Part shown: one piece after another, positions 1 to 64,000 of the stretch
How positions within the stretch are numbered: position 1 is the stretch's first letter
Layout: each line of letters starts with the position of its first letter
Origin: Rugalucina vietnamica
Lineage: Eukaryota; Mollusca; Bivalvia; Lucinida; Lucinidae
Assembly: GCA_964017185.1 (NCBI GenBank)
Contig: OZ024869.1
Span: forward strand, 56,632,761 to 56,696,760
Direction of reading: 5' to 3'
DNA: 64,000 nucleotides
The notes under the pieces: model-generated
Seen by the model: only the letters and a program-made list of their open reading frames with translations
What the model was told of the DNA's origin: nothing
Database searches by the model: none
Made by a program: the position numbers and the translations under genes

Positions 1-457
1 GCATCTACCACTTTTCAGGCCTCAGGCTGCAATAATTTTCAAAAAATCCATAGTTTTCACTTTTTTCATGTAAAAGCCTATGTTTCCAAATTTGACCTTG
101 CCGTAAAATAGGTCAAGGTCATCCAAGGGTCATCATTTTATCAAACTATGATGGGCTGAAGTCCCCGATGCTACATACCAAGTTTCGTGGAAATCGGCCC
201 ACCGGTTCTGGAGAAGAAGATTTTTGAAGGGTTTTACCATATATGGGGGTGGCGGCCATCTTGGTCATGTGACCTGGATTTCGCGATCAAACTTGAAATG
301 CCACTACCCAAGAAGGCTCCACATACAATTTCAACTAGATCGGCCAAGCGGTTTCAGAGAAGAAGATCTTTGAAATTGTGGACGACGGACGGACGGACGC
401 CGGATCATGGCCATCCTATAAGCTCACCTTGTGAGCCTTCGGCTCAGGTGAGCTAAA
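1..457 (-). mobile_element. Partial AGCTCACCTGAGCC-type element cut by window edge
   Basis: The end at 410-457 is a hairpin: AAGCTCACCTTGTGAGCC, then TTCGGCTCAGGTGAGCT. Inside are GGCGGCCATCTTGGTCATGT, CCGTAAAATAGGTCAAGGTC and GTTCTGGAGAAGAAGATTTT, all shared with the copies at 12791-14757 and 17094-19113. Orientation matches the 17-19 kb copy. Non-coding. Confidence 0.75.
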
Positions 458-974
458 AATCGCTATTTCGAAATTTTTGGAAAAATCAACGATGTGCCTC
501 TTATACATGTTAATTCCTGTAAAATTCACTTTGTAAGGCATGTAAATGAGAAATATGCCTCGAACGAGCTGTATTATACGATTTTTAAGGACAAACAGGT
601 CACCACTGCCGTACACTTCCGGTTTCAATGCCAAATTTTAACGACCAAAATAACAAAATCTGTGGACGATTTTTACAAATTTCAAAAACCATCAGAGTCA
701 AGTATTAAACATAAATGATCGCTGAAAATTCAACGCGTGCTGCTGCTAATAATGCAACTGGAGAAGAACAAAGTTCGTATGCAAATTGCATAAAAAATAT
801 CTGAATTCCTGTTTTTCATGTTGCTGTCTTCTTGCATTTACAAAACTGAAACGAAAATTGTCCATGCTCGAAATTAAGCTTAAAGTTTCTGTAGATGCGA
901 AGCTTTAATGAATCCGCTCCATCACTGTTGGGAAATAGCTGCTCACTCAGCTTAAAATGTATTTTCTTAGTACA
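458..974. other. No gene seen; 458-974
   Basis: AT-rich sequence without a supportable coding region. A fragment at about 920-960 (GTTGGGAAATAGCTGCTCAC) resembles part of the 160-bp dispersed repeat that follows, suggesting a partial second copy. Confidence 0.5.
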
Positions 975-1131
975 AAGGTACAAGTAGGCAAAGATCAGGA
1001 AAAGGCGCAATCAGAAAAAAATTCCCACTCCAAAAACCGAGGTGGGTAAAACTAAATTAACAATCAGGTACATATACCATGAAAACATATCGCAAGCCGA
1101 ATGAGCAGCTATTTTCCCAATAGGTGGCCAC
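975..1131 (-). repeat. 160-bp dispersed repeat (GTGGCCACCTATTGGGAAAA family)
   Basis: Minus-strand copy of a sequence also present at about 10527-10683 and 53832-53993 on the plus strand. It begins GTGGCCACCTATTGGGAAAA, contains TCCCACCTCGGTTTTTGGAG and ends GCCTACTTGTA before a T-rich tail. The short length and the T tail suggest a retroposed sequence, but no tRNA promoter boxes are evident. Confidence 0.7.
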
Positions 1132-1680
1132 GAAGTTACCTTAGCTTAACCAAAAGTATGAAAACACACATAATGCGCCAACAGCACAAAAAATTATAAA
1201 CACCAATACATAAAACGAAAAGAACCTCCACAGATGTATCGCCTTGGCACGATCAGTAATATAAAAATACTGGCGATTTTACATGGCCATAACCCCACCC
1301 TCAGCAATTGCAGTGGTTCATAACATTTAGTTAGTTCTTCTGTCCTCGTGGTGAATCTCTAACTAGTCAATGAATCATCAAGAACAATCAAACAAATCAT
1401 GATAAACATCCTGGTGAATCAAAAAATAGGACTCACAGATAGAGTATGGAGATCCCTGGGTGCCGAATAACTTTCTTCTTACCATAACAAGCACAGCGTA
1501 CATAGAATTGTCCTTGGGAGCAAATATCAGTATTTGATAAAAATCGCAATATCGTCTGCAAATTATAAAATAAATAGTTCAACTACATCTGGTAGTAGCA
1601 GGATACCATTGAGGTCAAGACTTTTTTCAGAATGGTTTTGTTTATGTTTAAGAATGACATTCTGTTTGTTTTAGCTCGAC
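1132..1680. other. No gene seen; 1132-1680
   Basis: AT-rich intergenic sequence. I see no splice-flanked coding stretch, known repeat or RNA gene here. Confidence 0.5.
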
Positions 1681-1689
1681 TGCACAAGT

Positions 1690-2262
1690 GAATAGAGCTA
1701 TTGCAGTCGTCCACGTTCTCGTTCCCGTGCGGCGTGCGCGTGTGCGTTCCCGTGCGAACCTGGTGTGAACGTGATAAGAACCTACTAAGGACGTGTTAGG
1801 AACCGCTAGGACGTGATAAGAACGCAGTGCAGTCTTCTAGGACGCGGTAAGGACGTACAAGAAGCGCGGTATGGTCTTGTCGAGAACTTGATGGACGTAG
1901 CGAGGACGTAACGAGGACGTAGTAGAAGCGTAGCGAGGTCTTGATGGTCTGCAACAAATTTGCATCGCGTCCACGAAGACCGCACTACGTCTGCGCCACG
2001 TTCTTTCTACGTCCTACAAGTTCCTACTACGTCCTTACCACGTCCTTACTACGTCCTTACTGCGTTCTAATTCCACCACGTCCTCGCCACGTTTCTTTTG
2101 AGCATGTTCAAAATTTGACCAAGACCTCCGCGTCCATCAAGACCTCACTACGTCCTTACTACATTCCTACCACGTCCTACAAGACCGTACCACGTCCTCA
2201 CTACGTCCTTATTTTTTTTAGGACGTAGTAAGGACGTAGTGAGAACGTGGCCCGGTGTAGAC
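1690..2262. mobile_element. Foldback-like element A with GGACGTAGTAAG words
   Basis: The left part is rich in GAACGTGATAAGAAC and GGACGTAGCGAGGACGTA. The right part is rich in the opposite strand, TACGTCCTTACTACGTCC, with a local turn at about 2210-2225 (TCCTTATTTTTTTTAGGA). CCACGTTCTC near 1712 is inverted as GAGAACGTGG near 2241. Word spacing is roughly 10-15 bp. The true ends and target duplication are not clear. The 95-residue frame at 1941-2228 is a product of the words, not a gene. Confidence 0.6.
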
Positions 2263-2294
2263 GTAACATAAGGGTCTGTTGACCTACTTTCCAT

Positions 2295-3480
2295 GGTTCA
2301 GTGATTTTGCCTTATATCTTGACACTCAATTAGTATATTTTCTTACTTCTTTCAGATTATGAGTGAGTACGATCAAGCCTTTGACCCCGATAAACTTATA
2401 GGTCACTGTGACTTAATTTCACGGTTCAGTGATTTTGCCTTATATCTTGACACTCAATAAGTATATTTTCATACTTTTTTCAGATTATGAGTGAGTATGA
2501 ACAGACCTTTGACCCCAATATACTTATAGGTCAATTTTACCTAATTTCACGGTTCAGTGACTTTGCCTTATATCTCAGTACTCAAATGGTTTATGAACAA
2601 ACTTCTTCAAAGTATGTTTTCATATGACAAGACCTTTGACCCTGAAGTAGTCCTACGTCACTGTGACCTAATTTCACGGTTCAGTGATTTTGTCTTATAT
2701 CTTGACACTTAAATTAGTATATTTTTATACTTTTTTCAGATTATGAGTGAGTATGACCAGACCTTTGACCCCTGTATACTTCTAGGTCAAAGTGACCTAA
2801 TTTCACGGTTCAGTGACTTTGCCTTATATCTCAGCACTCCAGTGGTTTATGAACAAACTTCTTTCACACTATGTTTGCGTATGACAAGACCTTTGACCCT
2901 AAAGTAGTCCTAGGTCAATATGACCTTATTTCACGGTTCAGTGATTTTCCTTTATATCTCGGCCCTTAATTGGTATATGAACATACTTCTTTCATGATAT
3001 GTTTGCGTATGACAAGACCTTTGACCGTAAAGTATTCCTGTGTCACTGTGACCTAATTTCATGGTTCAGTGACTTTGCCTTATATCTCGACACTCAGTTG
3101 GTATTTTGTCATTCTTCTTTCTGATTATGAATGAGTATGACCAGACCTTTAACACAAACATACTTATTGGTCACTATGACCTTATTTCATGGATCAGTGA
3201 TTTTGCTTTATATCTCAACACTGAATGGGTATATGATCATATTTATTTCACATTATGAGTAAGTATCATTAGACCTTTGACCCTGAAATACTTATAGGTC
3301 AGTGTGAACTTATTTCACGGTTCAGCGATTTTTGCCTTGTGTTTTGGCACTCAGTTGGTATATGAACACACTTCTTTCACAATATGAGTGAGACCTTTAA
3401 ATCTTAGGTAGTTATAGTTATCTTTCATGGTTCAGTGATTTTGTCTTATTGCATCATGGCAAAAAGATGTATGAGCATAA
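2295..3480 (+). repeat. 128-bp tandem repeat array, about 9-10 units
   Basis: The marker GGTTCAGTGATTTTGCC or close variants begin at 2295, 2423, 2551, 2678, 2807, 2935, 3063, 3191, 3319 and 3429, giving a steady period of 127-129 bp. Other unit landmarks are GACCAGACCTTTGACCC and GGTCACTGTGACCTAATTTC. Units differ by substitutions. A unique tail to about 3745 follows. The whole block reappears inverted at 7030-8300. Confidence 0.85.
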
Positions 3481-4466
3481 TGCTTTGGGTTACTGGTCGG
3501 GTTTGGCCTTATGTTTGACAAAGGTCAGAAGCAGTCGAGCACGCTGTCTTGTGACAGCTCTTATTAATTTAGGACCGATGACCTGACCCTCAGTGTATGC
3601 GACTCAGTCCTAGTTAGGTTAGGTAAAGTATCGTGGGGCTTAGATAGGGGTACCAGCATGTACTTTTCTAGTTTATTGTCACTGCAGCTGAAGTTGTGCC
3701 GTGTGGCGGCCCTAACCCCGACCCCTTGCATCAATCATAGTACAGATTAAATTCTCTTACCCTTTGATCCTTTTGTGCAATGGACGAGTCAATAGGCTGA
3801 CTTGTGTTTTTTTCTAAGTGCCATCGAAGTTGCTCATTTCTTCCCTTTTGTGATTAAAGTTGCTTCCACACCTCAGCAATTATTTGTCTTCTTCAACATC
3901 TTTTTTCTCCTAAAATGTTCTATTAATCCCTTAAGCGTATAAGGACGCAATCAAATCGGTTCACATAGATCCAGAGGCGAGTTAGACAATTGAGTTAATA
4001 TCGAAATTTGAAACTTATTCCATCGAAAGAATTTGATATATTTTTGGTGGTGAAATTAGCATTGATTTTCATCACAAAGGCAGTTCTACAGTAAGAAATG
4101 GATATACACAATACATAGAAACAAAGTTGCCACCATTTTGAAACAGTGTACAAAAGTTGTGATCATCTAGAGGTGCTACAAGTTATGTCAATTTAAATTA
4201 CATGATACCCAATATTTGTACATGTCAGTACGTTTTATTATCAACAGCATGGCGATGGGTTGTTTTCAGTGACTTCAATGTATACTTAAGGAGTTAAAAT
4301 ACGCAACACATTACATTTCAATTTTTACATATGTATTTGAGGTCTTGATAAAATCCTTTGATGAAATGACCTACTGACTGCTTTTTGCACGTAATGAAAT
4401 GAGAAAACGCCATTTTGTTGACAAAATTAACGACAAAACGTCGAAAACTATGAAAAACGCAAATTG

Positions 4467-5095
4467 TGACGTAAATGTCGAGGCAAAGGTGGAGATGCCG
4501 AATTCTTTGCATGTTGGTTACGTGACGTCGACTTGATAATGTGCAATTAAGACTAACATCATTGTATACTTAGGTGCCGTCCCATGTTGCGTTAAATCTT
4601 GTTAAAGGAATGCTGAAGTTAACAATAACAAAGAATGAGTTGTTACCGTATATTAAACTATTCTATTTTGATCATTTTGATCATCTAAACGATGTATATA
4701 TTACCGATATACGACACGACTTGCTTTTTAATCAACAGTGACGTCACAGGCACCGTAGAAATGGGCCATCGGAGCGTTTGTTTTGACGTTCGTTTAACAG
4801 AATATCACGTTATGTCAAGAAGTGAAACGGTTAATATGGTTTGAGTGAACACTCGATTTACGCACTGTAATCAAACGTTTGGCAATTGATCTTTTTGAAA
4901 TCCGAAAATTTGAAAAACATAATGGGAGTCATTAAAATGCATGATGTTGGATTTTGACGTTATTATGGGCGTTTTATTGACGTCTGAAGTTTAAATGTCA
5001 TCATGTTTACATAAATAATCATTTTATTGAATATAACGCATGCCGAAAGATATTTTACTGGCTTTTGACTCATTTTTGATTGACGTTGGTGACGT
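4467..5095. promoter_or_regulatory. Cluster of CRE-like TGACGT sites
   Basis: TGACGT occurs at 4467, 4523, 4739, 4784, 4955, 4979, 5081 and 5090. The 4739 site is a full TGACGTCA palindrome. Chance expectation for one hexamer on one strand over 630 bp is well below one. It could be a CREB/ATF-bound region or simply the repeated word of another decayed foldback element. Confidence 0.35.
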
Positions 5096-5733
5096 TAAAC
5101 GTCCCATAACATAACCAAATGTTACCAACTGATCAATACTTACATCTGCAACCACTTTAAGGGGTTTTTGAAACAAAATATTGGTTTTGGTTTCAATTTT
5201 GACATTTACTTTTCATGTTTACAAGTTGTGCTAAAGTTGATCAGTGTGGTAACGCGTACGCCATTAAGCATACGTAACCGACATTGTGGCTTAATCTGTT
5301 GCCGTTTTACGTTAAGATATTGCTTTCATATAATAAGCTCAGTAACACCTCAGACTTGCATTACAAAGCATGGTTTTAGTGACCCAAACTGTTTGTTGCG
5401 TTTCTTTATTCCTTAAGTATATTTATGCCTACTACACGTCTCTGGTTAACTTTGAAAACTACAAAAACGAGGGGAAATTCCGTCAAATTGTTCTTTAAAA
5501 TTTCGCATTTGGTTTCATCCTTTTAAGTATTGTCCACTTTGGAAGATTCTGCAAAACCCTCAGTGGAATGGGTATATAGCTTTTTTGTCGGCATTTGCAG
5601 AATCTTTGACATTTTAAAACTATTCATTGTAATGATGCTAGACATGAGATAAGCTACACCTTAATATGTCGGAGTTAACACTAAGAAAGCAAAATTATTC
5701 TTAGAACACATATGCTGCGTCATGAAACTAAAT

Positions 5734-5734
<1 letters not shown>

Positions 5735-5778
<44 letters not shown>
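5735..5778. repeat. Poly-T tract, 44 bases
   Basis: Uninterrupted T run. It could be the reverse complement of a retroposon poly-A tail. No retroposon body was recognised next to it. Confidence 0.9.
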
Positions 5779-7029
5779 CATATGCAAAATCGTGCAGATT
5801 ACGTGCATGTAGATCAGTTGTGCAGTAACCGAGCGGCTTGCTCAATTAAGAAACTCCTGTAATAATCCAACGTCTTCCTGAATCAAAAATTAAAGGACTC
5901 TTGTAATCTTCTCCGTGATTGGAAAGCCCCGTTTGTGTGTCATCTGTCGCGGCTCTAGCGTGGTAATTGGTAGATGTTTATTCGATTGAGATGAATCAGT
6001 CAGCATCAAGAGGACAGTGTCTGGTGGATAACAGTCGCATTATGATTTGACATATTAAATAAATCGCACGTAATAGATTGGTAAATAGTGTCGCACGAAT
6101 TAGCATGGACTTGCTTGATACGCGCACTGAACGTAGTATCATGACGAATAAGTGTTCAACTAGGTGGTTCCTCGATACTAATATATTGAGGATGAAAACT
6201 GAGTTTCTTTAAATACACATTTTGGATTGCCTAACACTCTGATTCTGAGCATATAACATGTAAAACACCAAGGGTACATATTATTTCCTAACTGGGAGAA
6301 GAGGCCAATGAAGGGGTTATTTAAGAATTTATCAATATAGACATGAGTGGGTGGGGTATGTAAAGCAGAAATCTACTGTTTTCTTGAATCTGTCAATCAA
6401 ATGATGATGTGCATTTATTGCTAATAGACGTCACAGATACTAGGAATGACTCAATATTGTTATTATTTTAAAATTGTAAGTAGCTGGGTGAAAAATTGGA
6501 AATGTAACTGGTTTTCGTGGGACCCATTTCCAGGAAAATGGAATGCATTTGAAAAAAAATTACACAAAGCCTAAATGTCTAGGACACATAATCTGACAAA
6601 TTAAATATTATTTTGGGGTCATGGAAATGTATTTCTTTGGGAAAAGTTAGTGTAAACATTTTTTTCTGGAAAATTCTGAAAGTGGTCAAGTTGGGGCTGC
6701 TCGTGTGCGTTTATTGTTTGCTGAAAGATGACATGCCTTTTGTTTCAGGTTCTTATATGATTGAAGTCAATGACTACATCGAAACATCTGGCTTATTATT
6801 TTTTTTTTCAAAAAGCTAAGAAAAATGGATCCAACGATTTCAACCCGGAAGTAACTGAAAACTGACTCACTTGCTCTGAGCTGACCACTCATTTAACAAT
6901 CATGTATGCACTAATCCATGTATTTGCAACATGTTCAACAGTCCCATGATAAAGCATGCTAAAGAATGTAAAATTGTTGACAAAAATAAACAATGCTTTT
7001 TATACCGGTAAATCTTCAAAGAAAATTTA

Positions 7030-8300
7030 ATCTGTACTATGATTGATGCAAGGGGTCGGGGTTAGAGCCGCCACAACTTCAGCTGCAGTGACAATAAACT
7101 AGAAAAGTACATGCTGGTACCCCTATCTAAGCCCCACGATACTTTACCTAACCTAACTAGGACTGAGTCGCATACACAGAGGGTCAGGTTCTCGGTCCTA
7201 AATTAATAAGAGCTGTCACAAGACAGCGTGCTCGACTGCTCCTGACCTTTGTCAAACATACGGCCAAAACCGACCAGTAACACAAAGCATTATGCTCATA
7301 CATCTTTTTGCCATGATGCAATAAGGCAAAATCACTGAACCATGAAAGATAACTATAACTACCTAAGATTTAAAGGTCTCACTCATATTGTGAAAGAAGT
7401 GTGTTCATATACCAACTGAGTGCCAAAACACAAGGCAAAATCATTGAACCGTGAAATAAGTTCACACTGACCTATAAGTATTTCAGGGTCAAAGGTCTAA
7501 TGATACTTACTCATAATGTGAAATAAATATGATCATATACCCATTCAGTGTTGAGATATAAAGCAGAATCACTGAACCATGAAATAAGGTCATAGTGACC
7601 TTTAAGTCTGTTTGTGTTAAAGGTTTGGTCATACTCATTCATAATCAGAAAGAAGAATGACAAAATACCAACTGAGTGTCGAGATATAAGGCAAAGTCAC
7701 TGAACCATGAAATTAGGTCACAGTGACCCAGGAATACTTTACGGTCACAGGTCTTGTCATACGCAAACATATCGTGAAAGAAGTATGTTCATATACCAAT
7801 TGAGGGCCGAGATATAAAGGAAAATCACTGAACCGTGAAATAAGGTCATATTGACCTAGGACTACTTTAGGGTCAAAGGTCTTGTCATACGCAAACATAG
7901 TGTGAAAGAAGTTTGTTCATAAACCACTGGAGTGCTGAGATATAAGGCAAAGTCACTGAACCGTGAAATTAGGTCACATTGACCTAGAAGTATATAGGGG
8001 TCAAAGGTCTGGTTATACTCACTCATAATCCGAAAAAAGTATAAAATATACTAATTGAGTGTCAAGATATAAGGCAAAATCACTGAACCGTGAAATTAGG
8101 TCACAGTGACGTAGGACTACTTCAGGGTCAAAGGTCTTGTCATATGCAAACATACTTTGAAAGAAGTTTGTTCATAAACCATTTGAGTACCGAGATATAA
8201 GGCAAAGTCACTGAACCGTGAAATTAGTTCAAAGTGACCTATAAGTATATTGGGCTCAAAGGTCTGTTCATACTCACTCATAATCTGAAAAGGAGATACA
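7030..8300 (-). repeat. Inverted copy of the 128-bp tandem array
   Basis: Reverse complement of the 2295-3745 block, beginning with the unique tail (CTGTACTATGATTGATGCAA) and followed by tandem units marked GGCAAAATCACTGAACC. The same unique tail and unit order indicate that one block was duplicated in inverse orientation. Differences between arms are scattered substitutions and small indels. Confidence 0.85.
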
Positions 8301-8336
8301 TTTATAAGGAACGTTAATTAATCGTTCTACAACTCG

Positions 8337-8519
8337 ATGAGAATTATAAACATAACTGTATGGTTTCTAATGCAAAACAGTATATCAGATGTCGATATTC
8401 ACGTGTGTGCTATTCTTATCTGTTTCGAGTATAAAAAATTCAAAATGTTTATGCGAAGTAAATATAACGTGACTATTAAAGCACTATTTACTCCCGTGAG
8501 GCTGCAGGCTGAAATTTGA
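8337..8519 (+). pseudogene. Short open frame conserved between palindrome arms
   Basis: The frame contains DVDIHVCAILICFEYKKFKM and then FMRSKYNVTIKALFTPVRLQ. The right arm (27777-27959, minus strand) encodes DVEIHVCAILICLVYKYFKM and YMRGKYNTTVKGFTPVWLQ, an in-frame alignment with one codon indel. This copy stops early because of a small deletion. The protein family is not recognised. It may be an exon fragment of a gene or transposon captured in the duplicated segment. Confidence 0.3.
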
Positions 8520-9379
8520 TGAGATTGCAGAAAATAATGTGGAAAATTATGCAGAAATTAGGTAGTATTTCCTAAATGCTTATCTTAAGTTCTGATTCAG
8601 TATTATGAAAATAACTTTGAAAAATGTCCGATTTTCGGCGTTATAATTCCGTTTAGAGTGTAAGTTGGGCATAAAAGGATGCCATGAAATAGAGAGTTTG
8701 CGAAGTTTGTACCGCAAGTAGTTATCGTGAAAGATCAAAGCAGGAAATTATGTCTGAGAATTTAAAAGAAGAAAACAGAGATCTACAAATCTCGATTAAC
8801 AGGCAGTGTTTGTTTCTCTCGCGTCAGTGCGTTTTTGTATTGGATTGTATTTGCTATCAATAAAGCCAATTGTAGATGCGTTACAGCAAAGAATGTAAGA
8901 AAACTATTTGGATTTACGCGTATAAATCAATCGCTAATTGTGCCAGTTGGTATTAATGTCACGTCTTTCTTTGACCAGACATAAATATATTTCAATGATT
9001 ATTCTCATGTAAAGATTTCAGCGAGTAAAAACCACCAGAACCGAAGCAATCACAACTTAATCTATACGTGTTGATCTATCAACAATATGCGGTAATCCAA
9101 ATGAGTAACTTTTACCCAAATGGTGACAATTCAGTTTCAAATTATCAGTATTGAGATATATAAAGGTTTGAAACAGTACTGAAACAGACACAAAAAGAAA
9201 CACACATAAAACAAATCAGCAGTAGATTCACAGTCTGTCGTCAAAGGCAGTTTATTCATCTAAATGCATTAAGCCCTTTCCTGTTTGCAACGAACGTAGA
9301 ATGTAAAGAAATGGTGATAGGGGGCGTGTTGTTTATGTGACTTGTATTTTATTCTCGATTTGTTCGAAACAAATATTTA

Positions 9380-9660
9380 TTGGCAGTCCCTACTTTTTGT
9401 ATATGATTCCAAAGCACTATAATACACCGTATTAGTGGCAATCGCGAACAACCAATTTGATAAACAAAAATAGTTCTAGATCGCATTAAAACTGAGGCGT
9501 TTCCGATTGCCAAAATGACAATGTAGAACGTAAATTAAACGTTCTCGATTGCCAACACATGCTTATTGGCAATCCAAAACGCATTTTTTGGCAGTCGGGA
9601 ACGCAATTTTGTATAAAATTACACGTTCCACATTGCCACTAATACACTGTGTATAAGAGC
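9380..9660. repeat. TTGCCAA/ACGTTC word-rich segment, left arm
   Basis: Repeated alternation of TTGGCAATC / GATTGCCAA with ACGTTC or GAACG (for example GTTCTCGATTGCCAACA and CTTATTGGCAATCC). The palindrome partner at 22540-22720 has the same words in inverse. It resembles the interior of the other word-rich foldback elements. Confidence 0.5.
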
Positions 9661-10524
9661 AGTTTGTTTTAATTTTTAACAATTCTTTCTTCTTTTTTTC
9701 AGAATTAATACCATAAAAACAAGACAATGCCATGGATGACATTTTAATATTACTTTGATACGAGCACAAAAGTTTTCTCGGTCGTTTGAACAGCGAAGTA
9801 AAGATCGATAGGTAAAAACGTAGCTTTTTGTGCAAGGACACAAAACAACGAAGCATATCTTTCTTTTCGAGAAAGCAGACAATATCTTAATATTTGCTCT
9901 CTATGTCAAACGAGGCGCCTCAACTCATTACATTGACTAAATTCAAAGACATTTATTTCGTCTGAGAAGCATAAAACGCTATTTTCCTGGCCAATTGGTA
10001 GCAGAGAGAGATGCAGATAAAATTGTTTGTTTTGCCTAATAAACAGTTTTTAAAACTATCAGAACTTACGTTACGATTCTGAACAACAGGCGCATCGTCA
10101 TGGACAATCACCAAAATAAGACTGACCAAAGATTGCACAAATCATATCAAATGAGGCTGGTGCCAAAATGATAAAAGTATGTAAGTTTCACTCTCCAATT
10201 ATGTGTGTATGGAAGCGACCCTTGTCTTTAACAACAATCGTGGCGACATAATTCACATCCGCTATTTATCTTAAGTGGCAAGAAGCTCCGAATAAAATGC
10301 AATCAACTGATTATTAACCGATCTCTAAACTTGCAAGAATAGTGAGTCATAATATTCTGAGTGGTTTTAAAGATAAACTTTCTCCCGTACGTGGCAATGC
10401 AGCACGACCCAACTTATCGCCGTTCGGCAGAACTGTCAGATACAACATAAAATACCAATGTCTGTGAGTTTTGAACAGAAACGGGCATTGGTGTAGATAT
10501 GACAACGTTTTAAAAATAGGTTTT

Positions 10525-10690
10525 GAGTGGCCACCTATTGGGAAAATAGCTGCTCATTCGGCTTGCGATATGTTTCATGGTATGGGTACCTGATTGTTAA
10601 TTTGTTTTTTCCCACCTCGGTTTTTGGAGTGGGAATCTTTTTCTGATTGCGCCTTTTCCTGATCTTTGCCTACTTGTAACTTTTTTTTTT
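10525..10690 (+). mobile_element. 160-bp dispersed repeat inserted in left palindrome arm
   Basis: GAGTGGCCACCTATTGGGAA through GCCTACTTGTAACTTTTTTT. The right arm at about 21610-21635 has no such insert and runs directly from AAACAAGTCATC into the AAAATAG sequence, so it is the empty site. Other copies are at 975-1131 and 53832-53993. The T-rich 3' end suggests retroposition. Confidence 0.7.
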
Positions 10691-10799
10691 GAACAAGTCA
10701 TCATTTTTATGGAAATTTGGATCATGCATTGAAACAGTTCGATAACATTTTTGGATCGGTCAAAATCTGTCTTCAGCTTCATACTCACAGTGTAAAGAA

Positions 10800-10990
10800 G
10801 AACGGTTTCAAAGTCAAAGTCAAAATTTATTTTAAGTCAGATAATGTAACATATATAAAATTAGCTATGAATAGCTATTTACCGACTTCATTTAAGACAG
10901 CAATAGCTTTCGCCGTGCGAACAGAAATAAAATCTTTATCCTTATCAAACTTTCAGCAGTATACGTCTGAGTGCATTAGGTTAGTTTCAT
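10800..10990 (-). repeat. Retroposon-like 3' end with (TTTGAC) tail, left arm
   Basis: TCAAAGTCAAAGTCAAAATT on this strand is the reverse complement of a TTTGACTTTGAC tail. The body runs to about 10990. The partner copy at 21300-21505 has TTGACTTTGACTTTGACTTT. Such short direct tails are typical 3' ends of non-LTR retroposons in invertebrates. It is present in both arms, so it predates the duplication. Confidence 0.5.
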
Positions 10991-11432
10991 ATGAGTTGGT
11001 CAAGACAATAAGTTAGCATGTAATTATACTACTGTCCAGAACATATGAAAACATTCCATGGTGATTGAATACATTCTTCCTTAAATTCATTGAGTGCCTG
11101 CTTGTTGTTTGTTTGCTGTCATTATTTGAAAGTCTGTCATTATTCGGAAATTGATCTCAAAATGGGACGAAAATGGCAGCTAAAGGAAATAAGTTACTGG
11201 GTGTATCACTAGACGCGCGGAAATAAGCATGTCATTGTAAGAATGGAACGGAGATGTTAGCGTACATTGAAGTATTTCGTATGTCAAATGCAAACCCTGC
11301 ATATTCACGGTGACATCCTATCAAAATGTGTGCTTCGGTTGTTACAATAATCTCAATGTAGGATAATAAAGGCATATTATGGCATTTACTCTGTATGCTG
11401 TTGTTTATAATAGCGGTCAAACACGACTTTCT

Positions 11433-11534
11433 ATTCCTTAACATCCGCTAGGTCCCGAGGAGAGTGATGAAAACCGTAGGCGTAGCCCAAGGTTTTTAAC
11501 ACTCCCCGAGGGACCTAGCGAATGTTAATGAATG
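11433..11534. repeat. Hairpin with CGCTAGGTCCC arms, left arm
   Basis: Arms CCGCTAGGTCCCGAGGAGAG and CACTCCCCGAGGGACCTAGC enclose a loop of about 40 bases that has its own short inverted repeat. The right-arm copy at 20785-20885 keeps the fold. Likely a small MITE. Confidence 0.7.
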
Positions 11535-11829
11535 ACAAAAAAAATTTTGATCGTTAATAGTGCATAAATTCTGCACAAGCGAAAGAAATAATGGTGCACT
11601 ATATTTTACAGCCTCATCACATTTTCATTGATATTTTGTTTTACCAACGGAATTTCATGTCAACACGCCTCAGTATTTGTATGTCCGCGATACAAAATTT
11701 TGGGCAGAGAACTCTATTATATGGTTGCAAGCGATTGACCCAAAGTATGGGCAGGGCCACCGCAAACATTTAAGATGTATTTCGTAGTTGGTCCCCTGAC
11801 TAACAATGTGGACTTTTTTTTAATTTTTA

Positions 11830-12015
11830 ATACCTTTTTTGAGCAAGCCTTGGCTAGGCAGTTGTCCCGGGAGCACCCGAAGGCTCAACCGAGTAGGAGG
11901 CTGTTTTTTGTCGTTGTTTTTGGAGAAGCCCGGGATCGAACCTGCGACCACTGGTTAACAAGGCGAGTGACGGATTTTCCCGTCCTTCGGATGGTATCTT
12001 GTCTGCGTATGACGT
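11830..12015 (-). mobile_element. tRNA-derived SINE fragment, left arm
   Basis: On the minus strand it contains GGTCGCAGGTTCGATCCCGG, a good RNA polymerase III B box (GGTTCGATCC) in tRNA T-arm context, preceded by CACTCGCCTTGTTAACCAGT. The partner copy is at 19900-20050 on the plus strand. The A box is not convincing, so this is a decayed tRNA-like head, not a tRNA gene. Confidence 0.55.
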
Positions 12016-12790
12016 AAGTTGTTGTTGGGACCTTTGACCATAAATCAACGAACCAACTTCTTTAAAAGGGACAATAGTTTGCTCCTGTAGCCAAGGTGGC
12101 CTGTCATGATCAACCCAAACCCAGCAGGCAAATGGAGTCAGATCGACGCATCGACGTTGATATGACGTCAGTTTGGCGTCATGTACCGCTGGGTTAATAA
12201 ACAATCCATGTAGAATACACACATCAAAGGATTGTCTTGTCTAAGTGGTTATGGGGTCATTTTGATCTGCCTGGATGGGACCATATAAAGGACAATATAT
12301 CAATATGTACTGGTATTGATTTAAGGACTTATGTGTGGTCACGAAAATCTGGCGTGTGAGTATTTTCTGACTGTCTTTCATTCAACTCTGAAGATACACT
12401 GACTTACGGCCATGTCTTCTTAGTACTACCTCTATCAGTTCAATCATTGATCTACTTTGCTTGTATCAAAATGTATCTTTTTTTAATCTGTATTAGGGAA
12501 GATAGAAAGAAAAACAGAAAGAAAGACAAAAGAAAAAGGATGTCACGGTGATCATCGATCACGAAAAGCTCCAACAAACTTTAAGACAATTGCCTAATAT
12601 GAAAATTAATCTACGGGCAAATTTTATAAAAAGAGCCGAATTCAATACTGACTTATAGTTTCGGATTTCGTAAATGACTCTTCTTTGCTTAACTTTTAGA
12701 ACACATTGATAACATTTATCAACATAATGCGATCATTTATTTTGACGCAGCAAAGACATTTTTTGACCATAGGGGTGTGGCCAGGTTTTT

Positions 12791-14757
12791 AGCTCACCTG
12801 AGCCGAAGGCTCACAGGTGAGCTTATAGTATACCCATGCTCCGGCGTCCGTCCGTCGTCCGTCCGTCGTTCACAATTTCAAAGATCTTCTTCTCTGAAAC
12901 CGCTTGGCCAATCAAAGCCAAACTTCATGAGCATCCATAGGAAGGGGGAACAAAAGTTTATATAAATGGTCCAGGTCACATGACCAAGATGGCCGCCATG
13001 GCTATAAATGACAAAAACCTTCAAAAATCTTCTTCTCCAGAGCCAGTGGGCCGATTTTCATGAAACTTGGTATGTAGCTTTGGGGACGCGGGCCCTTCAT
13101 AGTTTATATGCAAATTTTCTAGCTCTATTTGTATTTGTAGCTCATGGGCCATTAGGCCTTTTGCGAAATAAATAAACTTAAACTTAAACTTATAAATCAT
13201 GACCCTAGGATGACCTTGACATATTTTACGGCAAGGTCAACTTAGGTCGCCATTGCATTTGAATGGGAAAAAATGGTAAAATGCTATTTAATGGGCAAAA
13301 CTTACTGGGAATAGGCAAACGGACATTAATGTTAATGGAGCCCCTGGAGGGTTGTCTGCCCCTGCCCCGGGGCTATATACATGTATATGACCATAATATT
13401 TAAACATCTTCTTCTCTGAAACCGCTAGGCCAATCAAAGCCAAACTTCATGTGGAACATCCTTGGGAAGGGGGGATGAACGTTTATATAAATGGTCAAGG
13501 TCACATTACCAAGTTGGCCGCCATGGCTATAAATAACTAAAACGTTTAAAAATCTTCTTCTTCAGAACCAGAAGGCCTATGATTTTGAAACTTGGTGTGA
13601 AGCATTTGGGAATGGAGCTCTACAAAAGTTATATAAATCATGCCCCTGGGATGACATTGACCCATTCTACGGCAAGGTCAACTTAGGTCTCCCATGCATT
13701 GGAATGGGAAAAAATAGGAAAATGTAATTATATGGCAGAAAACTTGCTAGAAATGAGCAAATGGACAGAAGATTTATGTTTAAGAAAATATTTTGGGCCC
13801 AGGGGGTTGTCTGCCCCTGCCCCGGGGCTATATACATGTAAATGACCATAAAATTGAAACATTTTCTTCTCTGAAACCGCTGGGCCCATCAAAGCCAAAA
13901 TTTTTATGGAGTATTCTAGGAAGAGTGAATGAAAGTTTATATAAATGGTCAAGGTCACATGACCAAGATGGCCGCCATGGCTATAGATAGCAAAAACGTT
14001 TAAAATCTTCTTCAGAACCAGAAGGCCTATGATTTTGAAACTTGGTATGAAGCATTTGGGAATGGAGCTCTACAAAGTTTATATAAATCATGACCCTGGG
14101 ATGACCTTGACCTATTTTACGGCAAGGTCAACTTAGGTCGCCAATGCATTTGAATGGGAAAAAATAGGAAAATGTCATGTAATGGCAGAAAACTTGCTAG
14201 GAATGAGCAAATGGACAGAAGATTTTTGTTTATGAAAATATTTCAGGCCCAGGGGTTGTCTGCCCCTGCCCCGGAGCTATATATATGTAGATGACCATAA
14301 TATTCAAACTGCTTTTTCTCAGAAACTGCTTAGCCAATCAAAGCCAAACTGTATGTGGAGCATCCTTAAAAAGAGGAAATGAAAGTTTATATAAATGGTC
14401 AAGGTCACATGACCAGGATGGCCGCCATGGCTATGAATAGCATTTTTTTTTAAATCTTCTTCTTCAGAACCACAAGGCCTATGATTTTGAAACTTGGCAT
14501 GAAGCATTAAGGAACGGAGGCCTAAAATTGTTAAAATGTCATTTGAAGGACAAAACTTGCAGTTAATTGGCAAATGGACTGAATTTTTTATGATTTGAAA
14601 AAGACATTGACTCCAGGAGTTATTCTGACCCTGCCCTAGGGTTATATACATGCATTGTACCATTCTAGTCTAACAAGTCTATTGGTACAAGTATATATCT
14701 CAGGTCTCAGGTGAGCGTTTACAGGACCATTGGTCCTCTGGTTCCCCTCTTTTATGA
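12791..14757 (+). mobile_element. AGCTCACCTGAGCC element with internal ~460-bp tandem units, left arm
   Basis: It starts with the hairpin AGCTCACCTGAGCCGAAGGC and ends near GAGCGTTTACAGGACCATTG, where GGACCATTGGTCC forms a second short hairpin. Inside, about four units repeat at roughly 460 bp, each with GACCATAATATT, ATATAAATGGTCAAGGTCAC, GGCCGCCATGGCTAT, ACGGCAAGGTCAACTTAGGT and GGGTTGTCTGCCCCTGCCCC. Terminal hairpins and tandem units would fit a Helitron-like non-autonomous element, but I cannot confirm the class. A 70-bp insert at 13127-13195 (TTTGCGAAATAAATAAACTT) is shared with the right arm. Confidence 0.65.
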
Positions 14758-14831
14758 CGGAAATAACCACTTAAAACGACAACAGAGAAATCAAAACAAA
14801 GGTATGGTCTGGCTTGTCTTACATATGTATA

Positions 14832-15522
14832 CTGAACAAAAAAAGAAACGCAACAATAGGCCACCGAGGATTTTCGAGTTTAAGGGTAAAACGTTGATAA
14901 TTTCAGGGTTGTTGCTGTATGATTTCCATTCATGGGATATTAGGGTATATCATGCAAGAAACTGATTTTCATTTCGATAAAAATTGAATGAGAACTTTGT
15001 GTCGTCTTAAATTATGCAAATTGTGACAGATCTGCTCTGCGCATGCGCACACTTTTGAAACTCCAAATCACCAAGAAACAATGTCAGCTGCTCCCTAATT
15101 AAAATTCATGAAAAAGAAATAAAGTTCAACGACACAGAAGCTTGCAATTAAAACCATCAAATTCCCTTTATGTTTAATTGAAAGGGGGATAATATCAATT
15201 TTATTCGTTTTATTTCTTTAACCTGTGAGTTATCTGCTGAGTGGTACATTGTGATTTTGAATGCGGGTTAAAAGCGGATTTATACCGTACCATTATTTTA
15301 ATGATCGCGCATGCGCACTGTGTGGTTTTCCACTTTCAGCATGCCCATGGTCGGCATTAAATAACTCCGTAAATACGCATCAAAATGAAAATCGATTTCT
15401 TGCATTCGGAAGCCTGACATCTAATGCAGAAGTAGAAAATGCAATGATTTCTGATTGTACATGTATCAAAGTTTGCTCAAAATTAAGTGAAATATAATTG
15501 TTGCGTTTCTTTTTTTGTTCAG
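14832..15522. mobile_element. 691-bp Tc1/mariner-type MITE, TA target duplication
   Basis: Terminal inverted repeats CTGAACAAAAAAAGAAACGC and its complement GCGTTTCTTTTTTTGTTCAG lie at the two ends. TA flanks both (14830-14831, 15523-15524). The right palindrome arm at about 17010-17035 has the uninterrupted site ATATATACATATGTAAG, which confirms the insertion and the TA duplication. No transposase frame is present, so it is non-autonomous. It also contains GCGCATGCGCAC words. Confidence 0.85.
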
Positions 15523-15529
15523 TATATAT

Positions 15530-15740
15530 ATGTTCTGCGCAGAATAGGAATTAGTACAAATCCGGAATTGTACCTGCGCAAAGTAGGAATTCTCACTTTG
15601 TCAGACAAAGTTAGAATTCCTACTTTGCCCGATTCGATTCCGGAATTGTCCGTGCGCAAAGTAGGAATCAAGACAAAGTAGGAATATATTATTTTCCTTG
15701 CGCAAAGTAGGAATTTCGGGACAAAGTAGGAATATTATCT
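15530..15740. repeat. AAAGTAGGAAT word cluster, left arm
   Basis: CAAAGTAGGAATTC and its complement GAATTCCTACTTTG alternate at 20-30 bp spacing, together with TCCGGAATTG and CACTTTGTCAGACAAAGT. The partner is at 16815-17005. It is small, but it has the same word-and-complement construction as the larger foldback elements. Confidence 0.65.
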
Positions 15741-16247
15741 CTTCTGAGCATTTTAAGTTACTATAATAAAACAAGCCAGACCATACCTTTGTTCTGATTT
15801 CTCTGTTGTCGTTTCAAGTGTTTGTGTTGGAGTTTTGCTGATCAGTGCTTATTTTTTGTTCTAATAGCAACATTTAATTTGTCTAATGGTAACATTTAAT
15901 TTAATTTGTGCAGATGCTGTATACAGTCGCAGTCACTCGCCAAAAAACTGCATTAAGGATGCTCCACATAAAGTTTGGCTTTGATTGGTTAAGCAGTTTC
16001 TTAGAAAAAGCTGTTTGAATATTATGGTCATCTCCCGGGCAGGGGCAGACAACCCCTGGGCCTGAAATATTTTCATAAGAAAAAATTTTCTGTCCATTTG
16101 CTCATTCCTAGCAAGTTTTCTGCCATTACATGACATTTTCCTATTTTTTTCCCATTCAAATGCATGGGCGACCTAAGTTGACTTTGCCGTAAAATAGGTC
16201 AAGGTCATCCCAGGGTCATGATTTATATAAACTTTGTAGAGCTCCAA

Positions 16248-16427
16248 TACAAAAACGCACTGACGCGACAGAAACAAACACTGCCTGTTAATCGAGATTT
16301 GTAGATCTCTGTTTTCGTTCTTTTAAATTCTCAGACATAATTTCCTGCTTTGATCTTTCAAGATAACTTCTGTGTGGCACAAAGTTCGCAAACTCTCTAT
16401 TTCATGGCATCCCTTTATGCCAAACAG
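16248..16427 (-). repeat. 180-bp copy of outer-arm sequence at palindrome centre
   Basis: ATACAAAAACGCACTGACGC through CATCCCTTTATGCCAAAC. The same sequence occurs at about 27463-27642 and, inverted, at about 8670-8850. It sits exactly where the two inner arms meet, between TTTGTAGAGCTCCA and AGGAATGAGCAAATGG. Confidence 0.8.
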
Positions 16428-17093
16428 GAATGAGCAAATGGACAGAAGATTTTTTCTCATGAAAATGTTTTAGGCCCAGGGGTTGTCTGCCCCTGCCCCG
16501 GAGCTATATACATGTAGATGACCATAATATTCAAACAGCTTTTTCTCAGAAACTGCTTAGCCAATCAAAGTCAAACTTTATGTGGAGCATCGTTAATGCA
16601 GCCTGTTTTTTGCGAGTGACTGCGACTGTATACAGCATCTGCACAAATTAAATGTTGCTATTAGACAAATTAAATGTTGCTATTAGAACAAAAAATAAGC
16701 ACTGATCAGCAATACTCCAACACAAAAAACTTAAACCGACAACAGAGAAATCAGAACAAAGGTATGTTCTGGCTTGTTTTGTTATAGTAACTTAAAATGC
16801 TCAGAAGAGATAATATTCCTACTTTGTCCCGAAATTCCTACTTTGCGCAAGGAAAATAATATATTCCTACTTTGTCTTGATTCCTACTTTGCGCACGGAC
16901 AATTCCGGAATCGAATCGGGTAAAGTAGGAATTCTAACTTTGTCCGACAAAGTGAGAATTACTTTGCGCAGGTCGATTCCGGATTTGTACCAATTCCTAC
17001 TCTGCGCAGAACATATATACATATGTAAGACAAGCCAGACCATACCTTTGTTCCGATTTCTCTGTTGTCGTTTTAAGTGGTTATTTCCGTCAT

Positions 17094-19113
17094 AAAAGAG
17101 GGGAACCAGAGGACCAATGGTCCTGTAAACGCTCACCTGAGACCTGAGATATATACTTGTACCAATAGACTTGTTAGACTAGAATGGTACAATGCATGTA
17201 TATAACCCTAGGGCAGGGTCAGAATAACTCCTGGAGTCAATGTCTTTTTCAAATCATAAAAATTCAGTCCATTTGCCAATTAACTGCAGGTTTTGTCCTT
17301 CAAGTGACATTTTAACAATTTTCTTCATTCAAATGCATGGGCGATCTAAGTTGACCTTGCCGTGAAATAGGTCAAGGTCATCCCAGTGTCATGATTTATA
17401 CAAATTTTGTAGGCCTCCGTTCCTTAATGCTTCATGCCAAGTTTCAAAATCATAGGCCTTCTGGTGCTGAAGAAGAAGATTTTAAAAAAATGCTATTCAT
17501 AGCCATGGCGGCCATCTTGGTCATGTGACCTTGACCATTTATATAAACTTTCATTTCCTCTTCGTAAGGATGCTCCACATAAAGTTTGGCTTTGATTGGC
17601 TAAGCCGTTTCTGAGAAAAAGCTGTTTGAATATTATGGTCATCTACATGTATATAGCTCCGGGGAGGGGCAGACAACCCCTGGGCCTGAAATATTTTCAT
17701 AAGCAAAAATCTTCTGTCCATTTGCTCATTCCTAGCAAGTTTTCTGCCATTACATGACATTTTCCTATTTTTTCCCATTCAAATGCATGGGCGACCTAAG
17801 TTGACCTTGCCGTAAAATAGGTCAAGGTCATCCCAGGGTCATGATTTATATAAACTTTGTAGAGCTCTATTCCCAAATGCTTCATACCAAGTTTCAAAAT
17901 CATAGGCCTTCTGGTTCTGAAGAAGAAGATTTTTAAACGTTTTTGCTATTTATAGCCATGGCGGCCATCTTGGTCATGTGACATTGACCATTAATATGAA
18001 CTTTCAATCACTCTTCCTAAGAATGCTCCATAAAAAGTTTGGCTTTGATTGGCCCAGCGGTTTCAGAGTAGAAAATGTTTCAATATTATGATCATATACA
18101 TGTATATAGCCCCGGGGCAGGGGCAGACAACCCCCTGGGCCCAAAATATTTTCTTAAATATAAATCTTCTGTCCATTTGCTCATTTCTAGCAAGTTTTCT
18201 GCCATTTAATTACATTTTCCTATTTTTTCCCATTCCAATGCATGGGAGACCTAAGTTGACCTTGCCGTAGAATAGGTCAAAGTCATCCCATGGGCATGAT
18301 TTATAAAACTTTTGTAGAGCTCCATTTCCAGATGCTTCACACCAAGTTTCAAAATCATAGGCCTTCTGGTTCTGAAGAAGAAGATTTTTAAACGTTTTTT
18401 TTATATTTATAGCCATGGCGGTCATCTTGGTCATGTGACCTTGACCATTTATATAAACTTTCACCCCCTCCTTCCCAAGGATGTTCCACATGAAGTTTTG
18501 CTTTGATTGGCCTAGCGGTTTTAGAGAAGAAGATGTTTGAATATTATGGTCATATACATGTATATAGCTCCGGGGCAGGGGCAGACAACCCTCTAGGGGC
18601 TAAAATTTTCCATTAACATTAATATTCTGTCCATTTGCCTATTCCCAGTAAATTTTGCCCATTAAATAGCATTTTACCATTTTTTCCCATTCAAATGCAT
18701 TGGCCTAGGGTCATGATTTATAAGTTTAAGTTTAAGTGTATTTATTTCGCAAAAGGCCTAATGGCCCATGAGCTACAAATACAAATAGAGCTAGAAAATA
18801 TGCATATAAACTATGATGGGCCCGCGTCCCCAATGCTACATACCAAGTTTCATGGAAATCGGCCCACTTGTTCTGGAGAAAAAGATTTTTGAAGGTTTTT
18901 GCTATTTATAGCCATGGCAGCCATCTTGGTCATGTGACCTGGACCATTTATATAAACTTTTGTTCCCCCTTCCTATGGATGCTCCACATGAAGTTTGGCT
19001 TTGATTGGCCAAGCGGTTTCAGAGGAGAAGATCTTTGAAATTGTGACTACGGACGGACGCCGGAGCATGGGTATACTATAAGCTCACCTGTGAGCCTTCG
19101 GCTCAGGTGAGCT
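17094..19113 (-). mobile_element. AGCTCACCTGAGCC element, right arm
   Basis: Inverse of 12791-14757 with the same internal units. Ends are GGACCAATGGTCC near 17110 and the hairpin AGCTCACCTGTGAGCC / GGCTCAGGTGAGCT at 19081-19113. It keeps the 70-bp internal insert at about 18720-18790, so the insert predates the inverted duplication. Confidence 0.65.
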
Positions 19114-19899
19114 AAAAACCTGGCTACACCCCTATGGTCAAAAATATGTCTTTGCTGCGGCAAAATAAATGATCACATTATGTTGATAAAAGTTATCAAT
19201 GTGTTCTAAAAGTTAAGCAAAGAAGAGTCAGAAATCCGAAACTATAAGTCAGTATTGAATTCGGCTCTTTTTATAAAATTTGCCCGTAGTTTAATTTTCA
19301 TATTAGGCAATTGTCTTAAAGTTTGTTGGAGCTTTTCGTGTTCGATGATCACCGTGACATCCTTTTTCTTTTGTCTTTCTTTCTGTTTTTCTTTCTATCT
19401 TCCCTAATACAGATTAAAAAAGATACATTTTGATACAAGCGAAGTAGATCAATGATTGAACTGATAGAGGTAGTACTAAGTAGACATGGCCGTAAGTCAG
19501 TGTATCTTCAGAGTTGAATGAAAGACAGTCAGAAAATACTCACACGCCAGATTTTCGTGACCACACATAAGTCTTTAAATCAATACCAGTACATATTGAT
19601 ATATTGTCCTTTATATGGCCCCATCCAGGCAGATCAAAATGACCCCATAACCACTTAGACAAGACAATCCTTTGATGTGTGTATTGTATATGGATTGTTT
19701 ATTAACCCAGCGGTACATGACGTCAAACTGACGTCATATCAACGTCGATGCGTCGATCTGATGCCATGTGCCTGCTGGGTTGGGGTTGATCATGACAGGC
19801 CACCTTGGCTAAAGAAGCAAACTATTGTCCCTTTTAAAGAAGTTGGTTCGTTGATTTATGGTCAAAGGTCCCAACAACAGCTTACGTCATACGCAGACA

Positions 19900-20050
19900 A
19901 GATACCATCCGAAGGACGGGAAAATCCGTCACTCGCCTTGTTAACCAGTGGTCGCAGGTTCGATCCCGGGCTTCTCCAAAACAACGAAAAAACAACCTCC
20001 TACTCGGTTGAGCCTTCGGGTGCTCCCGGGACATCAAACAAACCCTTAGT
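19900..20050 (+). mobile_element. tRNA-derived SINE fragment, right arm
   Basis: GTCGCAGGTTCGATCCCGGG (B box) at 19951-19970 with upstream CGTCACTCGCCTTGTTAACC. It lies inside a 190-residue open frame (19677-20249) that I regard as spurious, because the left-arm copy has frame breaks and the sequence is SINE-like. Confidence 0.5.
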
Positions 20051-20784
20051 ACTGGTCAACTGCCTAGCCAAGGCTTGCTCAAGAAAGGTATCAAAAATTA
20101 AAAAAGTCCACATTGTTAGTCAGGGGACCAACTACGAAATACATCTTAAATTTTTGCGGTGGCCCTGCCCATACTTTGGGTTAATCGCTTGCAACCATAT
20201 AATAGAGGTCTCTGCCCAAAATTCTGTATCGCGGACATACAAATACTGAGGCGTGTTGACATGAAATTCCTTTGGTAAAACAAAATATCAAAGGGCCCCT
20301 CGTGTCCCATTTATTTAAAGCAATGTTGGATTAAACATTAAGATATTGATGCATTGCGTGTTGCTTTTATTAGTCGTGCTCTCGACATCTTTTGGTTTGA
20401 TCTTTCAGTTGATTTGAATTCCATTTAACTTCAAATGATGTCGCTCAATCTTAGTTTTCCCTGAATTATCAAATACAGTTTTACCACTAGTTTTACCTTC
20501 TAGAACTCCGGAAAGCATTTATCACATCACAGAGAAACTTAAATCAAAGCTGGTGTTTTGTGTCAATGGATGACAGCATCTACTCAGATCGGGGGCCGTG
20601 AAATTATATACATGTAGTACATGTATACAGTAAATAAAGAGAAACTGAAGTCCGCCCGGAACGAGCAAAAATGAAAGCTTTTACGCGTATGAAAATGTAA
20701 TGAGGCTGTAAAATATAGTGCACCATTATTTCTTTCGCTTGTGCAGAATTTATGCACTATTAACGATTAAAAATGATTTTGTCA

Positions 20785-20885
20785 TTCATTAACATTCGCT
20801 AGGTCCCTCGGGGAGTGTTGAAACCCTTGGGCTACGCCTACGATTTTTGTCACTCTCCTCGGGACCTAGCGAATGTTAATGAATA
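20785..20885. repeat. Hairpin with CGCTAGGTCCC arms, right arm
   Basis: CATTCGCTAGGTCCCTCGGG pairs with CTCGGGACCTAGCGAATG. This is the better-preserved copy of the 11433-11534 hairpin. Confidence 0.75.
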
Positions 20886-23509
20886 GAAAGTCGTGTTTGA
20901 CCGCTATTATAAACAACAGCATTTAGAGTAAATACCATAATATGCCTTTATTGTCCTACATTGAGATTATTGTAACATTTTGATAGGATGTCACCGTGAA
21001 TATGCAGGGTTTGCATTTGACATACGAAATACTTCAATGTACGATAACGTCTCCGTTCCATTCTTACAATGACATGCTTATTTCCGCACGTCTAGTGATA
21101 CACCCAGTAGCTTATTTCCTTTAGCTGCCATTTTCGTCCCATTTTGAGATCAATTTCCGGATAATGACAGACTTTCAAATAATGACAGCAAACAAACAAC
21201 AAAAAGGCACTCAATGAATTTAAGGAAGAATGTATTCAATCACCATGGAATGTTTTCATATGTTCTGGACAGTAGTATAATTACATGCTAACTTATTGTC
21301 TTGACCAACTCATATGAAACTAACCTAATGCACTCAGACGTATACTGCTGAAAGTTTGATAAGGATCAAGATTTTATTTTTGTTCGCACGGCGAAAGCTA
21401 TTGCTGTCTTAAATGAAGTCGGTAAATAGCTATCCATAGCTAATTTTATATATGTTACATTATCTGACTTTAAATAAATTTTGACTTTGACTTTGACTTT
21501 GAAACCGTTCTTCTTTACACTCTGAGTATGAAGCTGAAGACAGATTTTGACCGATCCAAATAATGTTATCGAATTGTTTCAATGTATGATCCACATTTTC
21601 ATTAAAATGATGACTTGTTTAAAATCTATTTTTAATCGTTGTCAAATCTAAACCAATGCCCGTTTCTGTTCAAAACTCACAGACATTGGTATTTTACATA
21701 TGTTGTATCTGTAAGTGTCTGCCGAACGACGGTAAGTTGGGTCATGCTTTAACGCCACGTACGGGAGAAAGTTTTTTTTTTTCTAAACCACTTAGGATAT
21801 TATGCTTGTCATATGTATGATACCCCGCCTCCACTCACTATTCTTGCAAGTTTAGAGATCGGTTAATAATCAGTTGATTGCATTTTATTCGGAGCTTCTT
21901 GCCACTTAAGATAAATAGCGGATGTGAATTATGTCTCCACGATTGTTGTTAAAGACAAGGGTCGCTTCCATACACACATAATTGGAAAGTAAACTTTACA
22001 TAATTTTATCATTTTGGCACCAGCCTCTTTTGATATGATTTGTGCAATCTTTGGTCAGTCTTATTTTGATGACTGTTGTTTAGAATCATTAAGTAAGTTC
22101 TGAACGTTTTTAAAACTGTTTATTAAGCAAAACAAACAATTTTATCTGCATCTCTTTCCGCTACCAATTGGCCAGGAAAATAGCGCTTTATGCTTCCCAG
22201 ACGAAATAAATGTCTTTGAATTTAGTCAATGTTATGAGTTGAGGCGCCTCGTTTGACATGGAGAGCAAATATTAAGATATTGTCTGCTTTCTCGAAATGA
22301 AAAATATGCTTCGTTGTTTTTTGTCCTTGCACAAAAAGCTTCGTTTTCATCTATGGATCTTTACTTCAGACTCTTAGTAAACTCGATGATTAAAAAGCTG
22401 TTCAAACGACCGAACAAACTTTCTTGTGCTCGTATCAAGATGTCATCCATGGCATTGTCTTTTTTATAGTATTAATTCTGAAAATGAGAGAGAGAGAAAA
22501 AAAAAAGAGTTTTTGAAAATTAAAACAAATTGCTTTTATACACAATGTATTAGCGGCAATGTGGAACGTAAAATTTTATACAAAACTGCGTTCCCGGCTG
22601 CCAAAAAAAGCGTTTTGGATTGCCAATAAGCATGTGTTGGCAATCGAGAGCATTTAATTTACGTTCTACATTGTCATTTTGGCAATCAAAAACGCTTTTT
22701 ATGGCGATCTAGAACTATTTTTGTTTATCAAATTTTGACTGTGATTGTGTCGGTTCCTGGTGGTATATACTCACTGAAATCTTTACTGAGAATAATCATT
22801 GAAATATATTTATGTCTGGTCAAAGAAGGACGTGACATTAATATCAACTGGCAGAATTAGCGATTGATTAATACGCGTATCTTATGCCTAGGTCACACTA
22901 GGGCTTACGTACGCTGCGGACGCTGTGGATAGGTGTTCCGTATCTGTCCGTCCTATCCGTAACGATTCGTATCTCATCCGTAATGTCCGTAACTGTACGT
23001 ATCGTATCCTCAGGGCGCGGTAGATCCGCGGGCAAATTTTCATAACTGTCAAAAATGCATGCGCGGATGGACGATCGGTAATGGTAGGCAATGATACGTA
23101 ACTGAAGGCATTTATTCGAATCTGTCCGTATCTGATCGCATCTAAACGTATCATTCCGCGATCAAGCATTTGTTGCGGATCGATACTGTTACATACGTGT
23201 TGTTTCGTTCGGTTGCGGTCTTTGTCGTTTATACACACTTTTCGATACAATTTAATACGTTCAGATACGAACACGAAATGTAACGGTTTTCCTAAAGTTT
23301 ACACAGCATGCCACACGTATGAAAACGGAATCAAACTAGGATGCAACTTGAACAATGCTAATAAGCGTGTGGCTGAGCCCTCTAGAGCTGAGTGTTTGGG
23401 CATAACATAATCTGTATCCAATGCTTGAATGAATCATACAAGAACGTTTCTGGAATATATAGTCTCCTTGACAAAAATGTCCGTCATTTTTCTATTATAC
23501 AGGTAATTT

Positions 23510-26500
23510 ATTTATTTAAAGATATCCATAATTCATTTATGGGTATCCATAATTCATTTATGGATATCCTTAATTCATTTATGGATATCCTAAAATAATT
23601 AAAGATATCCATCAATATTTTTGGATATCCTAAAATGAATTATGGATATCCTTAAATGAATTATGGATATCTATAATTGAATTATGGATATCCTGAAATA
23701 CATTTTTGGATATCCAAAAATCACGATGAATTATGGATATCCATAATTCGATTTTTGGATATCCAAAAATCAAAATATGGATATCCTTAAATCAGCTCAT
23801 TTAAGGATATCCTTAAATGTGTTTTATGATATCCAAAAATAAGCTTGAATTTAGGATATCCATAATTCGATTTTTGGATATCCATGATTCTTTTTTTGGA
23901 TATCCATAATGATCTGATTTAAGGATATCCATAATTCGATTTTAGGATATCCATAATTCATTCTAAAAAATATTTCTTTTCCATGATGATTTTTTCCGTG
24001 TAATACGCATGCGCTAACTTAAACTGAACGAAACGGAAGCCAACGTAAATTCAACCACACCGGATGCCTCCATTCTCTGACTAGGGAGAAATCATTATAT
24101 CCCATAGGCACGTATGGGGTGCCGTTTTACTATTTATTTCCTATTTATGGATATCCATAATTCATTTTTGGATGTCCAAAATTCATTTTTGGATATCCAT
24201 AATATATTGTTATGCCCCGGATCCCTGCCCGAATATGTGTATGTCACGAATTTATGTACATCATGTATTTACTGGATCGCTTAGGCTTCACAAAGCTCTA
24301 TTTTTGCATGTCATGTTATTTAATCTGATTTACTTTATTGAGCGAATTATTTTACCTGTATCTGTATGGCAGTATCTTTTTAATGGCCATTATACCATGT
24401 ATTTATTGATAAATACGATCCAGTTTCACAAATCATCTTGTTGACATGAAGCGTGTGTATTGATTTCTTTGTGTGAATGCAATATTGTGTGAAAGAGAGG
24501 CTGTCAGTCTGTTGCTGTGCTGTAATCTCGACAGTTGTCAAAATAAAAAATCAGAATAGATCGCCAAATCAATCAAAGTTCCCAATTTCCCCCAGTCAAA
24601 TCACCGTAAGGGTCATTTAGAGAAATTATTCTTCTTTCATTTCGCAACATCAACATGACAAAGTTCATTCATTTTTATATAGTTTTTGCCGATTTTCTGC
24701 AGTCTCTCAGTGTATTTTCAGAATTTACTGACTGTCATGGCCGACTTTTTGCATCTTGACGTCACGTATACAGTGCGTCGCGGTGTAGGATCACGTGGTC
24801 CTACAAGCTATACACTGTATACGTTGTGTGCTTGCAGACTATACATTGTATATGTTGTATACGCTGTAGGCATACAAGATTTACATTGTATACGATGTAG
24901 GTTTACACTGTAGACACTGTAGGGTATATAAGAAACGTTCTGTATACATACAGGGGCTTCACGTTTTGATCGTTCTACCGAGAGGCTGCGTTTTTTAGGT
25001 CTCTCGATTTTATTTGGATTTAATCTTAATTTTGAGGATTTCTTTGGTTAAAATTACAAAAATAAATAGGGAATAAATAAAGGAAGACAGTTTAAGCATA
25101 AATTTCATTTATTTTCACACTTTTGAACATTTTGAAGAATTTTAAAGGAAAATAACATTTAATTACATTTTCAAGTAAATCTGGCCGTTTTGTTGCAAAT
25201 CTGACATGTATTATTAAGGCTGAAGCTGACACAGCATTGTATGCAAGTGATTATTTTGCCAAAGCATCTCATTTTTCATTAAGGTTCCATGCTACCATAT
25301 TTAAAGTTGTTTCAAGTCGTGTTTTAATACATTATTTCATCATTGTTACATACCTGTTGTTTATATTTGAACAAGTTTGCACAACCGTCACATGTTCTAA
25401 TCTAGTCATTTGTTAATTAAAAGAAATGCAAACTTGAACAACCTCTTTGTTGTTGATTTCACACCATTAATTGCATGTTGATACGTCATTAAGATCATAC
25501 TCATTATTTCATCAAAAGTCATTTTTGGTTGAAGCCCGCTTTATTTTACGCTTTATTCTGATAACCCTGAACCCCAAGCAAGACCAGAACCACCTCCAAT
25601 CGTTTGGCACGGACCGGGTCGTAACAATATTTTTGGATACTCATAATTCTTTTTTGGATATCCTAAAATCGATTTATGGATATCCTTAATTCGGCTGAAT
25701 ATTGGATATCCATAAATTGATTTTAGGATATCCTATAATCGAATTATGGATATCCTGAAATACAATCCTATTTTTGGATATCCATAATTCGATTTAAGGA
25801 TATCCTAAAATCGAGCTAATATTGGATATCCATAATTCGATTTATCCTTAATTATTGTAGGATATCCATAAATGAATTAAGGATATCCATAAATACATTA
25901 TGAATATCCTTAAATAAATTATGGATATCCAAAAATAGGGAATACATAGTAAAACGGCACTCCATAGGCACGTACATCATTTTTTTGTGATTTAAGGATA
26001 TCCTTAAATGAATTATGGATATCCTTAAATACAGTCCTATTGAAGGAAATCCATAACTCATTTATGGATATCCATAAATCGAATTATGGATATCCAATAT
26101 TAGCCCGATTTTAGGATATCCTTAAATTGAATTATGGATATCCAAAAATAGGATTGTATTTTAGGATATCCATAGTTCGGTTTTAGGATATGCTAAATCT
26201 ATTTATGGATATCCAATATTCAGACGAATTTAGGATATCCTTAAATTGATTTTAGGATATCCAAAATGAATTATGGATATCCAAAAAAGAATTATGGATG
26301 TCCAAAAATAAGTTTTGGATATCGAAAAAAATAAGGATATCCATAATTCATTTCAGGATATCCATAATTCATTTCAGGATATCCATAATTATTATGGATA
26401 TCCATAATTCATTTATGGATATCCATAATTCATTTTAGGATATCCAGAAATGTTAATGGATATCATTAATTATTTAAGGATATCCATAAATGAATAAAGG

Positions 26501-26920
26501 ATATCCATAAATAAATTATGGATATCCTTAAATGAATTATGGATATCCAAAAATAGGGAATAAATAGTAAAATGGCACCCATAGGCACGTACATCATTTT
26601 TTGCGATTTAAGGATATCCTTAAATTATGGATATCCTAAAATACAGTTCTATTGAAGTACACCCATAACTCATTTATGAATATCCATAAATCGAATTATG
26701 GATATCCAATATTAGCCCGATTTTATAATATCCTTAAATCGAATTATGGATATCCAAAAATAGGATTGTATTTTAGGATATCCATAGATCGATTTTAGGA
26801 TATCCTAAAATCAATTTATGGATATCCAATATTCAGACGAATTAAGGATATCCATAAATCGATTTTAAGTATCCAGAAATGAATTTTGGATATCCAAAAT
26901 GAATTATGGACTTTTTTCAA
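23510..26920. repeat. GGATATCC palindrome array, core of element B
   Basis: Dozens of GGATATCC octamers, usually as TTATGGATATCCATAATT or AAATTGGATATCC variants, occur at about 20-30 bp spacing at 23510-23970, 24145-24205 and 25630-26910. The octamer is its own reverse complement and contains GATATC. A conserved spacer (CCATAGGCACGTA next to GTAAAACGGCA) occurs inverted near 24100 and again near 25960 and 26580. It may be a second foldback element nested in element B. Confidence 0.8.
24208..25626 (+). mobile_element. Solo LTR-like insertion (1,419 bp) in the GGATATCC array
   Basis: It begins TGTTATGCCCCGG and ends CCGGGTCGTAACA, TG...CA style with inverted ends. ATAT flanks both sides (24204-24207, 25627-25630). 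Inside are TATATAAG at 24925-24932, a TATA-box candidate, and AATAAA at 25071 and 25082, as expected for an LTR with promoter and polyadenylation signals. There is no second copy or internal gag/pol, so a solo LTR is the best reading. A DNA transposon with 15-bp terminal repeats is the alternative. Confidence 0.6.
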
Positions 26921-27776
26921 AATTTGGGCGCGGATGGAATCGGACTTGCATATACAATACGTTAAGATACGAACATATACGGAAAAGATACGAATTGTTA
27001 CGGATATGACGGATAGATACGAAAGGTCAGTCCGCAGCGTCCGCAGCATCCGGATGTGCTAGTGTGACTGTAGTTTGACTAAAACCTGCGTTTTCTTGCA
27101 TCAAATTTCACCGTTATATACGCAAGAAAACGCAACATTACGTATCTGAAGGTGTATGTCTGTATCTCAAAGTAACAGATGGTATCGAAAGGTATGTAGT
27201 CAAGTATCTTAACCGTATATATTCGAATTTATCCGTAACTATCTTCGAACGTATCCGTATCTTTCCTGAACTACCCGTATTTATTCGTATTTAAAGGTAA
27301 TAAATTCATTAAGAACCGTTAGCCCCGCCCACAAAATTCTGCGGATCGCTACGTATAGTATTCGCAACTATCCGCGGCATCCGTAAGCGCTAGTGTGACC
27401 TAGGCATTACATTCTTTGCTGTAACGCATCTACAATTGGCTTTATTGATAGCAAATACAATCCTATACAAAAACGCACTGACGCGACAGAAACAAACACT
27501 GCCTGTTGATCGAGATTTGTAGATCTCTGTTTTCGTTCTTTTAACTTCTCAGACATAATGTCCTGCTTTGATCTTTCAAGATAACTTCTGTGTGGCACAA
27601 AGTTCGCAAACTCTCTATTTCATGGCATCCTTTTATGCCAAACTTATACTCTAAACGTAATTATAACGACAACGAAAATCGGGATTTTCCCAAAGTTATT
27701 TTCATAATACTGAATCTAAACTTAATTTAAACATTTAGAAAAATACTACCTAATTTCTGCATAATTTTCCACAGTT

Positions 27777-27959
27777 TTACAAAGCTTCATTTTTTTCTGC
27801 AATCTCTTGGATAAAACGCCAAATTTCAGCCTGCAGCCACACGGGAGTAAATCCTTTAACAGTCGTGTTATATTTACCTCGCATATACATTTTGAAGTAT
27901 TTGTAAACCAAACAGATAAGAATAGCACACACGTGAATTTCGACATCTGACATCGACAT
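27777..27959 (-). pseudogene. Right-arm copy of the conserved short frame
   Basis: Reads MSMSDVEIHVCAILICLVYK, YFKMYMRGKYNTTVKGF, then TPVWLQAEIWRFIQEIAEKN and a stop after EAL. Aligned with 8337-8519, most differences are conservative and in frame. It is longer than the left copy. The family is unknown. A third, broken copy of the neighbouring non-coding sequence flanks 29421-31215. Confidence 0.3.
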
Positions 27960-28203
27960 AAAATTTTGCTAATTCTCATTGATTTGTAGAACGATTAATT
28001 AGCGTCCCTTATATTTCCAGCTCACTCGAAACAGTTTTCTGAATGCATCTTATCTTGTGAAGTGCAGAAACGGCTAAGCAGATGCTTCTATCTCAATGTA
28101 TGCTGAAAACAACACGAATAACTCGTAGTTATCAGGGCCCAGTTATTCAATATTAACAATGTCGTTAGTTAACGATTCGTTAAAATTTCATTTGGCAATA
28201 TTA

Positions 28204-28293
28204 CAAATACACTGTTATTTTTTGTTGATAAAATGTGAGAATCCTTTGCAAAGGATTCTCACATTTTATCAACAAAAAAGAACAGTGTATTTG
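28204..28293. repeat. 90-bp near-perfect palindrome, no loop
   Basis: Left arm 28204-28248 and right arm 28249-28293 are reverse complements with one mismatch in 45 (GTTATTTTTT versus the complement of AAAAAAGAAC). The centre is CCTTTGCAAAGG. It would extrude as a cruciform. No flanking target duplication was found. Confidence 0.92.
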
Positions 28294-28514
28294 CTTTTGA
28301 AGTCGATATATAGTTAACAAATTGAGGGCAAGCTAACAAAGTTTTGAACAACTGGCCCCAGTTGTAAAAGTTGCACTTCTTATTGAAGTCAGCATAGAAA
28401 ATACAGGTAATTAGTGTGCTTAAATTTGCTTGCACGATTTGTTGTACGAAGGCCAAGTTGATTGTTTGTGGTCACATACAGTTTTTTCAATAATGTCGAG
28501 ACAAAGCTTACGTT

Positions 28515-28790
28515 TCAGACTACTACTACTGCTCCAGGATGCAACATAGTCGTTGTAGGTCTAGAACCCCTGGCGACGTCAGCATGGTCAGGCACTTTAT
28601 TTGTGTTTATCGGGCAAAGAAAATATCTGTCACTTGGGTTCGATCCCCACAGGCGGCATGTTGTTGTGTCCTTGAGCAAGGCACATTAACTCACTTCAGT
28701 ACTGGTTAAACCCAGGAAGCGTCCCGACATGACTAATCAATTGTTGACTGGGACGTTAAGCCTCAATACAATACAAACAAACAATTTTTG
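28515..28790 (+). mobile_element. tRNA-derived SINE (+)
   Basis: B box in CTTGGGTTCGATCCCCACAG (28634-28653), then GTGTCCTTGAGCAAGGCAC and the 3' end TTGACTGGGACGTTAAGCCT followed by (AATAC)/(AAAC) tail units. The body closely matches the opposite-strand SINE at 28993-29175 and the tail at 62830-62960. Confidence 0.75.
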
Positions 28791-28992
28791 GTGCACAAAA
28801 TTGGTTGTTTGGATGGTTGATATCTTGTTTTATCGTAAAAACTTAAACAGGGTTTAGCTGTTGAGTCTAGCTGTGGAGACGAGATCTCGACAGAAAGAGG
28901 GCAAAAGCTATTGAACCTTGGCGCTCCTAATGTTTCAGTCATCTGATTTGGGTTTGTACAAAAATGGGAACGATGGAACATACGTCTTTGTT

Positions 28993-29178
28993 TGGGTTAA
29001 GATTTAACGTCCCAGTCAACAATTTGACGAAATCACCGCTTCCTGGGTTTTAACCAGTACTCTGGGGAGATAATGTGCCTTGCTCAAGGACACAGCACGG
29101 TGCCGCCATTAGGCATCGAACCCAGGACCTCTCGATTCGGAGTCAGATGCTCTACCACTACGCCATCACAATCCCCCA
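28993..29178 (-). mobile_element. tRNA-Arg-like SINE (-)
   Basis: On the minus strand the head reads GATGGCGTAGTGGTAGAGCA (A box), TCTGACTCCGAATCG (anticodon arm resembling tRNA-Arg CCG) and GGTCCTGGGTTCGATGCC (B box). The same GTGTCCTTGAGCAAGGCAC body and TTGACTGGGACGTTAA end follow. There is no matching acceptor stem, so it is a SINE head, not a tRNA gene. Confidence 0.8.
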
Positions 29179-29420
29179 TGAAAAATACCACATGTATTAA
29201 GTCATTTGAAGTCAGTTTGCAGGTGATCTTAATAAACACATTTGTCATGTCGTATGCCTTTTAGTTTTAGATCATTGTGTTTTTCCTACCGTGTTTACTG
29301 CCACTCTCTTATACTCACTTGCGCCTGTGTTGAAAAACTGGAAAATGCTGCCAAATTTTCATCAGGTCTCAGAAAAAGTGAAACTTTGTAAAAAAATAAA
29401 AAAAATATGCAAAAAAAGGT

Positions 29421-31215
29421 ATGTTGCAACCAGAAATGTAACAATGTAACAATTGTTACATTTTGGGCAGTTTGTTACATTTTGGGCCGACAACGTCGAC
29501 CAGAAATGTTACAATCATGTTACAAAAGTTTTGTTACATTTTGGGTCGATGAGTGGCATATTTTTGAAAAAAAAAATGAATATTTAAACAAACACTTTAG
29601 CATCTATTATCCGTCAAAGACGATGAAGAGAAACACGTTTATCTTTCAATTTCTTCACTCAATCCACATTTTCAACAAACTATAATATTAAGACTTAATA
29701 TTTTGAATTAAAACTTAGAAAATGACTTCCCAACGAGTACTATCCCCTACCATCGCATGTCGAAACTTTTCCAGTTATATCCAAAAATGGTGAAAGAATA
29801 AATTATTCTATCATTTTTTCTTATTCAAGACATTCGTGTTGTTACATTGTTACAATTTAGGTTTTCCATATACGACCCAAAATGTAACAATGTAACAAAA
29901 TCTAAACTTTCTCTTCCAAACTACTAGCGTTTCCTAACCCTTTTCCTTTGTAAAGTTTTGAAAAGAATAGTAGCTACTTTGCTGGCTGCGGGGTACATCA
30001 GGATAACCAGTCTATAATAAGAAATTGAATACCCAAGACTTAAATAGTACGTGATTTCGGCCTGGGATTTTGGCCATTTGTCACCACTTGGGAAGGAAAA
30101 ATCTTTACATGTGTTTTGTCGATGAGTCTGATAAGTACAGAGAATTTTTCAGTATGATAGCTGTCTCATATCGATAGCTTTTGTCCTAAAAACTCGTATT
30201 TCGACATGTACCCAAGTTCGTCACTTTCAATTAAGACAATATGGTGTACCTACGAAATCAGACATATCTTACATGTACAAGCTATTATCCTTAACATGTG
30301 AATATGGTACCAAGTTAAGGTTTAGGCGCTGAACCTTTGTCTAGTTGTCATACACGTAAATTATCTAATTTGCATACTCATTAATATTTAAGAAAACTTA
30401 AAAAATAAGATGCAAACTATGGGAAAACGAAAATCTTCGTATGTTAATCATTTAATCAGTCCTATATTACCTACAGTTTATCATAGACAATGTAATATGG
30501 TAGGCCTACCAAGTTCAAGCGTGTGCTAAGAACATTCATTTGGCGTATCACATGTTCAAATCAGCCTACTTTGCTTATTCTTGAACGTGAGAATTGGGCA
30601 GAAAAGGCGAAATTAATTTCTAAGTACGCGAATTTCATACGGTTTTTCACTGACACAGCCCTATATTCTGAAAATGGTTATGCGCATCATGCATGTCAGG
30701 ACCCTTGTCGTACAATTTGTACAATGAGTGAGGTGGGGGTGGGGTTCTCATTGCCTGTCAATGTGGTAATATAGGAGTTGAGGTCAAATTGGACCAAAAC
30801 AACAAACGTTTCAGAATTGTGGAATTTCATTTTTTTCCCTAAACCAGCCCCTTATTTTAATGGTTTAATTATGTGTATCATGAAGCCAAGTGACCTGGTA
30901 CCACCATGGATGGGGTTCGATGGCGTCGGTGACTACGGGGACCACACAAAATGGGTAGTAGACAGCTAGAATATCCCATTTTGTAAAAAATATTTTTGTT
31001 ACATTTTGGACCGACAGCGTCGACAGCAACAAACTGTCGCTGTAACTGTTGTTACATTGTTACATTTTGGGTCGATATGTACTCTATCGACCCAAAATGT
31101 AACAAAAAAATTGTTACATGATTGTTACATTTCTGGTCGTCGTTGTTGGCTCAAAATGTAACAAACTGCCCAAAATGTAACAATTGTTACATTGTTACAT
31201 TTCTGGTTGCAACAT
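29421..31215. mobile_element. Foldback element D with TGTTACATTTTGGG words, AGGT target duplication
   Basis: Ends ATGTTGCAACCAGAAATGTA and its complement are inverted over about 70 bp (29421-29490 with 31145-31215). Words TGTTACATTTTGGG and GAAATGTAACAA recur on both sides. AGGT flanks both ends (29417-29420 and 31216-31219). The flanks are a third copy of the sequence at 8562 and 27745, which has one AGGT and no insert. The interior (29560-30990) has no recognised gene. Confidence 0.82.
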
Positions 31216-31330
31216 AGGTAGTATTTTAAATTTCTAAATTTATGCATATCTTCAGTTTGGATTCAGTTTTATGAAAATAACTTTGAAAAAGGTCCGATTT
31301 TCGTTGGCGTTATAATTCCGTTTATCGGCT
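31216..31330 (+). repeat. Third copy of palindrome-arm sequence flanking element D
   Basis: GTATGAAAATAACTTTGAAAA-like stretch ending CGTTATAATTCCGTTTA matches 8570-8655. The left flank before 29417 (GAAACTTTGTAAAA) matches the adjoining arm sequence. It breaks off after TTCCGTTTA. Confidence 0.7.
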
Positions 31331-32400
31331 TGGACTGGAATTGGCTTGATTACAGGAATGGACTACCGGAATGGACATTTATATGTCTCCTAGTGTAATT
31401 TTCATTTAGTTTTTAATGACAGGATGGCCTAGAATATGCACAGACTGTGATTAGTCAAATAATTGCTTGGTTTAGGTACCGCAATTTTGTGTTCCATCGA
31501 TCGGGTAGAGGCCTAACTCATGTGCTCATGATCTTTTGGGGTACTGTCACAGTGCCAGCACTTTTTACTAATTTCTATTTGCACCTATGATGTAGAATAA
31601 CCCTTGAGATGTCTGTAATATTTCTATCAAAGGAACCTCTGAGCTATAACCGCATCCCAGACCCCACCCCTTCCGTTTTGAGTATAGTAAAGTTTGTAAG
31701 GTACATGTAAACACAATGTACAATTATACATGTACTAGTATTTTGATATTTTCATCATTGGAGCGTTAGATTTGGAATATGCATTGTATGTCAAATATTT
31801 TCTATGTCATCTTGCTCTTCATGTGTGTTGCATCATTTCTGTGATTTTTTAGTGGGATTTTAAATCTGATTGTACAATCTCTATGCCTTCTATTCTTTCT
31901 TTTTTCTAAATAGTTAAAATCCAAGTTTTGTATTTTCATGGCGGTGTTCTGTCATTTTATCTGAATAAGTATTAAATTCTACTCGCCTCACCGACACCCG
32001 TCTAGTCTAATTAGCCGACATGTCATCGTTCCCTGTAGCTCCTGCCATTACTGAGAAATCGAAAATGATCTTCACAATTTATATCTTGTTATGGCTGTAT
32101 TAATGTCTGTTATTGTCTAACTGAAATAATCAACTCGGAAAGATAAGAAAAAAATCTTGCACTACAATTAATTGTCATCTTTATGGCAATATTGCCTGAG
32201 TAAACCAAGATTTTCGTCACGATACATTGGAATTATTGTTTGCAATTTTGCAATATTGTAAATGGCCGGTTATCTGTAATAATATGTTCCATGGGCTCTG
32301 AGCAAAGTAGCGACTGGGACAATTTTGAAACAGCAAGCTTAAATGTTACCATATTTTATTGACTGAAATGCATGTTTTATTTTTATCATTCTGTTTGCAG
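31331..32400. other. Sequence upstream of first recognised receptor exon
   Basis: 1.07 kb that should be intron, given that exon A starts mid-codon. I looked for an exon with one Cys and a phase-1 donor and found none convincing. The last bases TTATCATTCTGTTTGCAG are a good acceptor. Confidence 0.5.
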
Positions 32401-32514
32401 GTCTGTTATACTGCAATGCCACATGGGATACAATGGAATGCTGGGACTACACGATGGCTGGCACTACAGCATACCAGTACTGTCCAACTTACGTCAAACT
32501 ATCAAACCCTCTTG
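32401..32514 (+). CDS. Receptor exon A: hormone-binding domain, first part
   Basis: Acceptor TGTTTGCAG ends at 32400. The exon starts with two bases completing an upstream codon, so at least one 5' coding exon ending in phase 1 must exist. It reads LLYCNATWDTMECW and on to YCPTYVKLSNPL, ending with one base of the next codon before GTAATC. It contains three cysteines of the class B domain, the conserved Asp/Trp pair and one N-glycosylation sequon (NAT). Confidence 0.95.
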
Positions 32515-35500
32515 GTAATCTACATATATATACACTACTGTATGGATGTTTAACACAATGCCACGAGTTAATAATGATAATGAGTTTAAATGAGTAACAC
32601 TTTGAAATTCATACATTGTAAGACAAGTTAAGGCCACATTACATAGAAACAATCCAAGTGCGGATATTTTCATAATGATAATCTGTTTTTGTCGACGGAG
32701 TACCAGGGATAATTTTGGAAGGGGCCATGGGCAAAATGCCCTTTAATTTTCATAATGGCCCCTTGAAAGCATGCGTCATATGTAATGTAAGGAGATAGCG
32801 GATAATGTTTCTAAATTGGAGTTTTTCTCAAATGGCCCCTTCCATATTTGAGCTAACAATATACCTGGAGTACAATGCTATTACCAGAGGTGTACATACG
32901 TATAAGCAGTTGTTGTAATTTCATAGCATAGTTGTAAACGTTAACCTGAAAGTTTCTCTGTTCAGAAGGAATTCTTATTACACATTCATTCAGAATAAAA
33001 TGTAAAACTGAGATCAGTGAATATATTAATGAGAAAGACGGTGAGGCAATACCTAGGTTTCGGTTACTTAAGCCTCGTCAGTGACCCTTCAGATTTGGCA
33101 ACACGGAGCCAAAGAGAATTGTATTTCGCAACATTCAACAGGGTAGTCGATACAAAGACTTCAATTATCCAAATGGGGCCAAATAAATTAAACGTTGGTC
33201 AGAAAAAAAAACTATCGTAAATGGTAAACCGATAATAAATTTCTGATTTCTTAAAATATCCCCACTGAGCTCAAAGGACCAAAAGGAAAGGAAAATATAA
33301 TCTGTACAATAGATGATATACAGGTTTAAGGGCCGCCTAGGACACCAGCTGCAGTAATAAAAAAAATAGCAAATAAAAAGTAAAACTGAGAAGTCTGCAT
33401 ATTGCACTTACCCGTTTGACATTTTCAGCGTATGCCACGAAGACTTGCAATCATGATGGAACGTGGATGCGGCATCCAGACACGGAACAAGTGTGGACAA
33501 ATTATAGCCAGTGTTATGATACAGATCTCGTTGAGGTATTTGATTGTTCTATACAGTTCTGTTTTAGCATAATGAAATTAATGCTAAATTACATGTGCTA
33601 TTCTGGTTTCAGTATACTAATGGACTGCATGTTCATCCCAAATGGACGAGATACATGTACATGTACATGCATCAGCATATAGTCTTGTTTGTTCTAACAA
33701 CAAAGGCCTGAGTGTACTTTTTATGTACTACTCACCGGAGGGTGATAATCATGTACTTTTCTGGCTTCAATTTAAGTAGTTTTGATTATTTCAGTAACAT
33801 AAGAGGGTGATGTTAATGTGCTACTATGACTTAAGTAAACTTATGGACTGGTTTGTTTCAGCAACACAAGAGGTTGATAATCATATACTACTCTCGCTTC
33901 AGTGCTCTAAGTAGTTTTGATTATTTCAGTAACATAAGAGGGTGATGTTAATGTGTTACTATGACTTAAGTAAACTTATGGACTGGTTTGTTTCAGCAAC
34001 ACAAGAGGTTGATAATCATATACTACTCTCGCTTCAGTGCTCTAAGTAGTTTTGATTATTTCAGTAACAAAAGAGGGTGATGTTTATGTACTTATTGACT
34101 AATTTATTTCAGCAACATAAGAGAGTGATATACATGTACTACTCTGGCTTCAGTGTATCGATAGTCTTGTTGGTGATATCTCTGTTCATATTTTCATTCT
34201 TTAGGTAAGTGAAAATAGACTTAAAATCGAGCATAAAATGACATTTCATATTCAATCATAATCGAAGATTTTTATACCCCCCGCAAAACGAAGTTTTAGG
34301 GGGGTATACTGTTTTCAGCCTGTCCGTCATTCCGTGATTCCGTCATTCCGTCAATCAGTCATTCCGTCATTCCGTCAACATTTTTACATCTTTGCTGAAT
34401 AACTTGAGTAGCGTTTGTCTGATTTGTTTCAAATTTTCACCACACTTGCACCATTAGACAATACATGTGTGATATGAATTTAAGGGCCAAAGGGTCAGTA
34501 TTGCAAGAGTTATGGGACTTTTTAAGTCTTCATATAACATGTTTGCCATAGTACTGAAAATACATACTTTGTGAAATCAACTCCTCTTACAGCTTTCACT
34601 GTTTCCTTTTAATATTTTGCTGATATGTTTCAGATAAATTACAGATGTGCATGAACACTTGTCATTATGAAAAACATCATTTTTGACAGATTTACAGCAT
34701 TTTTAACTCAGCAAATTTTCTATAATTGCTTATATTCAATAATGGTTGGTAGTGCATACTTTGTGAAATCAACTCCTCCTAGGGCTTTCAGTATTTCTTT
34801 TCAGTACTTTGCAGACATGTTACAGACATATTGAAGATGTGCATGTAGAATTATGATGCTGAAAAATTAATTTTTGACAAATTTACAGCATTTTTTAACT
34901 TTGCCATTTTTCGACTTTGCAGCAGCATTTTGACATCTTTGCTGAATAACTTGAGTAGCTTTTGCCTGATTTGTTTCAAATTTTCACCACACTTGCTCCA
35001 TTAGGCAATACGTATGTGGTATGAATTTAGAGGCTCAAGGGTCAGTATTGCAAGAGTTATGGTACTTTTTAAGTCTTCATCAAACATGTTTGCCATAGTA
35101 CTGAAAATACATACTTTGTGAAATCAACTCTTACAGCTTTCAATGTTTCCTTTTAATATTTTGCTGTTATATTTCAGATGTATTGCAGATGTGCATGAAC
35201 ACTTGTCATTATGAACAAAATCGTTTTTGACAAATTTACAGCATTTTTAACTTAGCAAATTTTCTATAATTGCTTATATTCAATAATGTTTGTAGTGCAT
35301 CTTTTCAGTACTTTGCAGACATGTTACAGACTAATTGAAAATGTGCATATAGAATTATAATGCTGAAAATATAATTTTTGTCAAATTTACTGCATTTTTT
35401 AACTTTGCCATTTTTCGACCATTGCTTATATACAATAATGGTTGGTAGTTAATAGTTTGTGAAATCAACTTCTCCTAGGGCTTTCAGTATTTCTTTTCAA

Positions 35501-38500
35501 TACTTTGCAGACATGTTCCACACATATTGAAGATGTGCATGAAGAATTATAATGCTGAAAAAATAATTTTTGACAAATTTACAGCAATTTTTAACATAGC
35601 CATTTTTGACCATTACTTATACAGTAATGGTTGGTAGTGCATAGTTTGTGAAATCAACTGCTCCTAGGACTTTCAGTATTTCTTTTCAGTACTTTGCAGA
35701 CACGTTCCACACATATTGAAGATGTGCATGAAGAATTATAATGATGAAAAAATAATTTTTGACAAATTTACAGCATTTTTTCACATAGCCGTTTTTTTAA
35801 CAATTGCTATTTTGCGGGGGGGGGGGTATACTGAAAGCCTTGCTTGCAGCCAATTTCTAGTTATTGTTGTTTTCGATGCCCAAATTAATGTAGCAAAATG
35901 TTTTTAGATGATATTAGTTGTTCTAGAATTCTGTAAGAAGTTCTCGAAATTTCAAAAGTTTCTTATTAACATGTTATATTTCAATTAATCAGCAACTTTC
36001 CGGCAAATCCACAAATGCAATGTCATATCAGGAAGTGTTTGTTATCTGGCAACATGTTTGACACTAATGCTGTGGTATTGTCTTGCTATTTCGAAATAGA
36101 AATACAAACACGATAGATCAATATAAATCACAACCCGTCGACATAATGTTATAGTGTGCATAAACTGCATTCAATTTGTCTATATCGCTGTCATACAATA
36201 GCGTATAAGACACACGCGCAACGGGCGTGTTATAAAAGAATTGCAAAATTCAACATACACCAGAAGCACGTTGGAGACACGTTAGAAACGTGTTACGTAC
36301 GTGTGCGTTTTGTACGCTTGGTGTACGTTGATGTTCGTTGCTATCGGTGCGCGTTCCTAGAGCGTCTGGGCTCCAAAGATTTTTAACCATGTTGAACAAT
36401 TTTCAGGCTGGAAGCTCGGCATGTCTCGGGCGTGTGTCAGGTTATATTACAGGTACATTACATACGCTTTGAATGTAGCGTTTGGCGCACGTTTTAGGCA
36501 CTTTAATGAGATATTAATGAGAAAGGAGTGGGTCATACCGCGCTTTCGGCTGCTCAAGCCTCATCCAGTGACCCTTTAGATTTGGCAACATGGAGCCAAA
36601 GAGAATTACTCTAAATTTGAAACTTTTAAGAGGGTAGACAATACAAAGACTAGTATAATCCTGATGGGACCAAATATGTTCAACGTTGGTTAGAAAATGA
36701 AAATTTTGATAATAAATTACTGACTGTGAGGAGTGGTCATTTCATATGAAATTTATTAAACGAGCCTTCGGCGAGTATGATACATTTCATATGAAATGAC
36801 CACAAGTGCAAGGTTCGAATTATTTTATTACGTTATCCTCCTAAAATTTAGAGACTGTTATTATTATCATTATTATTGTTGCTGTTGTTGTTGTTACATG
36901 TATCATTTGAAAGGTTTGCATATGATATGAAACTTAGTAAATTGATTTCTTAAATAATCAAAAACAACATGCGTAACGAAATATTTGTATAATTAATAAA
37001 ACAAAACGGATAAGTATCGAAAAGATATTTTCAAATGAGTGTATCTTAAAGTTTCTTAAAGTTTCTCACCAATATCAAAAACAAATTTTGCGAGTATTTT
37101 GTGTTTTGGCCTAGAATTGCTATGATTATTGCCTCGACATACTAAATCGCGTTGCAATGTCAATGTAAAAGCATTTCCAGAAAGTTTAACTTTAAAGTAG
37201 TCTGGGCAATAAATGCCCCACCTAGTCAAAGTTGATGGATACGTCTCAAATGTAAAGCCCCGTTTACACATTCACGATTTTTGGCTACGGTGCCGCTACG
37301 ATTCGCCACGATTTGTAAAATCGTCGTGTACCGTGGTGTACCGTGGTCATTCGTAGTAGAACCGTAGTGAATCGTGGTGAATCTTGATTAATCGTGATGA
37401 TTCGGGAAACTCTACAGCAGCGCTACGAAAGTTTTAAACTGTTTAAAACATTCGTGGCGTACCGTGGCGAATCGTGGTGGTAAATGGGCGTGGCCTTATT
37501 CGTAGCGCAACCGTAACGGAATCTTGCTTATTCGTACTGACACCGTAGCTATATTCGCGGCTATTCGTGAGAGATCGTAGCCAATCGTGGAGCTCCGTAG
37601 CGAAACCGTGGAATTTTTTACACCACGAACTCTCACGATTCACCACGAATTGTGTACGGTTGTCCTACGAATCATCCACGGTTTCGCTACGGAGCTCCAC
37701 GATTGGCCACGACGGCTACCGCCGTGAATCGTACTAATACCGTATCGAACCGTACAAGCACCGTGAGCATTCGTTGTGCCACCGTGGTTAATCCTTATTG
37801 ACCGTAGCGTTGCCGTCATGAATCGTCATTGATTCGTAGCGATACCTTACAGACACCGTACTAAGATCGTGGACATTCTTACTAGAATCGTAGAGATACT
37901 GAATATTTCCACTTTTCGCCACGATTCACCACGATCCATCCCGATTTTTCTGACCATGAGAAATCGGGGTGAATCGTGGTGAATCGTAGAGAAAATCGTG
38001 AATGTGTAAACGGGGCTTAAACCACACGAGTAAACTTGACGTGAGGCATCGTTCTCACTGAAAAGAGAAGGGTGTCATATAATTCAGGTTTATGTTTTAA
38101 TCAATGCATTATGACATTTTCTGTTGAATAACGAGCACAATCTTCCATTTTATTAGAGCTCGCATCTTAAACTGTAGCCATTAAAGTTAATCAAACATCA
38201 GTTGATCGTGTGGTCATTGTGGACCAGATTGTAACATTAATCTATTGCTTGAACATATGAACCGCCTCATGAGTAAACCAACAATCTGCATATGCGAAAC
38301 CAAAGCTCCTTTGTTTTCGCTACACGGATAGTGCAGTTCTAAAATTCCAAGCCTCTAGCCTGCTTCTGTGATTGTACAGGCCGGTTTGTGTAGGAACTGT
38401 TCGAAAACCACATTGTTGGTTTTCTCACGCGAAGGTTCATTTTTTGTTTTCATCACGTATCACATGTGGTGACAGCGGATTATTGCTTTGATTTGGTCTG

Positions 38501-41500
38501 TAGTGAATCCCAAGAGGACATTACCACTTTCAGTTTTCTTTGTCATAATGTTTAGCACAATGTTTTATGGCCTGTATTTTTCAGACAGCTGAAGTGTGTT
38601 CGCGTTACTCTACATAAACATTTGTTCCTGTCCTATATACTCACCGGTGCACTATGGATAGCCTACTACAGACTGGTGCCTATGAGTTTAGAAACTGTTT
38701 TGGGAAACCCGGTATGATATATATTTTATATTCATGTGAGAAATCAGCAAAACAAATAGTTACATTGTTAACTACAGGAGATCATCGTTTTGGAAAGGGA
38801 CAGAATACTCCTATGCTTCTCCCAAGATATAACATATTGCTCTTGTTGCTGCTGTATTCATGACGCCACATCCATGCACTATTCAAAATTACATACGTGC
38901 TTTCTGTGACAATCAATGTTCTTATAAAATACTGATCCACAGATTGTTTGTTTTACTTCCTAATTTTGGTTAGATCCGTGTAATATATACCCCCTAAAAC
39001 TCCACTTTTATATAGTAAAACTGGGGTATACAGGGGTATATCTATTTTTCTTATTTTTGCTCCAAAACATAGATTGCCGAGGTGGTTCGAACGTGTACCC
39101 ACAATCTATATTTTGAGCAAAAATCTGAAAAATATCAAACTTTTTTTGATGAAAATTTTTAATTTTTACAAGTAAAGAAAAGTCTGCATATTACATGGCA
39201 GATTTCAGCTTTAGGTTTATATTTTAAGGTCTCAATCTATATGCTAGATAGCATATTAGGGATGTAAACATTATGCCATGCTGTTGTTTGTGTTACAGGT
39301 ATGGTGTCAGATTCTTCATGTCATGACACATTTCTTCACAGTTTGTAACTACGCCTGGATGTTCTGTGAAGGGTTTTACCTACACGCTCTCATTGTTATT
39401 GCATTTACAAAAGACAAAAAGTTGTTATACATGTGTTACGTTATTGGATGGGGTAAGTCTTCGTTGATTTGATCAATTTGAATGATGTACCCAATCAGTT
39501 ACATGATTTACAGATTCAGTCTATCAATGTACTAAGCACAATATTGATAAGATGCATCACCTCTCATGGAAATAGTTAATAATGAAAATTTGTTTACGAA
39601 TTTACCTTCAGTTCAGTGCAGGCCACGTATTTTGCAAGATTGATTTCAAAACATCATCTGTTCTCTGTGTGTGTATTCGGTTTATTACTAGCCAAACAGT
39701 GATTAAAGCGATATTTCATTTTAGAATCTGTTACCAGATGAATAATTAAATATTTGGTTTTCGAAAATGAAAAAGCAATGTATCAACGATATAATTTCAG
39801 TTTTCCCGGTGTTGCCTGTGTTGATCTACACATGTATACGTGTGGTTGATGAAGAGGAAAATAAAAGGTAAAGATGAGGCCAGCCAAGAGCATACTGTAA
39901 TTTCGAGACACTACGTAGTATAGTGTACGTGTATACGAAGTTAGCGTTTCACGGACATAAAGGGGCCTACATGTACCTACTCCCTAAAATAAATAGTAAC
40001 TTTTTTTCCAGCTGTCGAAAAGGTTTCTTGTGGCTGCCTAAAACACCAAAAGTTTATGCCTGCTCCCCAGCTCACTTAAATATTTTCTGGTGATCCCCAG
40101 CTCCCTGAAATTAAGAGTCCTTCAATAGCCCTCTAAGGACCGCAGTAGAATAGCTCTTATCCGGTCTCCATTTTTGCTGTTACTGATTTCATACGAGGCT
40201 TTTGCATTTCCTAAGCTGTTTTCTGCTAAAATATCACCTTGGGAGTTGCCAGTGTCTGAAAGACAATAAATTCTAGAACACGGCTTATTGTCATTTTATA
40301 CCCTCTCAGGTGTTAATTATAGAAACATTATTGTAACAATCAAATTACTGAAGTGATCTGAAAATGTGTCTAAAATACCAATTGCAATAGGAAAAACTCT
40401 TGAAATTAACTTAAAATGTCTGTAGGGGAAACACAAACCGTATTTCTAGAACCATAAAATGACAAATTTTCCTTCGAGGTCAAGACTGCTACAATAATGT
40501 TGTATTACGTGTACCATGCTAAATATGTGTCATGCTGGCTGCATTATATATGATAAGCTATAACCTCGCAGATTCAAAAGGCAATTGTTCCTTTATTTCG
40601 AACAAAGTCTGGCTTCATGTTAGTAATATCGACTGAACTTGTGAGATCATAATGCCATGTAAGAGTGTCCAAGAATACAGAAAACAACAAAAACTGATTT
40701 TAAAGTTTTCAATTTTTGTCATATTTACAGTTATTGCTTTTGCTGGATGAACCACTGCATTTTGTCATCAACTGACTGCATTTACAATCATTATTGTTCA
40801 TTCTTTAAATATCACAGTAATGATGATAAAATTTCTCAGGCTTTGTTGGAAATGATTAACGCGGCGTCCCATCTGGGGCTATTCTGTTTGCACAGAGATT
40901 TTGATCGAAAAATGAGATAAAAAAAGAGTAAAAATCACTCCTAACACCCCTAAAACTGAAAGTGGACTCATCCAATTGATAACGATGGGAAAATCCATGC
41001 GTCAAATATGGGTTAATTTTCAAAAGTCAAATTTTTGTCTATTTTGCTACATAGCTTGAATATGGATTTCCGTGTTGAAACGCTTTTTACAGAGAATCCT
41101 CAATTCCATGCATCAGGAAAACATGTCCATAAAAAGTATACACCCTTGAACCCCACTTTTATGTCGTAAAACTGGGGTTTGCAGGGGTATACATATTTTT
41201 TTTCTTATTTTTGCTCCAAAACTTAGATTGTAGGTACTGGTTAGAACCGCCTCGGTACCCACAATCTATGTAAAAAATAAATAAAAAAAAAATAAAATAA
41301 AAAAAATAAATAAAATAAAAAAAAAAAATCAAATTTTTTTCTACTAAAATTTTTCATTTTTACAACTTTCAGAATCTCTGTTTGGGCATGTTTCGTAATA
41401 CATGCTAACTGTTTCAGATGTTGGACGGAGGAATCTAGCCTGAACTGGATACTGCTGGGACCTATAACGGCCTCACTTATTGTATGTATGCTCATGGCAA

Positions 41501-44500
41501 AAATAGTGCATTCAATTTTGGTGGTTTGAGCTACATTATCTTGAATAGAACAGTACATTCGTTCGAATTTTAAAGACTCCTTTCGATAGATCAATTTACT
41601 GGATGTATTACCCAGTTTTGAAGGTTTGAGTTGCATTGTAAAACACAGATCCTCTACTCAAAACAGTACATTCGTTCCAATTATAAACTCTCCTTTCGGT
41701 ATAAAATGTTCTGGATGCATTATGTTTTGTAGTTCATTAGTATAATACCTGCAGTCATTACGTAAAGCCATTGTTTACCTTAACTCATTTAAGCCCGGCG
41801 TCCCTTTTATGGGACATACTGAGGCAAACATAATAGCCCCAGATGTGACGCCGCAGAACGCGGCGTCCCATCTGGGGCTATTTTGTTTGCTTAGAGAATA
41901 TTCATCGAAAAATTGAATGAAATTTAAATATCACTCCTGATGCCCCTAAAAATGAAAGTGGACTCACCCAAATGATAGTGATGGGAAATACACTCGTCAA
42001 ATATGGGTTAATGAATAATTTTCCAGGTGAATTTGATATTTTCCATCAACATAATGAGGATACTTCTTTCAAAACTGCGCTCTGTCCACACAAATGAAAC
42101 CATGCAGACCAGGTATGTATTTATTTATGCCCGTGTGCATTGTCATAATCACCGTTAGCCATTAAGTTTCTGTTGAACGTATCAATACTTATTTCATCGT
42201 TACTTGAATTTGTAGATATACTACACAAAAAAAGTTGAGCACATATTTCATAATCGTGTCAAGTGCATGAAAAAAACACAATCTCTTTTCTAAAATCAAG
42301 CAAAAGTTCACAATGATGGAAAACGTTGTGTAACGGGATAGTCTCCCTTGCAGAATACGTTGGTGCAACGTATTAGCGGCATATTAGCGGGTAGTAATAT
42401 GCAAATTAGAAACTCGAAACTTTGTGATTAGAGTAAGTGTTAGGTATATAGCGCAGTAAACCACCCTTGGTGGATGAGCATGCTTTTCCACCGACGGGGT
42501 TTCTGTGGCTTGGCTCGGCTGTTCGTTACATTTGGTGGCAGCGGTGGGATGATGACAACTGCCAGACCGGAGTTGCCTTACCCATGTAGTCCCCAGGCCA
42601 AGACTCGGGGCGAGTCTTCTCGGAGGGGGAAGTAATGTAACGGGATAGTCTCCCTTGCAGAATACGTTGGTGCAACGTATTAGCGGCATATTAGCGGGTA
42701 GTAATATGCAAATTAGAAACTCGAAACTTTGTGATTAGAGTAAGTGTTAGGTATATAGCGCAGTAAACCACCCTTGGTGGATGAGCATGCTTTTCCACCG
42801 ACGGGGTTTCTGTGGCTTGGCTCGGCTGTTCGTTACAGTTGAAAGGAGCAAGGAAATCACAACCGCTTATGTCATGTCTTTTTTGTATATAAATTGTTAA
42901 CTCTTAACTCAATTAAACAGCAGTCGACAGTAATGATTTAGTTGAAATACATGTGTATATTTGCAGACGGGCTGTTCGAGCTACACTAATCCTGATACCA
43001 CTGCTAGGTCTTCAGTACATCGCCTTTCCTTTTAAACCACCACCGGGATCAAGTGGAGAACATGTTTATTCCATGATTGTTGCTTTCTTAGTTTCGTTTC
43101 AGGTACGACATATTCACGTACATGTACATGTATGTCTGAACTGTAAGCAGCACGTGTATTGTTTTTGTTTCTGTAGTCTTACCACCAAAAAGTGCCGATT
43201 CACGACCTTATATGATGGAAAATAAATAAGGGAGACGGATTCGTATAAGAAATTTGGCATCTTTCTGAATCCTATCATTTATGTTTTCTATCTCGTATGT
43301 ATCTTATTTTATATTAATTATACTGAAGCTTTACACCTTTTATTGTTTGTGTTTTGCGAAACACAAACTCTCATTCGGTTTTTTACGGAAATCCGGCGAT
43401 AGTTTGCGCATGCGAGTTTTCATCAATATTTATATACATACTAATTCTAGTCTTTTGATCTTGACCTTGACTTCTGCGTAACCTCAGTTCGTTTTCGTTA
43501 TGAAAGTAGACAATAATAAAGACATGATGTAAGAATAACAAAAAGATCAAACAAAATGTTGATAGAAGTAACATTTTTAATAGTAAAATATGCCTTGTCA
43601 ATATCAAGGTTACTCCGATCAACCTTTTAAATGTAAGCTGATCTGTGTTTTGTTGCCCCTACATGCGCGGATCCAGAGGGGGGGGGGGGGGCGGGGGTCC
43701 GGACCCCCCCTGGAATTTGAAAATTTTACGTAAAAAAAAGGTTATTTCGGGATTTTTTGAGGGTTGGACCCCCCCTCGTCTGTGAACAAAAATTACCATT
43801 TTCGTTGGACCCCCTCTCATGAAAATTTCATGCCCTATATAGCCAAAGTTGTTTTTCTTTTGCTGTGCCTCAGTGGCTCAAATTCTGTTTCTTTATCAGA
43901 TGTTTTGTAATTGGTTATCTCGGGTTTCCGATCTCCGTTATGAAAGTTGGCATGACGCAACGAATCAAAGCTGGCTGATGCAACGTCTAATATCGTTGCT
44001 GGTACATGTTTATACACTGGAATTCTGTCAAGCAGCCTTCTCACGAGAAAATTTTTTGAGGTTTCCGAACTGTTCGACACAAACCAGCCTCTACGACTTC
44101 ATTTAAAGTTAAACATTTGGGATTAAAGAAAAAAGTGCAACTGCACTGTTCGTGAAATGAAAACAAAGGCGCTTGTTATTACACAGCTGATCATCTGTAA
44201 ACAACGAGTTTTCTCATAATGCGGCTCCAATGCATTTGTTTATGTTACCCTAGAAATACATTAGCTATTTTTAATTTATAAAGCCCCTGTCAGACCAGAG
44301 GGCGTTCGCGCGGCGTTTGCGTGGCGTTCTTAAATTTTCTTAATTTGTCCAAAACGCCACGAGAACTCCAAGAAAAAATGATTTATTTGTGAAAAAAGCA
44401 AGCCATGGCGTCCTCACGGTGTCATCACGGCGTCCTCGTCGCGTCCAAGGCGTTCCTATGGAGTTCTCACTGCGTTCTGCGGAGTTCTATGTGGCGTGCC

Positions 44501-45767
44501 ATGGAGCTTGCACGACGTTTTCACTGCGTTTGCGCGGCGCTCTTGGCGTTCGCAACGCGCTTCTACGGCGTTCGCACCGCGCTTTCACGGCGTTCTAGCA
44601 CTGCTCTGACGGCTTGTAGGCAAAACAGAAACAAAGTTTCACTCATTTGTACGTTTGCTTTCAATTTGAAACTGCTGCACCTGCATACACACAAGTAGTA
44701 AACCAGCTTGCTGCTCGACAGACATATTGAATGTCATGATGTGCATCCCATTTAAATAGTGGTTTGTTTGCTTTTGTGATAAAATTTGCATATCTTTTTA
44801 TTCATCTTTTTCAGTGCTTTTATCATAAGAACGCCATAGGATGCGGTAGAAGCGCCATGCGAGCGCCATGAACGCCGTGACAACGCCTTGCAAACGCCAC
44901 GGGAACGCTGTAAGATAAACAACACGCCGTGGAAACGCCATAGACGCGCCTTATAAGCGCGGTGGTGGAAACGCCGTGATAACGCATTGCAAACGCCACG
45001 GAAACGCTGTAAGATAAACAACACGCCGTGAAAACGCCATAGACGCGCCCTATAAGCGCGGTGGAAACGCCGTGAGAACTCCATGGACGCAGTCGGAACT
45101 CCGTGGAAACGCCATGGGCTACCACGGCTTTTGCACTACGATCACACGGCGCGCCCGCGGAGTTCCCGCCGCGTTGGTGAAGTTCTCACTGCGTTGCCAC
45201 GGCGTCCTCACGGCGTCCCCACGGCGCTCTTATTAGAACGTCGAGTGATGGCGTTTGTTTTGAGCATGTCCAAAAGAAACGCCGACCCTTGGCGTTCTAG
45301 GATTTCCCACGGCGTTCGATGGAGTTCCCACCGCGTTGCCACGGTGTCCATGGAGTTCTCACAGCGTTCACCTTGGCGTTCTGCATTTTTGTAGAACGCC
45401 GCGAGAACGACACCCTGGTGTGACAGGGGTTTTAGAATGAAATCTGTAAATGCATATTAAGCAGCACCAAAACGAAATGAATATGAACGTAAACAAACAC
45501 CACCCTGTGAACGTTCTGGGTATTGTTTGCGTCAGTTTAAAAAGATAACGCACTTGGAAAAGAATAAGGTACTGGGATTAACTACGGAGCGTATACTCGT
45601 ATTTTGACTCGGTGTCCTGTCACAAGTTTTGAACAGCGTTAGACTGTGCGGTGAAACAGATCTATTCCGGATTTACAAAGGAGATCGATATACTTTCTGT
45701 GAAGCGAAAAACAAATGCGATGATCAACACGGTCTTTGTTTTTGCATTATGTTAAATACAGGGTTAC

Positions 45768-45815
<48 letters not shown>

Positions 45816-48800
45816 AAGGAAACTTTTCAAGATGCCCCTAATATGAGCAGCATCGTGACAAAACAAGCATTTTACACAGCACAGCTAATCGGCGCAGTTT
45901 CAGCTAATCACGTCTAGAACAATCATCCGAAATAAGCTTTTTGCGTTCTTCTATAACAACAAGCTAGTTTGTGTAAGACCTGATTGAAAAAAAAACGCGG
46001 ACATGCGTCTCGTGGCGCGTTTTAAAATATATTTGAAAGCATGTTTTGAAATTTGGCAATAGAGCTGATCAGAGACGGCTAAATCCTTGACATTCTGGAT
46101 TCAAGAAAAGACTGCTAACTGCCTAACCACCATGAAACATTCACTGTAGGAGAACATGATTTGACAAATCAATCGAGGGATTCGCTTAAATTATAATCAC
46201 TTGTACAGTCTAACCCATTTCGAAATTCGTGATTCATTCTTCTAGAAACTTTTGCAATGTTTCAAGCAAATGCTATTACACAGGTTGCGTCATGCTGCCG
46301 TAGGATGACTGATCATTTAGGCCATGTAGCGAACAAAGTTCAAGATACCAAATAGATGCTGAAAAAATTCTCGTGGACGAAATAACATATGAATATATGT
46401 ACAGGCCTTTTCGCATTTTTTTCTATTTTAATACTGGACAAACAATTCCTTTTAAAAGGAAACTTTTATTTCAGCCATATCTCTTACAATATTACTGATT
46501 TGGCAATAATCTGTATTATTGTAATCAAATTAATTCGCGTGCGATCGTTCACCGATTGGTTTAAACAAAACACAGCAGGACTTGGTGCAGTTTTCAATCT
46601 CTGACAATCACACAGCACGTGTCAACGTGGGTCTGTAAGTCATGGCTGCCGCCATCGACTGCTACAAGTAGCGACAATATATGTCACGGTAGTTTTAGGG
46701 TCAAGTCTCGGCACTGGTACCTTACGTCGCTCTAACTTGATTGCCTCGACAGTGCCTCCACTATGCATATACAGTGTCAAGAAGATATGAACTGTTATGC
46801 ACCATAAATCAATCAACCCAAGAACCTTTGGTACACGTTTCATCCGTTCCGACAGTTACTATGCAAATGGTAGCATGGGCCATATTGCGCAATTTCGGGT
46901 ACTGAACCCTCATCAGTGACCCTTTATAAACCGGCGACGATAGCCATTTACGTATACTGCAATTTCAAAAATGTACACAAGGGAAGTCTACATCAAAGAC
47001 ACATGCCTAAACGGGATCAAATTGTTCAGAAAGTGGCTCTAAACGTACAATTTTTAACACTCTGAATATGAGTTGAGGCTTTTAGATATTCAAATATTCG
47101 ACCAGACAAATAATAAAAGTAAAGTTTGATGTCTTCTCAGCGTTGAGCGTCAACTTAGATAAATTTTCATAGTTGGTTATGTGGTCGTCTTAAAAGACGA
47201 ATGCCCATCATTTATGCATGACTGTTAAAAATATTGGTGTGGTTAGATGGAAACTTTTTTACCATAAAAGTGTAAAGTTTCTTCTTTTTGTTTAGTATAT
47301 AATATAAAATAAGTAAAATTTCTTTCTTTCAGGGAGTCTTTGTGTCGCTTGTTTTCTGTTTCTTTAACGGTGAGGTAAGCCATTTCATTTCAAAGCCCAG
47401 TTTCTGTTGTATGGTACTGCCGTGTGTTAAATGTTGTCGGCATTCAAAATGTCTGCTATTGTGAAGTCAATATAATTGAAACTCATTATACGTGTGTAAC
47501 TTCTCCCTTTGTTAGTAGACGCTATGGCTACTTTATATGCTCAGAGGCAAACGTTTAGTCAGCTAAAACACATGTAAACATCCCATTTTAGCATATTAAG
47601 ACATTGTAGCTTTTAAAAACACTCTAAGATACATTCTAATGTGAAAAAGAGAATGTCATAACTGACTTCCCCAATCTTTGTTCTTATTCTAAATCAAAGG
47701 GAGGTAATAACAATAAGCTTAATATAAGCCCTGTTATTTTGCCACATAGAAGCACATTTCCGCCCTCTGAGATTGTTTCGGCTTATTGTCACTGGCACCA
47801 ACCTCTATTCCTCCTCGTCATAAATCAGAGCACTGGAGGTGTCATTGCTCAACCTCTATTCCTCCTCGTCATAAATCAGAGTACTGGAGGTGTCACTGCT
47901 CAACCTCTATTCCTCCTCGTCATAAATCAGAGTACTGGAGGTGCCATTGCTCAACCTCTATTCCTCCTCGTCATAAATCAGAGTACTGGAGGTGTCGTTG
48001 CTCAACCTCTATTCCTCCTCGTCATAAATCAGAGTACTGGAGGTGTCATTGCTCAACCTCTATTCCTCCTCGTCATAAATCAGAGTACTGGAGGTGTCAT
48101 TGCTCAACCTCTATTCCTCCTCGTCATAAATCAGAGTACTGGAGGTGTCATTGCTCAACCTCTATTCCTCCTCGTCATAAATCAGAGTACTGGAGGTGTC
48201 ATTGCTCAACCTCTATTCCTCCTCGTCATAAATTAGAGCACTGGAGGTGTCATTGCTCAACCTCTATTCCTCCTCGTCATAAATCAGAGTACTGGAGGTG
48301 TCACTGCTCAACCTCTATTCCTCCTCGTCATAAATCAGAGTACTGGAGGTGCCATTGCTCAACCTCTATTCCTCCTCGTCATAAATCAGAGTACTGGAGG
48401 TGTCGTTGCTCAACCTCTATTCCTCCTCGTCATAAATCAGAGTACTGGAGGTGTCATTGCTCAACCTCTATTCCTCCTCGTCATAAATCAGAGTACTGGA
48501 GGTGTCATTGCTCAACCTCTATTCCTCCTCGTCATAAATCAGAGTACTGGAGGTGTCATTGCTCAACCTCTATTCCTCCTCGTCATAAATCAGAGTACTG
48601 GAGGTGTCATTGCTCAACCTCTATTCCTCCTCGTCATAAATCAGAGTACTGGAGGTGTCATTGCTCAACCTCTATTCCTCCTCGTCATAAATTAGAGCAC
48701 TGGAGGTGTCATTGCTCAACCTCTATTCCTCCTCGTCATAAATCAGAGTACTGGAGGTGTCACTGCTCAACCTCTATTCCTCCTCGTCATAAATCAGAGT

Positions 48801-50618
48801 ACTGGAGGTGCCATTGCTCAACCTCTATTCCTCCTCGTCATAAATCAGAGTACTGGAGGTGTCGTTGCTCAACCTCTATTCCTCCTCGTCATAAATCAGA
48901 GTACTGGAGGTGCCATTGCTCAACCTCTATTCCTCCTCGTCATAAATCAGAGTACTGGAGGTGTCGTTGCTCAACCTCTATTCCTCCTCGTCATAAATCA
49001 GAGTACTGGAGGTGTCATTGCTCAACCTCTATTCCTCCTCGTCATAAATCAGAGTACTGGAGGTGTCATTGCTCAACCTCTATTCCTCCTCGTCATAAAT
49101 CAGAGTACTGGAGGTGTCATTGCTCAACCTCTATTCCTCCTCGTCATAAATCAGAGTACTGGAGGTGTCATTGCTCAACCTCTATTCCTCCTCGTCATAA
49201 ATTAGAGCACTGGAGGTGTCATTGCTCAACCTCTATTCCTCCTCGTCATAAATCAGAGTACTGGAGGTGTCATTGCTCAACCTCTATTCCTCCTCGTCAT
49301 AAATCAGAGTACTGGAGGTGCCATTGCTCAACCTCTATTCCTCCTCGTCATAAATCAGAGTACTGGAGGTGTCATTGCTCAACCTCTATTCCTCCTCGTC
49401 ATAAATCAGAGTACTGAAGGTGTCATTGCTCAACCTCTATTCCTCCTCGTCATAAATCAGAGTACTGGAGGTGTCATTGCTCAACCTCTATTCCTCCTCG
49501 TCATAAATCAGAGTACTGGAGGTGTCATTGCTCAACCTCTATTCCTCCTCGTCATAAATCAGAGTACTGGAGGTGTCATTGCTCAACCTCTATTCCTCCT
49601 CGTCATAAATTAGAGTACTGGAGGTGTCATTGCTCAACCTCTATTCCTCCTCGTCATAAATTAGAGCACTGGAGGTGTCATTGCTCAACCTCTATTCCTC
49701 CTCGTCATAAATCAGAGTACTGGAGGTGTCATTGCTCAACCTCTATTCCTCCTCGTCATAAATCAGAGTACTGGAGGTGTCATTGCGCAACCTCTATTCC
49801 TCCTCGTCATAAATCAGAGTACTGGAGGTGTCATTGCTCAACCTCTATTCCTCCTCGTCATAAATCAGAGTACTGGAGGTGTCATTGCTCAACCTCTATT
49901 CCTCCTCGTCATAAATCAGAGTACTGGAGGTGTCATTGCTCAACCTCTATTCCTCCTCGTCATAAATCAGAGTACTGGCGGTGTCATTGCTCGAATATCA
50001 CCCAAAATGATGATGTGCTTAAAAAGCCAGTAACTAAGTCGAAGTGAGCAACCCGTTTTGTTTCAAAATGAGCTAGAGATTGCTTTCAAAAAGTGGCCCA
50101 TATATAATTGTTCTAAAATGCTGCAGGTTTAAATAGGAAAGAACTCGAAGTTACTGACTAAAGTTTTCCTCTCAGTATAGTGCTTCTGGCTGATAGTAAT
50201 GGATAATAACCCAACAAAACACTGTGTGAAAAAAATAAAAAATGCGTGTTGTTAATTGTCGTCAAAGTAGACTTGTTTCCAAATCTGGCGATAACCTTCT
50301 TAACCGAACCGAATATCTTCTGAAAATAACTTTTCCCACCTTTGAATGACGAACACCGACTCGGATTTAAATTCATCTGAGTTAAACGCAAATCACACAC
50401 TGTGTAACATGTTTGGTCCTGCATGAAATGTCTTGTGATATTTCATTCTATGTTTATGGCAGCGACACGTATCATATTCACACTGTCATTCAACAATTTC
50501 AGTCAAATACGTGTCTTCCTTAATCACAAGTGATTCCAACAATGTCGATGAGTTGCTTACATGTTGATAGCTTTTAAGAGAATACGTTTTCGACATTATG
50601 ACCTCACTTGGTGTTGCT

Positions 50619-50666
<48 letters not shown>

Positions 50667-51005
50667 CAACAATAATTTTTGGGGGAATTTCAGTGTACTC
50701 AAGTTATGTCGCCGTCATTATCATAAAATGAATCCTCTAAATGTTGTTTCCGCTTTTGTCCAAAGGTGGTTGGCTTATGCAAGAAACGTTGGATGCGACG
50801 GGCTACCCGGTCATCTATTTACTCACCCTCAACGAGAAAAACTGATGTAGGTACGGAAGGTACTACTCTGATGGACTATGAACGAGGGGACAAAAACGCT
50901 AATGAAAAGGGATATAAATACATCGGTGATACGAAAGACATGGATGATTATGCTAAAGGGGCTGTAGAATTGAAAGGCATACCTTTGATTAGCAAGAAGT
51001 CATAG
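32401..51005 (+). CDS. CALCR/CALCRL-like: Calcitonin/CGRP-type class B GPCR, 11 exons, 5' end missing
   Basis: Spliced gene for a seven-transmembrane peptide-hormone receptor that should act at the plasma membrane through G proteins. Exons: 32401-32514, 33429-33535, 34113-34204, 38585-38711, 39299-39452, 39801-39867, 41418-41481, 42027-42112, 42967-43102, 47333-47374, 50766-51005. Every intron is GT-AG and the phase carries correctly through all ten junctions. Seen in order: hormone-binding domain (CNATW, ECW, AGT, YCP, RHP, WTNYSQC), TM1, TM2 (TLHKHLFLS), TM3 (CNYAWMFCEGFYLHALI), TM4, ECL2 (RCW), TM5 (NIMRILLSKLR), TM6 (RAVRATLILIPLLG), TM7 (VFCFFNGE), helix 8 and a charged tail. The RHP...WTNY.QC hallmark and the TM6 motif match vertebrate CALCR/CALCRL better than PDF, CRF or PTH receptors. 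Five of six hormone-domain cysteines are present; the first, with the signal peptide, needs an upstream exon I could not identify. Calcitonin and DH31-type peptides are the known ligands of this family; the ligand here is inferred. Confidence 0.93.
33010..33215 (+). repeat. ATTAATGAGAAAG dispersed repeat, copy 1
   Basis: About 200 bp shared with 36495-36705, 46850-47045 and 54045-54205: ATATTAATGAGAAAG, a CTCAAGCCTCATCCAGTGACC-like segment, CAACACGGAGCCAAAGAGAA, then a GGGACCAAAT and AACGTTGGT end. Intronic. SINE-like in size, but with no clear promoter boxes. Confidence 0.65.
33429..33535 (+). CDS. Receptor exon B: hormone-binding domain, second part
   Basis: Acceptor TTTTCAG ends at 33428 and donor GAG|GTATTT follows 33535. 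It codes TCNHDGTWMRHP then VWTNYSQCYDTDLVE. The last two domain cysteines and a second sequon (NYS) are visible. Phase matches exon A (one base carried in) and leaves phase 0 for TM1. Confidence 0.95.
33563..34100 (+). repeat. Tandem array of broken TM1-exon copies with acceptor-like sites
   Basis: Intronic sequence just before the TM1 exon repeats the start of that exon several times. A unit of about 135 bp recurs, for example TTTCAG followed by CAACACAAGAGG at 33862 and 33997, and TTTCAG followed by TAACATAAGAGGG at 33795 and 33930. Translated from the acceptor-like AG, the 33862 copy reads QHKRLIIIYYSRFS, compared with QHKRVIYMYYSGFS in the real exon. A more diverged copy near 33600 reads YMCYSGFSIL. 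None extends into a complete TM1 helix or has a matching donor, so they look like partial exon duplications. Confidence 0.75.
34113..34204 (+). CDS. Receptor exon C: TM1
   Basis: Acceptor TTATTTCAG ends at 34112 and donor TTTAG|GTAAGT follows 34204. It codes QHKRVIYMYYSGFSVS then the hydrophobic run IVLLVISLFIFSFF. The final Arg codon is split 2+1 with exon D. This is the standard intron placement after TM1 in class B receptors. Confidence 0.94.
34272..35832. mobile_element. Intronic TATACCCCCC repeat element with internal ~188-bp tandem units
   Basis: The left end contains TATACCCCCC and, after a short hairpin (GCAAAACGAAGTTTT), GGGGGGTATAC. The right end is again a G-run followed by TATAC at about 35820-35832. 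The interior repeats a unit holding TTTGTGAAATCAACTCCTCC and TTTGACAAATTTACAGCA, starting near 34568, 34755, 35112, 35457 and 35646. A second internal block (AACTTGAGTAGC) recurs near 34397 and 34954. No coding capacity is seen. It lies wholly inside the TM1-TM2 intron. Confidence 0.7.
36150..36490. repeat. ACGTGT/GCGCGTT word-rich segment
   Basis: Contains GAGACACGTTAGAAACGTGT, TACGTACGTGTGCG and, in the right half, GGCGCACGTTTTAGGCAC. Word-rich like the foldback elements, but without clear terminal repeats. Intronic, immediately before repeat copy 2. Confidence 0.4.
36495..36705 (+). repeat. ATTAATGAGAAAG dispersed repeat, copy 2
   Basis: Best-preserved copy: AGATATTAATGAGAAAGGAG, AACATGGAGCCAAAGAGAAT, GACAATACAAAGACTAGTAT, CAACGTTGGTTAGAAAATGA. 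Confidence 0.7.
36733..36803. repeat. Hairpin GTGGTCATTTCATATGAAAT, copy 1
   Basis: Arms GTGGTCATTTCATATGAAAT and ATTTCATATGAAATGACCAC around GAGCCTTCGGCGAG. A sister copy is at 52143-52213. Each arm itself contains the palindrome ATTTCATATGAAAT. Confidence 0.85.
37256..38017. mobile_element. Foldback element E, 762 bp, TAA target duplication
   Basis: Terminal inverted repeats AGCCCCGTTTACACATTCAC at both ends, continuing as ...GATTTT. TAA flanks both sides (37253-37255, 38018-38020). The whole interior is words such as CCGTGGTGAATCGT and TACGGTTTCGC in both orientations. GGAGCTCCGTAGCGAAACCG near 37592 is inverted near 37680. The TWA duplication and terminus resemble PIF/Harbinger MITEs. 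It lies in the TM1-TM2 intron. Confidence 0.85.
38585..38711 (+). CDS. Receptor exon D: ICL1-TM2-ECL1
   Basis: Acceptor TTTTTCAG ends at 38584 and donor AACCCG|GTATGA follows 38711. It codes QLKCVRVTLHKHLFLSYILT, then GALWIAYYRLVPMS. The class B His of TM2 is present (LHK). The usual LHKN is LHKH here, a substitution at a position normally Asn. Confidence 0.94.
38988..39135 (+). repeat. Dispersed TATACCCC/GGGGTATA repeat, copy 1
   Basis: About 145 bp shared in direct orientation with 41140-41275: an AAACTCCACTTTTATATAGT-like segment, GTAAAACTGGGGT, AGGGGTATA, then TTTGCTCCAAAAC and an ACCCACAATCTAT segment. It is non-coding, and both copies lie inside introns of the receptor gene. Confidence 0.65.
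39299..39452 (+). CDS. Receptor exon E: TM3 to start of TM4
   Basis: Acceptor GTTACAG ends at 39298 and donor GGATGGG|GTAAGT follows 39452. It codes VWCQILHVMTHFFTVCNY, AWMFCEGFYLHALIVIAF, then TKDKKLLYMCYVIGW. It carries the TM3 cysteine that pairs with ECL2 and the class B NYxWMxxEGxYLHxLI signature. Confidence 0.95.
39801..39867 (+). CDS. Receptor exon F: TM4
   Basis: Acceptor ATTTCAG ends at 39800 and donor AAAAG|GTAAAG follows 39867. It codes VFPVLPVLIYTCIRVVDEEE then NK, with a split Arg. The junction codon is GTT (Val), giving GWVFP where relatives usually have GWGFP or GWGxP. It is a small exon (67 nt) but phase-correct on both sides. Confidence 0.9.
40857..40995 (+). repeat. Dispersed repeat GCGGCGTCCCATCTGGGGCT, copy 1
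   Basis: A segment of about 140 bp matches 41865-42010 in the same orientation: GGCTATTCTGTTTGC, AATCACTCCTAACACCCC, GAAAGTGGACTCA and CGTCAAATATGGGTTAAT. The second copy also has a hairpin-forming 5' part. Both are intronic. Confidence 0.65.
41140..41330 (+). repeat. Dispersed TATA/CCCC repeat copy 2 plus A-rich tract
   Basis: Second copy of the 38988 repeat (CCCACTTTTATGTCGTAAAA, TTGCTCCAAAAC, ACCCACAATCTATG). It is followed by an A-rich low-complexity run of AAAT/AAAAT units from about 41265 to 41330. It is intronic, about 90 bp before the ECL2-TM5 exon. Confidence 0.65.
41418..41481 (+). CDS. Receptor exon G: ECL2 to TM5
   Basis: Acceptor TGTTTCAG ends at 41417 and donor CTTATT|GTATGT follows 41481. 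It completes Arg and codes CWTEESSLNWILLGPITASL then I. CW is the ECL2 cysteine-tryptophan that pairs with the TM3 cysteine. WILLGPI matches the family's WIxxGPI. Confidence 0.93.
41785..42013 (+). repeat. Dispersed repeat copy 2 with hairpin, abutting a splice acceptor
   Basis: The hairpin arms are GGCAAACATAATAGCCCCAG and CTGGGGCTATTTTGTTTGC around a GC-rich loop. The region homologous to 40857-40995 follows and ends at TCAAATATGGGTTAATG, only about 15 bases before the acceptor of the next exon at 42027. Part of the polypyrimidine/branch region may therefore be repeat-derived. Confidence 0.6.
42027..42112 (+). CDS. Receptor exon H: TM5 end and ICL3
   Basis: Acceptor TTTTCCAG ends at 42026 and donor ACCAG|GTATGT follows 42112. 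It codes VNLIFSINIMRILLSKLRSV then HTNETMQT, with a split Arg. This matches the NxxFxxNIxRxLxxKLR G-protein-coupling region of calcitonin-type receptors. Confidence 0.93.
42329..42837 (+). mobile_element. TRIM-like miniature LTR retrotransposon (509 bp) with 4-bp TSD
   Basis: Two 202-bp direct repeats (42329-42530 and 42636-42837) appear identical by eye. Both start TGTAACGGGATAG and end TTCGTTACA. They flank a 105-bp interior. Directly after the left repeat lies TTTGGTGGCAGCGGTGGGA, a TGG-starting primer-binding-site candidate. Directly before the right repeat lies a purine tract, CGGAGGGGGAAG, as expected for a polypurine tract. GTTG flanks both ends (42325-42328 and 42838-42841), a 4-bp target-site duplication. 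There is no gag or pol, so it would need proteins from another element. It sits in the receptor intron between exons H and I. Confidence 0.88.
42967..43102 (+). CDS. Receptor exon I: TM6-ECL3-TM7 start
   Basis: Acceptor ATTTGCAG ends at 42966 and donor TTTCAG|GTACGA follows 43102. It codes RAVRATLILIPLLGLQYIAF, PFKPPPGSSGEHVYSMIV, then AFLVSFQ. The KAVRATLILxPLLG block is the most family-specific match in the window. Confidence 0.95.
43677..43825. repeat. GGATCCAGAGGGGGG repeat with long G and C runs
   Basis: GGATCCAGA is followed by an uninterrupted run of 14 G, then C, a run of five G, and GGACCCCCCCTGG. Two further CCCCCC tracts occur at about 43771 and 43808. It could form a G-quadruplex. 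It looks like the end of a dispersed element. Intronic. Confidence 0.55.
44282..45432. mobile_element. Foldback element F, 1.15 kb, AACGCCGTGG words
   Basis: Left end AGCCCCTGTCAGACCAGAGG; right end, read on the complement, ACCCCTGTCACACCAGGGTG. The interior is composed of CACGGCGTTCTC / GAACGCCGTGG words with a direct duplication (AACGCTGTAAGATAAACAAC near 44904 and 45001). The target duplication is unclear (TAA left, TTA right). Several 70-110-residue frames here are word artefacts. It lies in the intron between exons I and J. Confidence 0.75.
45766..45813. repeat. (TTA)n microsatellite
   Basis: About 16 uninterrupted TTA/ATT units, intronic. Confidence 0.95.
46850..47045 (+). repeat. Diverged ATTAATGAGAAAG repeat, copy 3
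   Basis: GAACCCTCATCAGTGACCCT, GCAATTTCAAAAATGTACAC and ACATCAAAGACACATGCC align with copies 1 and 2 but with more changes. Intronic. Confidence 0.45.
47333..47374 (+). CDS. Receptor exon J: TM7 micro-exon (42 nt)
   Basis: Acceptor CTTTCAG ends at 47332 and donor GGTGAG|GTAAGC follows 47374. It codes GVFVSLVFCFFNGE, the class B TM7 motif with NGE at its end. A short exon at this place, with an intron right after NGE, is usual in class B genes. It is phase 0 on both sides. Confidence 0.95.
47800..49992 (+). repeat. 51-bp minisatellite, 43 units, with higher-order pattern
   Basis: The unit runs from AACCTCTATTCCTCCTCGTC to GGAGGTGTCATTGCTC. 2,193 bases divide exactly into 43 units of 51, so I see no indel. 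Variant units (AAATTAGAGCAC, GTCGTTGCTC, GTCACTGCTC, GCCATTGCTC) recur in order. The TTAGAGCAC variant begins near 48232, 48691 and 49201, spacing of 9 and 10 units, meaning block-level duplication. As 51 is a multiple of 3, two frames stay open for long stretches. It lies in the intron between exons J and K, so I do not call it coding. Confidence 0.93.
49993..50765. other. Intron between minisatellite and exon K
   Basis: No exon seen. It contains a 47-base T tract (50620-50666) about 100 bp before the exon K acceptor. Confidence 0.6.
50620..50666. repeat. Poly-T tract, 47 bases
   Basis: Uninterrupted T run near the exon K acceptor. It may be the complement of a retroposon tail, and it may also extend the pyrimidine tract. 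Confidence 0.9.
50766..51005 (+). CDS. Receptor exon K: helix 8 and C-terminal tail, stop TAG
   Basis: Acceptor TTTTGTCCAAAG ends at 50765. It starts in phase 0 with VVGLCKKRWMRRATRSS, an amphipathic helix-8 sequence of the expected EVxxxLxxRWxR type, then a hydrophilic tail rich in Lys, Asp and Gly ending PLISKKS before TAG at 51003-51005. AATAAA at 51075-51080 is a possible polyadenylation signal 70 bases downstream. Confidence 0.88.
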   Translation: MVGLCKKRWMRRATRSSIYSPSTRKTDVGTEGTTLMDYERGDKNANEKGYKYIGDTKDMDDYAKGAVELKGIPLISKKS

Positions 51006-52142
51006 TCAGCATCCTGAGTTGCTTAAAAGTGATAGGAAAACACTTGGCAGCAGTGAACATCGTTTGGTGAGGAGAATAAAAGAAATGCAAATAATTACAC
51101 AAAATAGAGAAACGGAGAAGTGAAAGTCAAATTATCGTAATTCCATACGCATTAAAGGATGCAGCTAGAAAGATCCTTGTACGATAGGTACTTTTATCAC
51201 ACCAGAGCATGCTGTGAAGTATGAACCCCCGAGACATGCTCTGCTCCGATTTAAGTTCCGCTCTAAGGGTCTAAATAGCTTTAGAGGAAAAGTGCATACG
51301 AAAGAGAACATTGTTGAAAACGTTTCTTGGGTAGGAATCATATAAACACAGCAATGTCTCTATGAGACGTTGCAATCATTACATATGTACATGTATATGT
51401 AAACAAAAAATACGTTGCCGTATTTTGTTTCTGAAAAGTCAATCTACATTGTGCTGCCATGAACACACGACTAAACCCGACGTATCTGAAGAAGTGTATG
51501 TTGTTGCGCGCAGTTTTAGTTAATGCCTGGTATTTTGTTAAGTGCTTATGTCATTACATAGTATTAAAGATATAAGTGCATGAATGTTTGGTCGCCTCAC
51601 GAACCATGTAAATATTGTTTTCCTGCAGCATGTACGGCTTAATTATTAAATGAACATTTCAGTGACATGTAAAAGTAGCTTAATGCACTTTAAGACATGT
51701 AAGGGACTCATGCTTATTATGATGTATTCGTTGGATAAGTGCACAGTTGTCCGGAATTCTAATTTGCATGCAAAGCTCACAGACAATAGTACTCTTCTTC
51801 CTACAATATTGGCACACAAGAGTGATCTGGCAGGTTCAGAGTTTTTTTTGTTTTTTTTTTGTTTTTTTTTTCAGAAATTCCAAAAACAATATTTATGTTA
51901 CATCAACATTTATCTCGTGTAAATGATTTGCAGCTTTATCATATGACGTCGCTGTTTTCCAGTGGATAACGTCATGTCATAAAAATCGTATGACCACACG
52001 TGTATTAACACTTTTGCGGGAATGCGTAACGTCATTGACGACGTCCGTAACAACAATGTAAATTTTCATTGAAAATATGTCCACTTCGAAGACGATAAAA
52101 TCCTTATTTTAAAAGTCATATGATAAAACGAATCTTACACTC
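51006..52142. other. Receptor 3' flank / intron; no further exon seen
   Basis: It begins with the possible 3' UTR and AATAAA at 51075. A second group of ACGTCA/TGACGT sites lies at 51943-52050 (ATGACGTCGC, TAACGTCATG, TAACGTCATTGACGACGTCC). If the 59.7-kb exon is an alternative tail, this region is also intronic. Confidence 0.45.
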
Positions 52143-52213
52143 GTGGTCATTTCATATGAAATTTATTAAACTCGCCGAAGGCTTGTTTAATAAATTTCAT
52201 ATGAAATGGCCAC
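52143..52213. repeat. Hairpin GTGGTCATTTCATATGAAAT, copy 2
   Basis: Same arms as 36733-36803, with the loop as CTCGCCGAAGGCTTG, the loop of copy 1 in the opposite orientation. Two copies of the same stem with an inverted loop indicate a mobile hairpin. Confidence 0.85.
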
Positions 52214-53223
52214 ACTTGTAAGATCCTCTATTTGTAAAAATGTTTAATGTTACGAAAATTTACACAAAAAAACGTGAACAGTTTTCTGTAGGTTTGCAAA
52301 ATGTGCATGACTGTCTTCAAGATAATTAGCCAGGTACATCTGTTGAAAGATAAAATAGATACACTGTACACCCTGTCCAACGTTGACGCCGGTGAAACGG
52401 CCCCAACACCGGTTACTACGGTGCTTTCGCTACAAAATTTGATGGAAGCGAATAAATTTCTTGTGTTGTTCAATGTTATATAAACGTTTGCGATGAAGTA
52501 AAACGCGTATCTAATGGAGAATTAACTTGACTTTTTATTTCTGCTTGAACGAAAAACTGCTTTTGTATATTTTTTTCCAAACATTCGATTCAAAGTTGGT
52601 AAACAAGGTTCGGCCAAGGCCTATTCGGCCGATTTCTACAGAAACTGTTCGTATTTTCCAAAATACGCACAAAATGTGAGCAAACGAGCATTTTGATAGG
52701 ACTTGTAGGCAAAATTGTGGGACGTTTGCATCGTTCTCGATAGATTTTCCCCCGAAAAATGCACAGGAAGAATTTTATGGCAAAAAGTAAACACAACGCC
52801 GGTTACTACGGTACCAGAATTACCTGGATTATTGGATAGATGGGCATTCTAGCTTTACAAGATGCGGATTGTGTTACTAATTCGTGCCCAGCTTCTGCCT
52901 ACATAACTCTTTTATGTAGTTTAGGGACCTATACGTTCATTGACATGGTTATCAACACTAGAATGAAGAGATTCTAATGAAACAGTTCCGTATTGTTATG
53001 AGATAGAAGTGGTTCCAATAGGAAAACAGGGCTTGTCCATGACTCACCAATTGCACGTAATTATACTTTGAGGTACCTTGGTATTATAAGTTACACCAAC
53101 CTTTCTGCAACCCTTATAAATTGAAGTACTTTCTTGCTTGTACTTACTTACTTACTGGCTCAATGACTCTATGACTGACTCACGCATTCGGAAGTTTCGA
53201 GTCGAAACATTATCCAGTATGTC

Positions 53224-53255
<32 letters not shown>

Positions 53256-53831
53256 CTTTCATGTAGGTTTCGGGAACTTTACTTTCATTGGCATGGACAT
53301 CAAGTCTATAGTTTTTTTGTTTTTCTTTTTTCTTTTTAATGAAACGGTTCCGTATAAGATAGATAGTGTCTCATTGTAGAAAAGGTTGCCGTAAGCCATA
53401 TAAGACACTACTCATTTCTAATTAAACTTCTTCGTATTTTTTCTTACTTCAGAACTGACTAATAAAGATTAAGATGTTTCTAACAACTCTTAACAAACTA
53501 AAAACCCTAAACAATAACAACATATCTTACTGTTCTGGAAAATAAACGTTCCTCTGATCAACCTGATTTTCTCCCATGAATTAGAGTTTTTAAAAGTATT
53601 TTAAAAAAAATGCATACGCCATATAGTAAAATAACCGCTGCAGAAGCTGAGGGTGAGGTTACGGCCGTGTAAAATCGATTTAAACCCGCCAGTAACTTTG
53701 TGTTACTGATCGTTCCAAGTCGATACTTCTGTAGTGGTTCTTTTTGTTTTATGTATTGATGTTTAAAATGTTTTTGTGCTGTTGGCGCCTTATGTATGTT
53801 TGCATATTTTTAGTTAAGTTAAGGTAACTGA

Positions 53832-53993
53832 GTGGCCACCTATTGGGAAAATAGCTGCTCATTCGGCTTACGAAATGTTTTCATGGTATAAGTACCTGAT
53901 TGTTAGTTTGGTTTTTTCCCACCTTGGTTTTTGGAGTGGGAGTCTTTTTCTGATTGCGCCTTTTCCTGATCTTTGCCTACTTGTACTTTTTTG
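53832..53993 (+). repeat. 160-bp dispersed repeat, plus-strand copy
   Basis: GAGTGGCCACCTATTGGGAA to GCCTACTTGTACTTTTTTG; closely similar to 10527-10683. Confidence 0.75.
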
Positions 53994-54044
53994 TCTGGCT
54001 TATTGACAATCAATGATTAAAACAGATTATTTAAGAGCAATGAA

Positions 54045-54205
54045 CATATTAATGAGAAAGGGGTGGGTCATACCGCGGTTTAGGATTCTCAAGTGGCAAC
54101 AAAGAGAATTACTGTAAATTTGTAACATTCAAGAGGGAAGTCAACACAAAGACTAGTATTATCCAAATGGCAAAGTATCGTATTGTTTCTTGCAGAATAA
54201 GACAA
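54045..54205 (+). repeat. ATTAATGAGAAAG dispersed repeat, copy 4 (short)
   Basis: ATATTAATGAGAAAGGGGTG, GGCAACAAAGAGAATTACTG, CACAAAGACTAGTATTATCC. It is shorter than copies 1 and 2: the internal SCAGTGACC part is deleted. Confidence 0.65.
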
Positions 54206-55982
54206 TATAAGTGGAGAATGTTGTCATACAGCACTTTGTAAAAATACATCTTTTTTTAGGAAATGAACATTATAAGCAATATGCTTCCGTTCAGATCCTT
54301 TCATTATGAATTTGTATTTGTTCTTGTATTTGTATTTTGAAAATTTGAATAAATATGTTTACACTAAGTGGAGAATGCGAAAGGAGTCATCATTGACCTT
54401 TAAATAAATCAAAGAAAAAAATCACAAAGATCCGCATTCGTTTCAAACGCGTACCTTAGAGACTTTCATTGAAGACCGAGCTCCAAGTGAACTAAGAAGT
54501 CCAGTATCTGCTGAAAATATAATCTTCTCCCCATTGAAAAGCTCTTGTTTGGTTGGGATTTTCTGACAAAAAATAAGTATACATATACGTATCAATATTT
54601 AGTGTATTTCGGGTATAGCATTCCAAATAACCATATGAAGCAATATACGGTTAACATAAGGTGCATGTATGATGTCACTGAGGGGGAGATAAATTATTTG
54701 TTTGTATATTTGTTCTTGCTTTAACGTTCCAGTCAACAGTAACTGTTGTGGCCAAATTGGAAATGGCTTCGACGGGGTGCCATTTGAAATCCTTTTTTTT
54801 TTTTGCTCCAACACAGCATACAATACAGCAACGCGAGTGATTTATCTGCATACATCTGACTGACAAATAGTGAATTGTTATTCAACAAATCACGAACTAG
54901 AGCTGATCGTTTTTTATTCTAACATACAATAAACAAAATAAAATCATTTTAAACCTTCAGTTTCTTAATAACTTTTCGACCATTGCACTGATGAAATTCC
55001 GCTACCGCAAATGTCTACACATTTTCAATATTCAATACATGTAGTTAAGAATGTTTTCGATGGAAACTCGAATGCTTGAGTCAATCATAGAGTCAATGAG
55101 CGAGTCAGTAAGTACAAGCAAGAATCTACTTCAATTTAAAAGGGTTGCAGAAAGGTTGGTGAAAATTATAATACCAAGGTACATACACCTCAAAGTATAA
55201 TTACGTCACGCACAAGCCCGGTTTTCCTATTGCAACCACTTCCATCTCATAACAATACGGAACTGTTTCGTAAGAATCTCTTCATTCTAGGGTAGATAAC
55301 CATGCCAATGAACGTATAGGTCCCTAAACGACATAAAAGAGTTATGTAGGCAGAAGCTGGGCACGAATTAGTAACACAATCCGCATCTTGTAAAGCTAGA
55401 ATGCCCATCTATCCAATAATCCAGGTAATTCTGGTACCGTAGTAACCGGCGTTGTGTTTACTTTTTGCCATAAAATTCTTCCTGTGCATTTTTCGGGGGA
55501 AAATCTAACGAGAACGATGCAAACGTCCCACAATCTTGCCTACAAGTCCTATCAAAATGCTCGTTTGCTCACATTTTGTGCGTATTTTGGAAAATACGAA
55601 CAGTTTCTGTAGAAATCGGCCGAATAGGCCTTGGCCGAACCTTGTTTACCAACTTTGAATCGAATGTTTGGAAAAATCATACAAAAACAGTTTTCCATTC
55701 AAGCAGAAATGAAAAGTCAAGTTAATTCTCCATTAGATGCGCGTTTTACTTCATCGCAAACGCTTATATAACATTGAACAAAACAAGAAATTTATTCGCA
55801 TCCATCAAATTTTGTAGCGAAAGCTCCGTAGTAACCGGTGTTGGGCCCGTTTCACCGGCGTCAACGTTGGACAGGGTGTACGTGGATAATTCGAATCTTC
55901 GACGATTCAGTATTATATAAAAAGGACTGTTTAGTTATTTTTATAAATATCAGTTATCATTACAGGTGCGTTCACTTATTAT

Positions 55983-57113
55983 TACCTTATGACTGCAATG
56001 TTAATCATGGGGAAATATTTTTCATACCTTACTGCATGCGCGGTGTCTAGGGCAGTTATGGAGGTAGAGAAAATACTTTCACACCTGCCTGGAGGTAAGG
56101 AAAGTACTTTCCTTACTTCCAGATCGGTGGTGAAAGTGACTTTCTACCTTCTGACAGGTGATGAATAAAAATGCACTAAAGCGTGGGCATGCCATTCCGA
56201 TGCAGACTTCACCAACGTAACTGCTTTTACTTCCTTGCAAAAAGCTACGTCATCAACATGACCAGTGCACATGAATATCGTTTGCGGTGCACTGATCGGA
56301 CTGGGCATTACACTGAGCTGAGAGTCTTCTTGAGTTGGAATTGGTTTCTGGTTCTCATATTATTGTTAGTGGGTTATTGTTGTTAAAGTGCAAGAACAAT
56401 GAACCAGAAACCAGTTTCACACATTTTTGCATTGCGATTATGTTTACGATAAACGACCAGCTGTATCCCTTAAATACAGTTGGGCATTTGTACACTGGTC
56501 CCCTAACTTTCTATGGGGATTTTAGAAAGTTAGGTCCATTGGTTTCAAACCTTGCATTACAACCCTACACACGCTATATATACTTATCTGAAAATCATTA
56601 CGAAATGGTATTACGTTTTAGCATATAAAAGAAAAGGTAATTTATATTTGCTCTCCCAGTTTGTTAACTGTTTCAATAAAAGATAATTTCTATTGTTGAT
56701 TAGACAATTTGAGAAAGAAACGGTCAATACAAAATAAAAAAAATAGGTTTCAAAATGTTTTAAATGTACAAGGGAAGATACTCCATTGTGATCTATTTTT
56801 GACAAAAGCGACGCGGTACAGTTAACAAGCCTCCTCGTTTTGCACGTGCAGTGTTCGGTCAATAGTTTCACCGCGAGAAAAGTCATTTTACCGGTGTTCA
56901 TTATCGTTGTGTAGGTCTTAAAAACTAAAATTTCACTATGTGGGGTCATAAGGTAAGTTAATTACCCGCTTCGCGACAGGTGGGCATGATATTTTCCTGA
57001 CCTGTCCCGCCAAAAGCATGTACCTCGAGCCCTTCGGGCTCTCGGTACATGCTTTTGGCTGGACAGGTCAGGAAAATATCATACCCACCTGTCGCTCAGC
57101 GGGTAATTACTAC
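55983..57113. mobile_element. Segment nested in the left arm, ending in a long hairpin
   Basis: It is absent from the equivalent place in the right arm (around 58945). TACCTTATGAC at the start and GTCATAAGGTA at 56946-56956 are inverted. The hairpin at 56959-57109 completes the insert. Open frames here show no recognisable domain. Confidence 0.55.
56959..57109. repeat. 151-bp hairpin with GAGCCCTTCGGGCTC centre
   Basis: Arms of about 70 bp: TAATTACCCGCTTCGCGACA and TGTCGCTCAGCGGGTAATTA outside, CCAAAAGCATGTACC and GGTACATGCTTTTGG inside. Only a few mismatches. Probably a small MITE. Confidence 0.88.
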
Positions 57114-58087
57114 ATATACCCCTGCGATACTCACAAATAAATTGACAACTTTTCTTGTTTTTGAACAATCGTCACTGGCAAGAAATAGAAAACTGGATGA
57201 ATTTGTTTATATAATAAGTTAAGTATGTCTATATATATTTACTCTGTATATAAAACTTCAAGATCTTGTGATGTTGTATGCCTAAATTGATTACATAACA
57301 TATGGAGCCAAATTTTTAACAAAAAATTCGCTGATATTCGAGTTTCAAAGATTCCACTAGGAAACATGGTAAATGGTTTGTAATTTTGTTTGTAAATTCT
57401 GAAAGAATAGCCATTTTTGTACGACGGCTGAAAATTTGGTGTCTTTATGAGCACTTTTTACAGAGTTACACCCTGATTTTCATTTATTGTACGTTTTAGA
57501 ATTTCATGATAAAGCGGTTCTTACAATATAAAACTTAGCATGTCAGTGTTATTTTGCAAGAAAACAAATATTCTACTAGGTCGGTTATTCGACCAAAGCT
57601 TGCTAGTGGGTTCCTACATAAGGTAAGCATGTCTTAAACACTATGAAGTCACCCATGACTTTTTATTCTGGCAAAACGTGGGTTGGCATTTCATCATACA
57701 GTTTCCTGATTGTTTCCTATGCACCGAGGGGCTAGGTTGGCTAAATTTATTGTTGGACAATGACTCACATCTCCTTTTCGTGATATTCCAAACCTCTTCT
57801 ATAGCGATTAAGTCATGGAAATTAACATGCTTTCCTCCACCTCAGGCAGCCCGCGTCACTGTTGTATCTGGGGAAAAGGGGTTTTGGGTAGTATGGTACG
57901 ACAGTGACGTGGTTAAGGTTGAGGCACAAAGGAGGGAAATCCGCATTGGCAGGATTCTAATATGTGTTAGGGTTATCATTGTACTGGTGGTGGGCATTAA
58001 TCCTGTCACTGTGGAGTGGTGATGGTTGGGTGAAGTCTTACCCGTACTCGTGGGTTAAACGAGGTGTGCCAATGATGGCAGAATCTA

Positions 58088-58134
58088 TACAATACAATAC
58101 AATACAATACAATACAATACAATACAATACAATA
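58088..58134. repeat. (AATAC)n microsatellite
   Basis: About nine AATAC units. The same pentamer occurs in the SINE tail at 28770, so this may be an expanded SINE tail. Confidence 0.9.
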
Positions 58135-58976
58135 CATTCCAATAAAGGATGTCAAAATAGTATATGTGCAAAGCAATGTCCTTTGTATTCATCCCTATTA
58201 TTGATATTAGAGGCACGTCTGTCTTTGAATGTCCCGGTGATTTCCTTGATTTTATGCATAAACAGGAGAATTTAAATATCATGAATATGAGCAGTGACAG
58301 ATAGCCTAACTACGAAAGTTTCTCTGTGAAAGTCCCAGTCCCCCATGATATTCTGTGCCGATAAACAAACCATGAATTGTATGATAAAATGTCGGCAAAA
58401 TACAAAGCCATAGGTGACTCCACAGTGCTTTAAGGCATGTTTACCTCATGAATGAACCCACTAGCAAGCTTTGTTCGTAAAACCGTCGTGGTAGAATATT
58501 TTCTTGCAAAATAACACGGATATGCTTAGTTTTATATTGAAAGAACCGTGTTACCACGAAATTCTAAAATGTACAATAAATGAAAATCAGGATGTAACTC
58601 TGTAAATGGTGCTCATAAAGACACCAAATTTTCAGCCGTAGTACAAAAATGGCTATTCTTTTAGAATTTACAAACAAAATTACAAACCATTTACCATGGT
58701 TCCTTGTGGAATCTTTGACACTCGAATATAAGCGAATTTATTTTTTTAAATTTGGCTCCATATGTTATGTAATCAATTTTGGCATACTGCATTACAAGAT
58801 CTGGAGGTTTTATATACAGAGTAAATACATGTATATATAGACGTACTTAACATATTATATAAACAAATCCATCCAGTTGTCTATTTCTTGCCAGTGACGA
58901 TTGTTCAAAAACAAGAAAAGTTGTCAATTTATTTGTGAGTATCGCAGGGGTACATTAATAAGTGAACGCACCTGTA

Positions 58977-59695
58977 GGTGTCTGAATTGACCAGGGGTCT
59001 GAATCGTTTAATGTCCGAATTGTCCGCTATTGCATGTTTTATTGTAATCATAAATATTGTTACATATATAACATATTGTTACTGAGCTAAATAAGCCTGC
59101 CGATACGAAGTGTGTTCTTTTCTGAAAATTGCCATAATATATGTTTATTCTGTAAAATAAATATGTTTTCTGGTCTCAGCAAGTTATTTTTACCTTGCCT
59201 GCACCAACTGTGAGACATGTAGCAAACTGATCATTTACTGTTTATATATGTTTCAAAAGGAACGTATAATTATTGTTGGGCAAAAATCCGAATCATCTGA
59301 AGCACTCGTTCCATATCTTACACCATGCATCAAGAGTAATATTATCCCAAAGGGAGAACAATACATATACTCTATTGTACATGTAAACGTGACATCAGCA
59401 GCCGAATCAGACCCTAACAAAAACTGACTGATACTGTTAACAAAATTTTATTTAAAATATTTGAAATCTCTCATTGCTCCGTCCAATCAACACGTTCACG
59501 AACGACCCAGTGTCTCGGTATTATCAGTCCCAACTTCATTTAAAGTTTCGTTTACTCTATTTTGTAACTGTTCGGCAATGTTTTAATTACCCCATATAAC
59601 ATCCCATTAAACATCGAATTCAATGTAGAATATCTTCTGGACTTGTAGTTAGTTGTAATATTCTCGTAATCTTGATCCTATGGTGGGTTGACCAG
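58977..59695. other. No gene seen; 58977-59695
   Basis: AT-rich sequence without recognised repeats. Its last bases form the candidate acceptor of the 59696 exon. Confidence 0.45.
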
Positions 59696-59893
59696 GTTAT
59701 CTTGGTGCTGTGGCGTGCCCTCAGTAGTCAGTGTAGTAAGTTTAAAAGAGCCGGTAGCGGTCACCTCTCGGGGGGCAGAGGCAGGAGGAAAAGTTCCACA
59801 ATGTTCTCTACAGTACCCGACTACTCATCAAAGAACGGAAATAGAAGTTCCGGTCAAAGAGACAGAGATCCGAAGATAAGCACCAGTTCAAAG
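59696..59893 (+). CDS. Possible alternative receptor tail exon 1
   Basis: Acceptor TTGACCAG ends at 59695 and donor CAAAG|GTAATG follows 59893. The exon is exactly 66 codons in phase 0. It begins VILVLWRALSSQCSKFKRAG, which would follow NGE of exon J as a helix 8. A Ser/Arg/Gly-rich tail with SGGRGRRKSS and NGNRSSGQRDRDPK comes next. Like exon K it starts with Val in phase 0. The simplest reading is an alternative 3' tail of the receptor gene reached by skipping exon K. It could instead belong to a diverged neighbouring gene. RNA evidence would decide. Confidence 0.55.
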
Positions 59894-60791
59894 GTAATGA
59901 AACATTTGTCACAGCAACAATTTCGGTAGTTTCGACTGCTATTTAAATACAGGATTTAAAGTAAGAATAGAAGGCCAACGGGATTTAAGTGACACTGGTG
60001 AAGCTACAAACCATACACATAACAATAGAAATATTCATGTCCAGTGGCTTTTGTTGAACCAAACAGTTCCCATACTTCACACCTATTAGATAACTGGTAC
60101 CAATATGTCACATTTTGGCAATAAGGAGATTTCCTTCTCTCGGCCTCAGCCCAATCATAGATTCTTTTAGTCTTAGATGAGAACAATCAGAACCAAAGTT
60201 CCACATATTGTACTGTGAAAGTACCGTGATACATGTATCGTTGGCAAAGAACTTCGGGTGTGTGTTTTCACTAATATGAAGAATACGCACGAATACATGC
60301 TCACGGGCGTGTGAAACATTACTTTGGAGTTTGTGACTCTTTGGGACCAATTCTTCATAGAATGCGAGGATTAGGAGCCAATAATTTACGATATGAAATT
60401 TACGAAAATTGAAATTCGCAGTTCAGTATCACGGCTTTCTTTTGCTATTCTTTCATTTGATATGATTAATGATGACTTTGATTGTACACTTCATTTTGCC
60501 AGTAAAAGCAATTATTATGGTGCAAATGGTCCATGGTGTACACTTGATGAGATTGCACATGCATTTTCCCCATGGATTTTCTCCACTTTTATAACCATTT
60601 TCAAATAACCAATGAATCTGACATAACTGGCACTTGGCTTTCTTCTGAAATGCAAATTTCAATGTTACTGATGAGCGGCAACAAACAAAAACTTAGATGA
60701 CTTGGATGAAGGCAAAGAGCCGAAACTTCCTAACAGTGGTCAATATTTATGTTTTTACCTGTTCTTTCGTAACAATTCATCTTCTCAAGAG

Positions 60792-60947
60792 AATATTAAA
60801 CTTTTCCGACAGCCAATCACCGAAGAGTACACTCTGGTACCCGTCCAAGATACAGAAAACTGTCGGTGTGTAGTAAACCATGGTGGTGGTCGCGAGGAGA
60901 CGGGCGATACTGGCGCGGACAGACGGTTTGCTGATGGTTATGTATAG
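60792..60947 (+). CDS. Possible alternative receptor tail exon 2, stop TAG
   Basis: In phase 0 after a pyrimidine-rich stretch and CTCAAGAG, the frame reads NIKLFRQPITEEYTLVPVQD, then TENCRCVVNHGGG, ending RRFADGYV before TAG at 60945-60947. It has no hydrophobic segment and looks like a cytoplasmic receptor tail with EEYTLVPV. It joins in phase to the 59696-59893 exon. The exact acceptor (60789 or 60791 AG) is uncertain; only the second keeps phase 0. Confidence 0.5.
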   Translation, partial: NIKLFRQPITEEYTLVPVQDTENCRCVVNHGGGREETGDTGADRRFADGYV

Positions 60948-61098
60948 TTACAGACAAAATCAAAAATGGGCGAAAAATTGTACTGAACTGTCTAAAACCA
61001 TGTTTGATGTTGCTAATTTCCTGCAGTTTGTGAATGTAAAGTCAACGTACGTAGTTTATATACATAGGTCGAATACACATGTACAGTATAATATATAT

Positions 61099-61570
61099 AC
61101 ACTGACCAAAAGTAGAAACGCCACAATTATGTTTCTCTAAATTCTGAACAAAGTATAATATTTTCAGTTAGACGCATTTAAATATCAATCAACAAAATGA
61201 ACGAAACTGTGTATTGCCGGAGTTACTCGATGCCATCCGAAGACATGCTTAAAGTGGGAAAACGTGTAACGAGCATGCGCAAATTGTAAAACAAGTAACA
61301 TGAATTAAATAGGCCATAAAATCCCATTCAAAACCACTATGAACCGATTAGCAGTTAAGTAGCACTTTAAAAAAGTGAAACTTAGGGATCAATTCTTTTT
61401 CATGAATTTTATTAAGGTTGCAGTAGTAAACCTTTCGTCCGGATTTTTAGATTTAAAAATGTGCGCATGCACAGCGTCCTTTTTCTCCTCGTTTGCACTA
61501 TTTTTCTTCAACAAGAATATCATTTAAATTTATCGGATTTTAGCATTTTGTATATACTCACATATCAAAT
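61099..61570. mobile_element. Truncated mariner-like terminus
   Basis: CACTGACCAAAAGTAGAAAC resembles the terminal repeat of the 14832-15522 MITE (CTGAACAAAAAAAGAAACGC). Further inside, both contain GCATGCGCA. No matching second end was found before the next repeat starts. Confidence 0.5.
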
Positions 61571-62175
61571 AAGAGCTGTCATCACCGAACCATGAAACCA
61601 TGGCTACTTAAGGGTCGGTACTAGTCATACCCACTCATAATGTAAAAGAAATATCATATACTCAATGAATGTTGAGATATAAAGCAAAATCACTGAACCA
61701 TGAAATTAGTTTACCGTGACCTTTGAATACTTTAGGGTCAAAGATCTGGTCATACTAACTCATAATCAGGAAGAAATATGAAACTATACTAATTTAGTTG
61801 CAACATATAAGGCAGAATCACTCAACCACGAAATTAGGTGACATTGACCGAACACTATTTTAGAGTCGAAGGTCGGGTCATACTCGCACAATATGTGAAA
61901 GAAGTATGCTTATATACTAACTGAGTGATGGGATATAAGGCAAAATCACTGAACCATGAAATCAGGCCACAGTGACCTAGGGTTACTTACGGGTCAAAGG
62001 TCTATGAAAATATACTACATATAAGGCAAAAATCACTGAACCAAGAAATTCGGTCATAGTGACCTAAAAGAACTTTTGGATCGAAGGTCGGGTCATACCC
62101 ACTCATAATCAGAAAGAAATATGAAACTATAATTGAGATGCAACATATAACAATGACAAATTCACAGAACCAAAC
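61570..62175 (-). repeat. Third, diverged 128-bp tandem array
   Basis: Units marked AAGCAAAATCACTGAACCAT, GACCTTTGAATACTTTAGGG and TCATACTCACTCATAATC-like segments, about five units, in the orientation of 7030-8300 but more diverged and with deletions. Confidence 0.75.
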
Positions 62176-62830
62176 AAAAAAAATACAGTCGCAACTTACC
62201 GTTTAAATCGACCGTTTCCGTATTACCAGAGTACAACCAAGTGCTGCGTTTCTTTTGCGGTTAAGTGTACATGTATGTACAAAAGCTGTGAGAATCTGAA
62301 TATTTGCAATCGGCAGCTCTTGCATAAAATAATATTGAATACATGTAAATGTTTTTTCCATACGTTATCAATTGTCATTACAACGCTATCGTGAAAGCTT
62401 AGCACTTAGCCATTTTCAATTCATATTATCAAATGTGCCATTTTCAATCCATTCGCCCATTTCTTTCGAAATTTCAATCACCTAATCGTTTATATTTTCT
62501 TTAATCTGTTCGCTTTATTTTACATTTTATTTGCTATATATAAGCTTTTATACATCGGTATATACTTGAATTTTAATTTGGATGAAAGAAAGCTAGCAAA
62601 TGTAAGTGAAGTTTGTTTCTTTTTTCTATATCGGCCCCCGACCATTAGGGCCTAGGAGAAATAGATGGGCTGCTTCAGCCTGCTTGTGCCTCCAGGCAAA
62701 GCTAATCTACTGACCGACCATCTGATTACTGGTTATTCGTCTGAGCCTGCCCAGGAAATGTGGTTTAGTCAAACCATCCATACATATAAGCCTTATTGGC
62801 TTAGTTGGGTAGTTATGTTTATGAAGCACA
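62176..62830. other. No gene seen; 62176-62830
   Basis: AT-rich; no recognised exon. The 62665 open frame runs into a SINE tail and is not supported. Confidence 0.45.
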
Positions 62831-62960
62831 TTTTGAGTGTCATGACATCCTAATGTTGGGTGAAAATCCCATTAAATGGGGGCAACGTCCCGTGACATGA
62901 CCATTGCTGTTGACTGGGACGCAAAGCATCAAATCAAACAAATCAACAATCAAACATGTA
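62830..62960 (+). mobile_element. SINE 3' end
   Basis: GTTGACTGGGACGCAAAGCA followed by (AATC/AAAC) tail units matches the 3' end of the SINEs at 28515 and 28993. The head is not recognisable. Confidence 0.6.
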
Positions 62961-64000
62961 CATGTACAGAGATACATGCCTCATCTACTGCACAACATAG
63001 TCTGATGGCAAGACAATAACATTAAGCAACCATAACGACAGGAAAACGCTCACAATTGCATTTTTATACGGCCTAGTTGCTTTCAAGCAAGGGTTTGCAT
63101 GCGAACTATCCCCATCCATATACCCAAGGGCCACTAAAGCCAATCAACTTTCGTTCGTTTCGTTTTGGTAGGCAATGATAAAAAAAAAATAAACAAAACT
63201 TTTGTGACAAAATAGCAAACAAATGAGCTGAAAGCGATAGCGATTGTTAGGCTATCACATAGAATATGGCAGAGGTGCACCATGCCGGGGATTTTTGTAG
63301 ACATATATTTTTTGAAAGCCAGTACCCTAAGCTACTAAATGACGCTTGTTAGCACTCTGACTGCTGGGGCTTTATCGTGCCAGAGCTTGTTACGTACGTC
63401 ACCAATGTATGATTTTTAAATTCAAGCTGCTAAGGGGATCACCAAAATTTATGACAAAAAGCAAATATTTGACAAGAACTTTACCTTTAAATATGTAGCA
63501 GAGATGTTACCTAATCTAACAGGACCAAATTTAATAATATTTAGATTTCATGACTACTGGTACAACAGAAGTAACGTAGATAACCCGTGTAATTTGGCAC
63601 ATCCGCCGTGTTTCGTTTCTTATAAAATATAGCTTAGAGAAAATACCAAAATACAATTTATATCATAGTTATCTACAGTCCTTGTCCTTTAAAATTATAT
63701 ATAGTAGAGATCTCTGTGACCTTCCATCACTCCACAGATGCTGATTGTCTTCCCCTACCCCCTTTAAATAATATGCCGATTAATAAACATGTCCCAGCAG
63801 AAACAGAACAAAGGCACTTCCTTTCCTGAACAACATCCCAGTTTTCGAAATAAAACTTCCATAGGTACTAAAAGCAAACGAAAAATCAACTACAGACCAT
63901 GCTTCATGATAATGGTAACATATTTTACGTAATGTCATGGTAACGTCTGTAACAATTTTGTATTTTCACTATAGAATCATATACTTATGATTAAGTGCAG
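62961..64000. other. No gene seen; 62961-64000
   Basis: 1 kb of AT-rich sequence with no supportable coding region, RNA gene or repeat that I can pair with another place in the window. Confidence 0.45.

Follow-up and report, generated by a model that had tools for sequence, protein, structure and literature searches.

The window analysed here, i.e., the whole 64 kb stretch of DNA, harbours several families of small non-autonomous transposons whose ends are filled with short repeated words, the putative docking sites of the proteins that move them. Among the elements listed in Table 1, the following can be distinguished: (i) E1, E3 and E4, flanked by TTA or TAA; (ii) E2, with TG..CA ends; and (iii) the less clear elements E5, E6, E7 and E8. 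A Pfam search of ORFs of at least 75 aa (82 of 93 ORFs) revealed no transposase or DNA-binding gene in the window, including no PF13359/Myb-like partner.

Table 1. Repeat-word elements, their parts and unoccupied insertion sites (positions are those of the window)
Feature	Position	Strand	Description
E5	1690..2268	.	GGACGTAGTAAG words, mostly 11-bp spacing
Unoccupied E2 site	8559..8564	+	TAGGTA once, in related host repeat
Unoccupied E1 site	8896..8898	-	left arm of large inverted duplication; single TTA, with a length difference of ~14 bp beside it
E7	9422..9654	.	inverted-repeat element, GATTGCCA/TGGCAATC words; counterpart in right arm near 22540-22734
E6	15530..15745	+	AAAGTAGGAAT words
E6 partner copy	16800..17010	-	AAAGTAGGAAT words
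E1 composite element	22885..27406	.	terminal inverted repeat TGCCTAGGTCACACTAG, 17 bp exact; TTA at 22882-22884 and 27407-27409
E1 left arm	22885..23505	+	CGTATC words, ~10-bp spacing; below threshold of CGT scan
E1 core, left part	23506..24213	.	palindromic GGATATCC, mostly every 20-22 bp
Probable solo LTR	24214..25627	+	TGTTA..TAACA, splits GGATATCC array; read from sequence alone, target duplication not established
E1 core, right part	25628..26910	.	GGATATCC array
E1 right arm	26911..27406	-	CGTATC words, ~10-bp spacing
Second unoccupied E2 site	within 27735-27790		right arm of large inverted duplication
E2	29422..31214	.	TGTTGCAACC..GGTTGCAACA; first 63 bp exact inverted repeat; TGTTACATTTTGGG words, both orientations, near ends
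E8 (weak)	36150..36500	.	CGT at +10/+11: 8 vs 0.9 expected; poor ends (12/300 shuffles as good)
E3	37256..38017	.	762 bp; terminal inverted repeat AGCCCCGTTTACACATTCACGATTTT, 26 bp exact; flanks TAA/TAA; CGT words every 10-11 bp
E4	44282..45431	.	ends AGCCCCTGTCAGACCAG / AACCCCTGTCACACCAG; flanks TAA..TTA; AACGCCGTGG words, blocks of alternating orientation

Repeated 8-mers in both orientations were counted in each element and compared with 100 dinucleotide shuffles. Counts above all 100 shuffles were obtained for E1, E2, E3 (261 pairs vs a shuffle mean of 14.2), E4, E5 (1690-2275; 313 pairs vs 9.5), E6 (15530-15745), its partner copy (16800-17010) and E7 (9380-9660; 25 pairs vs a mean of 3.3 and a maximum of 12). 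In E8 (36150-36500), 8-mers were not enriched (5 pairs vs a mean of 3.6 and a maximum of 12 in 100 shuffles), and it was dropped as a word element. As a control, 6/16 plain 1-kb stretches also exceeded their own shuffles by over 2 sd, with 51000-52000 (86 vs 30.7) and 42900-43900 (74 vs 27.8) ranking highest; the main elements lay much further out.

A first-pass annotation of this DNA had described a set of foldback elements, each built from its own repeated word. Its four main elements stand, with words far above the shuffles and fixed boundaries in their copies, but the idea of a vocabulary proper to each needs revising. E1 is bounded as claimed and is a composite, with CGTATC arms, GGATATCC arrays and a likely solo LTR (~24214-25627); an array of the GGATATCC kind occurs without the E1 arms at one genome locus (L004). 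As to the cases that had been called less clear, those at 1690-2268 and 15530-15740 are real and that at 9380-9660 is a modest inverted-repeat element, but that at 36150-36500 is weak, with poor ends and 8-mers that are not enriched. Both AAAGTAGGAAT copies represent a single element doubled by the large inverted repeat. The right tip of E5 would be GTCTACACC on the reverse strand, with TAA past 2268; its left tip is not recognisable.

Boundaries, target sites and genome copies

A first look at the genome gave 856 unverified candidates for E3, 606 for E4, 209 for E2 and 1481 for the E1 right arm (all copy counts include the window's own copy). Only the best-scoring copies were taken and, in consequence, divergent copies are under-represented. 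Forty copies each were scored for E4 and E2; all 40/40 scored E3 copies were full length, and the E1 right arm was present in 40/40 scored copies at 99-100%. The copy sets were composed as follows: (i) for E4, 30 loci, some of them overlapping, yielded 25 distinct copies with both ends, the reverse readings of L009 and L030 having been removed; (ii) for the E3 flanks, 30 of the 40 scored copies were used, among which L056 and L067 are one insertion in a duplicated stretch (they have common flanks) and were both counted; and (iii) for E2, 28 loci less 7 incomplete ones left 21 complete copies.

Copies of the E1 right arm, E2, E3 and E4 have fixed ends. The limits given earlier for E1 (22885-27406) and E3 (37256-38017) proved exact, with perfect inverted ends of 17 and 26 bp and identical flanks (TTA/TTA and TAA/TAA, respectively); for E4 (44282-45432) the left end holds but the right end is 45431, and for E2 (29421-31215) the element is real but its true ends lie one base inside at either end. 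The terminal inverted repeats are short, as in PIF/Harbinger elements: those of E1 and E3 are exact over the lengths just given, and those of E4 agree in 36/43 aligned columns, a few flank bases included.

The target sites point in the same direction. Beside the TTA/TTA of the window copy and one empty site, TTA or TAA comes next to E1 right ends in 14/15 readable junctions (1/16, L103, was left unread because its tip differs). Of 30 E3 copies, 12 are flanked by TAA/TAA and 10 by TTA/TTA (22/30 identical TWA pairs), and E4 has TWA on both sides in 20/25 copies, identical in 12/25; taking E3 and E4 together, 12/55 copies combine a TAA flank with a TTA flank, and 9/55 have a non-TWA flank. E1, E3 and E4 are high-copy non-coding DNA transposons with the 3-bp TTA/TAA flanks of PIF/Harbinger. 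Probably, they are families of one non-autonomous cut-and-paste type inserting at TTA/TAA, to which E5 and E8 would likewise belong. The G(N)5GTT tip motif that PMC2213677 describes for plant PIF-like elements, and does not state superfamily-wide, was not found in them: E1 and E4 have G(N)5GTC, and E3 has G(N)4GTT. A shared-tip pattern, GTCWACACYRGG, shows no enrichment across the window (10 matches vs 15.3 expected), and tip patterns looked for in viral contigs and in prokaryote contigs gave no match.

E2 differs from these families in its target sites. Its flanks in the window are AAGGTA (29416-29421) and TAGGTA (31215-31220), and 12/21 complete copies have an exact 6-bp duplication (consensus ~NAGCTN); a 4-bp AGGT duplication, read from one copy, was ruled out by the 6 bp of the 21 complete copies. 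IS3EU and GingerRoot also leave 6-bp duplications (PMC10045372). Judged by its ends, E2 is unlike IS3EU, whose ends are TA..TA, and compatible with GingerRoot, described as having TA..TA or occasionally TG..CA ends (PMC10045372). All these superfamily assignments rest on target sites alone, because Zator also leaves 3-bp and Polinton 6-bp duplications (PMC10045372). In any case, E2 belongs to another transposon type and its word is genuinely distinct; the earlier list, therefore, mixes at least two types.

The CGT core and the spacing of the words

A scan of the 64 kb window for five or more CGT/ACG recurring at +10/+11 within 300 bp matched only E5, the E1 right arm, E8, E3 and E4. A core CGT every 10-11 bp on one strand is common to the E1 arms, E3, E4, E5 and E8, and CGT ranks first of the 32 trinucleotides for +10/+11 repetition outside tandem arrays. 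Distances between CGT peak at 10-11, 20-22, 31-33, 41-43 and 52-54 bp in E3, and at 11, 20-22, 30-33 and 41-43 bp in the 25 E4 copies. Since the words are 10-11 bp long, neighbours on the same strand lie about one or more helical turns apart. When core and spacing were compared among the window elements, E2, E6 and the GGATATCC core were found to be without this CGT core. Patches of CGT beside some of the retrieved copies were set aside: that of L056 is a GAC-type microsatellite, L067 has the same flank, and further ones are at L014, L050 and L053. A simple motif fit settled on palindromes and was also discarded.

These data bear on the earlier proposal of an unrelated word per family, co-evolved with a private DNA-binding factor. 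The longer words and their flanks do differ, that of E2 is truly different, some elements are without the core, as just described, and the E1 arms, E3 and E4 have no common 7-mers beyond chance (z -1.3, -0.6 and 1.0). However, five sets have the same CGT core at the same 10-11 bp spacing; E4 and E5 (223 vs 94, z 8.7) and E5 and E6 (39 vs 12.7, z 6.1) have 7-mers in common; and, among 55 pairs tried, the right ends of E4 and E5 align (z 3.6, 0/300 shuffles) and the tips of E1 and E4 are alike (z 3.6, 1/300 shuffles), while the E3 tip aligned with no other. A factor of its own for each family is, as stated, not supported, and we regard it as improbable.

Between repeat units, CG is among the best-kept dinucleotides. 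At +10/+11 it leads both in fraction kept (0.42; 132 vs 62 expected) and in z (11.9), with AC and GT next, and in the word columns of E1, E3, E4 and E5 a CG pair is among the best kept (0.68-0.94). It is not first on every measure: AC and GT are slightly more above expectation in fraction, GG and CC more so in ratio, and conservation of C or G drops to 0.58-0.64 in certain columns of the E4 and E8 words. Between recent copies, CpG is the fastest to change, with 0.0132 changes per site in E3 (vs 0.0095 for other G/C and 0.0061 for A/T) and 0.0376 in E4 (vs 0.0287 and 0.0199). That it should change fastest between copies and yet be among the best kept between repeats favours binding arrays over slippage.

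Helical phase is less telling. Strand-blind CpG periodicity was not significant in E4 right, E5 and E8, and for the left parts of E1 and E4 it fell just under the largest of 100 shuffles. The idea of a phase clearly kept across orientation switches was dropped, no clear phase being seen except perhaps in E3, for which there was no shuffle control; taken with the non-significant periodicity, this means that the spacing may simply be the length of the tandem repeat unit. Phased CGT or GGATATCC arrays could also work via DNA shape, by bending or nucleosome positioning that leaves the ends accessible or silenced, with no sequence-specific protein of the element. Spacings near one or two helical turns, including the 20-22 bp of most GGATATCC words, would fit such a role, but the periodicity results do not, and bending does not call for a word that keeps its direction on a strand throughout a block; this explanation is very improbable.

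A weightier alternative is that slippage or unequal exchange accompanying transposition built up the arrays, which would be decayed minisatellites of 10-11 bp units without a binding role, the short tips being sufficient. In its favour are the unit-like spacing, the unclear CpG phase across orientation switches, the measures on which CG is not first, the variation among E4 copies (27-46 words; 909 to 1817 bp) and the range of 2 to 35 repeats given for Medicago PIF/Harbinger elements (PMC2213677). Against it stand the behaviour of CpG described above, a CGT core common to five families and the constancy of the layout: blocks of E4 words follow the order reverse, forward, reverse in 25/25 complete copies (with a final forward word in 22/25), and in 21/21 complete E2 copies, which have 9-17 words each, only 1-4 words lie farther than about 200-250 bp from an end, while the length ranges from 1038 to 2727 bp. 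This layout also bears out the earlier description of mobile elements that have definite boundaries and inverted ends, and whose words proceed toward the middle in either orientation. Whether the words were ordinary slippage had been raised at the outset; we consider it unlikely, although slippage retains appreciable weight.

Putative docking arrays and candidate enzymes

From the well-kept CpG, we infer that the arrays are binding sites. E1, E3 and E4, and probably E5 and E8, would most likely depend on a transposase of PIF/Harbinger type. The array of 10-11 bp words with CGT as their constant part, which follows each 15-25 bp tip, would most likely offer many docking sites to the DNA-binding protein that partners this transposase (Myb/SANT/MADF-like in Harbinger), and so could raise occupancy and help in pairing the ends. 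E2 may have reached the same layout independently, with another word and an integrase-type enzyme, as its TG..CA ends and 6-bp duplication suggest. Taken as a whole, this explanation is the best available and somewhat likelier to be right than wrong. Going further, one factor may read a minimal CGT core about once per helical turn across the TWA families, the word flanks drifting into family vocabularies and the CpG core being held by selection against a high mutation rate, while the unrelated E2 type arrived at the same arrangement of its ends using another word; this extension is tentative and, for now, rather doubtful.

The design is already known in outline; what may be new is a common word core that recurs with roughly each helical turn. 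The Myb-like protein of Harbinger3_DR (zebrafish) recognises a 9-bp subterminal motif (PMC9710019), and MtPH-A6-4 (Medicago) has subterminal tandem repeats in opposite orientation (PMC2213677). Both resemble the present elements in their TTA/TAA target, short inverted tips, opposite-orientation end motifs and variable repeat number, according to those sources. Unlike here, the MtPH unit is of 60 bp with a triplicated AAACNNCTTATT (PMC2213677); here, units are of 10-11 bp with a CGT core, there are several families, and the class is read from target sites. Multiple binding sites have been described as a convergent trait (PMC3573991). Foldback elements such as Tm1 (PMC3169594), Tetris (PMC4079207) and Galileo (PMC3573991) are likewise described as modular and of variable length, with inverted ends of direct tandem repeats. 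However, Tm1 has 9-bp duplications and 13-15 bp repeats, Galileo 7-bp duplications and Tetris repeats of ~220 bp, according to the same sources. A Mutator-type foldback (Tm1) was rejected, as TWA or 6-bp instead of 9-bp duplications were found.

Foldback arrays have often been treated as structural oddities. Here, several families of one genome have the same minimal core and spacing in differing words, and four of them, each with at least 40 scored copies, provide a near-neutral yardstick, by which the core ought to decay fastest if unheld. A single purified protein and a single transposition assay could thus decide between binding array and slippage, and phased CGT offers a simple signature by which raw sequence can be searched for such elements.

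Facing word blocks have opposite orientations and, hence, a single strand can fold back. As DNA, E3 (z -15.7, 20 shuffles), E5 (z -7.4, 100 shuffles) and the right part of E4 (44820-45431; z -10.8, 20 shuffles) fold far below their shuffles, which, with the opposed word blocks, agrees with the foldback structural class. It is barely probable that such single-strand hairpins, not bound proteins, are the recombination substrate: strong as these values are, folding is expected of any inverted repeat, and the copies have short, fixed target duplications like those of staggered-cut transposases. Drosophila FB is another foldback with modular inverted ends of direct tandem repeats and variable length; its unit sizes of 10, 20 and 31 bp resemble the spacings in these elements.

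Boundaries and target sites

Of the foldback elements and candidates E1-E8, described as carrying short words in both orientations, E1-E4 were compared with their copies in a genome of 1.09 Gb in 47 contigs (the window being C1:56632761-56696760). Such a size is that of a eukaryote, and the likely secretin-family receptor exon listed below suggests an animal. In the window, inverted ends that agree over 12 bp and have the same 3 bp on both flanks occur 12 times once pairs within tandem arrays are removed (0 to 3 in each of 20 shuffled windows). These include E1 and E3, whose limits the first-pass annotation had placed exactly. Repeated 8-mers, counted in both orientations against 100 dinucleotide shuffles, far exceed all shuffles in E1-E6 and the E6 partner; the excess is modest in E7, and E8 has none. 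The weak E7 excess is to be read cautiously, since a count over 2 sd above its own shuffles also occurs in 6/16 plain windows used as controls (up to 86 pairs vs 30.7).

Features of the window
Feature	Position	Remarks
E1	22885-27406	
E1 CGTATC arms	22885-23505, 26911-27406	
E1 GGATATCC arrays	23506-24213, 25628-26910	enclosed by arms
E2	29422-31214	
E3	37256-38017	762 bp
E4	44282-45431	
E5	1690-2268	
E6	15530-15745	partner copy 16800-17010
E7	9422-9654	
E8	36150-36500	
Large inverted duplication	8385-27950	later insertions in one arm only are natural empty-site controls
Inverted-repeat element TACTGAACAAAAAAAGAAACGCAAC..	14836-15526	in left copy of duplication, missing from right
Near-perfect palindrome	28190-28300	~90 bp
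Inverted-repeat structure	52362-55884	arms ~850 bp, 93%
Inverted-repeat structure	57107-58961	arms ~570 bp, 89%
51-bp satellite	47799-49992	43 copies with 97% matches; contains a 548-codon open reading frame
128-bp tandem units	2276-3400, 7370-8300, 61600-62150	
Likely secretin-family receptor exon	42917-43222	Pfam 7tm_2, E 5.4e-05

Consistent boundaries across genome copies, which that annotation had proposed as a test of its shared design, were found: scored E3 copies are full length, and the right ends of E1 and both ends of E4 lie mostly at TTA or TAA. All 40 scored E3 copies, window copy counted, span bases 1-762 at an identity of at least 97%. Left and right flanks are (i) for E3 (n=30), TAA/TAA 12, TTA/TTA 10, TAA/TTA 3, TTA/TAA 1 and other 4; and (ii) for E4 (n=25, after two reverse readings were taken out), TAA/TAA 7, TTA/TTA 5, TAA/TTA 6, TTA/TAA 2 and other 5. 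Two E3 copies (L053 and L055) have as their insertion site TTTA within the tip of a further E3. Mixed flanks, present in 12/55 E3 and E4 copies (L009-L068) and with TAA left and TTA right in nine of the 12, could be due to mutation, to copies having exchanged ends, or to some unusual step of repair. The E1 right arm is matched at 99-100% by 40/40 scored copies, and TTA or TAA comes next after 14 of the 15 right ends that could be read, TGA after the remaining one. The opposite arm of the inverted duplication has the E1 site unoccupied, with a single TTA; a length difference of ~14 bp adjoins it.

Words and their shared CGT core

The claim that each element has its own word holds for whole words, but the difference is smaller than claimed, as a CGT core recurs across families. 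Sharing of 7-mers is clear only for E4-E5 (z 8.7) and E5-E6 (z 6.1), with none clear among E1 arms, E3 and E4. E1 arms, E3, E4 and E5 have their autocorrelation peak at 10 or 11. Of the trinucleotides recurring at +10/+11 on one strand, CGT (ACG) is one of the three highest in these four sets and ranks first in E8. No such recurrence is seen in E2, E6 and the GGATATCC core, and the E7 excess is not significant. A scan of the whole window for at least five CGT (ACG) recurring at +10/+11 within 300 bp returns only E5, the E1 right arm, E8, E3 and E4; the E1 left arm is below threshold. Distances between CGTs are 10-11, 20-22, 31-33, 41-43 and 52-54 in E3, and 11, 20-22, 30-33 and 41-43 over 25 E4 copies. 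Among 55 end pairs compared, E4-E5 (z 3.6, 0/300 shuffles) and E1-E4 (z 3.6, 1/300) are alike between families, and the E3 tip matches no other tip.

Binding or slippage

The arrays are probably landing pads for the Myb-like partner of a PIF/Harbinger transposase, a reading suggested by three papers: the transposase acts with a Myb-like protein, whose zebrafish version binds a subterminal motif of 9 bp (PMC9710019); in Medicago, tandem repeats of opposite orientation lie subterminally in PIF/Harbinger elements (PMC2213677); and multiple binding sites have been termed a convergent trait (PMC3573991). The link to the partner protein is one that we infer, and no such transposase or partner gene was found among 82 window ORFs.

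Word-versus-word comparisons within arrays and copy-versus-copy comparisons of CpG point in opposite directions. When words within an array are compared at +10/+11, CG is the dinucleotide kept in the largest fraction (0.42; 132 vs 62 expected, z 11.9), followed by AC and GT. These two slightly surpass it in excess over the expected number, as do GG and CC in ratio. In E1, E3, E4 and E5 the best-kept columns of the word include a CG pair, at sites selected for their similarity to it. Among recent copies of E3 and E4, where changes are probably mostly neutral, CpG is the fastest-changing. Merely decaying tandem repeats would have poorly kept CpG, so its retention counts against them. Against binding, in turn, count the lack of a clear CpG phase across orientation switches and the strand-blind CpG periodicity: E4 right, E5 and E8 show none that is significant, and in E1 left and E4 left it is slightly below the highest shuffle. 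The arrays are possibly a minisatellite kept together by exchange between units. In E4, block order is reverse, forward, reverse in 25/25 copies, of which 22 have the last forward word and 17 a lone reversed word within the third block; word number ranges from 27 to 46.

There is precedent for foldback arrays, for subterminal binding sites and for Harbinger passengers. That several families have in common a CGT core spaced by about one turn may be new: it was not met in the papers seen, which came from a few open-access searches worded without that core.

Other elements and setting

The E2 ends, TGTTGCAACC..GGTTGCAACA, are unlike those of E1, E3 and E4. An exact 6-bp duplication (rough target form NAGCTN) flanks 12/21 complete copies, and words keep close to the ends across lengths from 1038 to 2727 bp. 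The site is present once in each of two unoccupied host-repeat copies within the window; the right flank of E2 matches both well, its left flank clearly only the right-arm copy. The 6-bp duplication and TG..CA ends agree with the description of GingerRoot (PMC10045372), which makes E2 a candidate GingerRoot-like element.

E1 is composite. Its GGATATCC arrays are interrupted by what is probably a solo LTR, judging by its ends TGTTA..TAACA. The array edge adjoining the right arm recurs in other E1 copies, in matches that start two bases into the query. At another locus (L004, 497-607 and 859-1257) a GGATATCC array lies without CGTATC arms and terminates in AATAGGGAATAAATAGTAAAGCGGCACCCC, much like arrays within E1.

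Repeats nested inside repeats make up much of the window. The large inverted duplication, with its axis near 16.2 kb, pairs ~8.4-16.1 kb with 27.9-16.4 kb in segments 85-98% identical. The first two arrays of 128-bp units oppose each other ~4 kb apart, a foldback-like arrangement. These units carry GGTCANNNTGACC (8 exact in the window vs 0.02 expected), which we take to be a palindrome of nuclear-receptor type. The HRM hormone-receptor domain is matched by 2/82 window ORFs.
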